DNA of 64,000 bases from Methanolobus profundi (GTDB lineage: Archaea; Halobacteriota; Methanosarcinia; Methanosarcinales; Methanosarcinaceae). The DNA is taken from positions 620,001-684,000 of the forward strand of contig NZ_FOUJ01000001.1 in NCBI RefSeq assembly GCF_900114835.1. Direction: 5' to 3'. The notes under the pieces are model-generated. The model made no database searches, was not told the DNA's origin, and worked only from the letters and a program-made list of their open reading frames with translations. Below, piece by piece: positions 1 through 64,000 of the stretch (position 1 is its first letter; every line of letters starts with the position of its first letter). The translations under genes were made by a program, and so were the position numbers.

Positions 1-3000
1 ATCCAGTCAGCATTATTTTGGTCGTATACAGTAGTCCATCAGCTTCAATGGTGTTACCGTTTGAATACGATCCACCGAATATTTTCAGTGTTTCAGTTGA
101 AACATTTTCGTCGTTATCATAAAGCAAGCCTGGGAAGTCGGTGGCCCCTATCGTGATATGATCCTCATCATTTGGGCCTGTAATATTGCTCAGATCAATG
201 GCACTATAGAGAAGACTCCGTATCCTGATATCATCTTTCTCTGTATCTTCAATAGAGTTATCATAATTTGCCAGATAAGGATCCAGGAAAATATCCCTGA
301 TCATCGCAATCTTGTTTGTCTCTCCTGAAAACACATCATCCATAAGGAAACTGATCACAGTCTGTTCATTTCCATTCACAGACCTTTCAAAATAATAGTA
401 TTCTCCTGATCCCAGAATAATTTTGTCTGCTACCTGTCCGTTCCTGAGCAGATGGAAGTATGCTTTTTTGGCATAAATATCAACATACATTAGATCAAGG
501 GTGTATCCTTCACCAATATCCAATGAACTACCAGTCTCCATAATACTTTTATTTTCCAGAGCCACAGTCCCTTCGTCAGATCCAACATGGTATACAGGCT
601 CGAGTTCGATACAATCATTGGAAATTCCATCGAATATTTTTGAGATATTGAATGTCACTATATTGTGGATTATCTGGGTTGAAGGGTCGAACCTGCTATA
701 GGCAAATGTAGCATCTTCTTCTATTATGTCATGATCGATGACTGTGCCGTCCTTATCAATGGATATTAAGGCTTTTTTACCAGATATCTCATCTATAATG
801 ACTGAATATCCATTATACAGCTTCCAGATATCTCCAACTTGTATGAACAGGAAGGACTCGGTGTCGAGTGTGTTCTCATCAGAGTAAAGGGTATAGTTAG
901 TTGAGAGCTCAATAAATTGTTCGGATGTTGATATCAGGGTATTCAGAACCGGAAGTTCAACGATAGTTACAGTCTCACCGGTGTGTTCATTCAGCCGCTG
1001 ATATACATAATTACTGTTCTCGCTTACAACACGTTTGTCCACTACAGATCCATCTCTTTCAAGTGACAGTATACAGTAATCACTTTCCTTACCAACGTCA
1101 ATAACCCTTACAGAATAATTATTTCCAATATCCCATACTTCATCAGATTCCAGTAATATTGTCGGGTCAGTATCCAGTGTACCTGCATCAGTATATTGTT
1201 CTATCTGTGAGATAACTACAATACCATAGAATTGACTTTGAAATAGATCTGAAATATAGATGTTGACGATCATCTCATCACTGCCATTAAATGACCTGCT
1301 GTAATAGTAGTAATTATCTGCTGATGCAATGTGCTGATCAACAAGTTCTCCGTTCCTGCTAAGGTTTAGCAGGATCTGGTCACCATCTATATCTATTAAA
1401 TGTGGTGTTAGAGAATATCCATTTCTCAATTCCCATGTTTGTCCTGTTCGCATTAATATTTTGGATATACTACAGTCCCAGTTCTTCTCATAGGTTTCGC
1501 TTTTGTCAGAAACTATGGCTTTGATATAATGGTGTCCGGATGAAGATGAGTTATTTATGAGGGAATCAAATGTGTAATTTGCAGTGGATACATTTTTATC
1601 TGTCTGAATGTGAGTGTTATCCAGATACCAGTCTATTGTGGAAGTACGGCTTGTATTGATATAGAAGTCCTTTTTTTCGCCAATATGCATCGAACAATCA
1701 TCCCCGATGGGATTGGTTATAATGCTATCCGATAGATGTGCTTTTACTGTCCATGTCCACTCATTCTGAAGTATTCCATTCTCATTCTCTGCTACTACTT
1801 TCAGGTTGTATGTGCCGGATGTATTACTTATATTGGTATATGAGGCTGACATAACAGATTCATTGGTATAGAGTATCTCTTCATCAAGGATCCACGTAAT
1901 ATCTGCTATTTCATTCAGTTCTATATCAAAAGTGGTCATGTCTCCTTCATAGGAGCTTGCGTAAGGAGCATCCGGTGTTAATTGAACTATCGTCAGTGGT
2001 TCAGGAGTTATGACCTCTGTGAATGGATAGTATCTCAGGGTATCATCGTTTGCTATTCTAAATGAAAAGTTACCTGCGATATCGATGATGGAATCCTTTG
2101 AAAGCGTTATCGTGTTATTATTCTGCATTCTGAGATAATTGCTTCCGATATCTGAAACAGAAAGCTCGCCAAAAGTATCACCATTATCTATCTTAAGAAT
2201 GTCCTGATCATCCCTTAACCATATACCGTCTATTGCAACAGTTTGATCAGTCGATATATTGCTCAGGTGTATTCTCATTATCTCAACTGTATCCATGCCT
2301 GCGATATCTTCCTCATAGACGATGGTTCCACCGTATGTGCCCAGTGTAATTGTCTGGTTGTATTTCTCTTGCCTGTTCTTTAAGATTTCAATGGAGACTT
2401 TTTTCTCATCTACATTGGCATACTTCAAGAAAAGTGTATATTCATCATTAACGGAAAGATTTTCTCCTAGTTGAAGATGATATTCATCATCACTATCTAG
2501 GAGCAATCTTGTAAGTATGTTCGATGTATTGTTCTTTAATGGAATATACATCTCTCCGAACAATCCCATCACAGGATATTTTGTAGGGTAAAGTGAAGTG
2601 TCAAGGTCACTGTAGTTAGCTTTGAAATAACTTTCCTGGATGCTCGTAGTGTATTCCATACAGTTCTCTTCAATATCCCTTCCATTTAGATTGGTCAGGA
2701 TAATCTTTTCAGTTCCCAGATCATTGTTGATGTCATAATAGAAATATTCAAAATTCAGGGGTGTCCAGTTAACCCTTTCATTTTCTGCAGTAATTCCCCT
2801 CAATTCATAGGTTCCAGCTGCGGTCCTATCTACAGATGGTTTAAACCTGAGTGTCTCATCATCAGCGACATTAAGTAAAATATCTCCCATCAATTCTACG
2901 AGATTACCTTTATTCAGGGTTACTGTACCACTGTTCTTCATCTGGATATTTGTCTCATTTATGTGCATTACACGCATGTTGGCGTAGGAGTCTCCAGCCT

Positions 3001-3754
3001 CAATATCCAGATAATCATCTGATATCTGGAAGATTCCTTCAAAAACAACAATTTCTGATATCATTCCTATGAAGCAGTCAACGGGACGAACTGCGATCAA
3101 TGTAACATTCTTACAGTCCCCTATATTGGTCTTATACACATAATGATCATAAACAGAAACATTTTTTTGTTCGATCTCCACTCCATCTTTGGTAAGTGCC
3201 AATAACACAGAATTCCCTTCATATAGAATATCTACAATATCAAGTGCGTATCCATCGTTAAGTAACAGGGACGAATCAGAATATACTACTACGTGTTCAT
3301 CATCATCGATCAATACCTTTGATAACTGTCCCACAGATAACATATTCAGATCATCTGACCCACCGATGATTGTTGTGTTGTTGGTGTACGCTACAAAATA
3401 TTCTTCTCCGAGAAAACCTACAGTTTCATAACTGCCCCATTCCTCATGTGCAAAATCCGTCTCAATTGGTACGGCTTCATAGACAATATCATTAGAATCT
3501 ATGTTTCTTCCAATATCTATTATTGTAAGTGATTCTGATAACTTTCCAGAATCCAGGTCATAGTAGAAACCGGAAAATGTCCTTGCATCCCATGTATATG
3601 TTGAAGAGGAAGCTGTAAGTTCGTCCCACACAAGATCTCCTTCTTGTGCTGATATGTTCGAATAGGAAGAAGTCTGACTAGTACTGTCTGAAACTGCAAT
3701 TCCGATAGATGCTATTAGAAAAAGAATTAGCATTACCACGTTTTTAAAATCCAT
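1..3754 (-). CDS. S-layer family surface protein, partial (C-terminus beyond left edge)
   Basis: The minus strand is open from the ATG at 3754 to the window edge, giving at least 1251 residues with no stop. Residues 1-22 are a signal peptide. Two copies of the Methanosarcinales S-layer duplication domain follow (about 35-270 and 290-560); each starts with a W-x-A-R-T/NWTPLxFxxFYYD-type segment and holds the typical L-N-x-G-Y core. An Ig-like domain (about 575-660) and a second Ig-like segment (about 665-740) come next, then about four repeats of roughly 100 residues of the pattern W-x-L-x-N-G-Y-S...L-x-R-D-G-x-V-x-D...Y-x-Y, which are single S-layer subdomains. A GGTGG ribosome-binding site lies just before the start. 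The known two-domain S-layer protein of Methanosarcina is about 670 residues, so this one is much longer. It may be an accessory surface protein rather than the main lattice protein. Confidence 0.85.
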   Translation of the reverse strand, partial: MDFKNVVMLILFLIASIGIAVSDSTSQTSSYSNISAQEGDLVWDELTASSSTYTWDARTFSGFYYDLDSGKLSESLTIIDIGRNIDSNDIVYEAVPIETDFAHEEWGSYETVGFLGEEYFVAYTNNTTIIGGSDDLNMLSVGQLSKVLIDDDEHVVVYSDSSLLLNDGYALDIVDILYEGNSVLLALTKDGVEIEQKNVSVYDHYVYKTNIGDCKNVTLIAVRPVDCFIGMISEIVVFEGIFQISDDYLDIEAGDSYANMRVMHINETNIQMKNSGTVTLNKGNLVELMGDILLNVADDETLRFKPSVDRTAAGTYELRGITAENERVNWTPLNFEYFYYDINNDLGTEKIILTNLNGRDIEENCMEYTTSIQESYFKANYSDLDTSLYPTKYPVMGLFGEMYIPLKNNTSNILTRLLLDSDDEYHLQLGENLSVNDEYTLFLKYANVDEKKVSIEILKNRQEKYNQTITLGTYGGTIVYEEDIAGMDTVEIMRIHLSNISTDQTVAIDGIWLRDDQDILKIDNGDTFGELSVSDIGSNYLRMQNNNTITLSKDSIIDIAGNFSFRIANDDTLRYYPFTEVITPEPLTIVQLTPDAPYASSYEGDMTTFDIELNEIADITWILDEEILYTNESVMSASYTNISNTSGTYNLKVVAENENGILQNEWTWTVKAHLSDSIITNPIGDDCSMHIGEKKDFYINTSRTSTIDWYLDNTHIQTDKNVSTANYTFDSLINNSSSSGHHYIKAIVSDKSETYEKNWDCSISKILMRTGQTWELRNGYSLTPHLIDIDGDQILLNLSRNGELVDQHIASADNYYYYSRSFNGSDEMIVNIYISDLFQSQFYGIVVISQIEQYTDAGTLDTDPTILLESDEVWDIGNNYSVRVIDVGKESDYCILSLERDGSVVDKRVVSENSNYVYQRLNEHTGETVTIVELPVLNTLISTSEQFIELSTNYTLYSDENTLDTESFLFIQVGDIWKLYNGYSVIIDEISGKKALISIDKDGTVIDHDIIEEDATFAYSRFDPSTQIIHNIVTFNISKIFDGISNDCIELEPVYHVGSDEGTVALENKSIMETGSSLDIGEGYTLDLMYVDIYAKKAYFHLLRNGQVADKIILGSGEYYYFERSVNGNEQTVISFLMDDVFSGETNKIAMIRDIFLDPYLANYDNSIEDTEKDDIRIRSLLYSAIDLSNITGPNDEDHITIGATDFPGLLYDNDENVSTETLKIFGGSYSNGNTIEADGLLYTTKIMLTG

Positions 3755-3954
3755 TTTACCACCACTGCCCTATGTTCTTGTTCGTGGAATGATAAATGAT
3801 ATACTATCAAAATATCATTGTCATAAGGAAAACATTTTGTAAAGTAGATGGTCAATAACTATTTAAAGTTATTTATTTACATTTTAATAATTTAATAGCA
3901 GATTGATAATTGACAGGTTATGTATGGTCGAAGAATGATCCGGACGATCAGGAG

Positions 3955-6900
3955 CTACAAAATGTGCTGTAATCCATTTGATCTTTTATCCATTGGAATA
4001 CTGACCATAAAAGTACTACCTTCCCCAACTACACTATGAACAGTAATATTTCCACCATGCATTTCCACATATCTTTTTACAAGTGCAAGTCCCAGTCCGG
4101 TCCCTTCGAATTCACGTGTCATAAAACTGTCAACCTGTTTGAAAGGTTCAAAGATATTTTCTAGTTCTGCTTCAGGAATACCAATTCCTGTATCAGATAC
4201 AGATATATGCAGCTCATGATCAGTGCAGGTTGCTTTGATACCGATCTTTCCTTTATCAGGTGTAAATTTGACTGCATTTGAAAGAAGATTGTGCATAATA
4301 TCCTTGATCTTGCTCTGGTCAGCATTGATCTCTATGTTGCTGGTCTGTATATCGGTGCTTACATCAATTGATTTTCTTTTTGCAAAAGGTTTGACCGTTG
4401 TAATAGCTTCCTTCAACACATCCTCGATATAGAAGGTTCTGAGATCTAGTTTCATCTCTCCGGATTCAACTTTTGATAGGTCTAGTATATCATTGATAAG
4501 TTCTATTAGATGTCCACCACTTTTCAGTATGTTAGATATGTATTTTGTTTGTTTCCTGTTCAATTCACCAGGTATCTTATCATCAAGCATCTGGGAGAAA
4601 CCTAATATCGAATTAAGTGGTGTTCGCAGCTCATGGCTCATATTGGCAAGGAATTCAGATTTTGCCTTGCTGGCTGTTTCTGCTACTATCTTAGCCTGTA
4701 GTAGTTTTTCCTGGGCATGTTTTCGTTCTGTAATATCTCTGCAGATGCAAAAAGCAAGCTTCTGGTCTCTTATAATAGCCCTGTTTGAACTGACCTCAAC
4801 ATCAAGTAAGCTACCATCTTTCCGGCGATGTTTCGTTTCAAAATGCGAGGATACTTCATCATTGGTTCTAATTATTTCGAGCAGCTCTTCTTTCTTGCAT
4901 TTAGGGTCAAGGTCCCAGACATGCAACTGAAGTAGCTCATCCATGGAATAGCCAAGCATCTTCGCATATTTCTGGTTCGCCTCGAAAACTTTTCCATTCT
5001 GGTCGATAACAACGATCCCATCACTGGACTGCTCGAAGAATATACGCTTTCTGATCGCTTCTTCCTGTATCTGACGTTCGATCTCTTTACGCTTTGTAAT
5101 ATCCCTGCACACAGAGAATATCAATTTTTCTCCTGAGAACGTAGCATCATTGGCGCTTATCTCAACATCAAGAAGTTTACCATCTTTTCGGCGAAGTGTA
5201 GTTTCAATATATCTGTCAGCAGTATCATAATTATCGAAGGTATCTAACATCTCTTCCTTCGTCCATTGGGCATCTATTTCCCATACATGCATCCCATTGA
5301 GCTCTTCACTTGAATAACCGGTCATTTGAGCATATTTCTTGTTTGCTTCAAGTATCTTACCATTCTGATCAAGAATTACAATTCCATCGTTTGAATTTTC
5401 GATAAGTATACGTTTTCTAATGGCATCTTCTTCAATTTTTCTCTCTGCTTTTTTTCTTTCTGTTATGTCTTGCAGAAAACCGATCACTGTTGTTACTTTT
5501 CCACTTTCGATTATCGGACTGCCACCTGCCCTTACCCATTTATGCTTACCTTTTGCAGAAACAAATTCAAGTTCAAGGTCGTATGCTTCCCCTTTTTCAA
5601 TAGTGTCTTTAAATGCTCTCTCTATTTTATTCCTAGATCCGTCAGGGAAGAATGCCAGACCATATTCACTTACAGTTTCGTCTGGCTCTGTATCTCGGAT
5701 CTTTGAAATTTCAGATGTTATTGTACTTTCTCCTGAGAGGACATCGAACTGCCACCCACCGATCATTGCGATCCTTCCAACCTCATTCAGGAGTGCTTCC
5801 TTTTTATGCAGCTCGATCTCAGCGAGTTTTTGTTCAGTAATATCGTGTATCGTTCCGATCACAAGGTTCTTATCCACAAAATACTCGGCTACTGAATGGA
5901 TGTAGCGGATCTCACCGTCATTTTGTCTCTTGATCCTGAACTGCACATCATAAGATGCTTTTCCTGTGATCAGGTCCTTCATTGCTTTATCAAGCATTTG
6001 GCGCTCATCAGCCAGAGGGATCGTCTGTATTTCCTTAATGGTAAGATGAGCATTGTTTAGTCCGTATATCCTTTGAGCTTCATCTGAAGCTTCAGCAATA
6101 CCTGTATTCAGGTCAAAGTACCAGCTTCCGAAACGTCCAACTTTCTGTGCCGTTCTTAAATGGGTCTCTCTTCTCTTTGAATCCTCTTCAGAACGCTTTC
6201 TTTCTGTTATGTCTCTACCTACACCTAGTATTCCTATGATGTGACCATTCTGGTCATACATAGGACTTTTGATGGTCTCAAGGTACTCTTTATGTCTATC
6301 ATCAGCATAGATGACCTCTTCTTCGTTAATTATAGGTTTACCGGCTTCCAAAGCCTCTTTGTCCTTCTGAGTGAAAAAATCGGCAAGTTGTTTATCAAGG
6401 AAATCATAGTCTGTCTTCCCAACGATATCCTCTTTCTTCGCACCAAATAAACGCTCGAACTTTGAATTACATGTGAGAAATACTCCGTTGATATCCTTCA
6501 GCCAGACAAGGTCTGGCAGAGTATCTACCAGCGTATGGAATTGTCCTTCACTTACCAAAAGAGACCTTTCAGTAGAACGACGTTCGGTTATATCCTCTCC
6601 GACGCTTATTACAGAGGATATGTTCTTATTCTTATCATAGACCGCAGTGTTCGTCCAGGCTATAAGTTTCCTTTTACCACTCCTGGTAAGTATTTCATTC
6701 TCATAGTACGTGGGTATTTCCGTATTCTCTATGGTTTTGAAAAATATTTCTTTTATATCATCGAGTGTATCGGGTGGCAGAAAAAGATCGAACCAGTTAA
6801 GACCTATTACTTCTTCTCTTTCCCATCCTGCAATATCAAGAAGTATGTCGTTACAATCGATCATATGCCCATTTGCGTCGAGCACAACTTCTGCAAGCTG

Positions 6901-6978
6901 CATGTTATTGAGTACTGCACGAAGATCCCCTTCCTGTTCGGTATATGCAGTCTCTTCCTTCGTCTTTTTTGAAGACAT
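3955..6978 (-). CDS. Multi-PAS sensor histidine kinase (6 PAS)
   Basis: This is a 1007-residue cytoplasmic sensor kinase with no membrane segment. Six PAS domains lie in tandem over about 15-765; each ends in the linker D-I-T-E/K-R-K. PAS5 and PAS6 are close copies of each other (both contain N/S-DGIV-x-DQNGK). The HisKA dimerisation helix carries MSHELRTPLNSILGF with the phospho-accepting His near residue 780. The HATPase domain (about 885-1000) has the N box NLLSNAVKFTPDKG, G1 box DTGIGIP and G2 box GTGLGLALVKRY. It therefore should autophosphorylate in response to a small ligand, redox state or another internal cue. There is no receiver domain and no response regulator nearby. In methanogens such kinases can be paired with ArsR-type regulators; two of these occur in the window, but pairing is only inference. 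Confidence 0.93.
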   Translation of the reverse strand: MSSKKTKEETAYTEQEGDLRAVLNNMQLAEVVLDANGHMIDCNDILLDIAGWEREEVIGLNWFDLFLPPDTLDDIKEIFFKTIENTEIPTYYENEILTRSGKRKLIAWTNTAVYDKNKNISSVISVGEDITERRSTERSLLVSEGQFHTLVDTLPDLVWLKDINGVFLTCNSKFERLFGAKKEDIVGKTDYDFLDKQLADFFTQKDKEALEAGKPIINEEEVIYADDRHKEYLETIKSPMYDQNGHIIGILGVGRDITERKRSEEDSKRRETHLRTAQKVGRFGSWYFDLNTGIAEASDEAQRIYGLNNAHLTIKEIQTIPLADERQMLDKAMKDLITGKASYDVQFRIKRQNDGEIRYIHSVAEYFVDKNLVIGTIHDITEQKLAEIELHKKEALLNEVGRIAMIGGWQFDVLSGESTITSEISKIRDTEPDETVSEYGLAFFPDGSRNKIERAFKDTIEKGEAYDLELEFVSAKGKHKWVRAGGSPIIESGKVTTVIGFLQDITERKKAERKIEEDAIRKRILIENSNDGIVILDQNGKILEANKKYAQMTGYSSEELNGMHVWEIDAQWTKEEMLDTFDNYDTADRYIETTLRRKDGKLLDVEISANDATFSGEKLIFSVCRDITKRKEIERQIQEEAIRKRIFFEQSSDGIVVIDQNGKVFEANQKYAKMLGYSMDELLQLHVWDLDPKCKKEELLEIIRTNDEVSSHFETKHRRKDGSLLDVEVSSNRAIIRDQKLAFCICRDITERKHAQEKLLQAKIVAETASKAKSEFLANMSHELRTPLNSILGFSQMLDDKIPGELNRKQTKYISNILKSGGHLIELINDILDLSKVESGEMKLDLRTFYIEDVLKEAITTVKPFAKRKSIDVSTDIQTSNIEINADQSKIKDIMHNLLSNAVKFTPDKGKIGIKATCTDHELHISVSDTGIGIPEAELENIFEPFKQVDSFMTREFEGTGLGLALVKRYVEMHGGNITVHSVVGEGSTFMVSIPMDKRSNGLQHIL

Positions 6979-7492
6979 GTTATGTCCTTCTATTGCAATA
7001 TATCTGTATCCATTTTTTGTGCGGTTCTAACTTTGGACAGATGGAAAATGCCGTCTGAACTTATTGTTTTGTATATTTAGTGCTATACTTGACGGTCCCT
7101 TTCTAATTTGTAAATAGTTCTATGATGATCACTTTTTCCCATTTCGGGTATTTCTTGTCATTACATGAATATTATTATAATATCCATGCATATTTTAATA
7201 GATGTGTTTATATAAATATTGTCCTGACGATATTCTTTTTTGTAATTATAATATCTCTTTATCACCGGATGTATCTGATAGACAAATAAGAACAGTGGGC
7301 TGTACTTGAGGAATATGGAGCTTACAGATATTACAACTGGTGGGATCTTCAGATAGTGATCTTGCCTTTATTCCAGTGATGTTCGAGAACTTTATTAGAT
7401 GGAATGGATGCTGAAAGATCCATGGAAGGAACAGTTTCTACATTATCACTTCGTATCATGATCGATGTATTTTCAGACCTATTGACCATAGT
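6979..7492. other. Intergenic region between two kinase genes
   Basis: This 514-base AT-rich gap holds the promoter side of the 6-PAS kinase (bases just above 6978) and the region downstream of the 8-PAS kinase stop. The kinase stop codon is followed in the same frame by a short open stretch of about 45 codons (7350-7489, minus), but it has no recognisable product and no ribosome-binding site, so I do not call it a gene. I see no convincing RNA structure or repeat. Confidence 0.4.
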
Positions 7493-10400
7493 TCACATAT
7501 TTAGCTTCAAGGGGATGGAGAATATGAACACACTCCCTTCTCCTACCTTGCTCTTTACTGATATGTTCCCTCCGTGCATTTCAATATACTTCTTTGTAAT
7601 GGCAAGCCCAAGACCTGTACCTTCGTATTCGTGGTTCATATACGGATTCAATTGTCTGAACGGATGGAACAACTTATCCATATCCTCAGTAGCAATTCCT
7701 ATTCCCGTATCCTTTACCTTGATATAGAGCATGTCATTCACTTTCGTAAGATCGATATCGACCTTCCCTTTTTCAGGAGTGAACTTTATGGCATTGCTAA
7801 CAAGATTATAGAAGATCTCCTTGAATTTTGTTCTGTCAGCCTCGATATTTCCTGTTGGCATTTCCGATGAAATGGTCAGTTCTATGTTCTTTTTTACTGC
7901 AAGGGGTTCCAGTGTCATTATGATCTCATCGAAAACTTCCGATATGAAGAACATCTCATAGTTCAGTTTCATTTTTCCGGCTTCTATCTTTGAGAGATCA
8001 AGAATATTATTTATGACATTCAGGAGATGCTCTCCGCTTTTGGAAATGTAGGACAGGTACTCAGCCTGCATATCATTTATCTCTCCGAATGAACAGCTTT
8101 GAAGTATGTCTGAGAATCCAAGGATGGAGTTAAGAGGTGTTCTTAGTTCGTGGCTCATAGTGGCAAGGAACTCATCCTTTATCTTGCTTGCAGTCTCAGC
8201 TATTAGTTTCGCTTCCAGCAGTTCATTTATCTCTTTTTTCCTGTCGGTAACATCCCTGCATACGCAGAACACCAGTCTCTGATCGGCAAACTCCACAGAA
8301 TTAGAGTTCAGGTCGACATCCAATACTCTTCCGTCCTTACAGCGTTGTTTAGTCTCCAGAAATAGCCCGGTCTCATCATTGTTCCGGATCATATTCAGAA
8401 GTTGATCTTTAGTATAGTTGACATCCCAGTCCCATACGTAGAGGTCCTTTATCTCTTCCATTGTATACCCGAGCATTCTGGCATATGCCGGGTTCGCCTC
8501 GAACACCTTCCCATCCATATCAAGGCTGACGATCCCGTCCTTGGACCGGTCCATAAGATTGCGTCGTCCTTTTACTTCCTGCTCAAGTGTCCTCTCATAC
8601 TTTTTTCGTTCTGTTAGATCTCTTATGATGGCACAGTCATATTCCTTTCCTTCGTAGTTCATGTAACTGATCGTTATCTCAACAGGACACATTTTTCCTG
8701 ATCTGGTAGGAACGAAGGTTTCAGTATCGATCACTTTCTCATTTTCTATGTTCGTCCAGTGTTTTTCCCAATCTTCCGGTGTTATCGTGGGATTTGTCTC
8801 GAAGATCATCATTGAGAGGAATTCATCCTCGGAGTAGCCAATAAGATCACAAGCAGCCTTATTGACGTAATCGATCTTCCCTGATTTATTGATCCATATA
8901 ACTGCATCGCTGGATTTCTCCAGTGAGAAACTTGCCTTCTTTAATTGTTCTTCCGATCTTTTCCTCTGGGTTATGTCCCTGCCGACACCCAGCACTCCTA
9001 TGAGCTTCCCGTTAGCATCATAAACAGGGCTTTTTATTGTCTCCAGGTATTCTTTATGTCCGTCAGCATAGGTGACCTCTTCTTCAAATACAATGTGAGT
9101 ACCGGCATCTATTGCTTTCCTATCTGTTCCTCTGAAGAGATCAGCCGTTTCCTTTTCAACAAAATCATGGTCAGATCTTCCAATGATCTCTGCTTCCTTT
9201 GCACCGTAGAGTTGTTCAAATCTGGTATTACATGCAAGATAGAACCCATTCAGATCTTTTAACCATACAAGGTCAGGTATTGTGTCTACCAGTGTGCGTA
9301 ATTGTCCTTTACTTTCAAGAAGTTCCTTTTCGCTGTTCTTTCTTTCAGTAAGGTCCCTTACAAAAGCACAATCATATTCCTTTCCTTCCCAGTTCAGATA
9401 ACCGGAGGTGATCTCTACAGGACACATATCTCCTGATCTGGTACGGAGGCTGGTTTCGATGTGGAATACTTTACCTTCCTTTAATTTATTCCAATGTTCA
9501 GTCCACATATCATGGGATAAAAATGGATTGATGTCTGGCACAGACATAGTCAGCAGTTCCTGATCATTATAGTTTAAAAGCTTACGTGCAGCACGGTTCG
9601 CGTAAAATATCTGCCCGTTCTTTTCTAACCAGAATACTGCATCACCGGAATTCTCCAGCGAGAAACTTGCAAGTTTGAGATCATCTTCAGCTTTTTTCTT
9701 TTCAGTTATGTCCAGTGCGAAGGAGCAGATGTATTCCTTTCCTTCATAGTTCATATAGGTGGAAGATATGCTGACAGGTATGTTCTCACCTGACCGGGTA
9801 GAAAAATAGCTTTCTATACGATCTCTCTTTTTCCTTTTAATTTCGATCCATCTATGATCCCAGATCTCCTGGGTATAATAAGGAGCTATATCAAATACCG
9901 ACATTGACTGGAATTCTTTTTTAGTGTAGCCAAGAAGATCGCATGCAGCCTGATTTACATAGATGAATTTACCATCATTTTTTATCCAGGCAACGGGATC
10001 CACAAAGTTCTCCACTGAAAAACATGCCATTTGCAGTTTCTTCTCGGCTCTTTTCCTTTCAGTTACATCCTTTATAATGGCGTAATTGTATTCCTTCCCC
10101 TCATAGTTCATGTAGTTGGCAGTGATCTCAACAGGAACAGGTTTTCCAGAGCTGGTGTAGAGGGTGGTGTCAAGATGGAATTCCTTGTTCATCTGCACCT
10201 CTTTCCAGTGCTCTCTCCAGCTTTCCGTTGTGAACATGGGATTAATGTCGGGTATGGACATTGATAGCAGATCGTCACTGGAATAATCAAGAATATCGCA
10301 TACAGCCTTGTTGACGTAAAATATACTGCCATCCTCTCTTGACCATATAACTGCATCACTGAAGTTCTCCAGTGAGAAACATGCAAGTTTCAATCCCTTT

Positions 10401-11197
10401 TCTGTCCTTTTTCTTTCACTTATATCTTTTACAATAGCACAATTGTATTCTTTCCCATCATAGATCATGTAATTGACCGTGATCTCAACAGGGATGATCA
10501 CTCCTTTTTTTGTACGATGGAGTGTCTGGAACATGAAATTCTTTTCACTTTTCACTTTTTCCCAGTGTCTTTTCCATTTATTAAATGTAAAATTAGGATT
10601 GATATCAGCAACACCCATGGTCAGTAGTTCATCTTCCGAATAGCCGAGGTGGGTACATGCAGCATAATTTACGTAGAAGAACTGTCCATTCGATCCTGTA
10701 CAGAAAACCGCGTCGCTGAAATTGAACAGGGAAAAATTAGTAATGTGTCTTTTTTCTTCCAGTATCTTATGTTCAGTTATATCCTGGATCATATAATATT
10801 GCCTGTCCTGTTCTCCCAGAACAGGGCTCATGTAGATCTTTACATCCCGGAAGGTACCATTTGCTGCATTATGTCTTGAAATAGAATATCGTCCTCTTCC
10901 GGCAATATCAATGTTCTCATGACATTTTTCATATTTATCGGACAGAACTGCCAGGTCACGAATGTTCTTACTATGGACATCAGATCGCTTCCATCCATAG
11001 AAGCTGCATGCAGTATTGTTGGCATCTATGATATCAAGGGTCCGGGGATCGACAAGGAGGACAACTGCTACCTCATCTTCGAATAACCCTTTGCATGTTC
11101 CTTCCCTGGTAAGGAAGTACCCTATTAGTTCCTCATCTTCTTCACAGATGGGATCTATATTCCCGGTATGAAGTTGTTGCTCATCTATGAATACCAT
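7493..11197 (-). CDS. Multi-PAS sensor histidine kinase (8 PAS)
   Basis: This 1234-residue soluble sensor kinase has eight PAS domains (about 40-1000) followed by HisKA (MSHELRTPLNSILGFSDIL, His near 1014) and HATPase (about 1110-1225; NLVSNAIKFTPEKG, DTGIGIA, GTGLGLAITKKY). Five of the PAS domains (2, 3, 4, 5 and 7) are near copies that begin F-S-x-E/F-N/K-x-x-DAV-x-W and continue Y-V-N-x-A-A-C-D-x-L-G-Y, so the sensor half grew by recent tandem duplication. PAS6 instead matches PAS2 of the neighbouring 6-PAS kinase (TLVD-T-x-PDLVWLKD), and PAS8 matches its PAS5/6. The two genes are therefore shuffled relatives. No receiver or output domain is present. Ligand unknown. Confidence 0.93.
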   Translation of the reverse strand: MVFIDEQQLHTGNIDPICEEDEELIGYFLTREGTCKGLFEDEVAVVLLVDPRTLDIIDANNTACSFYGWKRSDVHSKNIRDLAVLSDKYEKCHENIDIAGRGRYSISRHNAANGTFRDVKIYMSPVLGEQDRQYYMIQDITEHKILEEKRHITNFSLFNFSDAVFCTGSNGQFFYVNYAACTHLGYSEDELLTMGVADINPNFTFNKWKRHWEKVKSEKNFMFQTLHRTKKGVIIPVEITVNYMIYDGKEYNCAIVKDISERKRTEKGLKLACFSLENFSDAVIWSREDGSIFYVNKAVCDILDYSSDDLLSMSIPDINPMFTTESWREHWKEVQMNKEFHLDTTLYTSSGKPVPVEITANYMNYEGKEYNYAIIKDVTERKRAEKKLQMACFSVENFVDPVAWIKNDGKFIYVNQAACDLLGYTKKEFQSMSVFDIAPYYTQEIWDHRWIEIKRKKRDRIESYFSTRSGENIPVSISSTYMNYEGKEYICSFALDITEKKKAEDDLKLASFSLENSGDAVFWLEKNGQIFYANRAARKLLNYNDQELLTMSVPDINPFLSHDMWTEHWNKLKEGKVFHIETSLRTRSGDMCPVEITSGYLNWEGKEYDCAFVRDLTERKNSEKELLESKGQLRTLVDTIPDLVWLKDLNGFYLACNTRFEQLYGAKEAEIIGRSDHDFVEKETADLFRGTDRKAIDAGTHIVFEEEVTYADGHKEYLETIKSPVYDANGKLIGVLGVGRDITQRKRSEEQLKKASFSLEKSSDAVIWINKSGKIDYVNKAACDLIGYSEDEFLSMMIFETNPTITPEDWEKHWTNIENEKVIDTETFVPTRSGKMCPVEITISYMNYEGKEYDCAIIRDLTERKKYERTLEQEVKGRRNLMDRSKDGIVSLDMDGKVFEANPAYARMLGYTMEEIKDLYVWDWDVNYTKDQLLNMIRNNDETGLFLETKQRCKDGRVLDVDLNSNSVEFADQRLVFCVCRDVTDRKKEINELLEAKLIAETASKIKDEFLATMSHELRTPLNSILGFSDILQSCSFGEINDMQAEYLSYISKSGEHLLNVINNILDLSKIEAGKMKLNYEMFFISEVFDEIIMTLEPLAVKKNIELTISSEMPTGNIEADRTKFKEIFYNLVSNAIKFTPEKGKVDIDLTKVNDMLYIKVKDTGIGIATEDMDKLFHPFRQLNPYMNHEYEGTGLGLAITKKYIEMHGGNISVKSKVGEGSVFIFSIPLKLNM

Positions 11198-11655
11198 AAG
11201 ATCATTGTCCTATGGCTGAAATAAGGATCGAAAGGACCATAACTTGGTCATATCCTCTGCGATATGAAACATCAGCAGCAGTTCCTAAACTATTGATGCT
11301 TATAGGTCCAATTTTTCAAATACTATAAAATAATCCTTTATCCAACCGCAAATAAAGTATCAAGCAACTACTATTTAAAGATTGTATATTCGGTCTTACA
11401 AAAATACAGATCATATATATGCATGATAATGCGAGCATCATTTTCATGTCAGTTTGCCATAGCGTGAACGTTCATAGACTGTATTTATGGATAGAAATAA
11501 ATGAATAGAAGTGTTCTACCCTACCTTTCAACGGAGTTGTAAATAGCATGAAAAACTGGACAGAGCAGATGATAAAAATTCCGGATAAGATCTTGATGAT
11601 GGAACAAAGATAAAGGTCATGGGATCATGTAGTTAAGAATGTCCTTTTACTCATC
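11198..11655. other. Intergenic region between two kinase genes
   Basis: This 458-base stretch lies between the 8-PAS kinase start and the third kinase stop. It holds AT-rich DNA, including TATA-like stretches on the minus strand around 11325-11365 that could serve the 8-PAS kinase. No open frame, repeat or strong hairpin stands out. Confidence 0.35.
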
Positions 11656-14238
11656 TCATCTTGAATAACTTTTCCTCAGTTTGATCCAGAAGGTGGAACC
11701 TGTACCTATTTCACTATCCTTAACGCCGTACTCTCCGCCGTGTAGTTCTATTGCTCTTTTGACTATGGCAAGCCCCAGTCCTGTTCCTTTTATACCTTTC
11801 TTGTCTGCACGGTGGAAACGATTGAAGAGCAGTGGTTTCTCATCATCAGGTATTCCTGTTCCCTGATCTGTGATGCTCATCTTGCACATCTTGTCCTCAT
11901 CAGTGAAATTAACCTCGATATTTCCCTTTTCGGGACTGTATTTAATAGCATTTGAAAGGAGGTTCACAAATACTTCTTCAATGACCGGATTGACAAGTGC
12001 AGGACATTTCTTATTTCCTGTAATTACAAGGTTCTGTTCTTTATCTTCAAGTTGTGGTTTAAACCCATCAACTACCATCTTGAAGATAGATACAATGTCC
12101 ATGGTCTCAAAGGTGATATCCTCTTCCTTCTGGAGTTTTGCAAGCTTTGTAGCCGTTTCAAGCAGCTCTATAAGTCTTTCATTGTTCTCTTTGACCTTTG
12201 ATGCCAGTTTACGTGCATTCTCATCCTTTATGGCAAGCAGCAATTCCTCAGTATAACCCTTAATAACACTTGCAGGTGTGAGAAGATCATGCCTGATAAT
12301 ATCTGTGAAAAGGTCTTTGAGCTCGTTGGAATGTTTTAGCTCACCAGCATATCTCTTTAGTCTCTCCTCTGCTTTTTTCCTCTCAGTGATATCCCTGGCA
12401 ACTGAAATTATCGCCTGTTCTCCTTTGTAGTCCGCAAGCTTTGCGTTCACTTCAAGGGGCACCTGACTTCCATCTTTATGGATATGTGATATCTCAAAGA
12501 TCACATTCTTCCTGCTCATGATGCGGTCTGTATAACCATCTATCAATGGCTGCATTTCTGTCTTTACAAGGTCAGGAGGTGACATGTCAAGCAATTCATC
12601 ACGGGTATATCCAGTAGATCCGATAACTGCTTTGTTAACATCCACGAATTTCCCGTAAGGTCTGTAAATAAATATCTGGTCATCGATATGATCGAATAAG
12701 GTCTTGAGGTTCTTTTCGGATTCTACCAGGAGTTTTTCCATCTTTCTGTTCTCAGTGATATCCTCTCCGGAACTTATCATACCTATACGCTTACCATTCT
12801 CGTCCTCAACAGGTACATCATGCCAGAAGATCAGCCTTTCTTCTCCATCCTTTGTCATTATGAGGTTCTCAAAATATTGAGGAGGCGTAAGCTCGTTTGC
12901 CATAACCTTAAAAAAGCTCTCTCTGGTAAGCTCTCTTACACTTTCCGGCAGGAAATCATCGAACCAGTTCCTTCCGATTATCTCTTCTTTTGGATATCCC
13001 AGTGTCTCTGCTCCAACCTGATTGACAAAGATGATCTGTGAGTCACTGTTGACTATCCCAATGATCGATCCGACAACATCAAGATAGTTCTCAAGTCTGT
13101 CCCTTTCTTTCTTGAGAAGCTCTTCACTGCGCATCCTCTCTCTGATGTCTCTTATAATGAGCAGTTCTGCTTTCTTGCCCTGGTAATCTATAACGGAACA
13201 ATTGATCTCAACAGGTATCGTGCTATCTTCTTTTGTAATCATTTCAACAGTGAATATATTCCTTTCATTCACATTCTCATGATCAATGAACCACTCAATA
13301 CAGTTCTGATGCTCGATATCAGGGATAAGGTTAAGATAGCTCTTGTTTATGATATTCTCTTTTTCCAGGCCTGTTATGTCAAATATTCTGGTATTTGCAA
13401 ATTTCACCAGACCGTTCTGCAAGATAAGGATAGCATCATTTCCTTTCTCTACAATTGTTGAGTACTTCTTCTCTGACTCATGAAGTTCTGATTCCATCAT
13501 CTTCGTTTTTGAGACGTCCTTTGCCACACAGATAAAAGCTTCATCGGTATCGTCAAGTGGTTTACAGACGACACTCATTGGTATCTTCTCACCGGTCTTG
13601 CATCTTCGCTCAAATTCATATCTTGATGAACCGCTATTTATTGCTTCTTTTATAAGTGGTGACTCGGAGAGATCGGTTGAACATTGTGGTATGAGGTCAT
13701 TGATATTCATCTTCATCAATTCTTCAGACGTGTAGCCTGTACAGTTCACAAAGTTGATATTGAAATCAATGATATTTCCCTTATTGTTCACAACAAAAAT
13801 GTAATCCTCGAGCTTATCGCAATAGCTCCGCGCTCTCTTTTCAATGTCCTTCAGTTCGGTGATCTGTACCCTTTTCTCAAAGAAGACGGATACCATTCTG
13901 GAAATAAGGTGCAGGAGCTTTTGATAATCACGTACCAGGTCCTCATTCTCTTTAAGAGTGATATCTTTGTTCTTTAGTATGATCTTAATGGATCCTTCTT
14001 TTTGTCCATTGACCACTATATCACTTGCAATTATCATGTCAGGGTCACTGCAGGAGGATGCTCCACAAATGTTGTCCTTCCACTTGACACTTGCAGAAAC
14101 ATTGTCCTCTGAGAAAAGTGCCGGTATCTTATCTACAAGTACTTTCAGTATCTCCTCGACAGATGCCTGATCAAGCATAGTATCGACTATATCGGCTATG
14201 TTCCCTATGGTATCTTCAATGTTTTTGAATCCCTTCAT
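11656..14238 (-). CDS. PAS sensor histidine kinase with N-terminal GAF-like region (4 PAS)
   Basis: This 860-residue soluble kinase begins with a region (about 10-125) that looks like a degenerate GAF domain and contains a C-G-A-S-S-C-S segment near residues 53-59 that could bind a metal or cofactor. Four PAS domains follow (about 135-255, 258-378, 383-505, 510-635), each closed by a DI(T/R)E-type linker. The HisKA helix is of another subtype from the two kinases before it: IIRHDLLTPASVIKGY, His near 651. The HATPase domain (about 745-855) has NLLSNAIKYSPEKG, DQGTGIP and GTGLGLAIVKRAIELHGG. No receiver domain is present. It is the third kinase of a same-strand row, each separated by more than 450 bases, so they are probably separate transcripts. 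Confidence 0.92.
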   Translation of the reverse strand: MKGFKNIEDTIGNIADIVDTMLDQASVEEILKVLVDKIPALFSEDNVSASVKWKDNICGASSCSDPDMIIASDIVVNGQKEGSIKIILKNKDITLKENEDLVRDYQKLLHLISRMVSVFFEKRVQITELKDIEKRARSYCDKLEDYIFVVNNKGNIIDFNINFVNCTGYTSEELMKMNINDLIPQCSTDLSESPLIKEAINSGSSRYEFERRCKTGEKIPMSVVCKPLDDTDEAFICVAKDVSKTKMMESELHESEKKYSTIVEKGNDAILILQNGLVKFANTRIFDITGLEKENIINKSYLNLIPDIEHQNCIEWFIDHENVNERNIFTVEMITKEDSTIPVEINCSVIDYQGKKAELLIIRDIRERMRSEELLKKERDRLENYLDVVGSIIGIVNSDSQIIFVNQVGAETLGYPKEEIIGRNWFDDFLPESVRELTRESFFKVMANELTPPQYFENLIMTKDGEERLIFWHDVPVEDENGKRIGMISSGEDITENRKMEKLLVESEKNLKTLFDHIDDQIFIYRPYGKFVDVNKAVIGSTGYTRDELLDMSPPDLVKTEMQPLIDGYTDRIMSRKNVIFEISHIHKDGSQVPLEVNAKLADYKGEQAIISVARDITERKKAEERLKRYAGELKHSNELKDLFTDIIRHDLLTPASVIKGYTEELLLAIKDENARKLASKVKENNERLIELLETATKLAKLQKEEDITFETMDIVSIFKMVVDGFKPQLEDKEQNLVITGNKKCPALVNPVIEEVFVNLLSNAIKYSPEKGNIEVNFTDEDKMCKMSITDQGTGIPDDEKPLLFNRFHRADKKGIKGTGLGLAIVKRAIELHGGEYGVKDSEIGTGSTFWIKLRKSYSR

Positions 14239-14418
14239 TTCCCACTAACCCCATGAGCAAATAAAGTCAACTATGTACACAAGAATGTAGCAACATTCCC
14301 ACTCACCTTATACCCTTATGCTTTTTTTGGTTATAAATATACCTACTATAACTATATATTAGATTTAAATGTATTTAAATATTTGAGTGGTATTTGAAAA
14401 AAGAGTTATCTGAAGAGT

Positions 14419-15738
14419 TTAGTTGTAAATATAGTTCTCAATGAAGGTTATATCCTTATCTATGTTTGAGTTTGCTATATTGAGGTAGTCAGAATTATCA
14501 ATGTCAGTTCCAGAGTTAACGAACTCCCTGTTCATATCCTGAAGGGTATTGATATCTGTTGTATCATATAATGTGTATGTAAGTGAGAATGCTTTCTTAT
14601 ATCCGAAATCCACACGCTCTTCTGTGGATCCGCTGATGCTTTCAGGAGTGCTCCAGTCAGCTAATGGATAATCATATTCATCCTTAAGATCGTTGTACTT
14701 GTTAAGGAACCTGTCACGTCTTGAAGCTGCCTCTTCCGGTTCCATCTCATCAAGTACAAGATATGTGTAAAGATCAGCATAACCTTCATCCATCCATAAC
14801 TGGTCGAAGTTGCAGGCACGTGTCCAGTAGTGTGCAAGCTCGTGTATCAATATGCCGTGGTTCGAAGTATAGAGGAGCCATATGCCGTTCCTTCCTTCAT
14901 TGTAGCCACCATAGCCTCCGGTCTCAGTTATGTTAGCCTGTGTAATGGTTATGTTATAACTGGCAGGATAAGGGACACCCCATTTCTCTTCAAGGAGTTC
15001 AAGACCTTCAATGGCTGTTTGCATAGTGTCCTGAGCCCATTCTTCCTCTCCTTCCCAGTACTTTACGGTTACATCCACATCTCTCTCATCAAGGTGTGCT
15101 GTATCTGTGAGTGTCAGGCGTGGTGAGGATCTTACAGAATTGACAACACATGCTGTGCTCCATTCCTGTCCTTTCTCGAACTTATAGATACTTGAATACA
15201 ATTTCTCTTCGACCTTGTAGTCATCCCTGCTAAGGTGTGTATCAAAGTCAGCTGGTACTTCGAGTGTGACCTCTATGTTATCTCCATATTCATTCATGGA
15301 GAAACTAGCTGTGTTCTTGTTCGCTTCAAGTTCATAGGTCACGTAGAATGTGTAACTTTCCTCATACCAGACCTTCTTGTTGAAGTAGAATACATGGTAA
15401 CCTTCAGTTGCTATGGAAAAGGTCATTGCTCTCTCGTCATCATAGACCTGGATGTTCATAGCAGCTTCAGGAAGGTAGTAGTTATAATTGGAGTAATATC
15501 CTCTCCAGTATTTGGTATCACTGTTATCGTTATGGAAAGTGATCTCCTTGGATACCTTTACCACTCCTTCTTCTGGCATCAGTTTGTAAGTTGAACTTAT
15601 GTCAGTTGAGATATCATTGCTGTCGGCTACTGTCACTTGAACAGCGAATAGGAAAAGGACAAGAAGTATTGTTCCTGTTAGTAAACGACGTTTTTCAGAA
15701 TATCCCATAGCTATCTGATGAGAAGACTGGATGTACAT
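14419..15738 (-). CDS. Exported gluzincin metallopeptidase (M1-like)
   Basis: This 439-residue protein has a signal peptide (residues about 12-38). Its zinc site is HELAH near residue 299 with the third ligand in WMDEGYADLY. This is the gluzincin pattern, as in M1 aminopeptidases, but the spacing is HExxH-x14-E, four residues shorter than the usual M1 x18. The region before it (about 40-230) is a beta-rich domain like the M1 N-terminal domain; the large M1 C-terminal helical domain is missing, so the enzyme is about half the usual M1 length. It should act outside the membrane on peptides or surface proteins. An ATG at 15708 (residue 11) is an equally good start, placing the signal peptide closer to the N-terminus; neither start has a strong ribosome-binding site. 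A TATA-like AATATATATG on the minus strand lies near 15806-15815. Confidence 0.8.
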   Translation of the reverse strand: MYIQSSHQIAMGYSEKRRLLTGTILLVLFLFAVQVTVADSNDISTDISSTYKLMPEEGVVKVSKEITFHNDNSDTKYWRGYYSNYNYYLPEAAMNIQVYDDERAMTFSIATEGYHVFYFNKKVWYEESYTFYVTYELEANKNTASFSMNEYGDNIEVTLEVPADFDTHLSRDDYKVEEKLYSSIYKFEKGQEWSTACVVNSVRSSPRLTLTDTAHLDERDVDVTVKYWEGEEEWAQDTMQTAIEGLELLEEKWGVPYPASYNITITQANITETGGYGGYNEGRNGIWLLYTSNHGILIHELAHYWTRACNFDQLWMDEGYADLYTYLVLDEMEPEEAASRRDRFLNKYNDLKDEYDYPLADWSTPESISGSTEERVDFGYKKAFSLTYTLYDTTDINTLQDMNREFVNSGTDIDNSDYLNIANSNIDKDITFIENYIYN

Positions 15739-16013
15739 CGTTTAAACCGTTATGACATCATAATTGAATTTGTGTACATGGAAATTGGATGTATGTACAT
15801 AGAATCATATATATTCAGTCTAAATTATAAATTCATGTAGGTATTAGTGGGAATATATGTTCAAAAAAGGTAGTTATGTATTCCGATTATTGTGTTTTTT
15901 CTGTTTAACTACTAATTGTTAAGCTAGTGATACTCTCTGATCTTCTTTTTGGAGCATGCTCTTACAAGAAATGGATGAGAAAAAGAATATGACTGATATT
16001 ATTTATGTGTACA
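15732..16013. promoter_or_regulatory. Cluster of palindromic TGTACA sites
   Basis: The six-base palindrome TGTACA occurs at 15732-15737, 15773-15778, 15794-15799 and 16008-16013, around the likely promoter of the metallopeptidase gene (TATA near 15806-15815, minus strand). A further copy is at 14274-14279, just upstream of the third kinase gene. Two of the copies (15773 and 15794) are 21 bases apart, two helical turns, on either side of the predicted transcription start. This is what an operator for a dimeric regulator would look like, but the motif is short and the binding protein is unknown. Confidence 0.35.
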
Positions 16014-16114
16014 AGTAAATGAGACCCGGTGTTATGTAAATACCATTCAACTTTTATTGGATCTACATCTCATATATTAAAGCAGAGTCTTTAAAATTAA
16101 TCTCTGTTGTGATC

Positions 16115-16669
16115 TCACTGATCCTTTACTTTGATGTTCAAGCGCAATTTAGCCACAGGTTCAAGTTTTTTCCACACTACTGTTGTATCTTTTCTAAATA
16201 CGCAGTTTTGAACGGTCTGATCACAAAACTGCCCGTCAATTTCATAGATAAAAAATCCCTTATCACCATTAGTTGAAATTACGTGCTCTTTTCCCCGTAA
16301 CTTTTTAGTTTCAATGATAACCACATCTTTTAGGATATCGAGTAGATTTGTTCCTTTTTTAATTTCTACTGTCTTAATGGGTGCAAGAACATCGAGTGAT
16401 CGGGCTACATCCTTATTATTCAATTGAAGAACATGGGTTTTTCCATAGATATTTCTTGTAACAAGATTAGCATCCTCCAGAATATTAACATGTTTTGCTG
16501 CGACAGGAACAGATATGCTTTGCTCACGAGCAATTTCGGAAATGTGTTTTTCATTTTCAAATAAACTCTGAATAATATTTAATCTTGTTTTACTGTCTAA
16601 TGCATAAAAAAGTTTTAAAAAATCAGATATTTCATCTTTTTCTGCTTTTTCATTAGCTTTATCAGTCAT
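16115..16669 (-). CDS. ArsR-type winged-helix transcription regulator
   Basis: This 184-residue protein has an ArsR-type winged-helix domain at about 15-95 (ALDSKTRLNIIQSL, then HISEIAREQSISVPVAAKHV as the DNA-recognition helices, and NLVTRNIYGKTHVL as the wing). The C-terminal half (about 100-184) is beta-rich with two Cys in FCDQTVQNC that may sense a ligand or redox state. The 110-residue regulator at 55883-56215 is a clear relative (same ILEDANL and GKTHVL segments). It lies 81 bases downstream of the divergent-free, same-strand ATPase gene start region, that is, after the ATPase gene end at 16751, so the two may form an operon. Its own TATA-like run at about 16690-16705 sits the right distance for a leaderless message. 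A GTCTT-n5-AAGAC palindrome at 16672-16686 could be its own operator. Confidence 0.85.
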   Translation of the reverse strand: MTDKANEKAEKDEISDFLKLFYALDSKTRLNIIQSLFENEKHISEIAREQSISVPVAAKHVNILEDANLVTRNIYGKTHVLQLNNKDVARSLDVLAPIKTVEIKKGTNLLDILKDVVIIETKKLRGKEHVISTNGDKGFFIYEIDGQFCDQTVQNCVFRKDTTVVWKKLEPVAKLRLNIKVKDQ

Positions 16670-16750
16670 ATGTCTTCACTAAAGACTAATATCTATATAT
16701 ATTTTTATATTTGGTATTTTGATCTTATGTATAAGTTGTTATCTTGAACT

Positions 16751-18334
16751 TTATTGAATATCCAGATCGATCATGCTTTTTTCAGGAGATCTATTGAAAT
16801 GCTCGATCCAATAGATCACTTCACTATGATCACGAATTCCTTTAGAGATCAAAGTTTCCAAAAAGTATTTCCGTTCATTGAGAGCGTTTTTAAGGTCCTC
16901 TTCACTCCATCCTCTTCTTACCCGTATATCATTAAGGATCTTTGAACCATTGTATTCAAAAATATCTTTAAGTTTGTTCCATATGAAAACATCCTGCGTA
17001 TCAATTTTTTCTGACACACCTGTTACTTCAGTGATCTTAGATACTTTGCGTATTTCAGTTCCATTTTCAAATGTATTAGATTGCATGCAGATTACATCAA
17101 GTGCAGTGAACATTGCTGTTGGAACATTGATAGGTGGGTTGGTGAATCTGTTGATCACTTCTGTGGGTGAACCTGCATGGAATGTGGAACAGGTAGCATG
17201 ACCTGCATTCATAGCCTGGAAGAGTATTTGTGATTCACGACCTCTGACCTCTCCAACCAAAAGATAGTCAGGTCGCTGCCTTAAGGATGCCCTTAACAGA
17301 TCATCCAGATCAATGTTCCCAATACTGTCATTTGAGATCCCTTCACGGGTTATCATTGGTATCCAGTTCTCATGTGGTAATTGTATCTCTCGGGTATCCT
17401 CTAAAGTTACTATTCTGATATTTAAGGGAATGAACATACAGACCGCGTTCATTGTAGATGTTTTGCCACTTGCGGTTCCACCGCATATCAATATGTTCTT
17501 TCCATGTTCCATGCAAAGCCAGAAATAGGCCATAATATCCGATGAGAATGTATTCCCGTCAATGAGGTCTAAAGGAGTAAGAGGGGATCTTTTTTGTTTT
17601 CGTATACTGAAAGAACTTCCTTTTGGACTGATCTCGTGACCATATGTAATATTTATCCTGGACCCGTCCTGCATGACTGTGTCCAGTATGGGAGATGATC
17701 TGGAGATGTGTCTGGAACTCTGATGTGCGACCCTCATCACAAAAGCAGCTATCTGATCATCGTTCTCAAATGTGATATTAGTAATGAGATTTCCGTAGGT
17801 TGAATGGAAAATATAAACAGGAATACCTACCCCATTACACCACGCATCTTCAATGTTCGGGTCACACATGACGGGGCCTATATTTCCGAAGTCTATAAAA
17901 TCTCTTTTTATGTAGTAATAGATCTTTTCAAAAATTATTTCTGAAAATTGAGAATTGTCAGATAGCAGTTCATTAATTTTTTCTTTGAGAATTATGTATT
18001 TATTTTGTTTATCGATCTCATCCAGGTCATTTACATCTTTTAGTGTAAGCACATCTCCTATTGTGAATAGAACTTCGTCCAATAGCGATCTTTCCACTTC
18101 ATTAAGTTCAGGTTCAACAACATGGTAGTACAGGTCGTTATCATTTTTCAATATGGAAACAAATGCATAAGGCTCATCAACCCAATAACGTTCAATCTCT
18201 TCTACCCCGGTTTCGGGTTCAAAGGTAACGATCATCTCATTATTATCGTATTTTTCAGTAGGTTTATCTGTGAACTTCAATGGTATGTTCACACTATTTA
18301 TTATGTATCTTATCTTTTCAGACAATATTTGCAT
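16751..18334 (-). CDS. Type IV pilus/type II secretion ATPase (archaeal TadA/PilB-like), orphan copy
   Basis: This 527-residue protein is an archaeal GspE/TadA/FlaI-family ATPase. Visible motifs are Walker A GGTASGKTS (near 286-294), the Asp-box ILDTVMQDGSRINITYG, Walker B region with LRQRPDYLLVGEVRGRES, and the His-box NAGHATCSTFHAG. The N-terminal domain (1-180) carries IERYWVDEPYAFV. It is closely similar along its length to the ATPase at 48930-50579. Unlike that copy, no TadC/FlaJ-like membrane platform is beside it. It should sit at the inner face of the membrane and power assembly of pilins, either by using the distant platform at 50598 or one outside the window. The same-strand ArsR regulator follows 81 bases downstream. 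Confidence 0.93.
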   Translation of the reverse strand: MQILSEKIRYIINSVNIPLKFTDKPTEKYDNNEMIVTFEPETGVEEIERYWVDEPYAFVSILKNDNDLYYHVVEPELNEVERSLLDEVLFTIGDVLTLKDVNDLDEIDKQNKYIILKEKINELLSDNSQFSEIIFEKIYYYIKRDFIDFGNIGPVMCDPNIEDAWCNGVGIPVYIFHSTYGNLITNITFENDDQIAAFVMRVAHQSSRHISRSSPILDTVMQDGSRINITYGHEISPKGSSFSIRKQKRSPLTPLDLIDGNTFSSDIMAYFWLCMEHGKNILICGGTASGKTSTMNAVCMFIPLNIRIVTLEDTREIQLPHENWIPMITREGISNDSIGNIDLDDLLRASLRQRPDYLLVGEVRGRESQILFQAMNAGHATCSTFHAGSPTEVINRFTNPPINVPTAMFTALDVICMQSNTFENGTEIRKVSKITEVTGVSEKIDTQDVFIWNKLKDIFEYNGSKILNDIRVRRGWSEEDLKNALNERKYFLETLISKGIRDHSEVIYWIEHFNRSPEKSMIDLDIQ

Positions 18335-18460
18335 GTCTGAATCTAATGTATGTTTGTATTTAAGTGTTATAGTTTTATTTCTTTAGATGAAAGAATGGTG
18401 GTCTTGCACCTGTAAACTCATAATAATGATGATGAGTACGTCCAATGCTTTTTCAGCATA

Positions 18461-18468
18461 TTTATATA
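18461..18468 (+). promoter_or_regulatory. TATA box for the surface-protein gene at 18523
   Basis: TTTATATA lies 55 bases before the start at 18523, so transcription should begin near 18490 and leave a leader of about 30 bases. The intergenic region is shared with the divergent ATPase gene at 18334. Confidence 0.5.
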
Positions 18469-18522
18469 CAAAGAACATATTTGTTTTAGAAATATTAAGT
18501 TGTATATGAATATGAGGTATAT

Positions 18523-19734
18523 ATGATAGCTAAAAAGATAACATCTTATTTTGGGGTTTTATTATTGATCTTATTTTTGTGCGGAACCAATGCTCTTTGT
18601 TCTGGTGAAATTACAGCTACAAGAAGCATATCAGATACATCTGTCGATGCAGGTGATACTTTCACAGTGACAATTGATTTTTATTTTAATGATCAAATGA
18701 CCGGTCCGAAAATAGAAGAAAGCTTGCCTATTGGATGGGTAGTCAATGAGGTTGATTCAGGGGATGCTTATTTTAAGAGCAGTACCACAAAAAGCATGTG
18801 GAATTGGAATAGTGATATCAGCTCTGGTGAAACACTTTCTATTAGTTATGATGTTACTGTGCCAAATTCAACTACTAATGGAGAATATTCTATTTCTGGT
18901 ACAGCTTCTGCTTATGTCCCCGATAGTCAAGCTCTTGTTGAAGATGATATCTGCGAAGTTTCGATCACAGGTGACACACAGGTAACTGTAGGTGAAGCAT
19001 CTTCTTCCTCATCATCCTCCAGCTCTTCATCCTCCAGTGGCGGGGGCGGAGGAGGTGGCGGTGGTGGAACCTCTGGTGAAGTGTATGAGAACATTATGAA
19101 AAAGGAAGTTGAATCTGTATTCATTAATAAAGGTAGTAGCAGCAAATATGAATTTTCAGCTGATGAGAATGCAATTGATTATGTACAGTTCACTGGCCTT
19201 AAGAACTCAGGACAGATATCCACTACAATAGAAGTTCTCAATGCCAGATCAACATTTGCTGATTCAGATGCACCGGGACTGGTATACCAGAACATGAACA
19301 TCTGGGTGGGCAAAGTTGGTTTTGCAACATCAGATAATATTGAAGATCCTGTCATAGGATTCAGTGTAAAGAAGGAATGGCTGGAAGAGAATGGTCTTTC
19401 ATCAGATGAGGTAATTCTTTACAGGTATTCAGATGATGTATGGAATGAACTTGAGACAAGTGTTCTGAGTGAAGCCGATACATGCGTTTATTTTGAATCC
19501 AAAACACTTGGTTTCTCTCCATTTGCAATAGCCGCTCCGGCAAAAGAAGAAACAGTTGTTTCATCATCTGCAGGTGAGAATGTAGAAGAACTTAGATCAA
19601 CATCTGAACCTATTGAAGAAGAAACATCCACTCCTGTGGAATCGTCTCAAAGTTCCCCTGGATTTGGAGTTTTAATAGGAATTGCCGGTGTAATTATTGC
19701 TGGTATTTTCATCACAATGAAAGGTAGAAGATAA
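18523..19734 (+). CDS. PGF-pre-PGF / PGF-CTERM surface protein
   Basis: This 403-residue protein has a signal peptide (1-27), a DUF11-like beta-sandwich (28-155; begins EITATRSISDTSVDAGDTF), a linker of Ser then Gly runs (about 158-182), a PGF-pre-PGF domain (186-339, ending TLGFSPFAIA), a Thr/Ser/Glu-rich stalk, and a C-terminal sorting signal of the PGF-CTERM type: S-S-P-G-F-G near 378, a hydrophobic helix and a final K-G-R-R. Such signals are cut by archaeosortase A, which attaches the protein to a membrane lipid. The protein should therefore be lipid-anchored on the cell surface. The same DUF11-like domain recurs in the proteins at 43920 and 34769. The next gene (19773) starts 38 bases downstream and shares the PGF-pre-PGF domain. 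Confidence 0.88.
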   Translation: MIAKKITSYFGVLLLILFLCGTNALCSGEITATRSISDTSVDAGDTFTVTIDFYFNDQMTGPKIEESLPIGWVVNEVDSGDAYFKSSTTKSMWNWNSDISSGETLSISYDVTVPNSTTNGEYSISGTASAYVPDSQALVEDDICEVSITGDTQVTVGEASSSSSSSSSSSSSGGGGGGGGGGTSGEVYENIMKKEVESVFINKGSSSKYEFSADENAIDYVQFTGLKNSGQISTTIEVLNARSTFADSDAPGLVYQNMNIWVGKVGFATSDNIEDPVIGFSVKKEWLEENGLSSDEVILYRYSDDVWNELETSVLSEADTCVYFESKTLGFSPFAIAAPAKEETVVSSSAGENVEELRSTSEPIEEETSTPVESSQSSPGFGVLIGIAGVIIAGIFITMKGRR

Positions 19735-19772
19735 TTCTACTTTTTTGCAGAAAAAACTAAGGTGAATAAGAG

Positions 19773-22241
19773 ATGGGGAAAAGCAAAATACCACTTCTTA
19801 TCTTTTTACTGCTCCTATCTCTATTCTCTTTTTCTGCACAAGCTTTAGACCAAGACCTGAACTTAGCAAATGTTTCTGAAATAGAAACATATTCCGAAGC
19901 AACAGCGGTTTCCCTTTCGACTAAGATAAGTCCTTCAATATCGATAATAGTTTCACCTGATGCAATTGATCTTGGCAGATTGTCAGCAGGTATGTCCAGT
20001 GACGTGCATGAGGTGGGAATATTCAATAAAGGTAGTTCTAAGATCTATGTCACTTCTGAGGTCATAGACGCTGCAAAGGACCTTTATGTGGATGGAATTG
20101 AACTTGATGATGCTTCCTGGACACACTATAAAAAGACAATATCTCCTGGAGAATGCATTGGATCTGGTCTGCAGTTGAACGTACCGGAAGAGTACGTTGG
20201 TATTGGTTCAATGGAAGGTAAATTGGTATTCTGGGCGGAATTAAAAGAAAACAATGCCCCTGTCATTGAAAAAATAGAAGATATAACTGTAAATAGTTCT
20301 GATAAGGTAAAGATAATTCTGCATGCTTATGATCCGGATAACGATAAATTGACATATTCAACCACGGCGAAGTTTGGAAACCTTTATGGCAATATCTTTG
20401 AATGGGACACAACAGGAATAGGACCTGGAGCTCATAAGGTCACATTCTCGGTTTCAGATGGCTATGCATCGGACTCAGAGACTGTGCTTATCACTATTAA
20501 TGCTGCAAATGACAATAATGACTTTCCTATAGCTAATTTTACATCTAATGTGACAGAGGGAAAGATCCCCTTAAGTGTAATGTTCGTTGACATGTCCGTG
20601 AATGCTACATCATGGAAATGGGATCTTGGAGATGGTACATATTCCACAGGCAGGAATATTGTACATACCTACACTGAAGCTGGTAATTATACCATATCTC
20701 TTGAAGCTGGAAATAATTTCGGGAATTGCACTGAGAAAAGAACAGATCACATCATTGCTTATCCCCGGATAATAATTTCTTTTGTATCTCCATCGAGTAG
20801 CTATATTACAGATCAGACAGGTGCTTCCAGATTGTTTGAAGTTACCACTGATGAAGTTGCAAATATTACCTGGACCCTTGACAACGTAGACATACAAACG
20901 AATAATTCCACCAGGGCAGCTTCTTATTATTGTTCTTCAGCAAAGAACGGAGTACATGATCTCACGATATATGCTGAGAACATGAATGGGACTGCACAAA
21001 AGAAATGGATATGGAACGTGACGTCCATTTCATCTTCAGATAGTTCAGGTAGCAGTTCTTCAGGTGGACGGTATGTCAGTGGGGGAGGCTATTTCGGAGA
21101 AAATTATGACAATATTCTGAATAAAGTGTCCAAAAGTCAGAATGTGCTGGCTAAAAGAACAACGACATTTTCCTTTAACTCAGAAGATAACCCTATAGAT
21201 TCTGTTAGTTTTATTGCTTTGAAGAATTCCGGTGTTATAAGCACTACAATTGAAATATTGAAAGGAATTTCAACACTGGTATCTGCTCCACCTTCCGGAG
21301 AAGTATATAAGTATGTCAATATCTGGGTTGGCGATACAGGATTTGCAACTCCGGATAATATTGAGAATGCAGTGATCACGTTCAAGGTTGAAAAGGTATG
21401 GATATCAGAGAATGACGTTCGTGAATCTCGTATATCTCTTTACAGGTACAGTGGAAGTAAATGGAATGAACTGGACACGCTTAAAGTAAAAGAGGATGAT
21501 GAATATGTTTATTTTGAGTCTGAAACACCCGGATTTTCTCCATTTGCCATTACTGGAATAAAAAAGGATGTACCTTTAAATACAGATGTAAGTACATTAA
21601 GATCAACATCAGAGGAAGTTCTATCTTCTTCCAATGAGCCGTTTGCTCAGGAATTACTGTCAACCGATGCTTCATCATCAGGTATCAGCAGATGGACATG
21701 GATATTATTCTTATTGCTACTGTTTACCGGCATTTGTATCTATGTAGGGGAGAGAAAAGGTCTCCTTTCTTTCGGGAAGAACAAACATGAAAATGTTATC
21801 TTCAAGGATACACTTTCATGTGAAATAGTTCCTGATGGTCTTACTATTTGTTACTTTGATACTGAGGAAGATCCAATAAAATATATTCAATTCAAAATAA
21901 TTGATAATTCCAGAGACATGGAAGTAAAGGTGGAAGTGCTGAGGAACAGATCCCTTTTTGTAAAGGTCGATCCTCCTGGTAAAGTATATAGGCACCTCAA
22001 TATCTGGATCGTTGCAGAAGGACTTGATCCTTCGACAATGGATACTTCAACAGTAGCCTTTAAGGTCGTTCGTTCATGGATCGAAGAGAATGGAATTGAT
22101 GTTTCATCTATAGCTCTGTTCAGGTATGTGGATGATATGTGGCATGAACTGCCTACTGAAATGCTTGAAGAAAATGATGATAACTTAGTCTTTGGAGCAC
22201 AGACACCTGGTTTTTCTTCATTTGCAATATGCAGTGTTTAG
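19773..22241 (+). CDS. Multidomain surface protein with two PGF-pre-PGF domains around a membrane helix
   Basis: This 822-residue protein has a signal peptide (1-25), a beta domain (30-160) shared with the C-terminus of the protein at 43920 (both end G-I-G-S-M-E-G-K-L-V-F-W-A-E), a cadherin-like domain (161-247), a PKD domain (249-329), an Ig-like domain (331-417) also seen in the S-layer protein at 1-3754, a Ser/Gly linker and a PGF-pre-PGF domain (442-596, ending TPGFSPFAITG). A hydrophobic helix follows (about 640-660) with basic residues after it (GERKGLLSFGKNK). A second, diverged PGF-pre-PGF domain (670-822, ending TPGFSSFAICSV) makes the C-terminus. If the helix spans the membrane, this last domain would lie in the cytoplasm. 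There is no PGF-CTERM motif. It probably forms a unit with the gene before it. Confidence 0.85.
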   Translation: MGKSKIPLLIFLLLLSLFSFSAQALDQDLNLANVSEIETYSEATAVSLSTKISPSISIIVSPDAIDLGRLSAGMSSDVHEVGIFNKGSSKIYVTSEVIDAAKDLYVDGIELDDASWTHYKKTISPGECIGSGLQLNVPEEYVGIGSMEGKLVFWAELKENNAPVIEKIEDITVNSSDKVKIILHAYDPDNDKLTYSTTAKFGNLYGNIFEWDTTGIGPGAHKVTFSVSDGYASDSETVLITINAANDNNDFPIANFTSNVTEGKIPLSVMFVDMSVNATSWKWDLGDGTYSTGRNIVHTYTEAGNYTISLEAGNNFGNCTEKRTDHIIAYPRIIISFVSPSSSYITDQTGASRLFEVTTDEVANITWTLDNVDIQTNNSTRAASYYCSSAKNGVHDLTIYAENMNGTAQKKWIWNVTSISSSDSSGSSSSGGRYVSGGGYFGENYDNILNKVSKSQNVLAKRTTTFSFNSEDNPIDSVSFIALKNSGVISTTIEILKGISTLVSAPPSGEVYKYVNIWVGDTGFATPDNIENAVITFKVEKVWISENDVRESRISLYRYSGSKWNELDTLKVKEDDEYVYFESETPGFSPFAITGIKKDVPLNTDVSTLRSTSEEVLSSSNEPFAQELLSTDASSSGISRWTWILFLLLLFTGICIYVGERKGLLSFGKNKHENVIFKDTLSCEIVPDGLTICYFDTEEDPIKYIQFKIIDNSRDMEVKVEVLRNRSLFVKVDPPGKVYRHLNIWIVAEGLDPSTMDTSTVAFKVVRSWIEENGIDVSSIALFRYVDDMWHELPTEMLEENDDNLVFGAQTPGFSSFAICSV

Positions 22242-22455
22242 TATTTTATTTACATATCATGAGAGATCTTGATCAACACTACTTCTATTGATCTTATGTA
22301 CGCACGGTTATCTTTACAGGTAATATACGTAGTCTGGATCGGTCTATTTATATGTAATTAAATTTTCTGTATGGACAAAGTAAAAAATTATGGAAACTAA
22401 TTGATATGGTTCCTATCTTTATTCTTTAAGAAATGGACCTATCTGGTGTATTATC

Positions 22456-24588
22456 ATGAAATGCGTATTGAACATCTCCACTCACTCGTTTGTAATTGCG
22501 TCGCTAATAATGGTGTTTACATCTGTTCCAGTATCGGGTATTTCATATGAAGAGTTCAATGCATCATATTCTCATAGTATGGTCACCACTGATGGCTTAC
22601 AGGAAATGATCCATTATTGGTTAAATGATGAGCAGCTTCCCCTTGAAGAATATGATCTGGAAATTGTAAAAGATGTTCAAACCGGTTATGGAAATGTAAG
22701 TTATTTCTCTATTACCAAAACAAGTGGTGAGCCAATTGATACCAATGACCTTATTATCGTAACTTTTAATCCCAATGCACGCGGGAATAGAACAAGAGTG
22801 ATTTTACCCGGTGTAACAAACACAAAAACCCTTTCATTTGTTGGAACATCGCCTTTCTGGAATGTGGGTAATTTCCCCATTGATGGGCAGTTCTTTGGAG
22901 ATCTTATATTAAAGCCTGGCATGACCATAATTGCTGATGAGTATTCCGTTTATACTGGTGGTACCTGGGATCCAGATAGAGGTGATTATGTACTTGATGC
23001 AGATGGACACATTACCGGTATGCAGGCAATGTTTGCTGACTGGGGAAATGATCCTTCAGACCCGTCTGACGATTCATTGCAACCCGGAGATGTTGTTTCC
23101 GTTATGCTCATTGATTCATCAAAAGATGAGATCATTTTTGAAAAGGAAGTTATTGTTTCGGGCTATCCTAAGCAACCAATAAGGTTAGCAGAAGGTGGAG
23201 CTAATTTCAATATGAGTTCTCCTATTGATGATGGCTTTATCACTTTGGGATATCTTGGAGGTACTTCAGTGTATCCTGAGAATATTGCTATTGAAGTTTC
23301 TCATGGTCTGCCCGTGATGAATGTTTTCCTTGATGATGATACCATATCATATCCATTGAATTCTCCACTGTTACCTGGAGATTCGATCAACATCTCTTTT
23401 GAAAACTGGGTATATGGTCCTAACAGCCAGGTAAAAGGTGTTTTACTGGGCAGTCAGGTTGTTTGTAAAGATGAAGTTTTCAGATTATCTGTAATAGATA
23501 CTTCTTCCAATGAAGTTCTTGATTCAGAACTTCTCATAATGGATGGAGGTGTTCTTCCTGATATAGTGGAGAAAGATGCACTGACATTAAAAGAACTCCA
23601 GACGTGGATACATTGCTGGCTAAATGATATGTCTGAGCCACATTTATCGCCTTCTGCTGAGTTCCACATTGAATTACACAAGGATATTGAAACTGGATAT
23701 GGTAATCTTAGTTATCTAAGTATTCAGCAAACAGCAGGAGATGTGATCCACACAAAGGATTTCAAGATCATCACTACAAATCCGAATGCAAGAGGCTCCA
23801 ATAAGACCAGGGGGGTCCTGCCAAATATTAATAACACAAATACGTTATCTTTGATCGGTGCATCTCCTTTTCTGAATCTGGGCAATTTCCCTACAACGGG
23901 ACAATTCTTTGGGGAATTTGTGATGGAGCCGGGGATTACTATTGTTGCTGATGAATATTCCAATTTTGCTGGTGCGACCTGGGATCCAGACAGAGGAGAT
24001 TATATAAAAGATCCAAAGGGATATCAAACAGGTATGCAGGCGATGTTTGCTGACTGGGGTGATGATCCTTCAGATCCTTCTGATGATTCACTTTCTGCTG
24101 GAGACTCCGTGAATATCAAAATTATCTATACACCAACAGGCAAGATACTTTTTGATGATAATGTCACAGTTAATGAAGATACTGAAACCTATTATCCTTA
24201 TCTGGTCTCTGATCTTGATGGTGATGTTTCACTAATTGGAAACAACATTACATTTGTTTATGAGGGTGGCTATCCCCTCTATAGTGAGCAATTAAAAGTT
24301 ATTTGTATGACAGGTGAACTTCCAGCAGTAAATATAATTGATAAAAGTGAGATTGATTTCCATCTTTCTGATCCTTTATACTATGATGTCGGAGTTGATA
24401 AGCATCTCTTGGATCAGGGAGATGTGATTGAGATCGATCTTTCAACATTAGATGTTTCAAATTCAGGTAGCGGAGGATTCATGCTTGGGAATCTGATTTT
24501 ATACGAGGGAGATAAAGTTACTTTCATGTTGGTTGATACGGATACCGGACAAGTTGTAAATGTGCAGGAGCTGGAAATGAGTGATTAA
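22456..24588 (+). CDS. Secreted A-B-A-B pilin-head fusion protein with half-modules
   Basis: This 710-residue protein has a signal peptide (about 1-28) but no prepilin signal. The mature part is two tandem units. Each starts with one helix of the shared surface module (42-62, TTDGLQEMIHYWLND; 374-396, TLKELQTWIHCWLND), then a domain A (about 65-240 and 402-575), then a domain B (about 243-365 and 578-710). Domain A matches the head of the prepilin at 46844, sharing SPFWN-LGNFP, GQFFG, MTIIADEY and TGMQAMFADWG-DPSDPSDD. Domain B matches the head of the prepilin at 47515, sharing V/ISHGLP and LLG-QVV. The order A-B-A-B repeats the order of the four prepilin genes at 45698-48048. It may bind, cap or imitate the pilus. 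I know of no named family for the whole protein. Confidence 0.85.
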   Translation: MKCVLNISTHSFVIASLIMVFTSVPVSGISYEEFNASYSHSMVTTDGLQEMIHYWLNDEQLPLEEYDLEIVKDVQTGYGNVSYFSITKTSGEPIDTNDLIIVTFNPNARGNRTRVILPGVTNTKTLSFVGTSPFWNVGNFPIDGQFFGDLILKPGMTIIADEYSVYTGGTWDPDRGDYVLDADGHITGMQAMFADWGNDPSDPSDDSLQPGDVVSVMLIDSSKDEIIFEKEVIVSGYPKQPIRLAEGGANFNMSSPIDDGFITLGYLGGTSVYPENIAIEVSHGLPVMNVFLDDDTISYPLNSPLLPGDSINISFENWVYGPNSQVKGVLLGSQVVCKDEVFRLSVIDTSSNEVLDSELLIMDGGVLPDIVEKDALTLKELQTWIHCWLNDMSEPHLSPSAEFHIELHKDIETGYGNLSYLSIQQTAGDVIHTKDFKIITTNPNARGSNKTRGVLPNINNTNTLSLIGASPFLNLGNFPTTGQFFGEFVMEPGITIVADEYSNFAGATWDPDRGDYIKDPKGYQTGMQAMFADWGDDPSDPSDDSLSAGDSVNIKIIYTPTGKILFDDNVTVNEDTETYYPYLVSDLDGDVSLIGNNITFVYEGGYPLYSEQLKVICMTGELPAVNIIDKSEIDFHLSDPLYYDVGVDKHLLDQGDVIEIDLSTLDVSNSGSGGFMLGNLILYEGDKVTFMLVDTDTGQVVNVQELEMSD

Positions 24589-24778
24589 ACTTGCTTACGG
24601 GATCAATCAAAGAACTCGATTTGGTAATTTGTAGATAATCTTCAAAAGTAGGATACAACCTTGTTATCTTTTAAGGTATCATGTTTTAGCTACAACTCCA
24701 GCTATATATAGTCTTCTTCTTTAAGCATGAAATATTAGTTACCAATTGTATGGAAGTGCTATCGTTTCTCTCCCAAAA

Positions 24779-26488
24779 ATGACAAATACAAGACTATGGC
24801 TTGTTTCATTAGCTATTTTCACACTTCTGCCCTATTGTGTGTCCGCATCAGACTGGACCCAGTTCCAGCATGATACTTACAACAGTGGAACAAGTATGGA
24901 CAAAGCTCCGATAACATACCCGGATTTAAATCTTTCATGGGATTATACATTCTCTGGTACAGCAGGATTATCGAATGTATATAGCCCTCCACTTGTTGTG
25001 AATGACACGGTATACGCTGTCACGCCAGATGGAAGTGTTAGTGCAATTAACAAGAGAACTGGTATTGAAAAATGGAGTATTTCTCTTGGTTATATTGGCT
25101 ATCAGCTGGGTGCACCAGCTTTTGGAAATAGTACTTTGTTCATCCCAACATATACAGGAAAAATATTTACAATTGATGCTGAAAATGGAAATGTGGCATG
25201 GAATATATCTCATGGAGGAAAGTGGGGTTTTACTCCTGTTACATATGATGAACACAGGATATTTTTTGGATACTGCAGTGACTGGGAAGGAACAGAGGGA
25301 AAGTATTACTGTTATTATGATAACGGAACAAAGGGGTGGGAGCGAGATTCCACAACAACCGGTGGTTATTATTGGGCAGGTGCAACTGTAGTCGGTGATT
25401 TTCTTATATTTGGTGATTCAGAAGGATTTTTAACTTCAGTGTATAAAGAGAAAGGGACATTACGAGATGAAATTAATGTGGCATCAGTTTTTGGACTTTC
25501 AGACATAGGTAGTATTAAGTCTTCCGTTTCTTATAATGAGATGAACAGCAAGCTATATTTTACTTCAGAAGGGGCAAGTAAAGGATATTTGTTGTCTATT
25601 GTGTTCAATGAAGATGGTACATTTGATGTTTATGATAAATGCTCAGTCGAGATCTTACCCAGTACCTCTACCCCTGCGTATTATAATGGTCGGGTCTACG
25701 CGGGATCAGGTGATCATGACACAGGCGGTAAATTATATTGTTTCAATGGGTCAGACCTGAGTGAAATATGGGAATATGTTCCTAATGGAGGTATAAAAGC
25801 ATCTCCTGTGATAAGTACCGCATACGATGACGGGGAAGGAGAAGTGTATATTTATTTCACTACCAATACTGATAAGGGAAGAGCTTACTGCCTGCGTGAT
25901 CATTCAGACAATAATGCTTCGGAAGAAGTCTGGTACTATCAGCCTCCTTCCGATAAATATCAGTACATCCTTCAGGGAGTTGCAATATCAGATGGATGGC
26001 TGTATTTCGGTAACGATGGCGGTTATCTTTTTGGACTGGCCACTGAAGAAAGCATCAAAATAGCTGCTTTTGAAGCAGAGCCGAGTTCAGGTATTGCACC
26101 TCTTACGGTACAGTTTAATGATACTTCGATCGGTGCTGTTTCGTGGGAATGGGATGTTGACGGAGATGGTGAAGTTGATCACTATGATCAGAATCCTGTG
26201 CATGTGTACACAGTTCCCGGAAAATACACTGTTTCTATTAATGTAACAAGTTCCAATCGCAATGATATGTTGGTCATGGAAGATTACATTTATGTAGGCG
26301 ATGACTGGAATCCGTGGAATGATGAGGATTCAGAAGGAATTCCTGATGGAAGCTACATAACGATAGATGAGGTAATAGAAGCTTATAACTGCTGGAGGTA
26401 TGATGATGTTTCCGATACAGGTTATGATGTATCTATTGATGATGTTATTGAAATGTACAATGCATGGCGATTTAATGTCGCAATGTGA
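24779..26488 (+). CDS. Exported PQQ-like beta-propeller + PKD protein with C-terminal module
   Basis: Taking the ATG at 24779, the protein is 569 residues; a TTG at 24746 would add 11 residues that do not fit a signal peptide. Residues 1-25 are the signal peptide. A PQQ-like (outer-membrane-BamB-like) propeller fills 26-420, with repeats such as W-x-x-F-Q-H-D and V-Y-A-x-x-x-D-G-S-x-x-A-I. A PKD domain spans 427-506 (SWEWDVDGDGE). The C-terminal module (508-569) has DWNPWND and two helices of the pattern I-D-E/D-V-I-E-x-Y-N-x-W-R. No enzyme motif is seen; the propeller is likely a binding scaffold. The gene at 26842 has the same start and end architecture with a beta-helix inserted. Confidence 0.87.
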   Translation: MTNTRLWLVSLAIFTLLPYCVSASDWTQFQHDTYNSGTSMDKAPITYPDLNLSWDYTFSGTAGLSNVYSPPLVVNDTVYAVTPDGSVSAINKRTGIEKWSISLGYIGYQLGAPAFGNSTLFIPTYTGKIFTIDAENGNVAWNISHGGKWGFTPVTYDEHRIFFGYCSDWEGTEGKYYCYYDNGTKGWERDSTTTGGYYWAGATVVGDFLIFGDSEGFLTSVYKEKGTLRDEINVASVFGLSDIGSIKSSVSYNEMNSKLYFTSEGASKGYLLSIVFNEDGTFDVYDKCSVEILPSTSTPAYYNGRVYAGSGDHDTGGKLYCFNGSDLSEIWEYVPNGGIKASPVISTAYDDGEGEVYIYFTTNTDKGRAYCLRDHSDNNASEEVWYYQPPSDKYQYILQGVAISDGWLYFGNDGGYLFGLATEESIKIAAFEAEPSSGIAPLTVQFNDTSIGAVSWEWDVDGDGEVDHYDQNPVHVYTVPGKYTVSINVTSSNRNDMLVMEDYIYVGDDWNPWNDEDSEGIPDGSYITIDEVIEAYNCWRYDDVSDTGYDVSIDDVIEMYNAWRFNVAM

Positions 26489-26841
26489 AGTAACAGCTTA
26501 GCATCATCAATATATTCTCTGATGATCTAAAGCTAAAATCTTGAATATTGGAGTATTTTTTATGGAATAATGGAGCATCAAGTGAAAGTTAATGCTTTTC
26601 TGGAAAATAGTTGCTCCTCTATTTTATTTCAAAAGCTAATGTATATTTGCATTTATTTTTTGTTTATATGTGTTGCTGAATTAGCTTTCTTTTAGTGAAA
26701 AATATCTGACATTACTTTAAGTTAAAAACAGATCATGGTAGCAGTGCAACACATGTTTTGTGAGTTTTATCCTCAGTTCAGTCTCACAATATGAAAAGTT
26801 CTAATCGCATCATGAATCCTGTTTTATAGAGGTGAGTAAAA
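26489..26841. other. Intergenic region with a long imperfect hairpin
   Basis: This 353-base AT-rich gap starts with an imperfect inverted repeat (about 26494-26533, arms AGCTTAGCATCATCA and TGATGATCTAAAGCT) just after the preceding stop, which could end or protect the message. A purine-rich GAGGTGAG at 26829-26836 is the ribosome-binding site of the next gene. Nothing else is recognisable. Confidence 0.4.
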
Positions 26842-29574
26842 ATGATGACTAAAGGAAGAAAAGGGACTTTCAAGTTAATAGTAGTGTTCTTGCTATGTTT
26901 ACTGTTTGTTCCATCAACAGTATCAGCATCTGACTGGGAACAGTTTCAGGGAGACATACATAATACTGGTGTAACAGAAGACAAGGCTCCCATTACCTAT
27001 CCGGTAGGGAATGAATATTCATGGGCTACAAAAGCAATTAGTGCAGATGGGTATTTAGGTTTTGATTCAGCTTTCATTGCATTAGATGGTGTTCTTTATG
27101 TGGTAGGTTGCGATCACAATTTAAGGGCACTATATATGGGAAATGGTACCGAGATATGGTCAACCAATACTGGTGAAGGTTTTCATCTTGGAAGTATCGC
27201 AGCAGGCAATGACAGCATATTTGTTTCTACATACACGAGTTGGTTATATTGTATTAACAGTACAACGGGTGTTGTAGAGTGGAAAGCAGATGAAAGACTG
27301 TATGTTGGCGAAGTTAATAAAAACTATCAGATGAACACACCCGTAGTCTATGACGACCATAAGGTCTACTTTGGTGGCTGGTTATCAGATGTAACATACG
27401 AAAACTATTCTAGATATTATTGCTATTATGATAACGGCACAAAATGCTGGGAGCGCCAGACTACAACTGACAGTGGATACTATTGGACAGGCGCTGCTGT
27501 AATTGATGATTATCTGGTTTATGCGGATATAGGTGGCTATCTGGTTTCTGTGTACAAAAACACCGGTCTTACAAGAGATCAATTGGACCTTTCTTTAACA
27601 TATGGTTTTGATTCAGGAAATGTCTATTCTTCTATCTGCTATGCTGAGGAGCTGGGTCGCATATACTTAACTTCCAAAGGTGGTTATTTATATTCTATAG
27701 GTATGAATTCTGATGGTACTTTTGATACTGTAGATAAACAATATGCTAAACTCCCCAGTACAAGTAAATCCACACCTGCTTACTATAATGGAAAAGTGTA
27801 TTTTGGTACTGGTTCTGTATTTGGTGGTGCTGGTTCCGGTCTGCTATGTTATAATGCGAGCAATGTTTCTGAGAAACTCTGGTCATATAGCAATGCAACA
27901 GCTATCCAGTCGTCTCCGGTTATCAGTACAGCTTACGATGATGGTGACGGTGAGATATATATCTATTTTACTACCAATGTTGCAAATGGAACTGTATATT
28001 GTATTAATGGATCAGGAATTGAACAATGGACCTATACAGCACCTTCAGAAATAAATGAGTATACTTTACAGGGAGTGACTATTTCTGACGGATGGCTTTT
28101 CTATGGGAATGACGCACGTTATGTGTTTGGGATGGCAACGAAAGAATCGCTTGGTAAAGTCCACTACATTGATAATAGTAGTTCTCTTCAGGATGAAATC
28201 TATGATGCAGAGAATGGTGATACAATAATGCTGTCTCCTGGTATCTATAACGTTTCATTGGACCCGTTAACCGGATACTCTTCATTGTACATTAACAAGA
28301 GTGATCTGATCTTCGAGGCTGATGGTGGAGAAGTGATAATTGTTCCTGACACGGATGCCTGTCCTTCTCTCATGTTTGGTGTGGCAGATGCAGACGATAC
28401 TGCAGGTTGCGATGCTTCTGGAACTACTTTTAAGGGAATAAATTTTGCTGGCTTTGATATGATAGGTACTGCAAACAATGATCTTAAAAGCAACCAGGTT
28501 CTTAGCAATTTACGGTTTGAGACTTGTACATTCTCTGATGTTGATATTCATTATATCCATAATGATTCTTATGTGATGAATTGTACATTCTCTGATGGCC
28601 CCGATCTTATGATATGTGGGGATAATATAATTATTGAAGGCAATAATGGTACTTTCAAAGGAATGGAACTGAGCACAGACCTGTCAGGTGCATCTGATCT
28701 AACAATTAGGAATAATTCTTTCAGTCTGGATGGTTCACTCGATCTAAGTGATGTATCCTACCTGATGGAGGGCAACATAATTCATGCAGTATCATCCGGT
28801 ATCCAGTGCCAGATAAATAATTCAGCTTCGTTTATCCTAAACAATGATTTCACGAACATTTCTCTGTTGTCACTGGGCGGACAGGTGTACCTGAACAATA
28901 TAATAGACTGTAATGATATGGAATTTGTTCTGGCTTCAGGAACCTTCAATACATCCGATCCAGTAAATTATACATACAAAGATACAAATTATGCCAGCTA
29001 TCTGGGCAATTATTATTCCGATTATTCCGGTACCGATGTCAATGACGATGGTATTGGTGATGACCCTGTTACAGATAGTTCAAATGGAGGCATAGATTAC
29101 TATCCTTTGACAGGTAAATGGATCAGTTCCACAAGTGAAATTGAAGCACCAGTTGCTGACTTCTCTGCAAATATCACTTCAGGAAATGCACCTCTGACCG
29201 TACAGTTCACAGATATGACCAGTGCTACGTTATCATGGGACTGGGATCTTGATAATGATGGTGTAATTGATTCAACTGACCAGAACCCGGTGTTCACCTA
29301 TACTACTGCAGGTAGGTATTCAGTTAACTTAACGATCCACGGATCAACTGCAAGTGATTCCGAACTCAAGGTTGACTATATTTATGTGGCCGATGACTGG
29401 AACCCATGGAATGACGCTGGTTCAGTAAGTGGAAGTTACATATCCATAGATGAGGTCATCGAGGCTTATAATTGCTGGAGATACGATAACACTGCATCTT
29501 ATACAGGTTATAGTGTCTCAATCGATGATGTGATTTCCATGTACAATGCCTGGAGGTATAATGATCAAATGTGA
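26842..29574 (+). CDS. Exported PQQ propeller + NosD-like beta-helix + PKD protein with C-terminal module
   Basis: This 910-residue protein has a signal peptide (1-29), a PQQ-like propeller (30-437; begins SDWEQFQGDIHNTG), a right-handed parallel beta-helix of the NosD/CASH kind (438-760; AENGDTIMLSPGIYNVSL and repeated N-C-T-F-S-D turns), a PKD domain (768-849; SWDWDLDNDG) and the C-terminal module (850-910; DDWNPWND, IDEVIEAYNCWR, IDDVISMYNAWR). A strong GAGGTGAG site precedes the ATG. It is a longer relative of the gene at 24779. The beta-helix suggests carbohydrate or surface-polymer binding; no catalytic residues can be assigned by eye. Confidence 0.88.
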   Translation: MMTKGRKGTFKLIVVFLLCLLFVPSTVSASDWEQFQGDIHNTGVTEDKAPITYPVGNEYSWATKAISADGYLGFDSAFIALDGVLYVVGCDHNLRALYMGNGTEIWSTNTGEGFHLGSIAAGNDSIFVSTYTSWLYCINSTTGVVEWKADERLYVGEVNKNYQMNTPVVYDDHKVYFGGWLSDVTYENYSRYYCYYDNGTKCWERQTTTDSGYYWTGAAVIDDYLVYADIGGYLVSVYKNTGLTRDQLDLSLTYGFDSGNVYSSICYAEELGRIYLTSKGGYLYSIGMNSDGTFDTVDKQYAKLPSTSKSTPAYYNGKVYFGTGSVFGGAGSGLLCYNASNVSEKLWSYSNATAIQSSPVISTAYDDGDGEIYIYFTTNVANGTVYCINGSGIEQWTYTAPSEINEYTLQGVTISDGWLFYGNDARYVFGMATKESLGKVHYIDNSSSLQDEIYDAENGDTIMLSPGIYNVSLDPLTGYSSLYINKSDLIFEADGGEVIIVPDTDACPSLMFGVADADDTAGCDASGTTFKGINFAGFDMIGTANNDLKSNQVLSNLRFETCTFSDVDIHYIHNDSYVMNCTFSDGPDLMICGDNIIIEGNNGTFKGMELSTDLSGASDLTIRNNSFSLDGSLDLSDVSYLMEGNIIHAVSSGIQCQINNSASFILNNDFTNISLLSLGGQVYLNNIIDCNDMEFVLASGTFNTSDPVNYTYKDTNYASYLGNYYSDYSGTDVNDDGIGDDPVTDSSNGGIDYYPLTGKWISSTSEIEAPVADFSANITSGNAPLTVQFTDMTSATLSWDWDLDNDGVIDSTDQNPVFTYTTAGRYSVNLTIHGSTASDSELKVDYIYVADDWNPWNDAGSVSGSYISIDEVIEAYNCWRYDNTASYTGYSVSIDDVISMYNAWRYNDQM

Positions 29575-29641
29575 TGGGTTAAAAGAGCTGATCTCCTCTT
29601 GACAATAGCATTTTCAGGTACATTTTAAATGTATGTTAACA

Positions 29642-29676
29642 GGAGAAAGGAATAATTTTTTCTCCGGGATTTTTTA
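29642..29676 (+). terminator. Hairpin with U-run after the gene at 26842
   Basis: GGAGAAA (29642-29648) pairs with TTTCTCC (29659-29665) over a 10-base loop and is followed by GGGA and six T. It lies 68 bases past the stop codon. Confidence 0.55.
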
Positions 29677-29791
29677 TTCTTATATAAAAAAGCTTTAACT
29701 TATATTTACATCATATAAAATGATATTATTAGTTTTCTCTGTAATGTCATGCTTCCTGTTTTAATGCAATTTTTGGCTCTGTAGAAATCCT

Positions 29792-30040
29792 GTTTATATA
29801 AACGACATAAACGTTGTTTTTTTTATATTTCCAAAAAAACAACCTATAAGCTAAAAACAAAGTAACCATCCGCCGAAGGTGGCACTTTCCAATCCCTCTG
29901 TATAAAGGAACATTGCATTTATGCTTGAGAATTCTACAGAAGACTCGTAAAGTAAGTACGGTGTGTTTGCAGATTCTTTTGTATTGTCTTGTGGGAAACG
30001 CCGGCTTCGCCGGGCCTTTCGGGATAATTCAGGTTATTAA
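29792..30040 (+). ncRNA. Candidate structured RNA with its own TATA box
   Basis: Within a 912-base gene-free stretch, this part is richer in G+C and in hairpins than its surroundings. GTTTATATAAAC (29792-29803) is a perfect palindrome holding a TATA box. GTTGTTTTTTT (29813-29823) pairs perfectly with AAAAAAACAAC (29833-29843). AAAGT (29859-29863) pairs with ACTTT (29884-29888) around an inner hairpin in CCATCCGCCGAAGGTGG (29866-29882). CCGGC-TTC-GCCGG (30001-30013) is another tight hairpin. The spacing from the TATA box would start a transcript near 29822-29826. I do not recognise it as a known RNA family. The next coding gene is about 450 bases downstream, so a long 5' leader or riboswitch is also possible. 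Confidence 0.35.
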
Positions 30041-30486
30041 TGAAAGACGATAAATCGATATACATGACAAAACCGGTCTACTTTTTTTAAGTATTACTGG
30101 CAGGAGTTCTACGGAGCTCATTTTTTAAAAAGGATAAGTTTTCAGAGTATTATTCATTATAGAAAACAGAAGACAATAATTGCTTTTGTTTTAAGTTGGA
30201 AATATGGAGCTTTAACTTATTATTTATTCAATTGGCTTAATTGCTAAATACTAATATTTTGTTGATTAAAAGATAACCTACGTATTTTCTATCATTTTGA
30301 TTCTCTTTAATCGTGATTTATATTTTATATAATCTTGTAAACTAATGTATATTAATCTTTTACATATAGTTATATGTTAAAAAGTTCATTACTGAATAGA
30401 ATGTTAACAGTTGAATATCCACAAAACACCAATTCAGTGTTATGTTTTTCAATTGACTGCATTCTTAAAATATGGGAGAAAAATAA
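30041..30486. other. AT-rich intergenic region upstream of DUF4430 gene
   Basis: No open frame is seen here. TATA-like runs occur around 30250-30375 (for example TTTATATTTTATATAA near 30316), which could drive the gene at 30487. GGGAGAAAAATAA just before the start gives a GGGAG ribosome-binding site. Confidence 0.4.
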
Positions 30487-30960
30487 ATGAAAATAAGATC
30501 AATTCTAAAAATTGCGATAGTTATGCTTTTTGCTATGGCATTGCTTACTGTACCAGCAGCAGCTTCAATAGACATTGACGAAGACGTAGATCTGTCAACA
30601 GGCACATTTACATTTGTACCTTCAAACAATGCAAGTGCCAGTTACACTGTAAACTGGATGACGGTTATGGGTGCGCTCGAGAAAGCTCAGGATGAGAATA
30701 TCTTAACATACAGTGCAGCTGATACCTGGTATGACGATTACGGTTCTTTCTATCTTACAGATATCAATGGAGTTTCTGATGACTATGACAACCATAAGGC
30801 ATGGTTCCTTTACATTGATGGTGAGTATTTATCATATGGTCTTGGACTTAATTCGATCGATGAAGAAGAATGTGCCCAATTCAAATACCATGAATATGAC
30901 ACTACCACATGGGAACCTATTGGAAATCCAATTCACTCAATAGACCTTAATGTAGAATAA
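30487..30960 (+). CDS. Small exported DUF4430-like protein
   Basis: This 157-residue protein has a signal peptide (1-26) and a single domain (about 35-150) of the DUF4430/transcobalamin C-terminal-like type: T-x-x-x-A-L-E-K-A near 60, then KAWFLYIDGEYLSYGLG, which is the family's W-x-x-Y-V-N/D-G-x-x-x-x-x-G-x segment. In transcobalamin this beta-grasp-like domain helps hold cobalamin; in archaea its ligand is not known. Two more copies lie in the protein at 34769. The gene stands alone between long intergenic regions and is closed by a clear terminator, so it is probably one transcript. Confidence 0.75.
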   Translation: MKIRSILKIAIVMLFAMALLTVPAAASIDIDEDVDLSTGTFTFVPSNNASASYTVNWMTVMGALEKAQDENILTYSAADTWYDDYGSFYLTDINGVSDDYDNHKAWFLYIDGEYLSYGLGLNSIDEEECAQFKYHEYDTTTWEPIGNPIHSIDLNVE

Positions 30961-30972
30961 TCTCTCCTTTTT

Positions 30973-31005
30973 AAATCCGGAGTTCCGGATTTCTTTTTTT
31001 GTTTT
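30973..31005 (+). terminator. Strong hairpin terminator after the DUF4430 gene
   Basis: AAATCCGG (30973-30980) pairs perfectly with CCGGATTT (30985-30992) over loop AGTT, followed by C, seven T, G and five T. It begins 13 bases after the stop codon. Confidence 0.75.
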
Positions 31006-31411
31006 TAGGGATCTAAAGTCTTTGTAGATATCAAATCTGCACTTTGTCTTCATCCATATTTTCTACAATCTCACATATTTTGATAGTTTTTAAGAGGCAT
31101 TCGCTTATCAAAACCAATGTCAACAGCGAATCTATCATAGTTATATCTTTAACAAGTTATAATATTGCCAGGGTCGGATATGTTGTTAGTCATATGGATA
31201 ATAACTGGTACAGTATTTTTTCCATTTATATATGTGTTATTATCACTCCTATGCAAGGCATGTGCCCATTTGTAACCAATGCTAATGGTGCATTTTTGCT
31301 TAACATAATGAAATGATCACAAAAACACGAAGTTATCCGACTTGTATGCCGGGTATTACGTGTTGTTTCAACTATACAATTTCAGTTGAAAGCTACTAGC
31401 GGAGGTAGTTT
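31006..31411. other. Intergenic region upstream of the 1095-residue surface protein
   Basis: An open frame of 90 codons (31044-31316, plus) is present but has no ribosome-binding site, no signal peptide and no recognisable domain, so it is not called. GGAGG at 31401-31405 is the ribosome-binding site of the next gene. No repeat or strong hairpin was noticed. Confidence 0.4.
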
Positions 31412-34400
31412 ATGGCAAAAATAAGTAAAACAACAACATTTATAATTTCTTTGGCAATTATTTTATTATTCATTTCTCCCGCCATGGCAGAGGAGACAAC
31501 CGATGCTTCATGGCATCAGTTCCACAAGGATCTGGCACATGCCGGATCGTCCACTTCAGATACGCCGGATTCTAATACAGTAACATGGATAAGTCCAAAT
31601 GTTAGTGCTATCGGTGCTTCATCCCCTGTCATTGCTGATGGAATGGTTTTCGTGAATTGTGCCAACCCGGAGAGTACAAGCAGTGAGTGCTGGATAACAG
31701 CTCTTGACCTTGATGATGGTACATTTTTATGGAATACTTCTATGGGAGAGCGTGAATGGGGTTCCTGGGCATCTCCTGCTTATCATGATGGAAAGGTTTT
31801 CACTTCTCTTGGTAAAGTGACAAAATGTCTGTATGCTTCAAATGGAACTGAAATATGGAGCTTCACAACAGAGGAAGCTTCATGCAATGGTAGCCCTGCC
31901 ATTGCAGATGGTAAGGTCTTTGTAAATGACTGGCAAGGGGGTCATTACTATTGTTTGAACGAGGTTGATGGTACAGAGATATGGAACTTCCCTATCTATG
32001 GTGCATCTGAAACGGGTGGTACAAGTACTGGCAAGGCTCAGGGAACAGTTGCCTATGTAGATGGCCTTGTTTATATGACAAGTGGCTGTGACCAGAACAT
32101 TATAGATGATGTACTTACTGAGGGTTTTCTTTATTGTGTCGATGCTGATACAGGTGAAGAATACTGGAACCAGACATTTGAACATAATGTGTATTGTTCA
32201 CCTGCAGTTGTTGATGGTGTAGTATATCTTACAACCTACAATTTCTATGGTACCGGCGATGTCTATGCTGTAGATGCAAGTAATGGTGATATTCTCTGGC
32301 AGGAAGATATCTGGAGGACTGATTCAACTCCTGCTGTTGCATATGGTAATGTGTATACATCTGGTGGATATCAGCGTGGAAAGGTTTTCTGTCGAAACGC
32401 CAGCAACGGTGATCTGCTGTGGGAAACTGATGGCAATGATATTGGTGGCTGGACTCTGTCAGTTGCCGTTGCTGACGGGAAGGTTTTCGCAGGAGCACAA
32501 AAAAAGTATAGTGATGACAGTTTCGACTATGAGGGAATTTATGTACTGGACGCTACAAACGGTGACATTCTCTGGTCAAATGAGAACGGAGGCAGTTGCC
32601 CGGCTATTTATGATGGTACTGTGTTCACAATAGCTGAGGGCGGTCGTGTAGTTGCTTATGGTGGTGGCAGTGAAACTGTTGACATCACTGCAGAAATGAG
32701 CTCTATTACAAATTCATACCTAGGTATTGAGCAGGATATTGACATAACAATCCTCAATGAAGGTAGTACATTTGCAAATGATGTCCTTATTTCACTTAAA
32801 ATTGATAATGTTGAAATTGCTAATCAGACAATTAGTTGTGTAGGTGGAGGCTCGTCACAAGACATTACATTCACATGGCTCCCGGAATCAGTAAAGACCT
32901 ATGATGTTGAGGTTTTTGTAGATCCACTGGATAATATTATTGAGACTGATGAAAGTAACAATGATGTTTCCATTTCAGTGACAGTTCTTGATGGAAATCC
33001 AGATCTAGTGCCTGTTTCAATTACACCGGACCAGATATATATCAATCAGCCTTATGAGATGACAGCAACTGTATCTAATACAGGATATGATGTTGCTGAG
33101 TCCTTTGTTGTAGAGATCAAAGATGGAAGCGATTTAGTTGAAAGCAAGACCATATCTTCCCTTGGTCCGGGTGAAGTTGAGCAATTTACTTTCACGTGGA
33201 CTGCAAGTTCAACTGGCTTTGTTTATCTGTCTATGAATGTTGATTCCACAGACATGGTGGTGGAAGAAAGTGATTCCAATAATGCAGATTCTTATGGGAT
33301 CGATGTGGAAGCCAGCACTGCAATTGAAGTGCTGCAGTCTACCGACTGGGCTCAGTTCCAGTTAAACTGGCTGCGTAACGGCACAGTGGGATCTTATGCT
33401 GCTCAGGAGGCAGTTGAGGAATGGAGTGCTTCTGGTTTTAACGGAGAAATAGATGTAACTCCTGTAATTGTGGATGATACGGTATATGTGATCGCTTCCA
33501 GCGGTTCAGTATGTGCATACGATAAGAATGATGGTTCTCTAACCTGGAAAAAAGAGACCGAGTCTTCAATGCATAAATCCACTCCTGCATATGGAGATGG
33601 AAACATCTTTGTTGCCACTGCACAGGGGGATCTTTACTCCTTTGATTCATCTACCGGATACAAACGATGGAGTGTATCTGTCACTAACAGTTCTTTTGAG
33701 AGTCCGGTTACCTATTATGATCATCGTATCTACGTTGCTGACGGACTTTCCGGTGACGTTGGAACCAAGTACTACTACTGTTATGATGATTTGGGCAATC
33801 TGGTATGGAAGTATGGAAATAACAATTCTGCAGGTTTCATCTGGAATGGTGCAGTTATTGTAGGGGACTATTTGGTTTATCCTGTATTTGAAGGAAGACT
33901 TGTAAGCCTTGACAGGGTCACGGGAGATCTCGTTGACGAGGTGAACCTTAGCCTTAGTTCTGATGTTTCTTTTGCACAGGCCGATCCTGGAAATTTCCGT
34001 TCTTCAGTTTCATATTGTGGTGGTTATCTATACACTACATCAGAGCGCGGCGATAATGGTTACCTGTGGAAGGTAGGCTTTGATGGATCAACAGGCAGTT
34101 TTTTAAACTCCGGCTGGAGTGTCGATCAGGGATTCAGTACCTCTACACCTGCAATTCTCAACGGTCGTGTCTACGTAGGTCAGGGTGAACATGGTGTGAC
34201 TGGTAAACTTAATTGTTTTGATGATTCCACCGGGACGTTGCTCTGGGACTATTCTGTGGATAAAGGTGTCAAATCATCTCCAGCCATAGCCACGTATTAT
34301 GACAGTGAGGATGAAGTTGACCGTACGCTGGTATACTTTACCGAAGCCCAGAACGACGGTTCAATGTTCTGTATCATGGACATGGGTGACTATGCTGACA

Positions 34401-34699
34401 CTGTATGGGAATACAATCCGGAGGATGACGATGGTTATATTCTGCAGGGTGCAGCCATCTCAGATGGTCTGGTATATTTCGGTACTGATGGTGGGAAGCT
34501 TTACTGTATTGGTAGTGATTGGAACCCCTGGGACGATGTTAGATCAGCAGAAGGCAGGAATATCGCAATTGACGAGGTCATAGAAGCTTACAATTGTTGG
34601 AGAAATGACGACCTTGCACCTTACACTGATTATGGTGTGTCCATCGATGATGTCATTTCCATGTACAATGCCTGGAGATACAACACTCCAATGGCCTGA
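31412..34699 (+). CDS. Exported protein with two PQQ-like propellers, two CARDB domains and C-terminal module
   Basis: This 1095-residue protein has a signal peptide (1-26), a first PQQ-like propeller (30-420; begins SWHQFHKDLAHAG), two CARDB-type beta-sandwiches (423-527 and 528-637; both contain E-S/T-x-x-x-N-N), a second propeller (643-1030; begins TDWAQFQLNWLRNG) and the module (1035-1095; DWNPWDD, IDEVIEAYNCWR, IDDVISMYNAWR). The first propeller resembles that of the protein at 41161, the second those at 24779, 26842 and 38823, so the gene looks like a fusion of two family members through the CARDB pair. GGAGG precedes the ATG. Likely a surface scaffold; no enzyme motif seen. Confidence 0.87.
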   Translation: MAKISKTTTFIISLAIILLFISPAMAEETTDASWHQFHKDLAHAGSSTSDTPDSNTVTWISPNVSAIGASSPVIADGMVFVNCANPESTSSECWITALDLDDGTFLWNTSMGEREWGSWASPAYHDGKVFTSLGKVTKCLYASNGTEIWSFTTEEASCNGSPAIADGKVFVNDWQGGHYYCLNEVDGTEIWNFPIYGASETGGTSTGKAQGTVAYVDGLVYMTSGCDQNIIDDVLTEGFLYCVDADTGEEYWNQTFEHNVYCSPAVVDGVVYLTTYNFYGTGDVYAVDASNGDILWQEDIWRTDSTPAVAYGNVYTSGGYQRGKVFCRNASNGDLLWETDGNDIGGWTLSVAVADGKVFAGAQKKYSDDSFDYEGIYVLDATNGDILWSNENGGSCPAIYDGTVFTIAEGGRVVAYGGGSETVDITAEMSSITNSYLGIEQDIDITILNEGSTFANDVLISLKIDNVEIANQTISCVGGGSSQDITFTWLPESVKTYDVEVFVDPLDNIIETDESNNDVSISVTVLDGNPDLVPVSITPDQIYINQPYEMTATVSNTGYDVAESFVVEIKDGSDLVESKTISSLGPGEVEQFTFTWTASSTGFVYLSMNVDSTDMVVEESDSNNADSYGIDVEASTAIEVLQSTDWAQFQLNWLRNGTVGSYAAQEAVEEWSASGFNGEIDVTPVIVDDTVYVIASSGSVCAYDKNDGSLTWKKETESSMHKSTPAYGDGNIFVATAQGDLYSFDSSTGYKRWSVSVTNSSFESPVTYYDHRIYVADGLSGDVGTKYYYCYDDLGNLVWKYGNNNSAGFIWNGAVIVGDYLVYPVFEGRLVSLDRVTGDLVDEVNLSLSSDVSFAQADPGNFRSSVSYCGGYLYTTSERGDNGYLWKVGFDGSTGSFLNSGWSVDQGFSTSTPAILNGRVYVGQGEHGVTGKLNCFDDSTGTLLWDYSVDKGVKSSPAIATYYDSEDEVDRTLVYFTEAQNDGSMFCIMDMGDYADTVWEYNPEDDDGYILQGAAISDGLVYFGTDGGKLYCIGSDWNPWDDVRSAEGRNIAIDEVIEAYNCWRNDDLAPYTDYGVSIDDVISMYNAWRYNTPMA

Positions 34700-34768
34700 A
34701 TTTCTTTTCATGGTGGTAACAGTAGTTGCTTCCTTGCAATTTTACAACATATAAAGTGGAGTACAAAT

Positions 34769-37756
34769 ATGAAAAATATGGTTATTAAAAATGGGATTTT
34801 AATAAGCATGGTCTTGATGCTATTATTAGCATCAGCTAGTGCTGCATCTGCACACGATGTAGCAGTTTCAAGGACCATAAGCCCGACGACTGTGACTGCA
34901 GGCGAATCTTTCGACGTCAGTCTTGAAATAACAGTTACAGGTCCTATTACGTCTGAACAAAACTCTAGCTACGCAACGGTAAAGGAATATTATACCGCAG
35001 TTGATGATATGGAGAACTGGATCATAAGCGATGTTTCAGCACAAACTCCTTTTGATGGTGCATTCAAGAACGGTAATAATAATGATACCGGGCTTTTTGA
35101 GTTCTCAACCGGTGGTGGAGCTTTATACTATATGACTTTAGCTTCTGGTGGTAGTGGTACGTTCTACATCAATTACACAATGACCTCATCAGCAAGTGCA
35201 GGAGCTGGTGTCCACAGTATCAGTGGTTATTATACTGATGCCGATTTCTCATCAACCGGAACTGCAGGATACACAGTCGATGTTACAGGTGACTCCGAGG
35301 TCACATTGCTTGCGCCAGTAGACCCGCCAACATACATTGATGATACCATGAGCCTACAGGACGTGATTAACGCATCAGAAAGCGGTGACACCATTATGAT
35401 GGCAGCCGGTACTTATGTCCTTCCAGCTGACCTGTACATAAACAAGAGCGATCTAACCTTCATGGCTAATGGCGGAGAAGTAATCATTACACCGGATGCA
35501 AGTTTAAGTGATATCGATATACATCTTGGTTTGGAGCTTGGTAGTGTAGGTGGTTCAACTGATGTGGGTTGTGATGCTTCAGGTACAACTTTTAATGGAA
35601 TAACCTTTGATAGAATAAACAAACTTGGAGAGCAGTACACTTATATTGATAATATAGATGTGAGCGATGAAAGACTCGAAGATTGTACATTCATTAACAC
35701 ATCTGTAAATCTGGCTCACAATGCAGTGATGAAGAATTGTGTACTAGATTCGTCATCTGAAAGTGTATATATCTATGGTGATAATGTACTCATGGAAGGC
35801 AATATAGGTAGTTGTCGTCAGATCAAAGGTGGAACCTATTCGCTTTCATCAACTACTACCACTCCATGTTCTGATTTCACTATGAAGAATAATGATCTGA
35901 GTTTTAAGTATTTAAACTATAGAACAGGAAGCTGTTTGATAGAAGATAACAATATTACTACAAGTTCTTACATCTCGCTGTACGATAATGTATCCAATAT
36001 TATAAGGGATAATACATTCAGTAGCAGCTATACTTATATGAAATTAGAAGGACAGGTTTATGAAAATGACTTGATCTATACTGGAACTTCAACCACAGCT
36101 TATGTTCAGTTCTATGAGAATGGAACATATTACCTGAACAATATCGGCCATCCTACTGTAAAACTGGAACTCGCAACTTACAGCACACCTGAACCTGTTA
36201 CCTATACCTATGCAGGTGTAGGTCAGACCAGCTATCTTGGTAACTACTACTCTAATTATACAGGTGCCGATACTGACCATAATGGTATTAGTGATGAAAA
36301 TGTTACAGATAGTACTAATGGCGGTGTTGATGAATATCCGCTCATGGGTGCATGGAGTGCAGATGCTAATAGTATAGGAACATCCACCACTGTTCTTTAT
36401 GAGGATACAGTGGAACTCGGATCTGACATGACCTGTACATTTGTCCCATACGACAACACAGGTACAGAATATGACATTGCACCACTTTCAGCAATGGCTG
36501 CACTCATGGCAACAGGTCTTGATATGAAAACATCTGACTGCTGGTATTCAAGTATGGATTCATTCTTTGTAGAGAGCATTGAAGGCTATGACACACCATC
36601 TGACTGGTCAAAGTACTGGGAATTCCGTGTCAACGGTGCAGCTACAAGCTATGGAATTGGAAGTTCTACATTTGACAACGTTTCAGATGGTGACGTTGTA
36701 AGCCTCGTATACGTTGATGCTGCTTCAGGTAGTGATGAATATTCAGTGGTTATCACAGTAGATGTAACAGAGAAGGACGACTTCCTGTACTACGGTGCTG
36801 TTGATCTTGTGACAGACGACACATACACACTAACCCTGCAGGACGATGAGTATACTGTAGATTCATTGAGTGCTCTTGGTGCACTTTTCGAAACCGGTCT
36901 TGAATTTAAGATGAATGATGATGACTATGTAAACTCTAGTTCATTCTATCTTGAATCCATTGAAGATATTAAAGATCCAACAGAAACGTGCTACTGGGCA
37001 TTCTATGTCAATGGTGCATATACCTCATATGGTATCGGACATGTCACAGATGATGTAGTAACTGATGGTGATACAGTAAGTTTCATCCTTACCGACTGGG
37101 ACAGCTATGATGAATATGATGAAGTCCACATCCATGTGAATCAGGTAGATACTCCTGTACTTGTACAGAGAGACATTGCAAACCAGAACTTCTATGAGGA
37201 ATTGCTTACACAGTATGGTCTTACATCTACCAAGGTTACGGTTACCCTTACGGCAAGAGAGGATATTGATTCCCTTGCACTGGAAGAAGTAATTCCTGAA
37301 GGCTGGACCTTAACTTCATCCAATGATGATGAAGGGGTATTTAAGGCAAATCTCACAGACGATACCCGTTATGAGTGGGTCTGGACTGACAAAATGACAG
37401 AAGGTGACAGCAGGACAATTGAATATATTCTGACACTCCCATCTGATGAAGATTCAGGAGAATATCCTGTAGATGGTACTGCTTCTGTTTTTGTTGGTGA
37501 CGATGACATAAACGATATTCCTGTAGTTGGTGACGATATGGTCTATGTATCTGCTACTGACTGGAACCCATGGAACGATATTGATTCCGATGGTAGCAAA
37601 TACATAACAACTGATGAACTTCAGGCAGCTATTAGCTGCTGGCTGAACGACCTTCCAGCTCCAACAACCGGTGATGATATAACAACCAACAGGCTGCAGC
37701 TTTTGGTTCACTACTGGGTACAGAACAAGGAATGTCCGGAGGGTGCTGACGCATAA
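34769..37756 (+). CDS. Exported beta-helix + double DUF4430-like + DUF11-like protein with C-terminal module
   Basis: This 995-residue protein has a signal peptide (1-29), an N-terminal beta domain (30-180; HDVAVSRTISPTTVTAGESF) shared with the genes at 37830 and 38823, a NosD-like beta-helix (188-530), two DUF4430-like domains (547-655 and 663-770; WEFRVNGAATSYGIG and WAFYVNGAYTSYGIG), a DUF11-like domain (797-925) and the module (929-995; DWNPWND, TTDELQAAISCWLND, TTNRLQLLVHYW). The module is of the TTDELQ type, not the IDEVIEAYNCWR type used by the preceding gene 69 bases upstream. Short spacing suggests co-transcription with that gene. A terminator follows. Confidence 0.87.
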   Translation: MKNMVIKNGILISMVLMLLLASASAASAHDVAVSRTISPTTVTAGESFDVSLEITVTGPITSEQNSSYATVKEYYTAVDDMENWIISDVSAQTPFDGAFKNGNNNDTGLFEFSTGGGALYYMTLASGGSGTFYINYTMTSSASAGAGVHSISGYYTDADFSSTGTAGYTVDVTGDSEVTLLAPVDPPTYIDDTMSLQDVINASESGDTIMMAAGTYVLPADLYINKSDLTFMANGGEVIITPDASLSDIDIHLGLELGSVGGSTDVGCDASGTTFNGITFDRINKLGEQYTYIDNIDVSDERLEDCTFINTSVNLAHNAVMKNCVLDSSSESVYIYGDNVLMEGNIGSCRQIKGGTYSLSSTTTTPCSDFTMKNNDLSFKYLNYRTGSCLIEDNNITTSSYISLYDNVSNIIRDNTFSSSYTYMKLEGQVYENDLIYTGTSTTAYVQFYENGTYYLNNIGHPTVKLELATYSTPEPVTYTYAGVGQTSYLGNYYSNYTGADTDHNGISDENVTDSTNGGVDEYPLMGAWSADANSIGTSTTVLYEDTVELGSDMTCTFVPYDNTGTEYDIAPLSAMAALMATGLDMKTSDCWYSSMDSFFVESIEGYDTPSDWSKYWEFRVNGAATSYGIGSSTFDNVSDGDVVSLVYVDAASGSDEYSVVITVDVTEKDDFLYYGAVDLVTDDTYTLTLQDDEYTVDSLSALGALFETGLEFKMNDDDYVNSSSFYLESIEDIKDPTETCYWAFYVNGAYTSYGIGHVTDDVVTDGDTVSFILTDWDSYDEYDEVHIHVNQVDTPVLVQRDIANQNFYEELLTQYGLTSTKVTVTLTAREDIDSLALEEVIPEGWTLTSSNDDEGVFKANLTDDTRYEWVWTDKMTEGDSRTIEYILTLPSDEDSGEYPVDGTASVFVGDDDINDIPVVGDDMVYVSATDWNPWNDIDSDGSKYITTDELQAAISCWLNDLPAPTTGDDITTNRLQLLVHYWVQNKECPEGADA

Positions 37757-37775
37757 GTAAACAGAAAATTTTGAG

Positions 37776-37812
37776 TAAATACCCTGAAAAGGGTGTTTAT
37801 TCCTCTTTTTTA
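37776..37812 (+). terminator. Hairpin terminator after the 995-residue protein gene
   Basis: TAAATACCCT (37776-37785) pairs with AGGGTGTTTA (37790-37799; one U-G pair) over a GAAA tetraloop, followed by TTCCTCTTTTTTATT. Confidence 0.65.
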
Positions 37813-37829
37813 TTAATGGGAGTAAATCG

Positions 37830-38641
37830 ATGGTCAAAAGGATAAATTCGAATTTTATTTTTTCCTCTCTAATGGTTCTTCTAATTGTATCTATCAACCC
37901 ATGCAACGCTGAAATTGCAAATATATCTGTGAGCAGGAATATAACTCCTGATACTATTTCTTGTGGTGAGTCTTTTGATGTAAGTGTTGAAATAGTAATT
38001 GAGGGTGCAGGGGTAATATTTGGGACTCTTTCTGAAGATTACACAGCTTCAGATAACATGCTGGAATGGGAGATAAGTAACATTGATGCTGATTCGGTCT
38101 TTGTTCACTATAAGAATAATGGAGCAGGCATGTATGAGTGGAGTGCTGGCATGAGTACAGTTCCCGAAGGCATTTATCGAATAAACTATCGAATGACCCC
38201 GGCCGAAGGATATGAACTGGGTACTTATCAGGTTAGTGGTAAATGGGTTGATACGGATTATCCAGAGAGATTGGAACCGTTGGGTAGTAACGAAATTACT
38301 TTGAAAGTCTCTGATGCTATATTTTCGTCTGATATCTCTGAAAGTCATTCATCTTCAGTGGGATTAGATCATTGATGGAGAATAGTACAATATCAATTGC
38401 TGAAACTGAATTATCCGGGACTACAAAGATCACTACCAATGACTCTGATCCTGTGAATGCAGAAGATACTAAATTCACTACTTTCTCCGTAAGTTCCCAA
38501 GAGGATACAGCAGCAAATCAGGAGGATCAAATGCCAGGATTTACTGGTGTGCAGATGATCTTTCCAATAATGTCAGTTATGTGCATCTATGACCTGAAAA
38601 ATTTTCATAATTCTTTACTATATGCTAAATTTAAAAAATAA
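37830..38641 (+). pseudogene. Frameshifted surface protein with N-terminal HDV-type domain and PGF-CTERM-like tail
   Basis: The first frame (37830-38375, 181 residues) has a signal peptide and the beta domain shared with the genes at 34769 and 38823 (SRNITPDTISCGESFDVSVEI). It stops at 38373 after a short Ser-rich tail. Another frame, open from 38342 and ending at 38641, continues with a Thr/Ser/Glu-rich stalk and then Q-M-P-G-F-T-G, a hydrophobic stretch and basic residues near the end, much like a PGF-CTERM sorting signal. Joining the frames between 38342 and 38372 would make one lipid-anchored surface protein of about 270 residues. Either one base was lost or gained, or the two pieces are read as separate overlapping genes (the second from a TTG at 38372). 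Neighbouring paralogues end instead in the DWNPW module. Confidence 0.6.
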
Positions 38642-38822
38642 ACTCTATACGGTATATTTCAATTTATGTTATTACGATCAAATAATTCATGCGCAAAGGA
38701 CATGATTGTACTTAAACACAGGACAATATCCTAAGGATTGGTATACTAGATTCTAATAGAGTAATAAAAACACGTTCTCTGATCAGGTAATATGCGGATT
38801 TGAATAAAAAGGGGATTGTGAA

Positions 38823-40745
38823 ATGAACAAAATGAATATCAAAAAAGGTGTTCTATTGTGTATGTTCATGCTATTGCTATCTGTCGTTACAGCTTCAGCA
38901 CATGATGTCACAATAGTGAGAACATTAAACACAACTACTTTGGATGCTGGTGATTCATTTGATGTCAGCCTTGAAATAGTAGTCAGTGGTACGATAGAAA
39001 GTGAGCAAAATACCAACTATGCAACCGTAAAAGAATATTATTCTTCTACAGATGATATGTTGAAATGGACTATCAGCAATGTGACTGCCGACCCTCCTTT
39101 TAACAATGTTTTTAAAAATGGTAATGAGTATAATACTGGTAGGTTCGAATTTTCAACAGGAGGTGCAGCTTTATATTATATGGGTCCTGGTACCTATCAT
39201 ATTGATTACACTATGACATTGCCAGAAAGTGTGTCACCTGATATCTATGATATTAGTGGTTACTACACAGATGCCGACTATTCAGGTTCAGGAGTGAAGG
39301 GAGATGTAGCTGAAGTCACTGGTGATATGCAGGTGAAAGTTACGGGAATTCCGGATTTCTCATCCACTGACTGGACACTATTTCAAACCGGACTGTACAA
39401 CAATGGAGTAACATCTGATAGGGGGCCTATACAGGATCCAGAAGAAAATGAATCCTGGGTGACCTATACATATGGTATTCCCGGGGCACACGGAATAGAT
39501 ACCGTATCCATTGTTGTGGACGAGTTGGTATATGCAGTTACTCAGGGAAATGTATGGGCAATTAACATAGATACGGGTGAAATTGAATGGACCGGTGATA
39601 TTGTAACCGGAGTGACAGCTCCTTTGGGTGCTCCTGCCTATGGCAACGGTAAGTTGTTTGTAAGTTCATTCGGTCAAATATATGCTTTTAATTCCACGGA
39701 TGGTACTATGCTGTGGAATAGATCAGTTGACACAGATAATCCTCTTATTTGCCAGTTAAATACTCCTATTACCTATGATGATGGCAGGATATTTTTCGGG
39801 GAATGGTTATCTTATGTAGATGATGGCGATGAGTGCAAATATTATTGCTATGATGAAGATGGTAATGAGCTCTGGACTCGTTCTTCATCAGAAGATGTTG
39901 GATATTACCGTGCAGGTGCAGCAATTATCAAGCAGTACCTTGTCTACCCTGATGATGCTATGCACATAACGTCTGTAGACAAATATGATGGAACAACTGT
40001 TGATGAAGTGGATATGGCTGATCTGCTTGGTATAGGTACATCCAGACAAGAGATAAGAGCATCTGTCATGTATGACCCCGACTCAGAGCGCCTGTATACA
40101 TCCACACAGGATGGACATTGCATATCAATTGGTTTCAATGAAGATGGTACTTTTGACACTTCGGATGTACATAAATTCGATCTTGGTTTGAAAAGTACGA
40201 CAACTCCTACCTTGTACAATGGTCGTATTTATGTGGGAACCGGGGATTATTCAGTAGGTGGGGATCTTTATTGCCTTAATGCAGATGATCTTACACAAAT
40301 ATGGAGTTATACACCTAATGGTGGTGTGCAGGGATCACCAGTTGTTTCTACAGCCTATGATGATGGAGATGGTGAAGTATATGTCTATTTTACAACTAAC
40401 ATTCTGAATGGAACTGTGTATTGCCTAAAAGATCATGCAGATTGTACGGAACCCGAGCTTCAATGGACATTTCAGGCATCTTCTGACCAAACAGAATACA
40501 CTCTTCCAGGGGTAACTATCAAAGATGGACGTTTATTCTATGGAAATGACCATGGTTATCTTTTCGGACTTGCAGAATGGAATTTCTGGGATGACCCCAT
40601 TTCAGATGGAGGAGAGAACATGACCACTGATGAATTGCAGGAAGCAATTCATATCTGGATCAACGATGATCCTGCAACAGTGACAGGTTCAATTATCACC
40701 ACGGACCGTCTACAGCAACTCATACATAATTGGCTGGAAAGCTGA
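38823..40745 (+). CDS. Exported PQQ-like propeller protein with HDV-type N-domain and C-terminal module
   Basis: This 640-residue protein has a signal peptide (1-27), the N-terminal beta domain (28-175; HDVTIVRTLNTTTLDAGDSF) shared with the genes at 34769 and 37830, a PQQ-like propeller (177-580; STDWTLFQTGLYNNG at its start) and the module (585-640; EWNFWDD, TTDELQEAIHIWIND, TTDRLQQLIHNW). The N-domain shares the segment YATVKEYY...DDM with the 995-residue protein, so the two arose by domain shuffling. A Rho-independent-like terminator follows the stop. Likely a surface scaffold or binding protein. Confidence 0.87.
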   Translation: MNKMNIKKGVLLCMFMLLLSVVTASAHDVTIVRTLNTTTLDAGDSFDVSLEIVVSGTIESEQNTNYATVKEYYSSTDDMLKWTISNVTADPPFNNVFKNGNEYNTGRFEFSTGGAALYYMGPGTYHIDYTMTLPESVSPDIYDISGYYTDADYSGSGVKGDVAEVTGDMQVKVTGIPDFSSTDWTLFQTGLYNNGVTSDRGPIQDPEENESWVTYTYGIPGAHGIDTVSIVVDELVYAVTQGNVWAINIDTGEIEWTGDIVTGVTAPLGAPAYGNGKLFVSSFGQIYAFNSTDGTMLWNRSVDTDNPLICQLNTPITYDDGRIFFGEWLSYVDDGDECKYYCYDEDGNELWTRSSSEDVGYYRAGAAIIKQYLVYPDDAMHITSVDKYDGTTVDEVDMADLLGIGTSRQEIRASVMYDPDSERLYTSTQDGHCISIGFNEDGTFDTSDVHKFDLGLKSTTTPTLYNGRIYVGTGDYSVGGDLYCLNADDLTQIWSYTPNGGVQGSPVVSTAYDDGDGEVYVYFTTNILNGTVYCLKDHADCTEPELQWTFQASSDQTEYTLPGVTIKDGRLFYGNDHGYLFGLAEWNFWDDPISDGGENMTTDELQEAIHIWINDDPATVTGSIITTDRLQQLIHNWLES

Positions 40746-40756
40746 TAGGTCATTTA

Positions 40757-40797
40757 GCAGCACAATACATTTTGTATTTTGCTGCATTACTTTTTTG
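40757..40797 (+). terminator. Two-part hairpin with U-run
   Basis: GCAGCA (40757-40762) pairs with TGCTGC (40780-40785); inside it AATAC (40764-40768) pairs with GTATT (40774-40778). ATTAC and six T follow. It starts 12 bases after the stop codon. Confidence 0.6.
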
Positions 40798-41160
40798 TCT
40801 ATATCATTAAATAATGATTATGTCCATAAATATGGTTATTTATCCTGTTCTGCTGATGTATTTCTGAGGTCGGATACTGAAAAAATAATTCATTGTCATT
40901 GTTTTGGTGTAGTTTCCATAGTATATTTTTTTGATGAATATTTAGTATTGTTGCTAACATGTGTTATTTAATTAAACTCGCTTAAATATTGCTTGCCAGA
41001 TAGGCTGTTTGATTACTGTCTAACTATACAGGCCAGATCTTAAAATTAGTATATGTCAGGCAGTAGTTAGCTGAAAATTGATAATTTATCTTGAATTTTC
41101 ATTTCTTATTTGAATGAAGATTTTAGAGTAAAATTACGGTGGATCAGAGGGGCCATTTAT
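40798..41160. other. Intergenic region upstream of the gene at 41161
   Basis: This 363-base AT-rich region includes an in-frame extension (41110-41160) of the next gene that I exclude because it would put 17 charged residues before the signal peptide. CAGAGGGG (41145-41152) is the ribosome-binding site for the ATG at 41161. Nothing else was noticed. Confidence 0.4.
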
Positions 41161-43893
41161 ATGCAGAAACAAATGCTTACATTATTGATCTTAACATTTA
41201 TTGTCATTTTTAATACTGTTCCTTCCAGTGCAACTTTATATCAGGCCTATAATTCGTCAACTCTTGATGATAAGATATCTGAAGCAAGTCAGAATGATGT
41301 GATCTATCTGAATCCGGGAGTGTATGATACTCCGATCGACCTGGACATAAAAGGTCTGTCGATCATTGGAGCAGGTTCTGATAAGGTCATATTCGATCTG
41401 GACGGCTCATATTTAGAAATGAGTGCTGAAGATTGTGTTCTTAAAGGTATATCTGTAGTTAACAGTTCCAAAGGTGTTCAGGTAACATCATCAGGTTGTA
41501 AGATCAGCAAATGTGTATTTGATGGACTTACTTATAGCACAGGTATTTACATAAAAGAAGATAATACCATTTTTACTGACAATGTAGTTTCCAATTGTAC
41601 AGGAAAGTATTTTGCAATTTATGGTCTGGGTCATGATTGTACCTACAGTGGAAATACCTTTATCAATAATAGTTGTGCAGCTCTTTCACTTTATACGAAC
41701 AGTGACAATAATGCTGTATATTACAATGTTTTTCAGGAGAATCAATATGGTATATATCTCTATAGTTCAGGAACTGGAAATGAGATATATCTCAATGATT
41801 TCATAGACAATGATGAAAACATTAAAGCAACTGATCCACCTTCAATTGAGTGGAACTCTCCTGAAATTATAGCTTACACTTGCAACGATGACTCATTTTC
41901 AAGTTATCTGGGCAATTATTGGGGTGAGGACAGTGGATACGATATAAATAATAATGGTATTCTTGACAGTTCATATACTATCTCCTATGGAGCAGGAACT
42001 GACCAATACCCTCTGGCAAGTCCATTCGGGAATTATATTGATATATCCGCAGGACCCGTTGATCTGATCGTTGATTCATTCTCTTCATCTTCACTGGTAG
42101 CAGACCAGCCGAACAGAATAAGAGTAAATATCTCAAACATCGGTCAAACAAATGCCGATGCCTTTAAAGTGGTTCTGTATTATGGAACTGAGTCTCTTGG
42201 AGAAGAGGTAATACCATATCTTGCTTCAGGTAGTACCACTCAGGCTTCTTTCACTTTGCTGTTTCCTGCAGGAGATATCAGTTTAAAGGCTGTTGTTGAT
42301 ACTGAAGATAGTGTAGAAGAAACACTGGAATCGAATAATGAAATGTCAGCAACGCTTGTATCTGAAAGTGTTGAAATTGACGAGAACTGGTTCCAGTTCC
42401 ACAAAGATGTGGAACATACTGGTTATTATCCTGGTAATGGTCCGGACGATGCAACTCTTCTGTGGGTAAGCGATGATATCAATGCGGTTGGGAGTTCCTC
42501 TCCTGTAATTGCTGAAGGTACGGTCTTCATTAACTGTGGTGACTCTGTCATGTCGTCTACAGGAGATGATTCCTCCTCTGTAACAGGCCTTGACATGTAT
42601 ACAGGGGAAACAATAGGCACATTTGGTGATGGAGGTACATCCTGGGGTTCCTGGGTTTCTCCATGCTATTATGAAGGTAATATCTCTTGTGGCAGGTCAG
42701 ATTCCGTTAACGGTGGAGATCTGATCGTAAACGGTAAAAGATATGTTGGGGATTACGAAGGGTATACTTATTATTGTACATATGAAGAGAACGGTACATC
42801 AGTCTGGACAAAAGCTGTAAATGGCCTTGCAATGGGAACTCCGGCCTATTCTGATGGAATGGTATATTTTACCAGTTGCAAGTTTGAACTATCAGGTGAT
42901 GTTTATTGTGTAGATGCTGAAACCGGAGATACTATATGGCATATTAGCACCCCTTCCGGACATGATGCTTCAAGTGTAGGAACTACTGTTTACAATGATA
43001 TCCTGTATTTCACAACCTATAACTGGAATGGTAATGGGGATATCTATGCTGTCGATAAATATGATGGTTCCATCATCTGGAGAAAGACAATACAAAGGAC
43101 AGACTCATGTCCTGCTGTTGCATATGGTAATGTCTATGTTTGCGGTGGATGCCCTGGTTATAGTAAGTTACAATCATACTGTTTTGATGCTGTAACGGGT
43201 GAAGAGATCTGGAGTACAACTGCAAGTTACAGTGGTATAGGTGCCTGGACATGTTCTCCAGTGGTTGCTGATGGTAAATGCTACATCGGAAAGATGGATC
43301 CCACCATGTACAGCTATAGTTCGATCTATGCGTTTGATGCATACGATGGAAGCACTATATGGAGTTCTTCAGGTGGAGGTGCCAGTCCTGCAATTTCCGA
43401 AGGTATTCTGTATACTGTTGGAAATGATGGCAAGGTGTATGCTTATGGTTCCCTTTCTGAACCGTACGCTGAATTCACAAGTAACGTTTCTTCAGGTACT
43501 GCACCCCTGGCAGTCTCCTTTACAGATCGGTCCGGAACAAATATCACAGGATGGCAATGGGATTTCGATAATGATGGAGTTATAGATTCCACAGAGCAAG
43601 ATCCAGTTCATGTGTATGGAGCAGTCGGGAAATATACTGTTTCTTTAAAAGTAACAAATAATGAAGGAACTGATACTGAGGTAAAAGATCCATGCATTTC
43701 TGTTATCGATGCAAATGATGATGAATGGAACATCTGGGATGATTCCGATTCAGAAGATGGAGCTAAAATTACAACTGATGAACTTCAGGATGCTATTCAT
43801 TATTGGATAAATAATATCCAAATAACAGACTCAGGAGATGTAGTGACAACTGACAGATTACAAGAGGTCATTCATGAATGGTTACAAAGTTAA
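41161..43893 (+). CDS. Exported beta-helix + CARDB + PQQ propeller + PKD protein with C-terminal module
   Basis: Starting at the ATG at 41161, which has GAGGGG nine bases upstream and opens a clean signal peptide (1-25), the protein is 910 residues. It holds a NosD-like beta-helix (30-297), a CARDB domain (298-405), a PQQ-like propeller (408-763; FQFHKDVEHTGYYPG at its start, like the first propeller at 31412), a PKD domain (768-848; WQWDFDNDG) and the module (853-910; EWNIWDD, TTDELQDAIHYWIN, TTDRLQEVIHEW). A start at 41110 is open but unlikely. The next gene starts 26 bases after the stop, so both probably share a transcript. Confidence 0.86.
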   Translation: MQKQMLTLLILTFIVIFNTVPSSATLYQAYNSSTLDDKISEASQNDVIYLNPGVYDTPIDLDIKGLSIIGAGSDKVIFDLDGSYLEMSAEDCVLKGISVVNSSKGVQVTSSGCKISKCVFDGLTYSTGIYIKEDNTIFTDNVVSNCTGKYFAIYGLGHDCTYSGNTFINNSCAALSLYTNSDNNAVYYNVFQENQYGIYLYSSGTGNEIYLNDFIDNDENIKATDPPSIEWNSPEIIAYTCNDDSFSSYLGNYWGEDSGYDINNNGILDSSYTISYGAGTDQYPLASPFGNYIDISAGPVDLIVDSFSSSSLVADQPNRIRVNISNIGQTNADAFKVVLYYGTESLGEEVIPYLASGSTTQASFTLLFPAGDISLKAVVDTEDSVEETLESNNEMSATLVSESVEIDENWFQFHKDVEHTGYYPGNGPDDATLLWVSDDINAVGSSSPVIAEGTVFINCGDSVMSSTGDDSSSVTGLDMYTGETIGTFGDGGTSWGSWVSPCYYEGNISCGRSDSVNGGDLIVNGKRYVGDYEGYTYYCTYEENGTSVWTKAVNGLAMGTPAYSDGMVYFTSCKFELSGDVYCVDAETGDTIWHISTPSGHDASSVGTTVYNDILYFTTYNWNGNGDIYAVDKYDGSIIWRKTIQRTDSCPAVAYGNVYVCGGCPGYSKLQSYCFDAVTGEEIWSTTASYSGIGAWTCSPVVADGKCYIGKMDPTMYSYSSIYAFDAYDGSTIWSSSGGGASPAISEGILYTVGNDGKVYAYGSLSEPYAEFTSNVSSGTAPLAVSFTDRSGTNITGWQWDFDNDGVIDSTEQDPVHVYGAVGKYTVSLKVTNNEGTDTEVKDPCISVIDANDDEWNIWDDSDSEDGAKITTDELQDAIHYWINNIQITDSGDVVTTDRLQEVIHEWLQS

Positions 43894-43919
43894 AAATTAT
43901 TTTTAATATAGGAGTAAAC

Positions 43920-45518
43920 ATGAGATATAAGCGAACTTTTTCTATTCTTACTGTTGCATGTTTTTTTCTACTGATACTTGCAACGCCTGTTATGGCTGCA
44001 GGAGAATTAACAGTCACCAGAACAATATCTGATTCTGAAGTATGTGCTGGAGATACGGTAAGGGTTACACTAGTATTGACAGCCGATCAGTATATAGAGG
44101 GTCCTGCAATTCAGGAGGAGATCCCATCCGGTTGGGAATTAACAGAAATATCTGATACCGGATCTTATAAAGAAGAAACAACTGAATGGATATGGTCAAG
44201 TAAAATGAATTCGGGTGACCAAAAAACTGTGATATATGATCTTACTGTTCCGGATGATGCTGAAGCAGGTACTTATAATTTGTCGGGAATTGGCTCAGCA
44301 CATGAGATCGATGATATCAGCATTAAAGGTGATCATCAGATCACAGTTGTTGGTGTAATTGCTGATTTCACTTCTAATGTTACATCCGGATCTGCTCCTC
44401 TGGCAGTCAAATTTAATGATACTTCAACTGCAGCAACATCATGGCAATGGGACTTTGATGGAGATGGAACTATTGACTCAATAGAACAAGATCCTGATCA
44501 TACATATACTGAGGCTGGTATATATACTGTAAAATTGATAGCAACAGGCGAAGATGGCAGTGAGACCGAAACCAAAACAGATTATATTACAGTTTCATTA
44601 GATGCTGATTTTTCTGCAAACGTAACTTCTGGAGATGACCCTTTAACAGTAAAGTTCACAGATGCAACGAAAGGTGCTGTATCATGGGAATGGGATCTTG
44701 ATAACGATGGAACAGTGGATTCCACCGAGCAAAACCCTGTTCATACCTATGCCAGTTCAGGAGATTATTCAGTAAAACTCACAGCTTATGGTAATGGTAA
44801 CAGTGATTCTGTAGTAAAAAGTAATTATATATCTGTTTCAAGTGGAAGTGTAACTCCATCTTTCCTAGATGCTGATTTTACAGCGAACACTACCTCGGGC
44901 AAGGCACCGCTTTCAGTAAAGTTCACTGATCTATCCACAGCATCCGGAACTACCATCACTTCCTGGAAATGGGACTTTAATAATGATGGAATGGTAGATT
45001 CAACAGAACAGAACCCTGTTCACACTTATACTGAAAATGGTACATATGCAGTAAAACTTATTGTATCAGATGGCAGTGACAGTGATGCACTAACCGAAAT
45101 GGGTTACATTGTTGTTGGTGGTGATGACGATGATGACGACGATGATGATGTTTATAACTCGTATGAAGCTACTTCTATCTCTCTAAGTGCAACTATAATT
45201 CCTGCCATTTCAATAGAAGTAACTCCGGGAACACTGGATTTCGGTACTCTGTCGGCTGGTGAGGAAAGTAGTGAACATACGCTTCATATCAAGAACAAGG
45301 GTGCTACAGATACAAAAGTAACAGCACAGGTGACAGATGTTGCAAAAGGGCTATATGAAGACGGACTTATGCTTAACTCAGGTACCTGGGATGGATATAC
45401 AAATGTTGTAGATTCAGAGACAACAGAATCTGTACAGACTTCATTACATGTTCCTGATGATTTCATAGGTATTGGTTCCATGGAAGGTAAGCTTGTTTTC
45501 TGGGCTGAAGTAAGCTGA
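43920..45518 (+). CDS. Exported DUF11-like + triple PKD surface protein
   Basis: From the ATG at 43920, which follows AGGAG by five bases, the protein is 532 residues; the longer frame from 43878 overlaps the preceding gene and adds no sensible N-terminus. It has a signal peptide (1-27), a DUF11-like domain (28-143), three PKD domains (146-223, 228-305, 316-398; each with W-x-W-D-F/L-D/N-x-D-G), a run of Asp (about 401-411) and a C-terminal beta domain (413-532) that matches the first domain of the protein at 19773. There is no DWNPW module, no transmembrane tail and no PGF-CTERM. The Asp run could bind calcium. A terminator follows, separating this gene from the prepilin cluster. Confidence 0.86.
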   Translation: MRYKRTFSILTVACFFLLILATPVMAAGELTVTRTISDSEVCAGDTVRVTLVLTADQYIEGPAIQEEIPSGWELTEISDTGSYKEETTEWIWSSKMNSGDQKTVIYDLTVPDDAEAGTYNLSGIGSAHEIDDISIKGDHQITVVGVIADFTSNVTSGSAPLAVKFNDTSTAATSWQWDFDGDGTIDSIEQDPDHTYTEAGIYTVKLIATGEDGSETETKTDYITVSLDADFSANVTSGDDPLTVKFTDATKGAVSWEWDLDNDGTVDSTEQNPVHTYASSGDYSVKLTAYGNGNSDSVVKSNYISVSSGSVTPSFLDADFTANTTSGKAPLSVKFTDLSTASGTTITSWKWDFNNDGMVDSTEQNPVHTYTENGTYAVKLIVSDGSDSDALTEMGYIVVGGDDDDDDDDDVYNSYEATSISLSATIIPAISIEVTPGTLDFGTLSAGEESSEHTLHIKNKGATDTKVTAQVTDVAKGLYEDGLMLNSGTWDGYTNVVDSETTESVQTSLHVPDDFIGIGSMEGKLVFWAEVS

Positions 45519-45528
45519 ACTGTTCGAT

Positions 45529-45565
45529 GAGAAGGAAGTCCTTCTCGCCTTCTCTTTTTTATTTT
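45529..45565 (+). terminator. Hairpin terminator between surface-protein and prepilin genes
   Basis: GAGAAGGA (45529-45536) pairs with TCCTTCTC (45539-45546), followed by GCCTTCTCTTTTTTATTTT. Confidence 0.65.
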
Positions 45566-45618
45566 ACAGAGAATCATCATTATGTTTTTAGATAATATGT
45601 CTAATCTTTATTATTTAT

Positions 45619-45626
45619 TTTAAATA
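45619..45626 (+). promoter_or_regulatory. TATA box of the prepilin operon
   Basis: TTTAAATA lies 79 bases before the first prepilin ATG (45698), after the terminator at 45529-45565. It would start a leader of about 45-50 bases ending in the AGGTGGAG ribosome-binding site at 45689-45696. Confidence 0.45.
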
Positions 45627-45697
45627 CTTGCAATTTAGACCACATCTTGTACAATATTACTATTTTGTCTATTTTTATAGATATCAGAAGGTGGAGT

Positions 45698-46336
45698 ATG
45701 AGATATATAAAACAACGAAAAACGTTTTTACGTAATAGTGCAGCCGCATCACCTGTGATCGGTGTCATGCTTATGGTGGTGGTTACTGTAATCCTTGCAG
45801 CTGCTGTAAGTTCATATGCAGGAGGAATTGGAGGTAATACAAGAACAGCACCGACTGCAACATTTGAAGTACAGATAAAAAAAGATGTAGATATAGGAGG
45901 TGACACTATCTCTTTTATTAAGATCAAAGAGATCACTGGAGACTCTATTGATACAAGTGATCTTAAGATAATAACTTCATATATTGATGATAATGGCAAT
46001 TTCTCTATCACAGAGGTCTATCCGAATTCTGAGAACACATATTTGATAAATGGTGGCTCTCCTTCAATATCCAGTGTTTCTCCTTACTGGAGTAATCCGG
46101 CAATTGGTGATTTTGGTACGGATGAGGAAGTTAATTTCGGAAACTATGTTCTCAAACCAGGAGTCGTAATGATTGCTGAAGCCAATGAAAATGATGTTCC
46201 TGCAGATGATGCTACTGGCATGGAAGCATTAGTATCATGCTGGGAAAATGTCAGTTCAGGTGATTTTATAAGTGTCACTCTGGTTCACACTCCAAGTGGT
46301 AAGCCCATCTTTGATTCAGATGTAGAGGTGGTATGA
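45698..46336 (+). CDS. Archaeal type IV prepilin, head type A (A1)
   Basis: From the ATG at 45698 (preceded by AGGTGGAG) the protein is 212 residues; an extension from 45647 has no site and spoils the signal. The N-terminus is a class III prepilin signal of the DUF1628/Pilin_N type: basic residues, then A-A-A-S-P-V-I-G-V-M-L and a long hydrophobic helix (about 16-38). The head has SVSPYW, NFGNYVLKPGVVMIAEA and TGMEALVSCW, a diverged version of the head in the prepilin at 46844 (type A). It should be cut by an EppA/PibD-type peptidase and built into a pilus. The next gene starts immediately at the stop. Confidence 0.88.
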   Translation: MRYIKQRKTFLRNSAAASPVIGVMLMVVVTVILAAAVSSYAGGIGGNTRTAPTATFEVQIKKDVDIGGDTISFIKIKEITGDSIDTSDLKIITSYIDDNGNFSITEVYPNSENTYLINGGSPSISSVSPYWSNPAIGDFGTDEEVNFGNYVLKPGVVMIAEANENDVPADDATGMEALVSCWENVSSGDFISVTLVHTPSGKPIFDSDVEVV

Positions 46337-46834
46337 TTGAAAAAACAATATAATATATTTTCAAATACAACAGCTGTATCACCTGTAATTGGAGTTATGC
46401 TGATGATAGTTGTTACAATAATACTTGCAGCTGCCGTTAGTTCTTTTGCAAACAGCACTGAATCTCAGGAGATGGCACCTCAGGTTACATTGATGGCAGA
46501 AGCATCGATCCAGGATGGTTATCTTCTTCTCGAGCATTTAGGCGGTGATACTATTGACAGAAGGGACATACGGATAGAGATCGAGTCCGGATATCCAGCG
46601 ACTTCAGGATATGTGGATATCGATAAAGTTACTTTTTCTCCGAATAGTAATTTTCTAAATCCAGGTGATGAGGCAAGGGTGAATTTCACTTCTTCAGCAT
46701 CTTATGATCTTATAACTTTTGATGGGTCTGAAATATATCAGGAAGTAGAACTTGGTGAACCTTTCAGGATAACTGTTATAGATACCAGTTCCGGACAAAC
46801 CATCTACTCTAACAAGGTCACACTATTACCATGA
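46337..46834 (+). CDS. Archaeal type IV prepilin, head type B (B1)
   Basis: This 165-residue prepilin starts with TTG at 46337, right after the stop of the previous gene, with GAGGTGGT as a ribosome-binding site inside that gene's end. The signal is K-K-Q-Y...AVSPVIGVMLMIVVTIILAAAVSSF. The head is of type B: L-L-L-E-H-L-G-G-D near 60, ES-GYP, and near the end F-R-I-T-V-I-D-T-S-S-G. It resembles the prepilin at 47515 more than its immediate neighbours. The alternation A1-B1-A2-B2 suggests that A and B heads assemble as pairs. No peptidase gene is in the window. Confidence 0.88.
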   Translation: MKKQYNIFSNTTAVSPVIGVMLMIVVTIILAAAVSSFANSTESQEMAPQVTLMAEASIQDGYLLLEHLGGDTIDRRDIRIEIESGYPATSGYVDIDKVTFSPNSNFLNPGDEARVNFTSSASYDLITFDGSEIYQEVELGEPFRITVIDTSSGQTIYSNKVTLLP

Positions 46835-46843
46835 GGTGAATAA

Positions 46844-47518
46844 ATGAAAAAATTAAAAGGATTTTTAAATAGCTCATTGGCTGCATCACCTGTAATAGGT
46901 GTAATGTTGATGGTTGTTGTTACTGTTATTCTTGCAGCCGCTGTCAGTTCATATACTACTGGTATGCTTCCTGGTTCACAAGACGTGCCAAAAGCTTCTT
47001 TTGATGTTGACATGAGAAAAGATATCAGCACCAGTCATGGTAATATGAGTTACATTGCCATTACTATGGTGACAGGCGACAAGATCCCATCAAAGGATCT
47101 TAAGATCGTTACGATAAATCCAAATGCAGAAGGTGAGTACAAAACAAGGGAGATCTTGCCTAATAATAACAATACAGCTACTCAGTCTTTTACCGGAGTA
47201 TCTCCTTTTTGGAATTTAGGAAATTTCCCTACTACCGGACAGTTCTTTGGAGAATATATGTTAGAGTCGGGAATGACCATAATTGCTGATGAATATGCTA
47301 ATTATGTAGGCGCAGTCTGGGAACCTGATACAGGAAAATATACAACGAATCCAGATGGGAATATGACAGGTATGCAGGCAATGTTTGCAGATTGGGGTGA
47401 TGACCCTTCCGATCCATCTGATGATACAGTCCATTCTGGAGATGTTGTTACAATAAAAATAATTCATACTCCAACTAATAAGGTGATCTTTACAAAAGAT
47501 GTGGTGGTATCATCATGA
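46844..47518 (+). CDS. Archaeal type IV prepilin, head type A (A2)
   Basis: This 224-residue prepilin starts 10 bases after the previous stop, with GAGGTGAA just before the ATG. The signal is L-A-A-S-P-V-I-G-V-M-L followed by a hydrophobic helix (15-40). The head (45-224) has SPFWNLGNFP, GQFFGEYML, MTIIADEY, TGMQAMFADWG and D-P-S-D-P-S-D-D. This is the closest match in the window to both A domains of the secreted fusion protein at 22456. The stop overlaps the next start by four bases (ATGA), so A2 and B2 should be made together. Confidence 0.9.
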   Translation: MKKLKGFLNSSLAASPVIGVMLMVVVTVILAAAVSSYTTGMLPGSQDVPKASFDVDMRKDISTSHGNMSYIAITMVTGDKIPSKDLKIVTINPNAEGEYKTREILPNNNNTATQSFTGVSPFWNLGNFPTTGQFFGEYMLESGMTIIADEYANYVGAVWEPDTGKYTTNPDGNMTGMQAMFADWGDDPSDPSDDTVHSGDVVTIKIIHTPTNKVIFTKDVVVSS

Positions 47519-48048
47519 AGGCAAATAGAAGAATATTCCTATCTGAAAATGCTGTCAGTCCGGTAATTGGTGTAATGTTGATGATAGTTGTGACTGTGAT
47601 CCTTGCTGCTGCGGTTAGTTCTTTTGCAGGCAGTGTTGAAACCCAGGATGATCCTACGCAGGCGACCTTTGATGTCTCATGTTCTGCTTCTGATGGCTTG
47701 ATAATTATCAAGCACATGGGAGGGGATATAATATACAAAGAAGATATCAAAATGATGATATCCCATGGTCTGCCTAAAATGACAGGTTATCTTTCAAAGG
47801 AAAATCTTACATTCTATCCTGCTGATCAGCAGGTCAGAGATGCTGCAATGGACAAAGTCTCACTGCAACCCGGACAATTGGCAACCTATAAATTTGATAA
47901 TGATTATCGACATTCCAACAATACAGGTGAAATAGGCTGTTTACTTGGTGATCAGGTAGTAATGGTCGGGGAAACATTTGAATTTACACTTGTAGATGTA
48001 AATACTGAAAACAGTATTTATGAAGCTAATGTTGTGATGGAACCTTAA
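47515..48048 (+). CDS. Archaeal type IV prepilin, head type B (B2)
   Basis: This 177-residue prepilin overlaps the A2 gene by four bases. The signal is N-A-V-S-P-V-I-G-V-M-L with a hydrophobic helix to about 36. The head has I-I-I-K-H-M-G-G-D, M-I-S-H-G-L-P-K-M-T-G-Y, GCLLGDQVV and E-F-T-L-V-D-V-N-T. It matches the B domains of the fusion protein at 22456 (SHGLP, LLG-QVV) and the B1 prepilin. The stop codon lies inside the stem of a terminator hairpin, so the four-gene prepilin transcript likely ends here. Confidence 0.9.
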   Translation: MKANRRIFLSENAVSPVIGVMLMIVVTVILAAAVSSFAGSVETQDDPTQATFDVSCSASDGLIIIKHMGGDIIYKEDIKMMISHGLPKMTGYLSKENLTFYPADQQVRDAAMDKVSLQPGQLATYKFDNDYRHSNNTGEIGCLLGDQVVMVGETFEFTLVDVNTENSIYEANVVMEP

Positions 48049-48068
48049 AGGTTCCATTTTTGTTTTAG
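48037..48068 (+). terminator. Hairpin terminator overlapping the B2 stop codon
   Basis: ATGGAACCTT (48037-48046) is the exact reverse complement of AAGGTTCCAT (48048-48057); the TAA stop (48046-48048) sits in the loop. TTTTTTGTTTT follows. Confidence 0.7.
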
Positions 48069-48107
48069 TATGATCTTAACATGATGATCTAATTAATTTG
48101 CTCTCGC

Positions 48108-48119
48108 AAAATATATATT
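48108..48119 (+). promoter_or_regulatory. TATA box for the Ig-like protein at 48141
   Basis: AAATATATATTA is centred 27-28 bases before the GTG at 48141, the distance expected from TATA box to transcription start. The message would then be leaderless, which fits the lack of a ribosome-binding site. Confidence 0.5.
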
Positions 48120-48140
48120 ATTTAATTATATAGTTATTGT

Positions 48141-48644
48141 GTGTATTATTCTCATCTATCAATAAATTTGGCATTAAGATATCTATTAGTAATATTTTTT
48201 CTCATTATCTCAATACACAATGCAACCGCTGTGTCATTGGGAGTTTCTCCGCACAGTCTTCAATTTGATCAGGAGGATGGAATTTTACAGAAGAACATTA
48301 CTATCATTAATAATGGGAATGATAATTCAAGCTACAGAGTATATACGGAAAGTGAATATACTAACTGGATAATTATCTCTCCTTCAGCATTTGACCTTTC
48401 TCCGGGTATGACAGAAGAAGTGACAGTAAAATGTCTTCCATCAGAAACCATGTCAGGAAATATTTCTCTTAAGTTATATGTCATCGCAGCACCTACTGGA
48501 AGTGACCTGGCCGTTGGTGCAGGCATACGGCTACCTATTACTATTATCACAGGAAGAAGCGTAGATAGTTCTAATGTACCCATTTTGACATTATTTTCTT
48601 CGTATATATCTAGTTATTTTGGACCTATAGCTACCTTTTTTTAG
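48141..48644 (+). CDS. Exported Ig-like protein (short paralogue)
   Basis: This 167-residue protein starts with GTG at 48141. It has an N-terminal hydrophobic signal (about 12-30), then an Ig-like beta-sandwich (32-135; VSLGVSPHSLQFD, then ASP-type turns and L-P-I-T-I-I) and a mildly hydrophobic C-terminus. The minus-strand protein at 55186 has the same domain (VGVGVSPANMTFD; SDYRVYVD versus SSYRVYTE) plus a transmembrane helix and tail. The pair flank the ATPase-platform operon. Such domains in archaeal secretion loci are often extracellular assembly or stator-like parts; the role here is unknown. A TTG at 48168 is another possible start. Confidence 0.7.
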   Translation: MYYSHLSINLALRYLLVIFFLIISIHNATAVSLGVSPHSLQFDQEDGILQKNITIINNGNDNSSYRVYTESEYTNWIIISPSAFDLSPGMTEEVTVKCLPSETMSGNISLKLYVIAAPTGSDLAVGAGIRLPITIITGRSVDSSNVPILTLFSSYISSYFGPIATFF

Positions 48645-48929
48645 TTGAGAACGATCTTGAAAGCCAGTATCAGTATCGTTATCTAAAAAGCAAACATATG
48701 TAAATCAAAAAGAAGTGTATATATAATACTTCTGACACACATTTCCTACTAACCTACTGTTCCAGTCCATACTATGCAGCAGTTATGATCAATAAGTGAA
48801 CATGGTTCCAATCGATTAAGTGCTTTATAATTGAGCATAGAGGTCTTGATTGGTGGGTGGGTCTTGTTTCCAAATTATAATAATTAATAGCCAGCTGAAC
48901 TTAAAAACGAAAAACACGGGGTTTTGGAC
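48645..48929. other. Intergenic region before the second ATPase gene
   Basis: This 285-base stretch has AT-rich DNA with a TATA-like ATATATAATAC at about 48718-48728 and, close to the start, CACGGGG (48915-48921) as a ribosome-binding site. No gene or repeat was noticed. Confidence 0.35.
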
Positions 48930-50579
48930 ATGAAAACTATATTTAATAAATTTAACAGTTCAGTGATGCAGATGCTCTCATCTGCGAACATACCGGAAAA
49001 ACCTGCTGTATTAAAAGGTATCTCTGGTCGCTTATCAAAGAACAATGATGAGCTGTTGCTTGAATTACCGGAAACTCCTGACGATCTTGTATCCTTTTCC
49101 CTCCCGGCACATATGGAGGAAATTGACCGATATTGGGTAGATGAACCATATTGTTTCATTTGTATCTTATATAACACATTAAAGAAGAACATGAACTATT
49201 ATTTGATCGAACCAAAATTGAATAAGTTCGAAAAGACATTGCTTCAAGAGTTCAATAATATTATGGGTGACAGGCTGACAATTTCAAATATGGATGATGG
49301 CCTTGAACTTGATTCTATTGACAGATACGAGCTATTAAGGGAAAATACAAAGCATATTCTTACAGAATACTTCGATCTTCAAACAAGGACATTTGAGAAG
49401 ATCTATTACTACCTGAAACGTGATTTTATTGATTTTGGAACTATAAGTGCTATCATGAAAGACCCCAATATTGAAGATGTATGGTGCAATGGGGTTGGTA
49501 TACCGATATTTGTTTATCATAAAACTTATGGAAATATCAGGACAAATGTAGTATTTTCAAACGATGAAGAACTTGATCATTTTGTCACACTTATAGCACA
49601 GCAAAGTTCTCGCCACCTTTCAAGATCCACTCCGATACTGGATACGATAATGCGTGATGGTTCTCGTATAAACATAACCTATGGACATGATATCAGTCCT
49701 AAGGGAAGTTCATTCAGCATACGAAGGCAGAAAAAGGTGCCTTTGACGCCTCTTGACCTTATTGCCTGGAAAACCTTCTCATCAGAAATGATGGCCTATT
49801 TCTGGTTCTGTATGGAACATGGAAAAAGTATTCTTTTCTGTGGGGGAACTGCTACCGGTAAAACCTCTTCTTTGAATGCTGTTTGCCTGTTCATCCCCAT
49901 ACATATCAGGATAGTTACTCTAGAAGATACCCAGGAGATCAATCTTCCACATAAGAACTGGATATCAACAATAACAAGGGAAGGAATATCGGTCAACAAA
50001 ATGGGTACTATTGATCTTGAAGATCTATTACGTGCATCATTAAGACAAAGACCTGAATATTTACTAGTGGGAGAGGTCAGAGGCAGGGAATCACAGACAC
50101 TTTTCCAGGCAATGAATGCAGGACATGCAACCTGTTCTACTTTCCATGCAGGAACACCACGTGAGGTGATCAACAGATTTACCAATCCTCCTCTGAATGT
50201 ACCACCAGCAATGTTCAGTGCGCTTGATATTATTTCAATGCAATCGAATATCTATGAAGGAGGTATCGAAAAAAGAAAAGCATCTCACATATCAGAAGTC
50301 ACGGATGTGACAAGCCATATCGAGTTGCAAGACACTTTTTTGTGGGATCCGGTCGCAGATTCATTTGAATTCATGGGGTCAAGGGTGCTTCAGGATATCA
50401 AAAATAAACTTGGCTGGACTGAAGAGCAAATAAATAAAGAACTTGGTCGAAGGGCCATGTTCCTTGATCTTATGCTTGAAAAGAATATCAGGGATTATAA
50501 TCAATTTATTCAATCGATACATGCTTACAGCAAGGACCCTGATAAAGTGATCCAGCTTCTGGTCTCCGGTGAGCAATGA
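48930..50579 (+). CDS. Type IV pilus/type II secretion ATPase (archaeal TadA/PilB-like)
   Basis: From the ATG at 48930 the protein is 549 residues (a TTG two codons upstream is possible). It has the GspE/TadA-family motifs: GGTATGKTS (near 305-313), LDTIMRDGSRINITYG, LRQRPEYLLVGEVRGRES and NAGHATCSTFHAG. It is closely similar to the orphan ATPase at 16751 through both the N-terminal domain (IDRYWVDEPY) and the motor. The membrane platform gene follows after 18 bases, so the two are an operon and should form the engine of the pilus or secretion machine. Confidence 0.94.
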   Translation: MKTIFNKFNSSVMQMLSSANIPEKPAVLKGISGRLSKNNDELLLELPETPDDLVSFSLPAHMEEIDRYWVDEPYCFICILYNTLKKNMNYYLIEPKLNKFEKTLLQEFNNIMGDRLTISNMDDGLELDSIDRYELLRENTKHILTEYFDLQTRTFEKIYYYLKRDFIDFGTISAIMKDPNIEDVWCNGVGIPIFVYHKTYGNIRTNVVFSNDEELDHFVTLIAQQSSRHLSRSTPILDTIMRDGSRINITYGHDISPKGSSFSIRRQKKVPLTPLDLIAWKTFSSEMMAYFWFCMEHGKSILFCGGTATGKTSSLNAVCLFIPIHIRIVTLEDTQEINLPHKNWISTITREGISVNKMGTIDLEDLLRASLRQRPEYLLVGEVRGRESQTLFQAMNAGHATCSTFHAGTPREVINRFTNPPLNVPPAMFSALDIISMQSNIYEGGIEKRKASHISEVTDVTSHIELQDTFLWDPVADSFEFMGSRVLQDIKNKLGWTEEQINKELGRRAMFLDLMLEKNIRDYNQFIQSIHAYSKDPDKVIQLLVSGEQ

Positions 50580-50597
50580 TGTGGGAGTTGGTCCAAT

Positions 50598-52430
50598 ATG
50601 CATAACTCATTAATTGACCTTGGTTTTGTCAGACGATATGCTAAAAAACGTTCTGAGAAGTATTATTTCCTGATAAATAGTCTCAGAGCCGCGAGGATGG
50701 ATATCCATTATTCTACATATGTTGAACAGGGCTCTCTATATGCTATTCAGACCTATGCTGTTGTATTGGTATCTTTGTTCTTGATGCGTTTTTTGATAGA
50801 CGTACCCATATTTGAAATACTTCGAACATATAGGTCCCTGATCTTTTCAGATCTGACTTATATCTTACTTCCAGTTATTTCAGCTTACATAGTTTACTGG
50901 TCCTATCTGCAGTATCCACGTTTTGTTGCATATTCACGTGCAACTAAAATAGATGTACTACTTCCCCATGCCTCTTCATTTTGTTACGGAATGACAAAAG
51001 GTGGAACACCAATATATGAAACTATCAAAGAGCTTGCAGAAAATCCACATATATATGGTGAGATCGCAACGGAGGCTCTGTATATAGTGAGGGATGTTGA
51101 ACTGCTGGGGAACGACCTGGTAAATGCTGTAAAGAATACTGCAAGGACCACACCATCCAAAACCTTTCATGATTTTCTTGAGAACCTGGTACCAATGATA
51201 CAGGGTGGAAGTGATATACACCAGTACTTTGCAGTCAAAACAGAACAATATTTCTTGCATGCAAAAAAGACCCAGGAAATGTTCATCAAAACGCTGGAGA
51301 TCATCTCTGAGGTCTACGTAGTAGCATTTGTTGCTGTGCCCATCTTTTTGCTTATAACTCTTGTGACCATAGGTCTTCTAAATCTTAGCCAGACCTCCTA
51401 TCTTTTCCATTCTCTATATATCGGTCTTCCACTGGGATCGATCGCATTGATAGTGCTGATAGATTCTATTTCCCCCAAAGAAGAACTTGGTATTCATTAT
51501 GTTAACAGGGAGACAGAGCGAAGATCGCATTCAATGGAAGAAGAAGAGATAGATGAGGAGAATTATGAATCGAACCTGAAGAACTACAATAATAAAAAAT
51601 TAAAAAGAAAGATAATTGCAAAATTAAAGAATCCCCTTGCCCCGATCCTCCAGAAGCCACTCTATGCTTTTGCTTTTAGCATACCTTTGATGGCTCTGCC
51701 ATTTTTACTGACATCATTCGATCTGAACAAACAGATCGTTCTGTCTATAATTATCGCTATACTCCCAGTGTCTCTTGCACATGAATATAAAATGAGGAAA
51801 CTGGCGAAACTGGATAAAGCAGTACCTGATTTTCTCCGACGTCTTGCAGAGGTCAATGAAATGGGTATCCCTGTGAACCATGCTATAAGTCTTCTTTTGA
51901 GATCTGATGTAGGACTCCTATCAGGTGAGATAAAAAGGGTCTGGCTTGATATGGAATGGGGCGGTGAGATGAAAGATGCTCTTTCACGTTTTGAGAACAG
52001 GATAGGTACACCTGCTCTCAGGCGGGCAGTAACTCTTCTTGTAAAGGCAACTGAAGTAAGTGATGATACAAGAGATGTGCTTCTGATAGCTGCTGAAGAT
52101 ACAGAGAACATGCTAAAGCTCAGGGATGACCGGTTCAATACAGGATTTATTTACCTTGCAACTGTCTACATAGCTTTTGGAACGTTCATGTATGTCTGCT
52201 ACTCATTCTCAACACAGTTCATACCATCCATGTCAGGCATTGGTGGAGATGGTATGCTAAACGTTGATCAGATCACTTCAACGATGTTCAATACATGCGG
52301 GATACTGGGTTTCTTCTCAGGATTGATATTAGGTGAAATGGCACATGGTAACCTTCTCTCAGGACTTAAGCATTCTGTCATATTACTTGTTCTGAGCTTT
52401 GCTTGCTTTACAATACTTATGAACTATTAG
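50598..52430 (+). CDS. Type IV pilus membrane platform (TadC/FlaJ-like)
   Basis: This 610-residue membrane protein carries two T2SF/TadC domains, one at about 120-235 (LPHASSFCYGMTKGGTPIYETIKEL; DFLENLVPMIQGGSD) and one at about 410-515 (VPDFLRRLAEVNEMGIPVNHAI; AVTLLVKATEVSDDT). Hydrophobic segments lie near 45-65, 85-105, 240-290, 350-395 and 525-610. A charged stretch (about 300-345, with E-E-E-E-I-D-E-E and K-K-L-K-R-K) separates the halves. It is the inner-membrane platform on which the ATPase at 48930 acts to extract pilins. The downstream gene starts 8 bases later. Confidence 0.93.
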   Translation: MHNSLIDLGFVRRYAKKRSEKYYFLINSLRAARMDIHYSTYVEQGSLYAIQTYAVVLVSLFLMRFLIDVPIFEILRTYRSLIFSDLTYILLPVISAYIVYWSYLQYPRFVAYSRATKIDVLLPHASSFCYGMTKGGTPIYETIKELAENPHIYGEIATEALYIVRDVELLGNDLVNAVKNTARTTPSKTFHDFLENLVPMIQGGSDIHQYFAVKTEQYFLHAKKTQEMFIKTLEIISEVYVVAFVAVPIFLLITLVTIGLLNLSQTSYLFHSLYIGLPLGSIALIVLIDSISPKEELGIHYVNRETERRSHSMEEEEIDEENYESNLKNYNNKKLKRKIIAKLKNPLAPILQKPLYAFAFSIPLMALPFLLTSFDLNKQIVLSIIIAILPVSLAHEYKMRKLAKLDKAVPDFLRRLAEVNEMGIPVNHAISLLLRSDVGLLSGEIKRVWLDMEWGGEMKDALSRFENRIGTPALRRAVTLLVKATEVSDDTRDVLLIAAEDTENMLKLRDDRFNTGFIYLATVYIAFGTFMYVCYSFSTQFIPSMSGIGGDGMLNVDQITSTMFNTCGILGFFSGLILGEMAHGNLLSGLKHSVILLVLSFACFTILMNY

Positions 52431-52438
52431 GTGGAAAA

Positions 52439-52843
52439 ATGGCTTCGGAAATGATCGGTGAGGTGCTCAAACTTGCACTTGTAGTTACCCTGGCAGCTGT
52501 ACTATCAATTGGTGTCTATGCTCTTCTTCCAGAAGAACGTCCTCCACATATTGAAATTGAAATGAGCTTTAATCAGAGTAACGATAGTGTCATAGATATA
52601 ACACATGTTGGTGGTGATCCTGTCAGAACCAATGATGTGTATATTGAGCTCAGCAATTCTTCTAATATATTCGATAAAAAAGATTACAAATTAACTGAGC
52701 TTACAAACCAGAGTTTCTGGAAGTTCCCACAAACTCTGCATCTTGATGCAAGCACGGATATAAGTTCTGAAATGGATGCAGTCAAGATCACAGTGGTTCA
52801 CCAGAGAGCAATAATAGCCATTAGTGAGGTTAAAAAGGTATGA
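52439..52843 (+). CDS. Short pilin-like membrane protein
   Basis: From the ATG at 52439 (AGGTGG just upstream, the start at 52403 overlaps the platform gene) the protein is 134 residues. A hydrophobic helix (about 8-29) is preceded by no basic residues and no SPVIG motif, so it does not look like a standard class III prepilin. The outer part (32-134) is a beta domain with I-T-H-V-G-G-D-P-V-R-T-N-D-V, a segment that echoes type B pilin heads (H-M/L-G-G-D). It may be a minor pilin, initiator or FlaF/FlaG-like stator part. It overlaps the next gene by four bases. Confidence 0.7.
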   Translation: MASEMIGEVLKLALVVTLAAVLSIGVYALLPEERPPHIEIEMSFNQSNDSVIDITHVGGDPVRTNDVYIELSNSSNIFDKKDYKLTELTNQSFWKFPQTLHLDASTDISSEMDAVKITVVHQRAIIAISEVKKV

Positions 52844-54009
52844 ACAGACCTTTTTATCTTTCATGTGAAGCGGTTTCAACAGTCATTGCTGCAATGCTTA
52901 TTCTTGTTGTCCTTACCACATTCATCTCTGCTATCAATGCTTACTATATTCCGTCTCTGGGAGCTGAGAATGAAATTGAACATATGCAGGATGTGAGAGA
53001 TAGCTTTGTAGAGATAGCTTCATTAGCTGCTTCGGGAAGTTCTAATGAAAAAGTTGAGATCCCTTTAGGAAGCAAGGAAATGCCATTTGGTCCCTCGGTC
53101 TCTTCAAGTGGGACATTGACTGTAGATCCTAATAGTAGCTGGATCAATATTTCAATGAACGCTGTAGCAGAACCGGAGAACAGATTTGATTCTGTATATA
53201 TTTTGCAAGATCTGACATCGATCTCTTCATTTTATCTTGTAAAGGATGCAGGGTTACCTGCTACTTATGATATTATATTCGATCAGGATAACATGCTTCA
53301 TGCTGAGTGGATAGGAGATAGTACATTGCTTATAGAAACCCGGCGTAATGGCAATACGTTCTTCTATGGTTTTGTTCCAACTCCTTTAGTAGATACTGAT
53401 GAGTATTTCACGTTCGATGTTCTGAATCCTGTTTACGGTTTTTCAGATATACTAGAAGATGTCGAAAAGCCATTTACCCTGATGCTTGATGGATCGTTCC
53501 AGATAGAATACGAGAAGATCCCTCCATATGATAATTCCGAGAAAAGATTTACTCATGACAGGTCAATTAACATAAGTACCGGATCTTTCTCATATGGTCC
53601 ATCAAATAATTTCTGGATCGATCAGGATTTCATTTTTGAAAATGGAGCTGTAATTCTGCAACAATCCACAAGTAATAGATCACTGGTACGATCCAGACCT
53701 TTTATTACAGTCGATAATGATACTAGGCTTCTGAATATTCAGGTATTCAATGTTGTTGGAATAGCCGATAGCATGGGTGGAAATGGTATTTCTACTGTAA
53801 ACATCCAGGTTGAAGACCATGAAGAGAAAACCTATCCGTCTGTAGAAGTAACAAATCTAACAATATGTTCTGATTATCCGAGTGCCTGGTATAGTTACCT
53901 TTCAACACAGGGAGATGTGGAAATGCTGGAAGATGGTCTTGTAAGGGCTTCTTTTTACAATATGAGTGTTAAAATGAGTAGTTCTGATGTTATGATAACG
54001 ATCCCTTGA
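52840..54009 (+). CDS. Large minor-pilin-like protein (DUF7289-type)
   Basis: This 389-residue protein begins SCEAVSTVIAAMLILVVLTTF, a prepilin-like N-terminus with a hydrophobic helix at about 13-33. The long outer part is beta-rich, with VEIPLGSKEMPFGPSVSSSG near 65-85 and SINISTGSFSYGPSNNFWIDQ near 245-265. These features recall the large, single-copy minor pilins found at the end of many archaeal ATPase-platform operons; the family name DUF7289 is given from memory and is tentative. It is translationally coupled (ATGA) to the previous gene. A terminator overlaps its stop. Confidence 0.75.
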   Translation: MNRPFYLSCEAVSTVIAAMLILVVLTTFISAINAYYIPSLGAENEIEHMQDVRDSFVEIASLAASGSSNEKVEIPLGSKEMPFGPSVSSSGTLTVDPNSSWINISMNAVAEPENRFDSVYILQDLTSISSFYLVKDAGLPATYDIIFDQDNMLHAEWIGDSTLLIETRRNGNTFFYGFVPTPLVDTDEYFTFDVLNPVYGFSDILEDVEKPFTLMLDGSFQIEYEKIPPYDNSEKRFTHDRSINISTGSFSYGPSNNFWIDQDFIFENGAVILQQSTSNRSLVRSRPFITVDNDTRLLNIQVFNVVGIADSMGGNGISTVNIQVEDHEEKTYPSVEVTNLTICSDYPSAWYSYLSTQGDVEMLEDGLVRASFYNMSVKMSSSDVMITIP

Positions 54010-54030
54010 TAAGGGATCGTTGGTATTTTC
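53997..54030 (+). terminator. Perfect 11-base-pair hairpin overlapping the stop codon
   Basis: AACGATCCCTT (53997-54007) pairs exactly with AAGGGATCGTT (54011-54021) over a GAT loop; the TGA stop (54007-54009) is inside it. A short T-rich tail follows. Confidence 0.6.
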
Positions 54031-54287
54031 ATTATAAAGATTTGGTAATATTCACTTTTAGATTCATCACTTTTTCTTTAATATTCGATTTATACTGTGT
54101 ATTTTATTTGAATTATCTTTGAAACTAATATACCTAAGTGAAAATCATGTCTATTTATAATTCACTCACTTAAGAATATTATAATCCATAGCTGAGATAA
54201 TTATTATGTGTGTTGATACAGCATTTTTGATTCTGGATTTTACTTTATCTAATAGCTATTAATGTTTAATCCATTAGGGGAAGTAAT

Positions 54288-54470
54288 ATGGATTTTGAAG
54301 ATAAAAGTTCGAAAAAGAAAGTTGAGATGAAAACAATTAGCGATTTTATACATATATCCCATGTACATATCTCATGGAAAGAATATTTTAAGTTGTGTTT
54401 TTCATTTTCAATTGTAATGATAATTTTCTTAGTGCTGCTTGTTATATTTGTTTATTCAATAACTAATTAG
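54288..54470 (+). CDS. Small single-helix membrane protein
   Basis: This 60-residue protein has a charged, Lys-rich N-terminus (1-35) with HISHVHISWKEYFKLC and a C-terminal hydrophobic helix (about 38-57). AGGGGAAG lies eight bases before the ATG. A degenerate second copy follows at 54504. The N-terminus is likely cytoplasmic. The role is unknown; its place right after the pilus operon and the duplicated neighbour suggests a small accessory membrane subunit. Confidence 0.65.
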   Translation: MDFEDKSSKKKVEMKTISDFIHISHVHISWKEYFKLCFSFSIVMIIFLVLLVIFVYSITN

Positions 54471-54503
54471 GTACTCTTAATGTGTAATACAAGAGGAAAT
54501 TAT

Positions 54504-54671
54504 ATGATATTTGAAAATAAAGTGCCAGCAAAAGAAGTTGAGATGCAAACAATGAATAGTCTAGAATATGTGTCCCATATTCGGATCTCGTGGAAATAAT
54601 GTTTCAAGTTCTGTTTCTCATTTGCTACTGTAGTGGTAATGATACTTGTTTTAATAACTTCTTTTTCTGCT
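54504..54671 (+). pseudogene. Degenerate tandem copy of the small membrane protein
   Basis: Translation from the ATG at 54504 gives FENK...KEVEMQTM...HIRISWK, matching the gene at 54288 (FEDK...KKVEMKTI...HVHISWK). A TAA stop at 54597-54599 interrupts it exactly where the parent has E. The same frame then continues C-F-K-F-C-F-S-F-A-T-V-V-V with the hydrophobic helix and ends at TAG 54669-54671. GAGGAAA stands upstream of the ATG. It is a recent tandem duplicate broken by one nonsense change, unless the truncated soluble 31-residue peptide is itself used. Confidence 0.7.
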
Positions 54672-54852
54672 AGACCACTCTGATCTTGAGATACATTGTA
54701 ACTTGAATTTGTTCATTCAGAGTCTCAGTTAACTGTTGATAGGAATAACCTGCAATTATACATGGATGCATATACTAGTATGTGCTAACATATGTTATCT
54801 TATTCGACGAGCTTATACATGTTGATCTCCTATTAATAAAAGGGAATGTAAA

Positions 54853-55020
54853 ATGACTAGCCAAGTATGTATTATTGATGAGGAAATTGAATTGTTGAAT
54901 GAGCTTTTTTTTCGGATCGACCAGGGTGGTGGAATGGTATGGATAGAAAAACTTCTGGTTGATAAAAAAGAGATCTATCAGCGATTATCCAGTAAAATAA
55001 ATGCACAGATAACCACCTGA
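54853..55020 (+). CDS. Small acidic protein, unknown
   Basis: This 55-residue open frame has an ATG at 54853 with AAAAGGGAATG just upstream. The product is soluble and helix-forming (CIIDEEIELLNELFF, then VDKKEIYQRLSSKIN) with a D-Q-G-G-G-M-V-W turn in the middle. I do not recognise it. The codon pattern and charged-hydrophobic spacing look protein-like, but it is short and could be chance. Confidence 0.4.
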   Translation: MTSQVCIIDEEIELLNELFFRIDQGGGMVWIEKLLVDKKEIYQRLSSKINAQITT

Positions 55021-55185
55021 GCTTAGAATGAGCTATTATGGGTTAATAATGCCGGGATACTAAAAATATATCTCAAAAATAATGATTAATGACCACAGTT
55101 GTATTACTGTAGTTGGTCAGAACTGGAAATGATCCCATATCAACTTGTATGGTTGCTCGAATCATGAAATGATCCTGTATACAGT

Positions 55186-55815
55186 TCATTTATCGTTTGT
55201 ATCATCAGTTATCTCATCCATATCAGGACTTTTATCCGATCGACCATGAATTTCTTCGATGATCGATGATGTAACTAATTCATCAGCAATTATTTTTTCA
55301 TCTGTAGTTACATTTTTTCTGTTCTGTATCCTGTTTTTGTTCCATCTGCTTCCAGTAACGATGGTTCCTATCAGTATTATTGCTAAAGCTCCTGAAGCGA
55401 AGAAGAGGCCATCATTTGAGAGCTTAATATCAACTGGTATCTTTATGCCACTTCCAACCTCAAAATCAGAGGAAGGAGCTGAAGCTATTACATAAGCTTT
55501 CAGATCATAATTACCATTTGCAGAAATAGGTGCCTTTAACCCTATGATCACTTCTTTATGTTCTCCAGGATCAAGTGTGAAATTGTTGGGTGATATGGTG
55601 AACCACTCTACAAATTGGTCATCAACGTAGACCCTGTAATCAGATATGCCTGAGCCATCGTTTATTACAAAAAGTGACTGTTCATTTGTGATACCAACGT
55701 GTGCATCAAAGGTCATATTTGCGGGACTTACTCCCACCCCTACAGCACTGGCATATGCTATGGAATAAAAGCATAAGATCACATAAAGGATGAGAATAGA
55801 GGATTTTCTGAACAT
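55186..55815 (-). CDS. Membrane-anchored Ig-like protein (long paralogue)
   Basis: This 209-residue protein has a signal peptide (1-22), an Ig-like domain (25-132; VGVGVSPANMTFD...SDYRVYVDDQFVEWF), a transmembrane helix (about 140-160; FFASGALAIILIGTIV) followed by basic residues, and a cytoplasmic acidic tail (165-209). Apart from its membrane anchor and tail it matches the protein at 48141. It points toward the ArsR gene at 55883, 67 bases upstream on the same strand, so the two may be one transcript. A role in assembly, anchoring or sensing for the pilus is inference. Confidence 0.78.
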   Translation of the reverse strand: MFRKSSILILYVILCFYSIAYASAVGVGVSPANMTFDAHVGITNEQSLFVINDGSGISDYRVYVDDQFVEWFTISPNNFTLDPGEHKEVIIGLKAPISANGNYDLKAYVIASAPSSDFEVGSGIKIPVDIKLSNDGLFFASGALAIILIGTIVTGSRWNKNRIQNRKNVTTDEKIIADELVTSSIIEEIHGRSDKSPDMDEITDDTNDK

Positions 55816-55882
55816 TTTAACTCTTTTTGCTCTTGCAAGTTATTTTTGATCAATTCATTTACAGGACGATCAGCATCGTTCT

Positions 55883-56215
55883 CTATTTTCCATCAATGGA
55901 TGTGACCTTTTTAAGAGACTCAACAGCATCGAATATTTTGTGATAATCACTGCTAATAATAATTTCCGGATCATAATCGATCTTGCATATTTTTTTGTTC
56001 TTAATAGAAAGAACATGCGTTTTCCCAAAGATCTTCCTTTGTATAAGATTTGCATCCTCAAGTATTGTAGCGTGTTTTGAAGCAACAGATATCGATATTT
56101 CCAATACTCGTGCCACTTTTGATATATGCATATCCTGTTCATTGATGTATTTGAACATCTTTAGTCGTGTTTCATTTCCAAGTGCATTAAGAATCTTAAA
56201 ATCCTCGTGTGCCAT
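55883..56215 (-). CDS. ArsR-type winged-helix transcription regulator (second copy)
   Basis: From the ATG at 56215 the protein is 110 residues (a start at 56254 would add 13). The winged-helix domain covers most of it: ALGNETRLKMFKYI, DMHISKVARVLEISISVASKHATIL and NLIQRKIFGKTHVLSI. It is a relative of the regulator at 16115, sharing the same recognition-helix layout and the ILEDANL and FGKTHVL segments, but lacks that protein's longer C-terminal part and its Cys pair. TATA-like runs on the minus strand at about 56238-56249 and 56258-56268 fit the shorter start. It may control the pilus locus. Confidence 0.82.
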   Translation of the reverse strand: MAHEDFKILNALGNETRLKMFKYINEQDMHISKVARVLEISISVASKHATILEDANLIQRKIFGKTHVLSIKNKKICKIDYDPEIIISSDYHKIFDAVESLKKVTSIDGK

Positions 56216-56254
56216 ATTATTTAAGAGCCCAAAGGCACATATATGTCTTATCAT

Positions 56255-56875
56255 TTGTAATTATATGTTAGTTAAAAAGATAATAAAAAATGTGGTCTGT
56301 TTAGGTATATTTTCTATCATTATTACGCAAAGAAAGATGTCAAGGACAATTTTCACAGAAACAGTATCTTCATATAAATACTGTAAAGATCTCTTTACTA
56401 TGAAAAAAAGATAAGATCGGACATAGAAGGAGCATCGATATTAAGAAATAAATTGGGTAGATCCGTTCATAAGATCATGGATGCTCGAATTTAGTTATAC
56501 TTCAAATGGACATGATAGGATCATGAACATTTCTGTTTTAAATATTTTTTATTTAATGACCACTGTTAGTTTAAAAGGCAATATACATTATCATTTTTCA
56601 TCTTGTTATATATGAAGTTTGCATGCTAAGCTACATGAGCCAGGTAATGAAGTTGACATTTCGCATTGCAACCTATATTTTTATGTCAACTTGTTATTTG
56701 GCCGGTTGGCTGGCAACCCCTATTTTTACTTCATCAAACCTTCCACACTATACGGACCAGCCAACAAATCTTCTTTTTTGTTAAGACATCTTTATGCGAA
56801 TAATGTTTTCTTTTAAGGTAACAGTTATTGCAGATCCAGATGTGTTTATTAATACTGTATGCAAAACAATTTACT
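56255..56875. other. Intergenic region with a long-range inverted repeat
   Basis: This 621-base gap separates the divergent ArsR gene and the broken gene at 56876. GTTGGCTGG (56705-56713) is the exact reverse complement of CCAGCCAAC (56757-56765), 43 bases apart, and is followed by a T-run (56771-56779), so it may be the 3' end of a small transcript. A 65-codon open frame across it (56619-56816) has no ribosome-binding site or recognisable content and is not called. Confidence 0.35.
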
Positions 56876-58346
56876 ATGTTCCAGAGGTTAAGGATCTATA
56901 CGATCTTAATACTCCTTGTATTCTCTATTTTTGTCATGAATATGAATGTCATTGAAGCAGTATCTTCATCCTCAGATGGATCATATTCTCTTTCTTTGCA
57001 GAATGACCTGGAAAATTTACCAGATATTGTTGACGGAACTAGTGTAAAAGAAAAAATTGGGAAAGACAGGATACTCTATCTGCTTAATAGTGAAGATGCT
57101 GAGGTTAAAAGAGCTTTTTTGATAATGGAAGAATATGGAACTCCATTAGATACATTTGAATACACAGTTCCTGAATACAATACACAATTAGAAATATTGT
57201 TGTGGCGACCGAAGAAAGAGATATAACCGCTCATGAAAGACTAGCTATGGCAATAGCATTGGATTATGGGTCGGTATTAGCTATATGTGAAGATGAGGTA
57301 GAAAGTGGCCTCAAAAACTATACTGTGGAAGTGATGATCATTTCATTGAAACTGATGCTCTTATATCGTGGAATACAGAAGACTATCCTCTTGAAGCCCT
57401 TATAACCCTTGTATGGGGAGCAGATAGCATAAGCACAATTAATTTTTTTGATGAGATAGATCAATATCCTGAAGGTACAACATATGGTGATATCAGAACT
57501 ACATGTTACCTTTATCCTGATTGGGTTATTACTTTTAACAAACATAAGTTAACACAGGAAGATTTCGAATGGTATTTTGTTGATGTATATACTCTTAAAG
57601 AAATGCGTTCATTTTTATTATATGAAAAGTTCCATAATGAAAAATTGTCAATATCTGATCATGAAATGATAACTAATGATATCGATATTATGCTTTCATC
57701 TTCTCTTGAATATCATGGTGATAATTATTCAGCTGAAATAGAATACATAGAGGTCGATGGTAAGATAACATCAGGAAGCGGACTTTCCAATCTGGATTGG
57801 CATTGGGACTACTATAAGAAAAATGATCATATCATTGGCTGTTGCAGGGACGTTGCCTGTATGGACACTTTTTTTCTCAAAAGTATAAATATTCCTTCTA
57901 CAAAAGTTACTGTCCAGTGGGAACCATTTGGACATCAGATAGTAGTTCTTTATGATTAGGGACCAAATAGTAGCTGGACGATCCCTCCATATCAGTTTTC
58001 AGTTCTAAAGCGCAATATCAATGGCTCTGAACTGTTCATGTCAAATTTTTATCCAATAGTTTGGTCGAACTGGCATGACTCAATAGCATTCCCACCAAGA
58101 AGTTATGAGGTCTTATCTGAGCTTGAAGATGGAGTTGACATTACTCCATCAGACCTGCAGGAATTTGAGGCAGATGACTGGAATCCCTGGGACGACCTCA
58201 ACTCTGAAAATGGAGTTGATATAAGCACAAATGAACTTCAGAGAGCTATACATTATTGGTTGAATGCTGTGCCAATTGAAAATACAGATGCAAAAGTAAC
58301 TGATAAGAGACTTCAATATTTGATAAATTGTTGGATCAATGCCTGA
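56876..58346 (+). pseudogene. Broken transglutaminase-like exported protein with C-terminal module
   Basis: Pieces of one gene lie in three frames. Frame 1 (56876-57226) has a signal peptide (MFQRLRIYTILILL...) and about 100 further residues. It continues in a second frame (about 57190-57320, RDITAHERLAMAIALDYGS), then a third (57321-57956) with GCCRDVACMDTFFLKS and FGHQIVVLYD, which look like the Cys, His and Asp of a transglutaminase-like core. An in-frame TAG (57957-57959) interrupts this frame, which then runs on without a break to 58346 and ends in the surface module (DDWNPWDD, STNELQRAIHYWLN, TDKRLQYLINCW). Two frameshifts plus a stop point to a decayed gene of about 490 codons. The TAG alone could be pyrrolysine in such an organism, but not the frameshifts. 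Confidence 0.72.
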
Positions 58347-58501
58347 TATTAATTAATAATATTCTAATTATCCGGCATGTTGCAGCATATTTTTCCAGAA
58401 GCTTTGATCATCGCCTTTTTATCCATATTCAAGACCAGAATTCTCTGTTCAACATAGCTCCTGAATTTGAGAACTCAGCAGGAGGTATAACAGGGATATT
58501 T

Positions 58502-59590
58502 TTACGGCATTCTCCGCAAGCCATTGAAAATTTGCTCCAGTAGGAATAGTGCGCCATTTATGCCAATATATGTTCGTGGCAAGAAATTCAAATATCCTGA
58601 TGATGGCATTGATATCTCTATTCCACTTCTGCACAGTTTTTTCTCACTCATCATCTTCACAGTGTGTCCATCTGCCAGCACCACATCCACTGGTATATCA
58701 TCACTAAAGTTGTTCCATGAATCAGCAAATCCGATATTTTCAAGAAGATCAATAATTTGTCTTTCTGTTCCAGAACACATACCTGGCAGGGTTTTCACAC
58801 CCAGTGGCTCCATGCCAAGATATTCATACAACCATTTTGTGAGGGGAAGGACAACAGAACTATCCCCTTTTATTAAAAATGTAGCACCTTTTGGAAGACC
58901 AGTAAGGGAATAGAAACGTGAGATCTTATGATAATGCTTTTTTCGTTCTTTTTTCACCATCTCTATTGCTTTTGACGGATCAACTGACATAGAACAGGCT
59001 ATTTTCTCAATCCACATTTCAGTTGCATCATACCCAACAGGTCCGCCTTCCTGTGATATAATGTATGGAATATCAAATCTCTCTTCATACCACTTTGCGA
59101 TCTTGAGGCCATACTCTGGAAAGATGACAAGATTGAATGCAACTGAGCTTGATCTGCGAAGTTCTTCAATACTTGTTCCGGCACAAAGAACAGTTTCCAC
59201 CTCAATAGCTATACAACGCTTTGACAGACTTGCTGAATCTATGAAACGTTTTAGGTCATCTCCTATCAGTGAAGCACCGGGGGAATTAACGATTACCAAC
59301 AGATCATTATTCTTTGATGCAATGGCAGGAAGGATCCTCTGGAGCTTTTCAGTTCCTCCTCCAATGTAATCCTGTCCTTCAAGGTAGGTGCAGGGAATAC
59401 GTGGCTGTCCAAAATAAAATTCTTCTGTATACCCGAGCGGATCTAAAGAAGAAGCTTTAGGATATTGTTTATCAGAAATATGTGAGTGATAGTATTTACA
59501 GCCTGTTGGACCATTTAGCACGACCGTTGCATCCCTGATCCCTTCCACAGCCAGCAGTGAACCTGTAAAAGCATCTGCTGTAAGTGTCAT
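58502..59590 (-). CDS. NifK/NifN/BchB-like nitrogenase-superfamily subunit
   Basis: This 362-residue protein is the K-type partner of the fusion protein upstream, whose stop overlaps its start by four bases (ATGA). The segment DAFTGSLLAVEGI...LNGPTGCKYYH aligns without gaps to the first two P-cluster Cys of NifK: C31 matches NifK Cys95, and the position 25 residues before it, matching Cys70, is D6. The third position (NifK Cys153) in SPGASLIGDDL is Pro104. An extra Cys67 lies in IPCTYLEGQDYIGGG. The protein lacks the N-terminal extension of NifK and is much shorter (about 520 in NifK). With the D-like half it should form an electron-accepting reductase holding one [4Fe-4S]-type cluster. The substrate is unknown. 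Confidence 0.85.
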   Translation of the reverse strand: MTLTADAFTGSLLAVEGIRDATVVLNGPTGCKYYHSHISDKQYPKASSLDPLGYTEEFYFGQPRIPCTYLEGQDYIGGGTEKLQRILPAIASKNNDLLVIVNSPGASLIGDDLKRFIDSASLSKRCIAIEVETVLCAGTSIEELRRSSSVAFNLVIFPEYGLKIAKWYEERFDIPYIISQEGGPVGYDATEMWIEKIACSMSVDPSKAIEMVKKERKKHYHKISRFYSLTGLPKGATFLIKGDSSVVLPLTKWLYEYLGMEPLGVKTLPGMCSGTERQIIDLLENIGFADSWNNFSDDIPVDVVLADGHTVKMMSEKKLCRSGIEISMPSSGYLNFLPRTYIGINGALFLLEQIFNGLRRMP

Positions 59591-61800
59591 GAGACATCAA
59601 CTCCATCTAATTTCCATCCTTCTGTAACTGGAAGACGTAGGAGTTTGCTCCATCTTCTGGCCATGTTAATTCCACTATGGAACCCTGCATCAGGGGAGAA
59701 TGGTATTTGATCATGATGTGCTCCATCTGTTGATATTTGGGGAGGATAGTTCGATAGAACAAGGTCAGGACCCAGCACTTCAATGTCATGTTGCCTTTTT
59801 TCAGCACTGTAGTCATACTCGAGCGGTAATATCCCGATATGCTTGCTCCTGAGATCGGTGTAAGGTGATCCTGCCATACCTATTTTTACAAGAACCATGC
59901 CAAGGTCTATTATCGTATCGATGATCCAGTCAAGGTCTGTAGAAAAAGAACTTATCAGTACTTTTTTCCCTTTCAGTATCGCACGCAGACTTTTTATTTC
60001 CTTTTCATAGGCTATTCTTTCATCATCTATTAATTCATTAATTCTCGTTCCAATATCAAATCTATCACCAATTAGCTCCAGCCACTCAACTGTCTCATTA
60101 AAACCCGTAGGGAACGGAAGTTCAAAGAACTCGGCTTTTGTCTTAGAACTTATAACTTGCTTTAAGACCCTGCCCGTGTCATCTTTGTAGGCCAGAATAT
60201 TCAATGAAGCTTTCCCAAAATTCTTGATATCATGAACTGTAGTGTTCGAAAGAAAGCGACAATTTATATCAATGCCTATATTTCTGAGGAGCTCTTCAAT
60301 TATTGCGAAATTAGAGTGTAAATTATCAGAAAGTGTTTTTTCCCCTATTATATTAACAAGGTATTGTTCTGTTTTAATTGCAGGATCGATCATGTTGCTT
60401 AGAGCTCTGTACCCTTCAATGATCCCTTGCGAGAAATCACCTGCAAGATTCCCGTCAACCTGTATAGGATCAATATCGGTTCCTGGGAACATTTTCTTGA
60501 CGGTGGATGCCGAATATGCAATATCATCCCCAATAAGTCCCGAAGGACAGGTGGTCAATATGAATATTGTATGCCAGCCTTTTATACAGGCTTCTTGAAG
60601 ACACTTTATCAGGTCTTCAGTTCCTCCAAATATGAATGATCTGTCATCCATATCGGTAGATACAAGCGCTTTTCCTTCCATTCCGGATGGAAGGGTTCCA
60701 TATCTTGAGCTGGCATTTATTAATGAGCTAGTAAGAAAATGGGAAGCAATATGTGTACAACTTCGTGGTCCATGGACTATGGTCAATGCATCTGCTATCC
60801 GGGAAGTAACAGTAAAGGCACCTGCAAATGAACAACCTTGAAGTGGCTGCTTATTCTTAACGTTCTTTGTGAAAAAGTGATTCTTTTTATTCATCAAAGA
60901 CCGTTTTTTGACCTCAGGTATTTCATGCCTGAATACTTTCCGATCAAAACCTGGATATTTTTTGTTCTGTCCACTCTCCTTAACTTTTCCAAGAACTATC
61001 TCTTCCATTTCTTCATTGGTAAGAGGGTCGGCTGAAAAAAGACTTGCATTGTTCATTGATACTTTTTCTACATGATCGGCAAGTTCATCAAACAAAAATG
61101 CCGGCGTTGATGTTGGATATTTCTGTATTACAGTGCATCCTTCTTTTTCTGCTTGAGCAAATAGTTCCATTCTTGGAATAGAAGCTATAATTGGCAACCC
61201 AACTGCATCGGCAAAGGCCTTTACAGTGTGATACTCATTTTCCATCCCCCGGCTATTATGGATAATTCCTGCAACGCGGGGTGGGTCACTATCAAAATTA
61301 CGTAGTCCTCTGAGAATATTGTTGGCAGCATATAATGCCATGTATTCACCAGATGTTACAATGTATACTGAATTTGCATATTCTTTTCTTATAGGAACTG
61401 CAAACCCACCGCATACAACATCTCCCAGCACATCATAGAGTTTTACATCAAAATCTAATTGATCGATCCCCAGCTCATCCAGGAGTTCAAATGTACTAAG
61501 TATCCCTCTGCCTGCACATCCGACCCCCGGTTCAGGTCCTCCTGCCTCTATACATCCCACATTTGCATAGCCTCGGAAAAGTATGTCCTCCAATTTTCTT
61601 TGTTCCGGGAATGTATCATGAATATATTCCATTACAGTAGCTATTGATCCACCTTTCAGGAGTAATCTGGTGGAATCATGTTTAGGGTCACATCCGATCT
61701 GAAGTACAGACCTTCCCCGGTTTCCAAGTGTAGCCGAAAGATTGGCTGAGATTGTGGATTTCCCGATCCCTCCTTTCCCATAGATCGCTATCTGGATCAT
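59587..61800 (-). CDS. NifH-NifD-like fusion protein
   Basis: This 737-residue protein joins two nitrogenase-superfamily parts. The NifH-like part (1-270) has the P-loop GKGGIGKST (8-16), the switch GCDPKHDSTR (36-45), and both cluster Cys: C95 in GGPEPGVGCAGRG and C130 in DVLGDVVCGGF. After a basic linker (about 275-318), the NifD-like part has C323 (QGCSFAGA), C348 (GPRSCTH) and C418 (TTCPSGLIGDD), the three P-cluster ligands of the D chain. The H part should deliver electrons with ATP to the D/K pair. H and D are separate genes in nitrogenase, DPOR, COR and CfbCD, so the fusion is uncommon. It follows transporter genes for a metal chelate or corrinoid-type substrate, 64 bases upstream. Confidence 0.88.
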   Translation of the reverse strand: MIQIAIYGKGGIGKSTISANLSATLGNRGRSVLQIGCDPKHDSTRLLLKGGSIATVMEYIHDTFPEQRKLEDILFRGYANVGCIEAGGPEPGVGCAGRGILSTFELLDELGIDQLDFDVKLYDVLGDVVCGGFAVPIRKEYANSVYIVTSGEYMALYAANNILRGLRNFDSDPPRVAGIIHNSRGMENEYHTVKAFADAVGLPIIASIPRMELFAQAEKEGCTVIQKYPTSTPAFLFDELADHVEKVSMNNASLFSADPLTNEEMEEIVLGKVKESGQNKKYPGFDRKVFRHEIPEVKKRSLMNKKNHFFTKNVKNKQPLQGCSFAGAFTVTSRIADALTIVHGPRSCTHIASHFLTSSLINASSRYGTLPSGMEGKALVSTDMDDRSFIFGGTEDLIKCLQEACIKGWHTIFILTTCPSGLIGDDIAYSASTVKKMFPGTDIDPIQVDGNLAGDFSQGIIEGYRALSNMIDPAIKTEQYLVNIIGEKTLSDNLHSNFAIIEELLRNIGIDINCRFLSNTTVHDIKNFGKASLNILAYKDDTGRVLKQVISSKTKAEFFELPFPTGFNETVEWLELIGDRFDIGTRINELIDDERIAYEKEIKSLRAILKGKKVLISSFSTDLDWIIDTIIDLGMVLVKIGMAGSPYTDLRSKHIGILPLEYDYSAEKRQHDIEVLGPDLVLSNYPPQISTDGAHHDQIPFSPDAGFHSGINMARRWSKLLRLPVTEGWKLDGVDVS

Positions 61801-61864
61801 TTTAAGATCGATCCTCCTGATGTAGTATCCTGAATATATCTCAAGTTCTGTATTTGAAAACCTA

Positions 61865-62974
61865 TCACCAAGTCCTCTGTACCTCCGGGAAAGTTCTCTT
61901 GCCGAATTCCAGGTACATTAGCTCATCAGATGATCGTTGTTGATCAACACTGTTCTTGTGACCTTTGCACAGGAACTGGATCATATCTCCAATAGAAAAG
62001 AAATCATGTTCACAAGTATTGTCCATGTACTGCCAGCAAGTATCACCCTTGCGATCCTGTATCTCAATAGTTATGTCAGTGTTAGTATCAGTACAGATGT
62101 TATATCCCGCACGTTCAAGTGCATGTGATGTCCAGATGAATTCTGTATTGTTACCTCCTATGAGAGAGACAGTTCCTTTTTTTTCAGGAGAGATGATGAA
62201 TGTTCCTTTTTTCTTGTCAAAATGAACTCCTCCCATTTCAAAAGCTGATCCAAAAACACCTTTCAAAATAAGGTCTTCAGGAGCCCCTGAGTAAAAATCA
62301 CCATGTTTATTGAAAAGCCATATCTTATCGGCTGTTCGCATTGCAATATCAAGATCATGTATCGATAGGAGAACAGCTCTGCCAGGGTGTCTTGATAGTG
62401 ATTTCAGAATTCGCATTATTTCTATTTTATGTGGCAGATCAAGAAATGCAGTCGGTTCATCAAGAACAAGTACGGACGGGTCCTGTGCCAGACCGCGTGC
62501 GATCATTACTTTTTGTTTTTCTCCATCACTTAGTTCTGACACGTAACGTGAGGAAAGTTCACTGGCACCAACTGCTGTCAATGAGTAGGATACCATTTCC
62601 TTATCTTTTTCTGATAAAGTACCTGACCATCCAGTATACGGATAGCGGCCTAATGCTACAATGTCAGATGCTTTAAAATGTGAGACTGATATCTGTGATG
62701 TCAGTACCACACTTAGTACCCTCGCTTTTTCTATAGCATTGAAATCATTCAGTAATTTACCTGCAAGATGTATATCTCCGGAAATGCAGGATTGCATGCC
62801 TATAAGTGTTCTTATCAATGTGGATTTTCCAGCTCCATTTGGACCTATAAGGCATACAAGTTCCCCTGGCATGAGACTCAGATTAAGGTTTTTGGACACT
62901 ATTGTCGGCTCCTTGTTCCTGTGTTTATATCCAATTGAAAGTTCTGAGGTTGATATCAAAGGTACTTCTTTCAT
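61865..62974 (-). CDS. FecE/BtuD-type ABC transporter ATPase with C-terminal extension
   Basis: This 369-residue protein is an ABC ATPase of the iron-chelate/cobalamin family: Walker A GPNGAGKST (44-52), signature LSDGEKQKV (near 146), Walker B VLVLDEPTAF (near 166) and the His switch SIHDLD. About 130 residues follow the normal ATPase length (from about 240), with I-I-S-P-E-K-K-G and several Cys (C-W-Q-Y-M-D-N-T-C). The extension may regulate transport. The start overlaps the permease stop by four bases, so they are coupled. It should energise the uptake of a siderophore, haem, corrinoid or similar chelate. Confidence 0.9.
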   Translation of the reverse strand: MKEVPLISTSELSIGYKHRNKEPTIVSKNLNLSLMPGELVCLIGPNGAGKSTLIRTLIGMQSCISGDIHLAGKLLNDFNAIEKARVLSVVLTSQISVSHFKASDIVALGRYPYTGWSGTLSEKDKEMVSYSLTAVGASELSSRYVSELSDGEKQKVMIARGLAQDPSVLVLDEPTAFLDLPHKIEIMRILKSLSRHPGRAVLLSIHDLDIAMRTADKIWLFNKHGDFYSGAPEDLILKGVFGSAFEMGGVHFDKKKGTFIISPEKKGTVSLIGGNNTEFIWTSHALERAGYNICTDTNTDITIEIQDRKGDTCWQYMDNTCEHDFFSIGDMIQFLCKGHKNSVDQQRSSDELMYLEFGKRTFPEVQRTW

Positions 62975-64000
62975 ACAGATACACCTCTTCCAATTTTATT
63001 TCCGTATAATATTACCCATATAATGACAGGTGCACCAAGCATGGATGTAACTGAACTCAATGGCAAAGTAAGACTACTTCCTGGGAGATGTGCTATCATA
63101 TCTGCAAATAATGCCAGGCTTGCACCTAGTAATGTACATCCGGGAACCAGTATCCTGTGATCAGCGGTAACAAAAATACCTCTGCAAAGATGAGGGACAG
63201 CCACTCCCAGAAAAGTAATTGGACCACAGAATGCAGTTACTACTCCTGCCAGAAGTGCTGTGATAACGATAAGGTAACTACGTGTTCTGTTGAAGTTCAT
63301 GCCCATACTGGTAGCATATTCTTCACCCAAAAGCAATGCATTAAGTGGTTTTGTCAATAGGAACGAGAATATCAAAGCAAGTATTATTACAGGAACAAGA
63401 ATACTGACCTCTGCCCATCTGATATCAAAAGTACCAAACGTCCACTCTGAGAATGCTTTTACTTTTTCAGGATCACTGAAGTGTATCAGAATAGTAACAA
63501 GAGAATTCGTAATATAGCCAAACATCAGTCCTAAAATGAGAATAGTTACATTGCTCTCTATTTTCCGTGATACGAAAAGAACTATCATCAACACAGCTGA
63601 AGAACCAATGAAAGCTGCCATAGCAACTGTGGCACTACCTAAAAAACCAAAGGCACGAAGCATTTGTGGGAGTGTTGTTGCAGACACCCCTCCGAATAGA
63701 AGAATTACAATTGCCACTCCGAGACTTGCACCCGAACTGATACCAAGAATAAAAGGTCCTGCAAGAGGATTTCTGAACAAGGTTTGCATCAGAAGACCTG
63801 CAACAGCAAGAGCTGCTCCTCCAAAAGCTGCTGCTAATGCCCTTGGAAGTCGCAGATCCATAATTATGATATTTGACGGATCATTTAGTGGAATATTTCC
63901 AAATAATACTGAAAAAGTTTCCTCTAAAGGTATATTCACTGACCCCAGGACCAGATCAAGTGTAAAGAATAAGCACAATGCGATAAGGAGGGTGAACAGG
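62971..64000 (-). CDS. FecCD/BtuC-type ABC transporter permease, partial (N-terminus beyond right edge)
   Basis: The minus-strand frame runs from the stop at 62971 to the right edge without an initiator that looks real; the TTG at 63978 lies inside the first membrane helix. The at least 343 residues show the FecCD signature: LRLPRALAAAFGGAALAVAGLLMQ, NPLAGPFILGISSGA, WTFGTF, and LLAGVVTAFCGPITFLGVAVPHLCR. It has about nine to ten membrane helices. It forms the membrane channel for the ATPase downstream. The matching binding protein (FecB/BtuF-type) is not in the window and may lie just beyond the edge. Confidence 0.9.
   Translation of the reverse strand, partial: LFTLLIALCLFFTLDLVLGSVNIPLEETFSVLFGNIPLNDPSNIIIMDLRLPRALAAAFGGAALAVAGLLMQTLFRNPLAGPFILGISSGASLGVAIVILLFGGVSATTLPQMLRAFGFLGSATVAMAAFIGSSAVLMIVLFVSRKIESNVTILILGLMFGYITNSLVTILIHFSDPEKVKAFSEWTFGTFDIRWAEVSILVPVIILALIFSFLLTKPLNALLLGEEYATSMGMNFNRTRSYLIVITALLAGVVTAFCGPITFLGVAVPHLCRGIFVTADHRILVPGCTLLGASLALFADMIAHLPGSSLTLPLSSVTSMLGAPVIIWVILYGNKIGRGVSV

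Follow-up and report, generated by a model that had tools for sequence, protein, structure and literature searches.

A secreted protein of Methanolobus profundi raises the question of why an archaeon should export four pilin heads on one chain, alternating in two types (A-B-A-B), when four prepilin genes of the same locus alternate in the same way. We analysed the locus within a window of 64,000 nucleotides (contig NZ_FOUJ01000001.1, positions 620,001 to 684,000); all coordinates below count from the first letter of the window. We asked what the protein, here called the fusion, is built of, where its order of heads comes from, how it is distributed and what it may do.

Layout of the fusion and likeness of its heads to prepilins

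The earlier note on this DNA, made from the letters alone, had described a secreted A-B-A-B protein of 710 residues without a prepilin signal, and the open reading frame, its coordinates and the head profiles agree with that description (Table 1). On inspecting the sequence, we found neither a class III prepilin signal nor a hydrophobic pilin helix in the chain. Type IV pilins depend on a class III signal and an alpha1 helix to be processed and polymerised, and the fusion is therefore predicted to be exported without either step. A Pfam scan of the fusion gave Pilin_N (PF07790) and a sub-threshold Poly_export match and nothing else; the Pilin_N match lies inside the chain and covers only the head part of the profile (positions 32-75 of 78); TIGR02537, the N-terminal model for archaellins and pilins, did not match the fusion. 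The four prepilins (P1 to P4) each match Pilin_N including its helix (E 1e-18 to 1e-22) and also match the archaellin/pilin N-terminal model. For P1, whose frame has an alternative TTG start at 45647, the ATG at 45698 is the sensible start. In a sequence search against solved structures, the prepilins matched the archaeal pilins 8fj5, 8gi2 and 9myg, chiefly through the helix region, and the fusion had no match. Judged by its sequence, the fusion has heads homologous to pilin heads and lacks the class III signal and N-terminal helix of archaeal type IV pilins; because the pilin helix is absent, it is not classed as a modular pilin either, that is, a pilin module with its N-terminal helix and a grafted domain.

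Table 1. Coordinates of the fusion, the prepilins and associated genes in the window
Feature	Positions	Strand	Basis
Fusion gene, 710 aa: signal peptide, helix, A1, B1, helix, A2, B2	22456..24588	+	
Fusion Sec-type signal peptide MKCVLNISTHSFVIASLIMVFTSVPVSG, residues ~1-28	22456..22539	+	sequence
Fusion helix h1 VTTDGLQEMIHYWLND	22582..22629	+	common to C-terminal doublets of three neighbours
Fusion head A1, P3-type	22648..23163	+	pairwise, tree, profiles, AlphaFold
Fusion head B1, leans to P4-type	23164..23565	+	pairwise, trees, profiles, AlphaFold
Fusion helix h2 LTLKELQTWIHCWLND, second copy	23581..23628	+	half-to-half alignment, helix matches
Fusion head A2, P3-type	23656..24183	+	pairwise, tree, profiles
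Fusion head B2, most diverged of the heads, leans to P4-type	24184..24585	+	pairwise, profiles
Three secreted proteins (34769, 38823, 41110) with the LQxxIHxWL helix as C-terminal doublet	34769..43893	+	
Prepilin P1, A-type	45698..46336	+	ORF, Pilin_N, tree
Prepilin P2, B-type	46337..46834	+	ORF, Pilin_N, tree
Prepilin P3, A-type, nearest relative of both fusion A heads	46844..47518	+	ORF, Pilin_N, tree, profiles
Prepilin P4, B-type, 4 nt overlap with P3	47515..48048	+	ORF, Pilin_N, trees, profiles
PilB-like ATPase, PilC-like membrane protein and two more genes, downstream of P4	48924..54009	+	

The A heads are the closer of the two types to their prepilin relatives. A1 and A2 are 56% and 61% identical to P3, 58% identical to each other and 35-36% identical to P1, and B1 is 32% identical to P4 and 33% to P2, with B2 28% identical to P4; the pairwise head comparisons gave z scores of 12-100 against shuffles. 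We rebuilt the head profiles from prepilin heads alone, which avoids circularity, and set the database size to 1000. These profiles matched A1 with 164 bits, A2 with 181, B1 with 55 and B2 with 24 (iE 2e-49, 1e-54, 5e-16 and 2e-6, respectively), B2 of the copy in a second genome (G059) reached 43 bits, and none of 200 shuffled fusions was matched. The claimed likeness of the A heads to the prepilin at 46844 (P3) thus holds, and 33 positions, including FFG and AMFADW, are invariant across the fusion A heads and the P3-like prepilin A heads. The motifs SHGLP and LLG-QVV, put forward for both B heads, occur in B1; in B2, which matches much more weakly, the counterparts are TGELP and MLGNLIL.

Structure prediction had been proposed as a way to see whether A and B heads share an interface. 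We folded a single helix-A1-B1 module with AlphaFold because an alignment of A and B heads together placed B heads wrongly on A2; a fold of the full-length fusion from a B-rich alignment had a mean pLDDT of 57, with poor A heads. The module reached a mean pLDDT of 78 and a pTM of 0.64, A1 being mostly at 80-95, B1 at ~65-90, and the A-B linker and N-terminal helices low. The heads are modelled as separate beta-rich domains. Across the linker (residues 214-220) pLDDT is below 50 and so no A-B interface is predicted; a fixed one is neither shown nor excluded by the model. Foldseek with both models returned generic matches of low TM-score, tandem Ig-like proteins in the PDB, with no pilin among the best 50.

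Origin of the head order and pairing of A and B prepilins

The order of heads in the fusion had been thought to mirror that of the prepilin genes, which would make A1 the counterpart of P1. The maximum-likelihood tree instead groups both fusion A heads with P3 (100/99), apart from P1, and the AU test rejects a clade of fusion A1 and P1 (p 0.005). A P3-type profile gives 236 bits for A1 and 257 for A2, against 42 and 60 with a P1-type profile. Trees, AU test and lineage-specific profiles together rule out a copy of P1-P2-P3-P4. The P4-type profile outscores the P2-type one on each B head (46 vs 35 on B1, 21 vs none on B2), and P2-origin alternatives in the B-head trees have p-AU values of 0.09-0.25. 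Both A heads thus descend from P3, and the B heads probably come from P4 rather than P2. The two halves of the fusion align end to end, the helix before each A head included. The fusion is therefore a single [helix-A-B] unit, drawn from the P3-P4 pair, that has been doubled within the chain; in the simplest history, P3 and P4 heads were first joined behind a helix and a signal peptide, and the unit was then duplicated. Gene conversion between the fusion and the prepilins was not seen; A1s, A2s and P3s group by position and not by genome.

Independently of the fusion, A- and B-type prepilin genes travel together. We counted neighbours in 34 regions, including 20 extra ones, most of them from other genera and families of the phylum. 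Another prepilin directly follows 41 of the 43 A-type prepilin genes, and in 35 of the 43 cases it is recognisably B-type; the two genes mostly overlap by 4 nt or lie no more than 4 nt apart (typically -3 to +4 nt). This is strong support for the proposal that the two types form a natural pair. The head distances of paired A and B prepilins are correlated (Mantel r 0.78 over 24 pairs, species relatedness uncontrolled), and the correlation drops only from 0.39 to 0.17 when partners are exchanged within genomes. The A-to-B pairing is possibly a general sign of two-subunit pili and, whatever the fusion does, predicts that many archaeal pili across the phylum are two-subunit fibres. Downstream of P4, the order of the assembly genes is kept in relatives.

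Distribution, selection and surroundings of the fusion

Our survey took one genome per species and covered the class (238 genomes) and the phylum (393); it found the fusion in three, all Methanolobus (3 of 112 genomes of the family): G000, G059 (64% identical) and G060 (86%). A search for the same architecture in other Methanosarcinaceae, which the earlier note had suggested, thus finds it in the same locus each time. Fusions in genomes with no such prepilins, named there as evidence against the idea, did not turn up: all three genomes have the A-B-A-B prepilin-pilB-pilC operon, 22-25 kb from the fusion, which lies outside it. All other A heads in the class and phylum genomes sit in open frames of 115-356 residues, about prepilin size, as against 612-727 for the three fusions, and no relative was found in plasmids or viral contigs. 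Three of the five genomes with A-B-A-B prepilins carry the fusion and none of the ten other genomes with A heads does, a co-occurrence that may go back to a single origin. In G061 the entire locus and a complete A-B-A-B operon are present without the fusion, and G044 has the operon with no fusion anywhere in the genome. The fusion is therefore not needed for pilus building in these relatives, and its absence there argues against a core assembly role.

Compared between G000 and G059, the fusion gives a dN/dS of 0.16 (708 codons, high dS; Nei-Gojobori, a rough estimate), and so the protein is maintained by purifying selection; B2, at 0.27 by the same rough method, has the highest dN/dS of the four heads and is the least constrained. 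These values, and a frame that is open in both genomes, make it most improbable that the fusion is a decaying or non-functional gene kept in a few lineages, an idea that its patchy presence and the state of the G060 copy would otherwise suit. In that copy an A-run one base shorter (AAA vs AAAA) breaks the frame near residue 612 (G060:C1 ~1390306-1390330), the remainder of B2 being intact in the next frame; a sequencing error and a real frameshift are both possible.

Between G000 and G060, dS of the fusion is 0.37, as against 0.69-2.0 in nine further genes from this locus (Nei-Gojobori, rough), which suggests a recent between-species exchange of the fusion gene. Such exchange is seen for defence traits, and the low dS would suit a soluble decoy, in which the outward face of pilus heads, free in solution, titrates away pilus-docking agents such as viruses. 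The nearly intact A-head motifs would also fit, and pili are virus attachment sites in archaea and bacteria (PMC7911016). A decoy would leave the helix module unexplained, however; positive selection was not found, and the present analysis knows of no virus of these hosts. We hold this reading to be improbable.

The helix that a decoy would leave unexplained, an amphipathic LQxxIHxWLN segment, opens each A-B unit of the fusion and recurs in its neighbours. The three secreted proteins at 34769, 38823 and 41110 end in doublets of it (ITTDELQDAIHYWINN ... VVTTDRLQEVIHEWLQS), and h1 matches these doublets with z 11-12 and h2 with z 6-9.5; h1 is modelled as a helix with low confidence. The doublets look like dockerin repeats, and the Pfam scan called no dockerin family on the doublet-bearing neighbours scanned. 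We infer that the helix is a module borrowed from the fusion's own locus, perhaps attaching it to the same surface assembly. The neighbours carry two classes of dockerin-like C-terminal doublet, LQxxIHxWL (34769-43893) and EVIEAYNCWR (24746-34699), and the 18-45 kb block as a whole is a cassette of mosaic secreted proteins with PKD, PQQ-propeller, NosD and CARDB domains and terminal modules in common.

Two PilB-type ATPases bracket this cassette. The second, stand-alone one (16751-18334, minus strand) is 61% identical to that at 48924, has no adjoining platform protein and is 80% conserved in G061. Further along the window, 59587-61800 encodes a single protein of 737 residues with NifH-like and nitrogenase-component-1-like domains, adjoining a component-1-like protein (58502-59590, minus strand) and FecCD/ABC transporter genes.

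The cassette supports plain domain recruitment, by which Ig-like beta-sandwich pilin heads and the LQxxIHxWL helix would have ended up in a mosaic surface or matrix protein that need not touch a pilus. The gene content and order around the fusion vary between genomes, the B heads are strongly diverged, and the generic Foldseek matches would also be expected of such a protein. Against it, the fusion keeps both head types in A-then-B order with P3-type A loops, not one module reused, and occurs only where its parental A-B-A-B prepilins occur. Recruitment is nearly as likely as the reading that we prefer, which is that the fusion binds pili.

A candidate pilus-binding accessory and its known counterparts

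We tentatively favour, at somewhat less than even chance, a non-polymerising pilus binder: an accessory that would decorate, bridge or cap pili through head-to-head contact, which we infer, and would modify the pilus without being a core assembly part. As sequence, trees and profiles show, an ancestral Methanolobus joined the heads of P3 (A) and probably P4 (B) behind a Sec signal and the LQxxIHxWLN helix, and the [helix-A-B] unit now occurs twice. If A and B heads adjoin as subunits in the P1-P4 pilus, as the conserved gene pairing and the ArlB1/ArlB2 precedent below suggest, the fusion would offer two copies of the A-B repeat in soluble form, and it could link the pilus to the LQxxIHxWL-bearing surface proteins of its own locus. 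Pilus binding is favoured by the homology of the heads and their P3/P4 lineage, the doubling of a unit that includes the helix common to the neighbours, the A-to-B pairing with its distance correlation, purifying selection, the invariant A-head positions and the restriction of the fusion to one locus in genomes with A-B-A-B prepilins. The lack of a predicted A-B interface, the two genomes with the operon and no fusion, and the possible single origin of all co-occurrence weigh against it, as does the wide divergence of the B heads, B2 above all, from P4, which would be odd in a strict mimic. We consider it unlikely, if less so than a decoy, that the pilus is a polymer of A-B pairs and the fusion a secreted mimic of two repeats, docking by the native interface so that the fibre is capped, bundled or limited.

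Several known systems share parts of this design. Archaeal type IV pilins (Pilin_N, PF07790), here the A- and B-type prepilins of the locus, have heads homologous to all four of the fusion, which differs from them in the missing class III signal and alpha1 helix, in carrying four heads per chain and in having no known route to polymerisation. In the archaellum of Methanocaldococcus villosus, ArlB1 and ArlB2, homologous but differently headed and encoded in one operon, alternate along the strand and are possibly added as preformed dimers, the pair being proposed as the building block (PMC8821640). The likeness lies in two subunit types side by side, which the A-to-B prepilin genes match; the difference is that ArlB1 and ArlB2 both have helices and polymerise, whereas the fusion is soluble and alternation in the Methanolobus pilus is hypothetical. 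PilC/PilY1, which sits at the tip of bacterial type IVa pili without being a pilin (PMC10191384), offers a precedent, by analogy only, for a type IV pilus partner that is secreted and does not polymerise; the fusion, unlike it, is built of pilin heads, and the Pfam scan found no PilY1/PilC family match and no PilC/PilY1 C-terminal beta-propeller domain in it. Dockerin and cohesin modules are known from methanotrophic and methanogenic archaea (PMC9012536), and half of the neighbours' dockerin-like doublet precedes each A-B unit; the fusion itself has single helices without calcium loops, unlike the paired calcium-binding F-hand repeats of a dockerin, and no Dockerin_1 match in the Pfam scan.

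Modular pilins with grafted adhesive domains (PMC10191384) likewise testify to domain shuffling between pilins and surface proteins, and the fusion is their converse, with pilin heads grafted on a non-pilin and the pilin helix lost. In keeping with the earlier note, which knew of no protein of this design, a search of open-access literature turned up no account of tandem pilin heads without a helix, and the archaeal pilus census PMC4858521, searched by words, mentions neither fusions nor soluble forms. Pilin heads as such are known; a paired set of them, secreted on one chain that does not polymerise, is to our knowledge new. Such a concatemer gives a handle on whether multi-pilin archaeal pili are heteropolymers and on which subunits touch, and, if it binds the pilus, would represent a new means of regulating or decorating a type IV filament, by way of the filament's own heads.
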